This document shows positions 1 through 18,411 of a DNA stretch of 18,411 nucleotides, piece after piece. Origin of the DNA: an uncultured Dialister sp. (GTDB lineage: Bacteria > Bacillota > Negativicutes > Veillonellales > Dialisteraceae); the NCBI GenBank assembly GCA_934216155.1, contig CAKQBK010000055.1, forward strand, positions 1 to 18,411, in the 5' to 3' direction. The notes beneath the pieces are model-generated. The model did no database searches. It saw only the letters and a list, made by a program, of their open reading frames with translations, and was not told the DNA's origin. Position 1 is the stretch's first letter, and every line of letters starts with the position of its first letter. Made by a program: the position numbers and the translations under genes.

Positions 1-36
1 TTTTATACTCTAGGTAACGCTACGGCTCCACCGGTT

Positions 37-70
37 CCCCCATCTCAGATGGGGGCTTGCTTTTCTTTTC
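37..70 (+). terminator. Possible intrinsic terminator
   Basis: CCCCCATC and GATGGGGG form an 8-bp perfect stem around a 3-nt loop (37-55), followed by a T-rich tail (CTTGCTTTTCTTTTC). It would end a plus-strand transcript entering from outside the window. No gene on that side is visible, so the role is inferred. Confidence 0.4.
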
Positions 71-100
71 CAGTCACCAGTCACGAGTCACCAGTCACCA
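71..100. repeat. Heptamer tandem repeat, family A (CAGTCAC)
   Basis: Four consecutive 7-bp units CAGTCAC, CAGTCAC, GAGTCAC and CAGTCAC. The same word builds the palindromes at 1492-1565 and 14411-14505. Here only one arm is visible; the other may lie outside the window or be lost. Confidence 0.8.
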
Positions 101-114
101 TAAGTATATAACGA

Positions 115-150
115 AAAAACTCCGCAAATCAAATGATTAACGGAGTTTTT
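115..150 (-). terminator. Intrinsic terminator downstream of tRNA-Arg
   Basis: AAAAACTCCG and CGGAGTTTTT form a perfect 10-bp stem with a 16-nt loop, with A and T runs on either side, so it can work in both directions. It lies about 30 bp beyond the 3' end of the minus-strand tRNA gene, which is the most likely transcript to end here. Confidence 0.8.
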
Positions 151-180
151 CTATATCAGCTGGTTTTCCAGCCCAATTTC

Positions 181-256
181 TGGTGCGTCTAGAGGGATTC
201 GAACTCTCGACACCTGGTTCCGGAGACCAGTGCTCTATCCACTGAGCTATAGACGC
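181..256 (-). tRNA. tRNA-Arg (anticodon CCG)
   Basis: The minus strand gives a full cloverleaf: acceptor GCGTCTA/TAGACGC, D arm GCTC/GAGC, anticodon stem CTGGT/ACCAG with loop CTCCGGA (anticodon CCG, reads CGG), and T loop TTCGAAT. Discriminator A and an encoded CCA (181-183) complete the 3' end. The T stem GAGAG/CCCTC has an A-C mismatch at positions 52-62, which is unusual. An extended -10 promoter precedes the gene and a terminator follows it. Confidence 0.95.
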
Positions 257-268
257 TTAACGAAGGTA

Positions 269-277
269 ATTATACCA
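269..277 (-). promoter_or_regulatory. Extended -10 promoter of tRNA-Arg
   Basis: The minus strand reads TGGTATAAT, a full extended -10 element, ending 12 bp before the tRNA 5' end. No good -35 is seen. Its upstream part runs into the alr terminator hairpin, so the two sites overlap. Confidence 0.6.
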
Positions 278-286
278 TAGAAAGCA

Positions 287-328
287 AAAATAAGGAAGAC
301 GAAATTTCTATTTCATCTTCCTTATTTT
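287..328 (-). terminator. Terminator of alr
   Basis: AAAATAAGGAAGA and TCTTCCTTATTTT form a perfect 13-bp outer stem. The interior (GAAAT/ATTTC) can pair as well. It lies about 30 bp past the alr stop codon and has A/T runs on both sides. Confidence 0.8.
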
Positions 329-359
329 CAAATTTTCTTACCTTACAGTTATGGATAAA

Positions 360-1460
360 TTATTTTTCTACAAAAACTCTGGGGATACGTTTCAAATCGC
401 AGAAGATTTCATGAGGAATGGTTTCTGCGGTGGTAGCAATTTCATCCACAGTGAGTTCTTCGTCTCCCTGTTTACCCATGAGAACCACTTCATCACCTGG
501 TTTGACTTCATCATCGACAGCTACCATGAACTGGTCCATGCAAATACGGCCTACGATAGGGCAACGTTTACCATTGATGAGAACCACGCCTTTGTTGGAC
601 AGGCTTCTGTGATAACCATCAGCATAACCAATCGGGACCGTAGCAGTCTTCATATCTTCTTTTGCAACATAGGTACCACCATAACCGATGGCTTCCCCTT
701 TATGCAGGGTCTGTACGTGGGTGACATGGCTGATGACGCTCATGGCATACTGCAGATCCAGTTTATTGGTCATCACATCAGAAGGCTGTGGTCCATAGAG
801 GATAATGCCTGGTCTAGCTAGGTTATGCCAGCTTCTCGGGATATCAATGACACCGGCACTATTGGCAGAAGAAATAACGAAGTTTTCATCTACTGGCATA
901 TGGGAAATGGCTTCATCGAAACGGTCCAGCTGTTTCAGAGCGGCATCTTTTTCTTTATGGTCAGCTGTAGCCATATGGGTAAAGGTGCCATGGGCATGAA
1001 TGTGTGGATAGTTCTTCAGTTTTTCCAGGAGAGCCGGTACATCTTCGGGATGGGTACCAATACGATTCATTCCGGTATCGATAGGAAGCATCACTTCGAT
1101 GGTCTTCTTGGAAACGGCAGCGATGGCTTCCAAAGAGTCCAAATCCACTGTGTCATCTACCGGCATAATCAGGTCTTTGTTGACCCCAATCGGCATATCT
1201 TCCGGAAGCGGAAGGCCCAAAACATAAATCGGGCAGGTAAATCCTGCATCACGAAGTTCAGCCCCTTCTTCTACACGAGCCACTGCCGCAGAAGTGTAAC
1301 CTTCTTCCAGGGCAATACGCAATGTTTCTTTCGCACCATGGCCGTAAGCATTGGCTTTGACTACAGCCAGACAATTGACTTCTTTCGGCAAGTGCTGACG
1401 AATGACTCTCAAATTATGACGCAGTGCGTTCAGGTTGATTTCCATGTAAGAAACTGACAT
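360..1460 (-). CDS. alr: Alanine racemase
   Basis: A PLP enzyme of the cytoplasm that interconverts L- and D-alanine, supplying D-Ala for peptidoglycan. At 366 aa it has normal length. Visible family features: the PLP lysine K35 in AVVKANAYGHG; R216 in ARPGIILYG, in the place of the arginine facing the pyridine nitrogen; the second-base tyrosine Y260 in GYGGTY; GYADGYHR near 278-285; and PIVGRICMDQ at 301-310. The ATG start has GGGAGG 5-6 nt upstream. The gene stands alone between a promoter embedded in a repeat and a strong terminator. Whether the enzyme is biosynthetic or catabolic cannot be told from sequence; position by itself favours a housekeeping role. Confidence 0.97.
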   Translation of the reverse strand: MSVSYMEINLNALRHNLRVIRQHLPKEVNCLAVVKANAYGHGAKETLRIALEEGYTSAAVARVEEGAELRDAGFTCPIYVLGLPLPEDMPIGVNKDLIMPVDDTVDLDSLEAIAAVSKKTIEVMLPIDTGMNRIGTHPEDVPALLEKLKNYPHIHAHGTFTHMATADHKEKDAALKQLDRFDEAISHMPVDENFVISSANSAGVIDIPRSWHNLARPGIILYGPQPSDVMTNKLDLQYAMSVISHVTHVQTLHKGEAIGYGGTYVAKEDMKTATVPIGYADGYHRSLSNKGVVLINGKRCPIVGRICMDQFMVAVDDEVKPGDEVVLMGKQGDEELTVDEIATTAETIPHEIFCDLKRIPRVFVEK

Positions 1461-1485
1461 TTTTATCCTCCCATTCTTCGGGTAT

Positions 1486-1514
1486 ATTATAGGTGACTGG
1501 TGGACTGGTGACTA
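1486..1514 (-). promoter_or_regulatory. Putative alr promoter overlapping repeat
   Basis: On the minus strand TAGTCA, 17 bp and TATAAT (1486-1491) form a plausible sigma-A promoter about 25 bp before the alr start. The -35 and spacer lie wholly inside the left arm of the family A palindrome; the -10 directly abuts it. Confidence 0.55.
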
Positions 1515-1565
1515 GTGACTGGGAGTTTATTTTCCCAGTCACCAGTCACCAGTCACTAGTCCACC
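1492..1565. repeat. Palindromic repeat P1, heptamer family A
   Basis: Two 33-bp arms (1492-1524 and 1533-1565), made of GTGACTG-type heptamers, flank an 8-bp spacer GTTTATTT. The inner 12 bases next to the spacer pair except for one position; the outer part pairs in a shifted register because one arm carries GGACTGGTGACT and the other GGACTAGTGACT. It is intergenic, upstream of alr. Confidence 0.85.
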
Positions 1566-1953
1566 AATAACAGGCCCAACCCGCAGAACCGTACATCTGG
1601 CTCCGCAATAAAAAAACACCTCACGCCCAAAAGACAGACGTTGCCGCCTGTTTTCTGAAGCCACGGTGCTTCTTTTATTCTTGTTTCTTTATAATAGCTC
1701 GATTGGCTCAAAAAGGGAAGAGGAAATTTATAATTGTTATTAGTTGTTTGGACTCCAGCAACTAACAGCAATTGCATGCTAGATTTCCTGCTTATTAAAC
1801 AATCACTGGGAAAACGCTGGTTTAATTATGGTTCCTGGCATATCCGTACGGATGTATGAAAAGCACTAATGTCAATTCATATGGTGGCATCAGTATGTCA
1901 AAAAAGTCCATGCTTCTTTGTTGTAAGGAAAATACTTTTGGAAGAGTTGAAAA
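1566..1953. other. Gene-free stretch between P1 and IS66
   Basis: No convincing gene of normal size. It holds a possible structured RNA or terminator at 1610-1668, palindrome P2 (1720-1790), and a short plus-strand reading frame (MSIHMVASVCQK...) that runs into the IS66 insertion site. If the IS and one target copy are removed, that frame ends as EELKKIS-stop. It could be the tail of an older, unrecognised gene or mobile element, or chance. Confidence 0.4.
1720..1790. repeat. Palindromic repeat P2, heptamer family B
   Basis: Imperfect inverted arms. The left arm reads GAGGAAATTTATAATTG, then TTATTAGTTGTTTGGA. The right arm's reverse complement reads CAGGAAATCTAGCATGCAATTG, then CTGTTAGTTGCTGGAG. 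The GTTAGTTG word is the reverse of the AACAACT heptamer at 14747-14780. As at lepA, a family B hairpin lies next to a family A hairpin. Confidence 0.65.
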
Positions 1954-1981
1954 GTAAGCGTCAAATAAAACCATGGAATTG

Positions 1982-2029
1982 AAAAAGCCCAAGAGCTATA
2001 GTAATGTATCTATAGCTCTTGAGCTTTTT
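1982..2029 (-). terminator. Terminator of IS66 tnpC
   Basis: AAAAAGCCCAAGAGCTATAG and CTATAGCTCTTGAGCTTTTT form a stem of about 20 bp with one imperfect pair and an 8-nt loop, starting directly after the tnpC stop codon and ending in a T run. It lies inside the left IS end. Confidence 0.85.
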
Positions 2030-2030
2030 C

Positions 2031-3599
2031 TCATTTGCAGAGGTTCTGCACCGCTGGATTCCAGGGCATGTATTTGTCTAAAACATCCACATGAGTGGGA
2101 TGCTCTTCTTTTGGGAGTTCTTTGAAAATGTAATTTAAATATTTTTCTACATTGAGGCCATTAGCCTTACATGTCTCTATGATGCTATAAACTTTAGCAC
2201 TGGCATCTGCCCCTTTGGGGCTCCCGGAAAAGAGCCAGTTCTTTCTGCCCACAGTAAATGGACGTATGCTATTCTCGGCCAGATTATTAGATATAGCACA
2301 CCTGCCATCTTTCAGATATGTTTCGAGCATCTCTCGATTGGTCAATGCATAGTTCAGTGCGGTACTGATCTTGGATTTGGGAAGGACTTTGTAACGGCTT
2401 TCTTCTGCCCATGTCCAAAAGGCATCCAAAAGAGGCTGCTCTTTTTCAAGCCGCAGCTTTTTTCGTTCTTCTGGAGAGAGTTCTTTTAATTCGCCCTCTA
2501 TTTGGAATAATTTTCCTATATAATCCAATCCTTTCTGCATCAGCGTATTCGTCAGGTCATCTACACCTGTTGGCTTTGCGTCCACAAATTTTCTTCTGGC
2601 ATGTGCCCAACACAGACAACGCTTTGCTTTGGCAAACTAGTTATACCCGCCGTAGTCATCGGTATGCAGATATCCATGATACCCCTCAAGAAATTTGGCA
2701 GCATTCTCTCCTTTTCTTGTCGCACTGTATTCAAACAGGCGAATAGAGTGTTGTGGTTCAAACTCCCCACTAGAATATAGCCACATATACGACTTTGTCG
2801 TATTCTTGCGTCCCTTCTCTTGTAATACCTGTACGGGTGTCTCATCTGCATGGAGACAGGTTTCCCGAAGAAGTAATTCATGCATACGATCATATATAGG
2901 TGTAAGCCAAACTTCAGAAACTTTCATGACCCAATTGGCCAATGTAGCTCGGCACAAAGGAAGTCCCATCTGTTTCCATTCTTGCTCCTGTCTGTCTAAG
3001 GGAAGGGCATAGAAATATTTTTGCATTATAACATGAGATACCGCAGAGGGAGAAGCAAAAGAATGGTCATTCACCGGTCTTGGTATAGACGGCTTCGTAA
3101 TGACCTTTTTATCGCTGCTTAATGAACAGTGACGACATTCATAACTACGCTGGTAGTACCGAATCACCTTTATTTGTGCTGGAATATAAACCACTTCATC
3201 ACGCACATGGTCTGCGCCTATAGAATGCAACAATTCTCCACACTGTTTGCAGGTCTTTTCATCTTCTGGAAGATCAATATATCTATTTTCAATATTTTCT
3301 TTCGGTAATAACTCAAGTAATTTTTTCACAGAGGTCTTTCCCTTAGAAGTTTTCTTGCGCTTATGGGATTTAACCACTGTTTCTTCTTCCAGAGCAGGTT
3401 CTTTGACACTCTGCTTCGCTTCTACCTCAACTTCATCAAAAAGGCTCATTTCTACATCTGGATACACAGTCATCTTCTTTTCTGTTTTAGGACCAAAATG
3501 GAGCTTTTTCAGTGTAGCAAGTTGCTGTTTCAACTGCTGATTTTCCATTTTCAGTTCATCGATTTCTTTCTGCATTTCCAACTCATGAGTAGTTTTCAT
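2031..3599 (-). pseudogene. tnpC: IS66 transposase TnpC, interrupted by in-frame TAG
   Basis: A DDE transposase of the IS66 family. In order: an N-terminal leucine-zipper-like coiled coil (about 5-35), a zinc-finger-like module with C117, C120, C155 and C158, and a catalytic core with D252 (HADETPVQ) and D314 (HTDDYGGYN). A TAG stop (2637-2639) follows at codon 321. The same frame then continues without any shift as FAKAKRCLCWAHARRKF and reaches the third acidic residue (NNLAENSIRPF, about E442) and a normal C-terminus. Full length would be about 521 residues, usual for the family. The first part lacks the catalytic glutamate, so the protein should be inactive unless the TAG is read through. 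Only a weak AAAGG ribosome site precedes the start. Confidence 0.9.
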
Positions 3600-3648
3600 A
3601 GGTAGAACCTTTCATTTACCACATTGAAAAATATAGATATATAATACA

Positions 3649-3698
3649 ATAAAAAGCATGAAATTACAAGTATTTATCGGTGATTTCATGCTTTTTAT
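3649..3698 (-). terminator. Hairpin between tnpB and tnpC
   Basis: ATAAAAAGCATGAAAT and ATTTCATGCTTTTTAT form a perfect 16-bp stem with an 18-nt loop. On the minus strand the stem ends in a T run, so it has the form of an intrinsic terminator between the two IS genes and would lower tnpC expression from the tnpB side. Confidence 0.75.
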
Positions 3699-3711
3699 GA
3701 TGCAAATTTTC

Positions 3712-4065
3712 TTAAATGCTGCAGCTAGGGTGAATGGTCTTTACTGCTTTGGGTTGATAAATAGCAAGACCTTCCATGAGCCAGCGATATTGCTGAGGAG
3801 TTAGCTTTGTAAGTTCATGATTTTCACGAGGCCATTGAAATTTTCCATTTTCAAGGCGTTTGTAGAGAAGAATAAAACCATCACCTTGCCAAAGAAGAAT
3901 TTTCAGACGATCTTTTTTGCGACCGCAGAAGAGGAATAGAGAGGAACTAAAAAGATTGGCTTTAAATTGTTGGGAAATGATACAGGAAAGACCATCAATA
4001 GACTTTCGCATATCCGTATAACCACCTACCAAGAAAATATGATTGGCCGAGAATTGAATGTTCAT
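3712..4065 (-). CDS. tnpB: IS66 accessory protein TnpB (Orf2)
   Basis: A 117-aa protein with the IS66 Orf2 pattern: FLVGGYTDMRKSIDGLSCII near the N-terminus, LFLFCGRKKDRLKILLWQGDGFILLYKRLENGKFQWP in the middle, and LTPQQYRWLMEGL near the end. Its molecular role in IS66 transposition is not well defined. I chose the ATG at 4065 because CTGGAGG lies 8 nt upstream; an ATG at 4131 in the same frame would add 22 residues that do not look like the family and has no ribosome site. It is intact, unlike tnpC downstream. Confidence 0.92.
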   Translation of the reverse strand: MNIQFSANHIFLVGGYTDMRKSIDGLSCIISQQFKANLFSSSLFLFCGRKKDRLKILLWQGDGFILLYKRLENGKFQWPRENHELTKLTPQQYRWLMEGLAIYQPKAVKTIHPSCSI

Positions 4066-4157
4066 GTGAAATACCTCCAGTTGATTGATCTGGAGGTATT
4101 GTCGCATATATGAAGCTGTTTGAATATCCACGGAATCTCTGACGCTTACGTTGAAAA

Positions 4158-4826
4158 AATATCATAAAAGAGGGTCACAAAATCGCACCTTGTTACGATA
4201 CTAGTATTGGAAGCGGGAAAGTTTCCCGGACATTTCAAAGCCATGACTTCTTTTCTTCTCTGTCCTAGGTCAAGAGGGAAAGGAGAAGTGAGAATGAAAT
4301 AAGCGACTTTTTTCCGTTTCCCTTTTCCAAGGGTTTTGCCCGGGAGAAATCAGTGGAGAAGTAAAGAAAGACAAAATAAAAAGCAGAAAAGCAAATCTGA
4401 AAAGTAAGGAACTTTCACCCTTTGACGACTAGTTCTGGGCCACCTCTCTGTGAGTAAGGCAGTCCCCTTCGGGGGCACCCTGCCTGGAAACTGACGTACT
4501 CGACCAGACGCCTGATTCATTGGATGAGAAACCTTCGAAAAAAGGAAATGCTTTTCTGCTTTTTTGTCATGCTATGTTGAGAGCAATGCTGTTAAGTTAA
4601 GGAAATGCTGATTTAATCAAAGAGTTTGAAATTATATGAATTTTTATCCAAAGCTTCGTCAAGAAAATCCTTACATAGCCCACTATTCGCATATTTTCTT
4701 TCCTCACTTTGAATAAAGATTCAAGAATAATCCCAATCCATGATTTATACTAGGCCCGTTGTCAAGACCACATTCTTTGATGTGAAGGAGAAAATTTTTG
4801 CACTCCAATGAGATCTTTCAATGCTA
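4158..4826. other. Gene-free stretch between IS66 and the glycan operon
   Basis: No gene is recognised. The main content is palindrome P3 (4370-4568). A 31-codon minus-strand ORF at 4597-4692 (MRIVGYVRIFLTKLWIKIHI...) has a GAGGAAAG ribosome site about 5 nt upstream but resembles nothing I know and may be a remnant. A small GGGAAA/TTTCCC hairpin lies near 4215-4230. I see no convincing terminator behind the glycan operon. Confidence 0.45.
4370..4568. repeat. Long palindromic element P3
   Basis: Outer arms GACAAAATAAAAAGCAGAAAAGCA (4370-4393) and TGCTTTTCTGCTTTTTTGTC (4549-4568) share an exact 16-bp pairing (AAAAAGCAGAAAAGCA). Further in, AAGGAACTTTCACCC (4406-4420) has an imperfect inverted partner near 4522-4535, and TTCTGG (4433) pairs with the complementary CCAGA near 4504. 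The centre is a strong hairpin, AGGCAG-CCCC-TTCG-GGGG-CTGCCT (4457-4485). It could be a structured RNA or a palindromic mobile repeat; I match no known RNA family. Confidence 0.6.
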
Positions 4827-5258
4827 TTAATCCTTATTTTTGAACTTAACCTTTTCTATAACCATCTTCATAACAATGAAATTTAGTATCATAGTCACTG
4901 GTGTCACTGCAATTTTAGCTCCCAAAGCTGCAAAAGTCCCCAGTTCAAAAAATATAAAATAAGGCACAATCATATCGTAAATAACTACAAGCAAATGTGA
5001 AATTTCCAAAATAAGAATAGCCTGATAGATCAGATAAATAGCATACTTCCATTTCAGCGGAATTTGAGATTGATTATGAAAAATAAAACGAGTTGAAGTG
5101 AAAAACACAAATGTTACTCCTACCCATGAACTGATAATATTATTGACAGCTAAGTTTTTTGAGAAAAATCCAAGCACAAGGTAGACTGTCACGTCAAGAA
5201 TCCATCCTATGCCAGATAGCCCAATAAAACGAATTGCCTGATAGATGAGATTTTTCAT
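4827..5258 (-). CDS. GtrA-like membrane protein
   Basis: A 143-aa polytopic protein with about four membrane helices (near 10-32, 38-58, 72-95 and 105-130), typical of the GtrA/DPMS-associated family. The N-terminal FIGLSGIGWILDVTVYLVL and the loop STRFIFHN fit the family. Members are proposed to move polyprenyl-phosphate-linked sugars across the membrane or to assist a GT2 enzyme; that role is inferred here. It is the last gene of the operon, 4 nt after the nucleotidyltransferase, with AGGA upstream of its ATG. Confidence 0.85.
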   Translation of the reverse strand: MKNLIYQAIRFIGLSGIGWILDVTVYLVLGFFSKNLAVNNIISSWVGVTFVFFTSTRFIFHNQSQIPLKWKYAIYLIYQAILILEISHLLVVIYDMIVPYFIFFELGTFAALGAKIAVTPVTMILNFIVMKMVIEKVKFKNKD

Positions 5259-5262
5259 TTCA

Positions 5263-5994
5263 CTATTCCTGCAAAAATATGGCTAATTCTTCCGGTGTTC
5301 CCAGCACATGCACCGCTTCTGATTTTACATTTGAAATATAGACGCTCCCACCTTTACCAATCAAGTAATTGTACAATGGTGCAATATATTTCTCGCCATT
5401 AACCATATGCTCTCCTTTACCATAATATCCGTCATATAACTTCTTATACAGATCAACACTTTTAAAATAATAAGCACCTAAAGTACAGTAAGACGAAATA
5501 CGTTCTTTTTCTCGCACTTCCATAGCTTCTCCACTTTCGTTCAATTTAACAAAGCTCCAGTGGTCACCTTCTCCCTCAAAACAAGGAATAAAGCCATCTC
5601 CTTTAAGTTCCTCTGCATTCATTTCGCCTGGTTCCACATAAGTATCAATATTATAAATCAGTAAAGCATCACCACTCTTCCAATAATCTTTTGCAAGAGT
5701 AGCCGTTGTAGCCTGTCCATCTGTCAATTTGTCGATAAGAATTACATGATATGACTCAATTCCAAGCGCACGACAATGATCGCAAATGAATGTTTCTACA
5801 TCATAGTTCTGATCTTTTAACGCAATAAAAATGTACTGTTTTATGATTGCACTATATCCTTCCAAACTTTCCATAGACCAATCAAATAATGTTTTCCCCT
5901 TAGCTTTAATCATGTATTTAGGACAATCATAACCTGCTTTACGAAAACGAGATCCAAGACCCGCCATAGTAATAACTACATCAAGATTCTTCAT
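5263..5994 (-). CDS. BcbE-like nucleotidyltransferase of surface-glycan synthesis
   Basis: A 243-aa soluble enzyme of the sugar-phosphate nucleotidyltransferase fold (GT-A like). The N-terminus VVITMAGLGSRFRKAGYDCPKYMI holds the NTP-binding GxGxRF loop and the conserved PK; YNIDTYVEP near 114-122 is the metal/acceptor segment. It most resembles capsule-cluster proteins of the BcbE type. It would join a phosphorylated sugar or small molecule to a nucleotide; the substrate is unknown. It overlaps the HAD gene by 4 nt (ATGA) and precedes gtrA, so translation is probably coupled. Together with the kinase and HAD phosphatase it forms a recognisable activation cassette. Confidence 0.85.
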   Translation of the reverse strand: MKNLDVVITMAGLGSRFRKAGYDCPKYMIKAKGKTLFDWSMESLEGYSAIIKQYIFIALKDQNYDVETFICDHCRALGIESYHVILIDKLTDGQATTATLAKDYWKSGDALLIYNIDTYVEPGEMNAEELKGDGFIPCFEGEGDHWSFVKLNESGEAMEVREKERISSYCTLGAYYFKSVDLYKKLYDGYYGKGEHMVNGEKYIAPLYNYLIGKGGSVYISNVKSEAVHVLGTPEELAIFLQE

Positions 5995-6410
5995 TTGTCT
6001 TCATTCCTCTTTTCATATCGAGAAGTTTTACAAAGTTGATCCATTTCATCTACATCACAATTTAAAAATTCAGTTGGCCGCACCGTTCTATCATCCACAT
6101 AAAAGCCTTTCTTCCCTGCCCATGGTTTTCCATAGATAATTTCATCATAAGGAATTTCCCATTTTTCCAACCATTTAGTAAGAACTGCTGCCGTGTATTT
6201 ATTAATCAGGCCAATATTTCCCTGATAAGTCCGCATATTTCGAGAAGTAAAAAGAATAATCCGTGCGCCATTATCATGGTAATAGCGCATCTTATCTACA
6301 ATTTCAGAAAATGGCACTAAATCTTCATACTTTTCTCCTGATTTCTTAATTGGACAAATGGTTCCGTCAATGTCAAAAACAAAAACATAATCATCAAATT
6401 TCATTTTCAA
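5991..6410 (-). CDS. BcbF/EcbF-like HAD phosphatase
   Basis: A 139-aa minimal HAD enzyme without a cap domain. Motif I is FDIDGTI (D13 nucleophile, D15), motif II LFTSRN (about 54-59), the motif III lysine lies in GKPWAGKKG, and motif IV is VDDRTVRP. Size and motif spacing fit the capsule-biosynthesis phosphatases of the EcbF/BcbF type. It would remove phosphate from a pathway intermediate. It starts inside the kinase gene (17-nt overlap) and overlaps the nucleotidyltransferase by 4 nt. The second Met codon (6404) is an alternative start. Confidence 0.85.
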   Translation of the reverse strand: MKMKFDDYVFVFDIDGTICPIKKSGEKYEDLVPFSEIVDKMRYYHDNGARIILFTSRNMRTYQGNIGLINKYTAAVLTKWLEKWEIPYDEIIYGKPWAGKKGFYVDDRTVRPTEFLNCDVDEMDQLCKTSRYEKRNEDK

Positions 6411-7842
6411 TCTCCTTTATAATTTTTTCAGCATTTAGGATAAAACCAAATACTTTAAATGGATTATCCATATGAAGTGGCAACATAGAAAGAAACAATG
6501 AAACTTCATATACCCGAACGACTAGATAGTTGAAATGATTTTCTTCTAATGCTTTTCGGAAAAGCTTTACATAGCGCTGCTTATCGAAATCAATGTAGAG
6601 TTGACACATAAAATCAGGCTCCATACGAATTTCAAAAAGGCCATTATTAAAGAAATCATAAGAGCCACATACAGAATGGCTAAGTTTAGCGATATCATAG
6701 TATGGATTCGTCCATAAATCTGCTTCTACCAGTGCCCCTTTCGGATCAATAAACTTCATCATCTGGGCTGACTTGCTATAAAGTGTATTGGCGAAACAAG
6801 GATCCCCGTGACCAATGACGCTAATATAAGGAAATGTCGTTTCTTTCTCAACCTTCTCCTTCAACAAGAAATATCGATTAGCCAAATCATCCAATGTGAT
6901 ATTTCTGCCAGCCTCTAGCATATACTCCAACTTACTGAACGCCTCATGTTTTTTTAACTGTCGCAATCGCTCTAGTACTTTCTGTCGATACAATTGATCC
7001 GATATCTTCCAATATTCTTCTTCTGATACACTCTTTTTGTGACGAATAGAGAAGAAATGAAAATATAAATCCATAAGTCGTTTAAATTCTTCCTCATCCA
7101 CTGAGCCATGTACCCACCTAATAGCTAGATCTGTCATATGTAAATGTTCCATACGATAACTAGCTGTTTTTTCGTCTTCTTCATAATTGTAAGGTATGAC
7201 AAACCAACTTTTCATATCATCAGGTAAAAGACGATAATATGTATATTCTGCCTTGATTTTTCGTTTATCCGTAGACCGTTTCGTAAGGATGTATTCATCG
7301 CCGTTAACAGAGTTAAAATATCTGGAATCAAAATTTCCTGTTATGCACTGAATGAAATTTTGAAACTGACCAATATTTACCATGCCCTCTACCGTAAAAT
7401 GCGGTATAATCTGCTTTGCTGCCTCCAGTGTAGTCATTCCTAAAGCTACATGCCCAAGAAAATCGCCGTAACTTTTGATATCTGGAAATAAAAGAAATGC
7501 TGGTTTTTCCTCAAGCAATCCAATATATGGTACATCTATATAATTCAATTTTTCAAACGAAAGCAATGCCTTCTCTTTTTCAGAAAAAATAAAATTGCTA
7601 AAGCAATGAAGTACACGCACATTTTCTTCTTCTGAAAGATGTGAACGGATTTCTTGAAATCTATAAGGTGATAGCACCGTTTGCCACATGGCATCCGGAT
7701 AGAGAGACCGAAGTGTTTTTTCATAATATTCTTCTAAGCGATGTTTTTTTACCACCACCTGTGAAAATCCTTTATCACCAATCACATCCCGGACAGCTTC
7801 ACTTTTAGGAACTGTATCATCAAAAAAAATAAGAACTTTCAT
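6394..7842 (-). CDS. APH/choline-kinase-fold phosphotransferase with extra N-terminal domain
   Basis: A 482-aa protein. The C-terminal part (about 165-482) has the aminoglycoside phosphotransferase fold: a likely ATP lysine K188 (YILTKRS), a helix-C glutamate E199 (KAEYTYYRLLP), the catalytic loop HGDPCFAN (H345, D347, N352) and the metal-binding IDPKG (D366), then DIAKLSHS. Residues 1-150 form a separate domain beginning MKVLIFFDDT, which I cannot assign. The protein probably phosphorylates a small alcohol, sugar or amino compound that the downstream nucleotidyltransferase then activates, comparable in logic to LicA and LicC. It overlaps the preceding membrane-protein gene by 4 nt. The substrate is unknown. 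Confidence 0.8.
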   Translation of the reverse strand: MKVLIFFDDTVPKSEAVRDVIGDKGFSQVVVKKHRLEEYYEKTLRSLYPDAMWQTVLSPYRFQEIRSHLSEEENVRVLHCFSNFIFSEKEKALLSFEKLNYIDVPYIGLLEEKPAFLLFPDIKSYGDFLGHVALGMTTLEAAKQIIPHFTVEGMVNIGQFQNFIQCITGNFDSRYFNSVNGDEYILTKRSTDKRKIKAEYTYYRLLPDDMKSWFVIPYNYEEDEKTASYRMEHLHMTDLAIRWVHGSVDEEEFKRLMDLYFHFFSIRHKKSVSEEEYWKISDQLYRQKVLERLRQLKKHEAFSKLEYMLEAGRNITLDDLANRYFLLKEKVEKETTFPYISVIGHGDPCFANTLYSKSAQMMKFIDPKGALVEADLWTNPYYDIAKLSHSVCGSYDFFNNGLFEIRMEPDFMCQLYIDFDKQRYVKLFRKALEENHFNYLVVRVYEVSLFLSMLPLHMDNPFKVFGFILNAEKIIKEIENEI

Positions 7843-8687
7843 CCTTCAGATCTCCTAAAAAAACTCAGAATCGTAAACACTGCATACAAAAATGCCAGAA
7901 CCATTAAGCTGATAAATACAAACCAATGCTGATAAATAGAATCAGTCAGTCCTAGTGCCGACTCCAAATAGCGAGTTACAAGCATATTTCCTGCTTCCCC
8001 TCCAGCTACCATAAGGACTCCTCCAATTTCACACAGCCATGATAAAAGGGATAGAACATAAAGCAATACCATACGACCTTCTACTACCATACGCAAATCT
8101 TTATATACGCAACAAAAATAGTACATCGTCTTTAATGCATTTAGCCGAACACGATTTGCTTTTTCCTCCAACAGATAGGTATTCCAATATTCATAAAATC
8201 TAGGAAACATCATATAAGCTGCCATTAGAAAGACCATAAATCCCACCATGAGATAAAATAACAGGGAAAATGGTGATCCATACATAGTAGTAGCAAAAAT
8301 AATAACTGTCAGTAGTGCTAATGTATCACTGAATCGGTCTAACAAAATTGCCACGATGCTTCTAGCATAATTTTTAATTTGAAATCCATAGCAGTAAATT
8401 CGGAACAGCTCACCGAGTTTAAGTGGAATTAAAATATTGACTGCCGCTGTCTTCAAGAATTGACGAATATGGATTTGCATAGTAAGGCCTGTTCCTGTCA
8501 ATGTAATATAGAGTCGAATGCATTTCAGGCTATACACCACAAATGCTGTTGCAATCAAAATCAGCCATGTATCGATTGATTCCCTCAAACTGACAATGAC
8601 TTCCCCCATAAAGAAAAAGCAAAAACACAAAAGAGCTACTGCTAAGCCAGCTATATTTATCAGGCAATAAATCATCTGCCGCTTCAT
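7839..8687 (-). CDS. LPG-synthase transmembrane-region (UPF0104-type) membrane protein
   Basis: A 282-aa protein with about seven hydrophobic helices. The stretch NILIPLKLGELFRIYCYGFQ followed by ILLDRFSDTLALL matches the conserved N-P-x-x-GE...R and ER-x-D signatures of the lysylphosphatidylglycerol synthase transmembrane family (PF03706), shared with AglD-like proteins. In glycan clusters these proteins are thought to act as flippases or lipid-linked transferases; the soluble lysyltransferase domain of MprF is absent. It overlaps its neighbours by 4 nt on both sides. It is somewhat shorter than usual. Confidence 0.8.
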   Translation of the reverse strand: MKRQMIYCLINIAGLAVALLCFCFFFMGEVIVSLRESIDTWLILIATAFVVYSLKCIRLYITLTGTGLTMQIHIRQFLKTAAVNILIPLKLGELFRIYCYGFQIKNYARSIVAILLDRFSDTLALLTVIIFATTMYGSPFSLLFYLMVGFMVFLMAAYMMFPRFYEYWNTYLLEEKANRVRLNALKTMYYFCCVYKDLRMVVEGRMVLLYVLSLLSWLCEIGGVLMVAGGEAGNMLVTRYLESALGLTDSIYQHWFVFISLMVLAFLYAVFTILSFFRRSEG

Positions 8688-9493
8688 AACTTTACTTCTC
8701 CTGACGAAAAGATTTCATCTGCCTCATAACGGGTGGGAATCTTGTCTCTATGTTCTTCTCTCATAAACTTGTGTTTATCCCTAAAATATTCTCCCAAGAG
8801 TTTCAACACTATCACGGCCTGATTGAACATCTTAACATTAGAGACCTGATCTGATTCACTCCAACGAATTGGAAAAAATCCCAATTTCTGATGCAGATAA
8901 GAGGAACCTAAAATCATGCAGTAGTTAAACATAAGGTTGTCTTTGAAGCGCAAATAAAACTGAGATTTTAATGCGGGCACGTAATACATATTAAGCCCTG
9001 ATCCAAGATCATAAATAACATGATGTACTACAACAGAAAATAGCATATTGTATATTACATTTCCAAAAGTGCGAAACCGGCTATATCCATCAAGCTTAGC
9101 TCCCTTTTGAAAACGTGCTCCCAAAAAGCAATCATACTTGCGATAAGTTTCTTGTTTCAAATAGGGCAGAAGATTCTCGATATGTCCCTGATCGTCCCCA
9201 TGGAGTACAACTACATAATCAAAATTATGATTCAATGCATAACGAAATGCTACCTTGTGTGATCCGCCCAGTCCGTAATTTTCCTTGTTTCGAAGAAGTT
9301 TAACCGGAATAGGAAGAGGCTTTTCTTTAAGATAAGAGATAACAGATTCCTCTCCACCATCAGTACTGCGATTATTAATAATAACAATTTGCGAAATGTA
9401 ATCTTTGATTTCTCCACGAAACTGCTCTAACACCCGAATAATCTGTTTTCTGCAGTTATACATAGGTATAAAGACCATAATCTTATCTCGCAT
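8684..9493 (-). CDS. GT2-family glycosyltransferase (dolichol/polyprenyl-phosphate type)
   Basis: A 269-aa GT-A fold transferase. It opens MVFIPMYNCRKQI, then has VIINNRSTDGGEE (about 38-50) and VVLHGDDQGH (about 95-105) as the DxD-type metal site, the pattern of DPM1/GtrB-like enzymes that load a sugar onto polyprenyl phosphate. GtrB usually ends in two membrane helices; none is seen here. With a GtrA-like and a GT-C-like protein in the same operon it would complete a three-part glycosylation system. AGGAG lies about 10 nt upstream, and its start overlaps the preceding gene by 11 nt. Confidence 0.88.
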   Translation of the reverse strand: MRDKIMVFIPMYNCRKQIIRVLEQFRGEIKDYISQIVIINNRSTDGGEESVISYLKEKPLPIPVKLLRNKENYGLGGSHKVAFRYALNHNFDYVVVLHGDDQGHIENLLPYLKQETYRKYDCFLGARFQKGAKLDGYSRFRTFGNVIYNMLFSVVVHHVIYDLGSGLNMYYVPALKSQFYLRFKDNLMFNYCMILGSSYLHQKLGFFPIRWSESDQVSNVKMFNQAVIVLKLLGEYFRDKHKFMREEHRDKIPTRYEADEIFSSGEVKL

Positions 9494-11111
9494 TGGTTCT
9501 TTTCTCCTTTCTTCTTGCTAAGTAATAAAGAATATAATAAACCAATAGTGTATATCCTAAAAAATAGAATGACATATAATACATGAACCAGTTTGAAGGT
9601 GCTGAGACAAAAACAGCAGGAATTTTAAGAAGTATAAAAGCCAGAATCACGGCAAGCTGCCACTTTCTTTTCCATAAAAGTGCCCCAAAGCCCCCCAAAA
9701 GGACAAGAAGGGGAACTATAATATTCCACACTATAGAATAAAGTGGTTGAACTACTTTTCCGTTTCGCTCCATCCCCATTGCTTTTATTGTCCGTTCTCG
9801 CATTCTTTTAAAAACAGGATATTTATTTCCCGTTTTAATTGATTCAAGTGCTCGATAATTACTATTTCCTTTCGCTAGATTATAAATAGCAACCGCACCA
9901 TCAACACCATTGATTGATTTTTCTTTGATTCCAGCCGTACGCTTAAACATTAGCAATCTTTCATTCCATACAACCTCAGGATACCTTTTGCAAAGTATAA
10001 AAAAGCCCTTTAGATACTCCCTGTATTCTTGTTTGGTATAGTTTCTTTTATAATCTTTATATTCCCAATAGATAATTTCCCCCTCTTTTTCTGGCTCTGC
10101 TCGTACCATATCTACATGGACTATATTGCTAATTTGAGCCAACGCATCCTGATCTTTTTCCAAATCGGCATGCCGTATCAATTCTACACCTGGACCAAGC
10201 GTCGATATGAGTTGATAGTTACTATTTCCTAATTTATTCGATTGATACTGCGTCAATCCCCCTGTCATCAACACCACAAGCACTACCCCCATAATTCTAA
10301 GTTTTCTTGTAAATGTTGGATTGCGAAATTTCCCATAAAACAAAATACCCAGAATAACATAAAAGATGGATTCTGATCTCCAGCAGGCACACACGGATAC
10401 AAGAAGAGAAAATATGATTACACGAAATGTCGTCCAATGGTAAGTTCCTTTAATAGAGCAAATCATAATAACTACCATAAGAAGTTCCAGATATACATAG
10501 AATCCAATTCGGTAACCGGAAAATTGATATATCAGGATCGGCGGAAACAAGAAAGGAAGTATTTTCAAAAATGTTCCTAACCAATAATTGTGAAAAGGCC
10601 TAAAATCAATTGCGAATGTTTTTTCAATCTTACATACGCTATACGCAACAATGAGTGCAATGAACAAATTTCTCACTAAGATAAGCCCACCAGGAGATGG
10701 AAAAAGTTGTAAGAAAATCAATTGCTCATAGGAAGATAGAAAATGCTGCCATGCCCCCACACGATAATACTGTGATCCCGACAAAACCCAGATGTCATCC
10801 CAAGACCATGTCCCAGGCCATACAAGGAGAAGTAAAAAACTAATGAGTAAACTATAGAAACCAAATACATTCAAAAAACGAGTTGCAAAAGAATCTTTTT
10901 CCTTATACCCCTTATATAAATCAAAAAATAAAATCCATAAAAACTCCACTAGAAATAGAGAAAGGATCTTACTAATCACCATAGGTGTATTCTCATGAGT
11001 ATACACAAAAAAGTTTCTATCTACCTGGAATATCATCAATAAGAACCAATGAATCAATGCTAAAATAATTGGCATTTTATTCATCTTTATTTTTTCTATA
11101 AGCATCGTCAT
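9483..11111 (-). CDS. Multi-span membrane protein, DUF6020/GT-C-like
   Basis: A 542-aa protein with about 10-12 membrane helices. An early extracytoplasmic loop, WPGTWSWDDIWVLSG (about 100-114), carries the paired acids typical of GT-C glycosyltransferases that use lipid-linked sugars, and the general form fits DUF6020-like proteins of polysaccharide clusters. A soluble loop lies at about 310-440. I chose ATG 11111 because GGGAG precedes it by about 4 nt; the frame can be opened back to a TTG at 11126, inside the hairpin tail, which is unlikely. ATG 11105 is also possible. It is the first gene of the operon, 17 nt behind a perfect hairpin. Function as transferase or polymerase is inferred. 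Confidence 0.75.
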   Translation of the reverse strand: MTMLIEKIKMNKMPIILALIHWFLLMIFQVDRNFFVYTHENTPMVISKILSLFLVEFLWILFFDLYKGYKEKDSFATRFLNVFGFYSLLISFLLLLVWPGTWSWDDIWVLSGSQYYRVGAWQHFLSSYEQLIFLQLFPSPGGLILVRNLFIALIVAYSVCKIEKTFAIDFRPFHNYWLGTFLKILPFLFPPILIYQFSGYRIGFYVYLELLMVVIMICSIKGTYHWTTFRVIIFSLLVSVCACWRSESIFYVILGILFYGKFRNPTFTRKLRIMGVVLVVLMTGGLTQYQSNKLGNSNYQLISTLGPGVELIRHADLEKDQDALAQISNIVHVDMVRAEPEKEGEIIYWEYKDYKRNYTKQEYREYLKGFFILCKRYPEVVWNERLLMFKRTAGIKEKSINGVDGAVAIYNLAKGNSNYRALESIKTGNKYPVFKRMRERTIKAMGMERNGKVVQPLYSIVWNIIVPLLVLLGGFGALLWKRKWQLAVILAFILLKIPAVFVSAPSNWFMYYMSFYFLGYTLLVYYILYYLARRKEKRTNAR

Positions 11112-11128
11112 AACACTCCCACGCAAAA

Positions 11129-11168
11129 AGACCTAATAACAGAAAAAAATTTTTCTGTTATTAGGTCT
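11129..11168 (-). terminator. Perfect 19-bp hairpin before the glycan operon (terminator/attenuator)
   Basis: AGACCTAATAACAGAAAAA and its exact complement are separated by only two bases. On the minus strand the stem ends in TCTTTTT, so it has intrinsic-terminator form. It lies between the -10 element at 11317 and the ribosome site of the first operon gene, so transcripts from that promoter must pass it. It may equally serve to end hemW transcripts. Confidence 0.8.
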
Positions 11169-11192
11169 CGAAAAGAGAGGGAAAATGTTTGT

Positions 11193-11270
11193 TTACCCCC
11201 CCCGAATTTTTCCTTGTCTATCCAATTTTATACAGTAGCACATTTCTATTTCTCTATCGATCATATCCAT
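11193..11270 (-). CDS. Putative 25-aa leader peptide ending in a G8 tract
   Basis: ATG at 11270 has AGGAGG 3-4 nt upstream; a second in-frame ATG at 11264 has better spacing (9 nt). The frame reads MDMIDREIEMCYCIKLDRQG then KIRGG-stop. The last codons are a run of eight G (11196-11203). The stop lies 24 nt before the terminator hairpin. Its place between promoter and hairpin suggests a regulatory leader rather than a protein with its own job. Deleting one G would keep the frame open through the hairpin to a TGA that overlaps the ATG of the membrane-protein gene. No family is recognised; chance is possible. Confidence 0.45.
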   Translation of the reverse strand: MDMIDREIEMCYCIKLDRQGKIRGG

Positions 11271-11316
11271 GCTCCTCCTGCTCCTACTGGACTCTCGTAA
11301 AATAAACTTTATATCA

Positions 11317-11325
11317 ATTATATCA
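11317..11325 (-). promoter_or_regulatory. Extended -10 promoter of the glycan operon
   Basis: The minus strand reads TGATATAAT, a consensus extended -10. No good -35 is seen at 16-18 bp. Initiation near 11310 would give a leader of about 200 nt holding the small ORF and the hairpin. A second TATAAAG just downstream adds to the AT-rich character. Confidence 0.55.
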
Positions 11326-11428
11326 TAAATTATTCACTTCGGAATGATTTTTATAAAGTTCCATTCATCGCTATGCTTTCATTCAAACGGTACTTTTACG
11401 CACAAACAATAAGTATCTCTGTCCATTT

Positions 11429-12565
11429 TTAATCTCTCAAAAACTGCTCAAACACAAAATTCCCCATAGCCGCCCCATGATAGGTTAGGAAGAGATACCC
11501 CGCTTCCTCTTTTAGCATGCCCCGTTTTTTGAGCATATGGATCGCCTCTTGGTACCAAAAGAAAATAGGCTTCCCGTATCGTTTTTCAAAATCAGCCAAA
11601 GGAATCCCCTCTTTCATGCGAAGATGCAAGAAACAATATTCTTCCATTTCATCCTTTATCGAAAGTTCTTCCCGTTCTTCTAGCGGCATATGCCCAGAAA
11701 GAAGTTCCTTTTCGTATAGACGTACCCCTGGCGTATTTTCCATGCGACAATGACCGATGCGTGAGGCTGCCGCCGGTCCTAGTCCCAGGTAATCATCCAG
11801 TTCCCAATACTTCTGGTTATGCCTAGATCGATATCCCTTTCTAGCGAAGCTGGAGATTTCATACCGTTCTAATCCATAGTGGGGCAGCATGCGGCACATG
11901 GCCTGGTACATGGCCCAGCTTTCTTCTTCCGTAGGACGCGGAAGTTTCCCTTGCTCCGCGAGCTGTGAAAACCGTGTTCCTTCTTCCAAAATCAAGCTGT
12001 AAATGGACATGTGATTCACCGGCAGATGAACCGCCCAGCGGATACTTTTTTCAAAATCACTGACAGTCTGACCGGGAAGTTCATACATGAGGTCAATGCT
12101 GATATTATGAAATCCAATCCAATAAGCCCGCTTCACTGCTTGCTCTGCTTCTTTGGCCGTATGGAGCCGTCCAATTTTTTGAAGTAATCGGTCATCGTGG
12201 GATTGGACCCCCACAGAAATACGGTTGATTCCTAAGGCATAGGCATTTTTAAGATAGGACTCACTCATATCACAGGGATTCATTTCCATGGTGATTTCTG
12301 CATTTGTAGAAATAGAGAAATGCTGCCTCAGGGTTTGCAAAACGTCTGCCAGCTGTTTGCCCGATAAGGAAGAGGGCGTGCCACCTCCCAGATAGACCGT
12401 ATCACAGAGCCGATCTTGAAAAGAAAGGCTCTTTTTTTCTATTTCCTTTTGCAAAGCCTCCACGAATCGATCCGTCGGCTGTCTTCCAATTGAATAGAAG
12501 CCGCAGTATCCACAGCGGCTTCTACAAAAAGGAATATGTATATAAATTCCTAAATTTTTAGTCAT
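11429..12565 (-). CDS. hemW: HemW-like radical SAM protein (heme chaperone; HemN-related)
   Basis: A 378-aa radical SAM protein. The N-terminal [11 protein letters not shown] gives the CxxxCxxC iron-sulfur ligands (C14, C18, C21) followed by F, the HemW pattern, where true coproporphyrinogen dehydrogenase HemN has an extra cysteine. [11 protein letters not shown] is the GGGTP SAM-binding motif, and [15 protein letters not shown] is typical of the family. The HemN C-terminal domain is present. HemW proteins bind heme and are thought to pass it to target proteins; they are often misnamed oxygen-independent coproporphyrinogen oxidase. The start overlaps the lepA end by 8 nt, the classic lepA-hemW arrangement. 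Confidence 0.93.
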
Positions 12566-14354
12566 TATTGAGTACCGCCATGAAAGCTTCCTGCGGGATT
12601 TCTACGCTGCCCACCTGCTTCATGCGCTTCTTACCTTCCTTCTGCTTTTCCAGAAGTTTCTTCTTACGAGACACGTCGCCACCATAGCACTTGGCCAATA
12701 CGTCCTTCTTGTAGGCTTTGATGGTTTCGCGGGCAATAATCTTGCTCCCAATAGCGGCCTGAATCGGCACTTCGAACTGCTGACGAGGAATGATTTCTTT
12801 CAGCTTCTGTGCTAGTACGCGACCACGAGCAGCTGCATTGCTTCGATGCACGATGATAGACAGGGCATCAATCAGGTCCCCATTGAGGAGAATATCCAGT
12901 TTTACTGCATCAGTCTTCTGATAACCAGCCAACTGGTAATCCAAAGAAGCATAACCTTTGGTGGACGATTTCAATTTGTCAAAGAAATCAAAAATAATTT
13001 CCGAGAGCGGAATCTTGTAGGACAAATCCACACGGGTTTCATCCAAGTAGGTCATGGTCTGGAATTCGCCGCGACGATTTTGTACCAGTTCCATCACGTT
13101 GCCAACCATATCGGACGGTACCAGGATTTCCACCTTTGCTACCGGCTCTTCAATGTGTTCAATCTTTGTCATGGGCGGCAATTCCGCCGGATTGTCCACT
13201 GGCACCATTTCTCCATCGGTTTTGTATACATGATAAATAACAGACGGTGCGGTGGTAATCAGTTTCAGCTTATATTCTCGTTCAAGACGTTCCTGCACCA
13301 CATCCATATGGAGCAATCCCAGGAAGCCACAACGGAATCCAAAGCCCAAGGCTTGCGAGGTTTCCGGTACATATTCCAGTGCCGCATCGTTGAGCTGCAA
13401 TTTTTCCAGAGCCACTTTCAGATTGTCATAATCCTTACTTTCAATCGGATAGAGCCCACAGAATACCATCGGCAGTGCTTTGCGATATCCCGGAAGGGCT
13501 TCTTTTGCACCATTTTCAGCAGTAGTGATGGTATCCCCTACTTCGCAGTCAGATACGGTTTTGATGCTAGCTGCCACGTAGCCTACAGAACCACAGGTCA
13601 GCACATCGCAGGGCTTAGGAAATGGAGAAAAATAGCCCACTTCGGTGACAGTATATACTTTGCCAGAAGCCATCATGCGGATATTCATTCCCGGACGGAT
13701 TTCTCCATCTTTCACGCGGACGTAAGCAATGGCCCCTTTATAGGAATCAAAAATAGAATCAAATACGAGACAGCGAAGCGGATCTTTGCTATGGTCTTCC
13801 GGCGGTGGCACCTGTTCCACGATGCGTTTCAGCACTTCTTCCACATTCTGCCCAGTCTTGGCGCTGACAGGGATGGCATCGGACATATCCAGCCCAATGA
13901 CATTTTCTACTTCCTTCTTCACTCGTTCTACATCGGCACTGGGCAGATCCACTTTATTGATGACAGGAATAATTTCCAAGTCGTGATCCAAAGCCAAGTA
14001 CACATTGGCCAAGGTCTGGGCCTGCACACCCTGGGTGGCATCGATGATAAGAATGGCCCCTTCACAGGCAGACAAACTGCGGGACACTTCGTAATTGAAA
14101 TCCACATGCCCCGGGGTATCGATGAGGTTCAGTTCGTACGTTTCTCCATCTTCATAGGTATAATTCAAACGAACCGACTGTTCTTTAATGGTAATCCCAC
14201 GTTCCCTTTCTAATTCCATGGTATCCAAAATCTGGGCTTCCATGTCTCTCTTTTGTACCGTGCCAGTCAATTCGATAAGACGGTCCGCCAGTGTGGACTT
14301 TCCGTGGTCAATGTGGGCGATAATAGAAAAATTCCTGATATGCTCTGTATCCAT
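12558..14354 (-). CDS. lepA: Elongation factor 4 (LepA), ribosome-associated GTPase
   Basis: A 598-aa translational GTPase. G1 is AHIDHGKST, the switch I region RGITIKEQ, G3 DTPGHVDF, G4 NKVDLP and G5 SAKTG; domain II and an EF-G-like domain follow, and the LepA-specific C-terminus includes [25 protein letters not shown] and [24 protein letters not shown]. LepA acts in ribosome assembly or initiation and under ionic stress; its exact role is debated. I chose ATG 14354 because AAGGAG lies 7 nt upstream and [20 protein letters not shown] is the usual N-terminus; the frame can be extended 17 codons upstream, without support. Base composition is richer in G+C than the glycan operon. Confidence 0.97.
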
Positions 14355-14410
14355 GGGTAACTCCTTATTTCTTGTAGAAATCTTCATGCACCATAGGTGC
14401 ACCACTATCC

Positions 14411-14505
14411 ATGAATGGTGACTAGTAGACTAGTGACTCGTGACTGGGCCACGCTTTTTCCTAGTCACCAGTCACCAGTCACTAGTCTACTAGTCACCAT
14501 TTCAT
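14411..14505. repeat. Palindromic repeat P5, heptamer family A, in lepA leader
   Basis: The left arm 14411-14448 reads ATGAATGGTGACTAGTAGAC onward, and the right arm's complement reads ATGAAATGGTGACTAGTAGAC onward; both continue with TAGTGACT and further GTGACTG heptamers, around a short GCCACGCTTTTT spacer. At least 28 bp pair nearly perfectly. The variant AGTAGAC occurs in both arms but not in P1. If transcription starts at the promoter at 14536, this hairpin is in the lepA 5' leader. Confidence 0.88.
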
Positions 14506-14535
14506 AGAAATATTGTAATACGTAGTTTCCGTACT

Positions 14536-14565
14536 ATTATATCATATGCAGCTTTCTAGTAGCAA
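14536..14565 (-). promoter_or_regulatory. Promoter of lepA-hemW
   Basis: The minus strand reads TTGCTA (14560-14565), 18 bp, then TATAAT (14536-14541), with TG one base before the -10, an extended -10 (TGATATAAT). It would give a leader of about 175 nt containing palindrome P5. Confidence 0.7.
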
Positions 14566-14582
14566 AAATGGGATTGCTGATT

Positions 14583-14780
14583 GTTGTTAGTTGTTGGTTT
14601 ATGCTCCGGGATCGTATAGTACAACTCGAACAAATACAAAGCCTCATTGGTTTAAGGTTTAGGGTTTAAAGGGGAGCACATAAACCCTAAACCTTAAACC
14701 AATGCCACTTTCTTCATAGCAGATTGTTACAAAAGGGCTCGGTAAGTAAACCAACAACTAACAACTAACAACCAACAACT
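14583..14780. repeat. Nested palindrome P6, heptamer families B and C
   Basis: The outer pair GTTGTTAGTTGTTGGTTTA (14583-14601) is perfectly complementary to 14747-14765, where AACAACT heptamers run on to 14780. The inner pair, 24 bp, starts CATTGGTTTAAGG at 14645-14668 and is perfectly complementary to 14681-14704, which is made of TAAACCC/TAAACCT heptamers; the loop is 12 bp. The DNA between the two shells pairs poorly. It is intergenic, between lepA and the DAHP synthase gene. Confidence 0.9.
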
Positions 14781-14796
14781 ATATCTTACCAAAATA

Positions 14797-14827
14797 AAAC
14801 AGTCTCACTTTTGACAGGAGACTGTTT
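14797..14827 (-). terminator. Terminator of the DAHP synthase gene
   Basis: AAACAGTCTC and GAGACTGTTT form a perfect 10-bp stem with an 11-nt loop. On the minus strand it is followed by TATTTTGG. It lies about 110 bp past the stop codon, beyond the nonamer array. Confidence 0.8.
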
Positions 14828-14884
14828 CATTTGCCATATATATTTTTTAGAAGCAGAAATATGATTTTTATGCTCGGCACAAGC

Positions 14885-14929
14885 GAGGAACCTGAGAAAC
14901 CTTAGAAACTTGAGTAACCTGAGTAACCT
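14885..14929. repeat. Nonamer tandem repeat, family G (GAGTAACCT)
   Basis: Five contiguous 9-bp units: GAGGAACCT, GAGAAACCT, TAGAAACTT, GAGTAACCT, GAGTAACCT. It ends 9 bp before the DAHP synthase stop codon region, in its 3' untranslated part. No inverted partner is seen in the window. Confidence 0.85.
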
Positions 14930-14937
14930 ATAACTCA

Positions 14938-15969
14938 TTAGACCAATTCTGCCAATTCCAGAATGAGTTTTTCACTCTTGACCCAACCAAGGCAGGGGTC
15001 GGTGATGGATTTACCGTAAACGCCTTCGCCAATTTTCTGGTTACCATCTTCGATGTAACTTTCAATCATGAGGCCTTTCACAATGTGGCGAATGTCTTCC
15101 GAGTAAGCACGACTAGCCATCACATCTTTGGCAATGCGGATCTGTTCCATGTATTTCTTGCCGGAATTGTTATGGTTGCAATCCACCACAATAGCCGGAT
15201 TGGCCAGGGTTCTTTCCTGGTACATGTCCAGCACTTTGCGGATATTTTCATAGTGATAGTTTGGCATGCTGGTGCCGAAATGGTTCACATAGCCACGAAG
15301 AATCGCATGGGCCAAAGGATTGCCTGTGGTATGGACTTCCCAACCGTGGAAAAGGAAATCCTGTTCATTCTGTGCCGCTTCGATGGAGTTCATCATGACA
15401 GACAAATCACCAGAGGTTGGGTTCTTCATTCCGACAGGAATACCCGCCCCACTGGCAATCATACGATGCAGCTGGTCCTCTACAGAACGAGCACCGATGG
15501 CCCCATAAGAAAGAAGGTCCGACAAATAGCGGTGATTTTCTGGATACAGAATTTCTTCTGCACAGGTGAAACCGGTCTGCTCAATCACATGGACGTGCAT
15601 GCGACGAATGGCTTTGATGCCTTCCATCATATTTTCATTGCCTTCTGGATCTGGCTGGTGGAGCATGCCTTTGTAACCTTTACCTATGGTTCTTGGTTTA
15701 TTGGTGTACACCCGCGGCACAATGAAAATTTTATCTTTCACCTGGTCCTGTACCTTAGCCAGTCGGGTACAATAATCGAGAACAGCCGGTTCATTATCTG
15801 CCGAGCAAGGCCCGATGATGAGAAGCAGACGGTCATCTTTTCCGGTCATGATGTCATGCATCACCTGGTCTCTCTGGTCTTTCAGTTTCTGGAATTCCGG
15901 TTTCAGTGGAATTTCATGTTTAATTTCCTGTGGTTCCGGCAACTTCCGGACGAATTTCATTTGTTCCAT
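14938..15969 (-). CDS. 3-deoxy-7-phosphoheptulonate (DAHP) synthase, class I AroG type
   Basis: A 343-aa cytoplasmic enzyme condensing phosphoenolpyruvate and erythrose 4-phosphate, the first step of the shikimate pathway. Family signatures: IIGPCSADN with metal ligand C55, YTNKPRTIGKGYKG, GARSVEDQLHRMIASG, VGMKNPTSGD, VDCNHNNSGK with a metal histidine, and YGKSITDPCLGW with the metal aspartate. Length equals that of E. coli AroF/G/H. I chose ATG 15969 because AGGAG lies 8 nt upstream; the ATG at 15999 lacks a ribosome site. Which aromatic amino acid inhibits it cannot be read safely from sequence, so I give no letter. It stands alone, bounded by repeats and a terminator. Confidence 0.95.
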   Translation of the reverse strand: MEQMKFVRKLPEPQEIKHEIPLKPEFQKLKDQRDQVMHDIMTGKDDRLLLIIGPCSADNEPAVLDYCTRLAKVQDQVKDKIFIVPRVYTNKPRTIGKGYKGMLHQPDPEGNENMMEGIKAIRRMHVHVIEQTGFTCAEEILYPENHRYLSDLLSYGAIGARSVEDQLHRMIASGAGIPVGMKNPTSGDLSVMMNSIEAAQNEQDFLFHGWEVHTTGNPLAHAILRGYVNHFGTSMPNYHYENIRKVLDMYQERTLANPAIVVDCNHNNSGKKYMEQIRIAKDVMASRAYSEDIRHIVKGLMIESYIEDGNQKIGEGVYGKSITDPCLGWVKSEKLILELAELV

Positions 15970-16021
15970 TTTGTTTTCTCCTATTTCGTGTATATGCATT
16001 AGTCATTCATTACATATTGAA

Positions 16022-16209
16022 TAAAAAGGTTATTATTGTACAGCTTTCTCTATCTAACAACCAGTTGAATCCACAGTGACAAGGTTATGAACGGTTATAA
16101 AGGTTATGTGATTATGAAATTTCCATAAGCTTTCATAACCTTTTATAACCCTGACTCTATGAAATTTCTATTTGTTAGATATTGTAAGCAGCAGAATAAT
16201 ACCCTTATG
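16022..16209. repeat. Palindromic element P7, nonamer family D
   Basis: Outer arms GGTTATTATTGTACAGC (from 16028) and the complement of GCAGAATAATACCC (16191-16204) match. Further in, TATCTAACAA (16051) pairs with TTGTTAGATA (16173). Inner words GGTTATAAAGGTTATG (16093-16108) pair with CATAACCTTTTATAACC (16134-16150), and TATGAAA/TTTCATA close the centre. It shares inner words and the outer ATTATTCTGC segment with P8. It fills most of the gap between the DAHP synthase and the TIGR04076 gene. No separate terminator or promoter is clear in this gap. Confidence 0.8.
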
Positions 16210-16234
16210 CTAAATATCTTTTCCGCACAAATTT

Positions 16235-16504
16235 CTACTTTTCAATTTCAATCTTAAATACATTAATAGTGTCCACATCAGGACAGCAGAAGAGGGCTGT
16301 GCCTTTTTCTTGTCCTGGTTGTGGAATTTCTCCGCCGTAGCGCAGGATGTCTATGTAAGGAAATGCCACATGCATCGCCATGGGGCACAGGTTGCCCCGT
16401 TCGGTATCGAAATCCCATGTGTCACCGACCCGATGTCCCCGATGGCAAGGACAAGGACCTTTGCGATCCACGCAAGTGATTTTGATTTTGGGCCGTCTAG
16501 GCAT
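16235..16504 (-). CDS. TIGR04076-like small cysteine-containing protein
   Basis: An 89-aa protein. KIKITCVDRKGPCPCHRGHRVGDTW, then GNLCPMAMHVAFPYIDILRYGGEIP and FCCPDVDTINVFKIEIE match the layout of TIGR04076 proteins (cysteines early, CP-A/M-H before a P-Y-x-x-x-L-R-Y-G-G core, late CPD). The function of the family is unknown; the conserved cysteines suggest metal binding or redox use. The ATG overlaps the pyridoxamine kinase stop (TGATG), so the two are probably co-translated. Confidence 0.8.
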   Translation of the reverse strand: MPRRPKIKITCVDRKGPCPCHRGHRVGDTWDFDTERGNLCPMAMHVAFPYIDILRYGGEIPQPGQEKGTALFCCPDVDTINVFKIEIEK

Positions 16505-17322
16505 CAGTCCACCACCTCCAGACAGGTTTCGATAGGAATGCCTTTGAAGGTATCCTGGTTATCCATATTTCTAAGAATCATTTCCCGCACTGCTTTCATG
16601 GCCTTGGCTGTAGCCTCTTCCATTGCTTTTCCGCGAAGCACATCGCCCATGAAAATCGAAGAAAAGATGTCTCCCGTTCCAGGGAAACGGACCGGTATGA
16701 GGTCAAAAGGCAAGAAGAAATAGGTATCTTTCTTGGCATCATAGCCAGCCACCACATCGGCCCCATCCACTTTCGCACTGGTAATAAGTACCGAACCGCC
16801 ACTCATGGTGTGCAATTTTTGTAATAGCTGCTGCATGTCTTCTTTCGTAGTTCCTGATTCCTGGTAAGCTGTTCCGGTCAAAAGAGCCGCCTCTGTGTAA
16901 TTGGGCACCATGTAATCGGCCTGGGCAATGAGTTTCTGCATTTCTTTCACAGTCTCCTCGGTGAGGCCATTGTACAAATGACCTTCATCACCCATGATGG
17001 GATCCACAAAAATCTGCGTACCTTCCGCTCTTTGTTTCCGGCAATAGGCAGCAATCATATTGGCTTGCCGGTCCGACACAATAAAGCCTGTCGAAATGGC
17101 ATCAAAAGTAAATCCCAATTCTTCCCATACTTTCAAAGTATTCTCCATAAAATCCGTCGTATCCTGGATTTCAAATTTGCCATAGTCCAGCGTGTTCGAT
17201 ACCAACGCTGTAGGCAAATTGTAAGTGTAATGCCCCATATGAGACAATACAGGCATCATTGCTGCCAACGCCACCTTGCCATATCCGGGTAAGTCATTGA
17301 CCAGCAAAATCTGTTTTCCCAT
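16504..17322 (-). CDS. pdxY: Pyridoxamine kinase
   Basis: A 272-aa ribokinase-fold enzyme that phosphorylates pyridoxal/pyridoxamine/pyridoxine in vitamin B6 salvage. The N-terminus VNDLPGYGKVALAAMMPVL forms the substrate-site lid, FVDPIMGDEGHLYNG is typical of PdxK/PdxY, PNYTEAALLTG follows, and RFPGTGDIFSSIF holds the anion hole with the catalytic Asp (GTGD). I chose ATG 17322 since AGGAGG lies 8 nt upstream; an upstream in-frame ATG (17358) falls in the promoter. It could be a PdxK-type kinase with broader use; family assignment is firm, substrate less so. The alr product and many other PLP enzymes depend on such salvage. Confidence 0.9.
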   Translation of the reverse strand: MGKQILLVNDLPGYGKVALAAMMPVLSHMGHYTYNLPTALVSNTLDYGKFEIQDTTDFMENTLKVWEELGFTFDAISTGFIVSDRQANMIAAYCRKQRAEGTQIFVDPIMGDEGHLYNGLTEETVKEMQKLIAQADYMVPNYTEAALLTGTAYQESGTTKEDMQQLLQKLHTMSGGSVLITSAKVDGADVVAGYDAKKDTYFFLPFDLIPVRFPGTGDIFSSIFMGDVLRGKAMEEATAKAMKAVREMILRNMDNQDTFKGIPIETCLEVVD

Positions 17323-17356
17323 GCTACTATCCTCCTGTTTGTGATATAGTGATTCC

Positions 17357-17365
17357 ATTGTATCA
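17357..17365 (-). promoter_or_regulatory. Extended -10 promoter of pdxY
   Basis: The minus strand reads TGATACAAT, an extended -10 with one change from consensus, about 35 bp before the pdxY ATG. The -35 is weak. The outer arm of palindrome P8 starts about 27 bp upstream. Confidence 0.5.
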
Positions 17366-17391
17366 TACTTTGAAGGAAACCGATATGAGAA

Positions 17392-17851
17392 GAGTGAGGA
17401 GTTAAGAATGAGGAGTGAGGAGTGGTGGCGGCGAGCCTCGAATTGCTCTTATATCGATAGCATACGAATGCCAAGATTCCTTTTTATATAGCTCGCCGAT
17501 GGATGAAACCAGATAGTAGCAAGTTTCACGGAAAACGATAGGGCTAAGGGTTATTATTCTGCTGATTTCTTCTGTGGAACATTTCCTGTTATTGTAACGA
17601 ACAGGTTAAAAAGGTTATAAAAGGTTATGGGGACACCGTTTTTACATAACCTTTTATAACCTTTTTAACCTTGTCACTTGCGACAGAATAAGAAATGTTT
17701 TACAAAAGAAATTGGCAGAATAATAACCTTTATACATATTATTTTCCGTGAAACATGACTCTAGCCGATGTAAAAAGGGGGTATTGGGGCGCTTTATAAG
17801 TTGTGCGCCCCTTCCAACACTCCTAATTCCTCATTCCTAACTCCTCACTCC
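17392..17851. repeat. Giant nested palindrome P8, families E (outer) and D (inner)
   Basis: Outer arms of about 37 bp, GAGTGAG/GAGTTAA/GAATGAG/GAGTGAG heptamers at 17392-17428, match the complement of 17815-17851 with few differences. The middle shell CCTTTTTATATAGCT (17479) is similar to the complement of the segment near 17765-17780. The inner shell GTTTCACGGAAAA (17523-17535) pairs with TTTTCCGTGAAAC (17742-17754); GGTTATTATTCTGC pairs with GCAGAATAATAACC; and AGGTTAAAAAGGTTATAAAA (17604 on) pairs exactly with 17644-17670. The loop is 14 bp. Similarity of the arms continues with gaps over about 220 bp each. It contains no gene. Confidence 0.85.
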
Positions 17852-17853
17852 AC

Positions 17854-17891
17854 AAAAACCGCCGTGTCTCTTTGAGAGTCACAGCGGTTTT
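17854..17891 (-). terminator. Terminator of the coiled-coil protein gene
   Basis: On the minus strand AAAACCGC, TGTGACTCT, a short loop, AGAGACACG and GCGGTTTTTG form a long stem with one mismatch and a T run, 5 bp past the stop codon. It abuts the outer arm of P8. Confidence 0.85.
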
Positions 17892-17895
17892 CTTG

Positions 17896-18294
17896 CTAAA
17901 GTTGAAGTCCTGCTTTTTTCAGTGCTTTGAAAGTGTAGTCCAAAATGTTATACAGCGTTTCTCCGTCTTCCACATTGAGTTGCTTCGGATTCATCTTCTT
18001 CACATCCTGGTAGTAGAAACTGAGTTTCTTTTCCAGACCTTTGAGATTTTCCTGATTTTCGCTAGCTTCTACCTGAGATTCTTTTTCCTCCTGCAGCAGT
18101 GCTTCCATCTGGAAAATTTTTTCTTGCAGTTTTTCATTATCTGCCTGCAAGGCCTCAATGGTCAGTGCCAATCCTTCATTATCATCCCGCTCTTGGGATA
18201 AATTGAGTTGAAGACTTTCCACCGTTCCCCGGAGTGTTTCGATCAACTGCCGGGTCACTTCCAGAGTTTTCACCGTTTCATTCTGTTTTTCCAT
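17896..18294 (-). CDS. Small coiled-coil protein, function unknown
   Basis: A 132-aa, highly charged protein. Residues about 10-90 form a near-continuous heptad pattern (LIETLRGTVESLQLNLSQER, LALTIEALQADNEKLQEKIF, MEALLQEEK), so a long coiled coil is expected. The C-terminal 40 residues (KKLSFYYQDVKKMNPKQL... NILDYTFKALKKAGLQL) look like a short helical domain. No signal peptide or membrane helix. GAGGTG lies 5 nt before the ATG. It has its own terminator and a nonamer array just upstream. It could be a structural or division-linked protein, but I recognise no family. Confidence 0.8.
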   Translation of the reverse strand: MEKQNETVKTLEVTRQLIETLRGTVESLQLNLSQERDDNEGLALTIEALQADNEKLQEKIFQMEALLQEEKESQVEASENQENLKGLEKKLSFYYQDVKKMNPKQLNVEDGETLYNILDYTFKALKKAGLQL

Positions 18295-18334
18295 AATTGC
18301 ACCTCGTTGTTTATGTAAATTGAATACATGACTT

Positions 18335-18411
18335 TTCTAAGGGTTCTAAGGGTTCTAAGGGTTCTAAGGGTTCTAAGGGTTCTAAGGGTTCTAAGGGTTC
18401 TAAGGGTTCTA
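18335..18411. repeat. Nonamer tandem array, family F (TTCTAAGGG)
   Basis: Eight and a half identical 9-bp units with no mismatch, running off the window end. It begins about 40 bp upstream of the coiled-coil gene start. The perfect copies imply recent expansion or active correction. Going by the other elements an inverted partner may lie outside the window. Confidence 0.95.

Follow-up and report, generated by a model that had tools for sequence, protein, structure and literature searches.

Word arrays and hairpins between genes

The window (the whole stretch of DNA analyzed here, 18,411 nucleotides) includes the genes alr and aroF and comes from a Dialister-like gut bacterium, its AroF being 90% identical to Dialister. 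The gaps between genes carry tandem arrays of 7- and 9-nucleotide words, and whole gaps are able to fold as one giant hairpin (e.g., 17388-17855). The elements are as follows, with fold z scores where calculated.

about 70..100, minus strand: CAGTCAC tandem array (E1), 4.4 copies, without an inverted partner nearby
1490..1573, no strand: hairpin of convergent CAGTCAC-type arrays (E2), upstream of alr; z -7.7
14412..14503, no strand: convergent CAGTCAC-type array pair (E4), arms 97% complementary; z -10.8
14566..14790, no strand: two-layer hairpin (E5/E6), AACAACT arms outside; z of the whole -7.8
14645-14704, no strand: inner TAAACCC arms of E5/E6; z -8.7
14885..14929, no strand: GAGTAACCT nonamer array (E7), 5 copies, inverted partner absent nearby
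16012..16220, no strand: long imperfect hairpin (E8), core words AAGGTTAT, ends AAGGTTATTATT / AATAATACCCTT; z -4.8
17388..17855, no strand: giant hairpin (E9) with three arm layers, a 468-nt palindrome; z -18.3
17786..17811, minus strand: 7-bp GC stem adjoining the right heptamer arm of E9, a side stem in the E9 fold
18335..18411, no strand: perfect TTCTAAGGG nonamer array (E10), 8.6 copies, continuing past the window end

Pairs are layered in E5/E6 (two arm layers) and in E9, where GAGTGAG heptamers form the base, 17523-17585 and 17692-17754 the middle, and nonamer-type words the tip, with core arms at 17603-17671 of AGGTTATAAA. E8 and the middle of E9 have common ends (AGG..TTATTATT / AATAAT..CC), and no target-site duplication was evident by eye at either. 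The words, periods, and most inverted pairs reported in an earlier note on this DNA are present in the window, as is the private variant AGTAGAC, which it had seen in both arms of one element (E4, 14414-14501). Its period-9 words are likewise present, but AAGGTTATA has a best period of 10, with 9- and 10-nt spacings mixed. A candidate AACAACT hairpin at 1736-1780 was rejected as not significant, given that 16 of 200 shuffles folded equally well.

At cutoffs of ≥12 (tandem array score) and ≥18 (inverted repeat score), the 3.8 kb of non-ORF DNA in the window contained 7 tandem arrays and 9 inverted repeats. Two hundred Markov shuffles of the same DNA gave a mean of 0.005 arrays (maximum, 1) and 0 inverted repeats; in this comparison with shuffled DNA, which the earlier note had proposed, the tandem words and the inverted copies that partner them are genuine and occur far more often than expected by chance. 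Seven of the nine inverted repeats correspond to word elements, and the other two (1981-2030 and 11129-11168) are ordinary short hairpins. An inverted partner within 600 nt was absent for three arrays, 71-100, 14885-14929, and 18335-18411, the last of which runs off the end. With a looser array cutoff, convergent partners lay within 300 nt of 7 of 13 arrays and a divergent partner near 1 of 13, compared with 3 of 13 for a control using the flank of another array, a value this high because elements have words in common.

Orientation and likeness of paired arrays

Pairing is strongly oriented in the relative Dialister UBA7295 (G003; 559 kb analyzed): of 232 arrays, 47 face a convergent partner no more than 300 nt away, against 3 with a divergent partner, and pairs within 500 nt were 20 convergent, 2 divergent, and 10 direct. 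The relative G002 had an inverted partner for 2 of 22 arrays. The statement that most words face an inverted copy thus describes the window but not these relatives, where paired arrays are the minority; the earlier note had named an outcome of this sort, inverted partners no more frequent than single arrays, as one that would refute its reading.

Greater likeness between the arms of one element than between elements, also claimed earlier, was found in three of five window pairs (14414-14501, 14578-14782, and 17603-17671). It was not found at 1493-1571 and 16081-16150, where an arm is better matched by the arm of another element, nor in the 13 same-word pairs of G003, where likeness was 0.71 within versus 0.76 between pairs and 287 of 300 permutations were at least as high as observed.

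Distribution and vocabulary among relatives

Sister species have elements of the same kind, with mostly different words. The window and G003 each use several words, and individual words are amplified by species: GAGGGTTCTTAAGNTTGAC occurs 114 times in G002, 11 times in G001, and not at all in 10 other genomes, and TCGTGRTTCGTGRTTCGTG has 105 overlapping matches in G003 and none in 11 other genomes. A 400-kb sample of the relative G006 has almost no elements; such density figures undercount nonamers, which lack in-frame stops and are thus covered by the ORF calls, which came from a simple script rather than from annotation. The proposed descent of the nonamers from an RGGTT-like core suits the window and the GGTTC words of G001 and G002 but not G003, whose nonamers are TCGGG based. 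The window elements are tied to those of G001 to G003 by kind, not by homology.

The earlier note proposed checking whether gain or loss takes the form of whole hairpins. Two aligned stretches of G001 and G002 (5.3 and 3.5 kb) differ by no inserted segment of ≥25 nt, and the two genomes share one array together with the sequence around it; turnover is therefore not fast everywhere. One orthologous gap holds a nonamer array in one genome and a GGTTGAC hairpin in the other; another, compared by reading alone, holds an approximately 1-kb hairpin mosaic in G002 and a different sequence in G001. No empty site, target duplication, or mobilizing enzyme was found for the elements.

A shared scaffold with exchanged words

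The elements of G003 follow a polar order of array, (G)GAAGGT, and GC hairpin, in which the two hairpin sides change together. Omitting arrays near stretch ends (18 of 232 in G003 and 2 of 13 in the window), a GC stem began no more than 25 nt downstream in 99 of 214 G003 arrays and upstream in 5 of 214, and it followed 74 of 927 random points between genes; AAGGTG occurred in the 20 nt downstream of 50 of the 214 arrays and never upstream. A sequence-only profile yielded a final 157 copies extending to the hairpin, and searching the 559 kb with a covariance model gave 168 matches at an E value of 0.01. Different words share this one scaffold. Full copies with the leader (n = 40) carry GCGGG (18), TTCGTG (16), a nonamer (1), or unclassed words (5), and copies without it (n = 114) carry nonamers (34), TTCGTG (22), GCGGG (20), TTTCGGA (15), TAGGAAT (6), GTGRTAA (2), or other words (15). 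Mixed arrays, e.g., L164:6239 and L128:14807, resemble stepwise replacement.

The array-to-hairpin order was not evident in the window, where a GC stem followed 1 of 11 arrays, or, by the same measure, in G002, where it lay downstream of 2 of 22 arrays and upstream of 2 of 22. The G003 hairpin model had no convincing match in the window, G001, G002, the other relatives, or G006; its top score, in G002, was 23.3 bits (E = 0.023). On the minus strand, 17786..17811 in the window gives the G003 module order (array, GGAAGG, GGGGCGC..GCGCCCC) in a single instance. G002 has hairpins of its own (81 profile matches in 400 kb). Overlap with the crude ORF calls was limited to 39 of 157 G003 copies and 13 of 79 G002 copies, and in both genomes the elements are REP-like in the broad sense of short, high-copy-number, mainly intergenic palindromes.

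Stem complementarity is maintained as sequences change. In 144 G003 stems not chosen for pairing (the 157 copies less 4 containing N and 9 that lacked an anchor), all six positions paired in 124, compared with 9 of 450 shuffled stems; of 864 cells, 14 were G-T and 19 mismatched. In G002, own arms paired in 106 of 140 hairpins, compared with a mean of 12.2 (maximum, 22) for swapped partners. The 100% stem pairing of 39 copies is partly a selection effect, as these were taken from a set of 81 already screened for perfect stems.

Origin of the elements

We consider it fairly probable that the gaps hold species-specific, noncoding dispersed repeats that are REP/BIME/MITE-like in the broad sense and combine arrays of 7- or 9-nt words with small DNA hairpins, the arrays often serving as the arms of large palindromes. 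Observed directly are the modular build, the exchange of words within a scaffold, paired stem change, oriented pairing, species-specific amplification, and the lack of a consistent strand preference relative to genes. Copies may spread to new gaps by nonautonomous copying, through a trans-acting enzyme, recombination, or replication-based copying. Point changes followed by slippage and unequal copying would make arrays uniform, so that a new word could take over an array, and stems would stay complementary because replicating polymerases may jump between the two sides of a quasi-palindrome as template. Such template switching, which the earlier note had suggested, is a plausible source of the hairpins, given their paired changes and the scarcity of G-T or mismatched cells. 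The interpretation in the earlier note is also supported in that a single class of element underlies the different words (the G003 scaffold and oriented pairing). Its suggested dedicated enzyme has no candidate.

Selection on RNA, with the elements acting as 3' untranslated region or terminator elements, is an unlikely alternative that has some evidence in its favor: several arrays directly follow a stop codon, and a terminator-like stem and T-run follows 76 of 214 G003 arrays, compared with 6 of 214 that have one upstream pointing away and with 91 of 927 for random points. However, wrong-strand terminator-like sites are also common downstream (42 of 214), few cells are G-T (14 of 864), and sense bias is absent both in G003 (85 copies between ORFs: 23 sense, 15 antisense, 27 in convergent gaps, and 20 in divergent gaps) and in G002 (63 copies: 15, 21, 13, and 14, respectively). 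No Rfam family matches the elements; Rfam searches matched only a tRNA in the window and only rRNA and a T-box in seven G002 and G003 stretches. We regard as rather improbable a dedicated process that converts an entire array to another word in one step within a conserved scaffold, even when the period shifts from 7 to 9, and that places matching arrays on the two sides of a palindrome, each species with its own vocabulary. That an enzyme resembling a templated repeat synthesizer writes or replaces whole arrays is quite doubtful: whole-array word change in one scaffold, which in one copy also takes the period from 7 to 9, would fit, but the mixed arrays look stepwise and no candidate was found. 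A reverse transcriptase link was dropped, as RVT_1 does not track the arrays, being present only in G002 and G011 and absent from G003, the genome richest in elements.

Mobilization of REP elements by a REP-associated tyrosine transposase, with arrays as a side product, would account for the high-copy-number hairpins between genes of G002 and G003 and for their paired stem changes, yet we judge it very unlikely. Such a transposase, whose co-occurrence the earlier note had suggested seeking, was not found linked in 12 family genomes: Y1_Tnp is present in two and absent from G001 and G002, and the two G003 copies, one with an internal stop, have their own hairpin ends and no such arrays within 3 kb. 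Nor do module flanks carry a constant GTAG or CGTC tag (AAGGT in G003, TTGAC..GAGGGTT in G002, with varying stem starts). Least probable of all is that these are ordinary simple-sequence repeats made by slippage and paired merely through closeness; single arrays are the majority in G003 and its paired arms show no special likeness, but the excess of convergent over divergent and direct pairs there, its polar hairpin association, and the giant palindromes of the window all argue against it.

Several words in one recognizable scaffold, next to hairpins with paired changes, make testable how a whole-array word is replaced and whether complementarity is kept by mutation (template switching) or by selection. 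Such gaps are also poor places to seek conserved regulatory sites.

Comparison with known repeat systems

Heptamer repeats are overrepresented in many bacterial genomes and little explained. Cyanobacterial STRR heptanucleotide repeats include several heptamer words within one genome, as here; we know of no hairpin scaffold or word exchange among them. We found no paper on such repeats in Dialister in the literature in PMC. The GGGAATC heptamers of Xanthomonas (Rehm et al. 2015, PMC4692102), a paper that also mentions STRR repeats for Calothrix, are G rich, tandem, and mostly intergenic, with no strand preference reported in the part of the paper drawn on here and with 70 and 75 cases of close convergent array pairs in two genomes. 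The window and G003 likewise have tandem heptamers in convergent pairs; as far as that part describes them, the Xanthomonas repeats form one word family per genome, whereas here there are many 7- and 9-nt words, hairpins changing on both sides, and word exchange. TAACTGA heptamers of Beggiatoaceae and cyanobacteria (MacGregor 2015, PMC4679880) are also intergenic and tandem, but consist of one favored word in direct repeats (one indirect) near start codons, unlike the elements here.

REP/BIME palindromes with a GTAG or CGTC tag (PMC3733652) are short, high copy number, intergenic, and clustered, some without a dedicated transposase; ours share the short, high-copy-number intergenic hairpins but have tandem words as modules and neither a constant tag nor a linked Y1 transposase. 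Replication template switching that creates and maintains hairpins is described for RNA genes (PMC8794818), and it would explain co-changing stem sides; here we infer it for dispersed intergenic DNA repeats. Convergent heptamer pairs were already published for Xanthomonas; new here are the many words per genome and their exchange inside a hairpin scaffold.

Words and arrays across Dialister

We read the elements of Dialister UBA7295, D. succinatiphilus, and Dialister sp. UBA1703 as dispersed, species-specific, non-coding sequences of the REP/BIME/MITE kind, in which tandem-word arrays and hairpins are modules; by analogy with these three genomes, the elements of the window probably belong to the same kind, with the same modules. 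The relatives compared (G001 to G012) were gathered as the family of D. succinatiphilus. The DAHP synthase encoded at window positions 14941-15999 (Pfam match) shares 90% protein identity with those of UBA1703 and D. succinatiphilus and 89% with that of UBA7295; coding-region DNA identity to relatives is ~80%.

Arrays of period 7 to 10 occur at 2.43 per intergenic kb in the window, 1.4 in UBA7295, 0.6 in UBA1703, 0.22 in D. succinatiphilus, and 0.02 in relative G006 (400 kb), figures in which nonamers are under-counted; eight other relatives held 0 or 1 array each in the 3 to 40 kb sampled per genome. Words vary between species: of eight window words, each searched for as an exact tandem dimer, AACAACT alone was present in a relative (14 matches, UBA7295), and two lacked an exact dimer even inside the window. 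The pattern CAGTCACCAGTCACCAGTC matched none of the 12 relative genomes, TCGTGRTTCGTGRTTCGTG gave 105 overlapping matches in UBA7295 and 0 in the other 11, and GAGGGTTCTTAAGNTTGAC gave 114 in D. succinatiphilus, 11 in UBA1703, and 0 in the other 10; backward-read controls for all three had no match. Single heptamer arrays (TAAAGAA, TAAGATG) were seen in more distant Firmicutes (loci L045, L054, and L055, Clostridia and Ruminococcus MAGs).

Arrays and hairpins in the window

The 3.8 kb of window non-ORF DNA contains 7 strong arrays and 9 inverted repeats, compared with means of 0.005 and 0 in 200 shuffles of that DNA, a comparison that the earlier note had proposed. Two of the nine inverted repeats are ordinary hairpins.

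Window hairpins and their folding z values (single-strand folding for the first five)
1490-1573, hairpin, z -7.7
14412-14503, hairpin, z -10.8
14636-14712, hairpin, z -8.7
16078-16152, hairpin, z -6.2
17600-17673, hairpin, z -8.9
14566-14790, layered hairpin, longer stretch, z -7.8
16012-16220, layered hairpin, longer stretch, z -4.8
17388-17855, layered hairpin, longer stretch, z -18.3

At 17388-17855, heptamer, middle, and core arms fold into a single near-continuous stem with side stems. A candidate at 1736-1780 was dropped as a hairpin because its z was only -1.5.

Within 300 nt, 7 of 13 window arrays had a convergent partner and 1 a divergent one (control, 3); the divergent case is the A-rich AAAAGGTTAT word, for which the orientation rule is ambiguous. 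Among 232 UBA7295 arrays, partners within 300 nt were convergent for 47, divergent for 3, direct downstream for 17, and direct upstream for 16 (control, 11); in D. succinatiphilus, 2 of 22 arrays had a convergent partner. The proposal that arms of one element are kept alike held in part: likeness was element-specific in three of five window pairs, one of them the AACAACT pair, whose sole comparator was the weak 1736-1780 hairpin, and not in the remaining two, and arms of one UBA7295 pair were no more alike than those of other pairs.

Hairpin scaffolds in relatives

UBA7295 has 232 arrays in 559 kb (two overlapping pairs included), and its profile copies show a polar scaffold ordered as array, (G)GAAGGT, stem, and TATGGGG. 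With arrays oriented by their G/T-rich strand, 99/214 have a GC stem within 25 nt downstream and 5/214 have one upstream (random intergenic points, 74/927); the motif AAGGTG occurs no more than 20 nt downstream in 50/214 and upstream in none. The same test gave a negative result in the window (1/11 arrays) and in D. succinatiphilus (2/22 downstream, 2/22 upstream). In 39 copies pre-filtered for a perfect stem, all 251 pair cells were standard; 57 cells had a change on each side of the stem, and 1 had a change on a single side. Unfiltered stems paired 6/6 in 124/144 copies versus 9/450 shuffled (14 G-T and 19 mismatched among 864 cells), and those anchored by flanks alone did so in 64/98 versus 0.3% shuffled. 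Different copies of the scaffold hold differing words, as do adjacent units of one cluster (L156:5480-5960, L162:4755-5120).

Also in UBA7295, a 69-nt tandem unit adjoins hairpin clusters (L133:4798-5304 and 7182-7757), and a ~20-unit TTAGCCG array lies between an apparent stop codon directly 5' and a terminator-like hairpin (L137:9338-9476). By eye, the scaffold leader also contains a small copy-variable hairpin (CGATA..TATCG, others; L133:4300-7250), and some loops in L141, L142, and L153 read CATCAG, the inverse of the common CTGATG, as expected from loop inversion by template switching.

In D. succinatiphilus, a hairpin mosaic comprises TTGAC, stem, and GAGGGTT, with GGTTC nonamers (81 profile matches in 400 kb); own arms pair 4/4 in 106/140 hairpins (arm-swap control mean, 12.2). 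Neighboring merged elements (≤1200 nt) were 16 convergent, 3 divergent, and 9 same strand there, and 12, 6, and 59, respectively, in UBA7295. One orthologous gap carries a nonamer array in UBA1703 versus a GGTTGAC hairpin in D. succinatiphilus; a second, judged by reading, sets ~1 kb of D. succinatiphilus mosaic opposite other sequence in UBA1703; a third retains a four-unit array and its surroundings in both genomes. Two aligned stretches of these genomes had no insertions of ≥25 nt.

Origin and precedents

The elements may spread non-autonomously, and their arrays may be homogenized and their stems repaired through template switching. No Y1 transposase, the kind of co-occurring gene suggested earlier, was linked to the elements in relatives, and no reverse transcriptase there tracked them. 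No Rfam family matched the elements, and those of UBA7295 and D. succinatiphilus showed no sense bias relative to genes. PMC4692102 describes G-rich heptamers in convergent pairs in Xanthomonas (70 and 75 cases) and few heptamer pairs in Nostoc; other nearest work concerns TAACTGA repeats (PMC4679880), REP tags (PMC3733652), and hairpin template switching (PMC8794818). The literature searched yielded no account of a many-word vocabulary with word exchange within a hairpin scaffold.

Other features of the window

An IS66-type insertion sequence (2031-4131) looks broken: two separate ORFs, 2637-3599 and 2031-2585, each with a match to DDE_Tnp_IS66, together make up its large transposase. A minus-strand gene run (4827-11126) includes a GtrA-type membrane protein, identified by domain match, and other proteins that give the impression of sugar-transfer and nucleotidyl-transfer enzymes.
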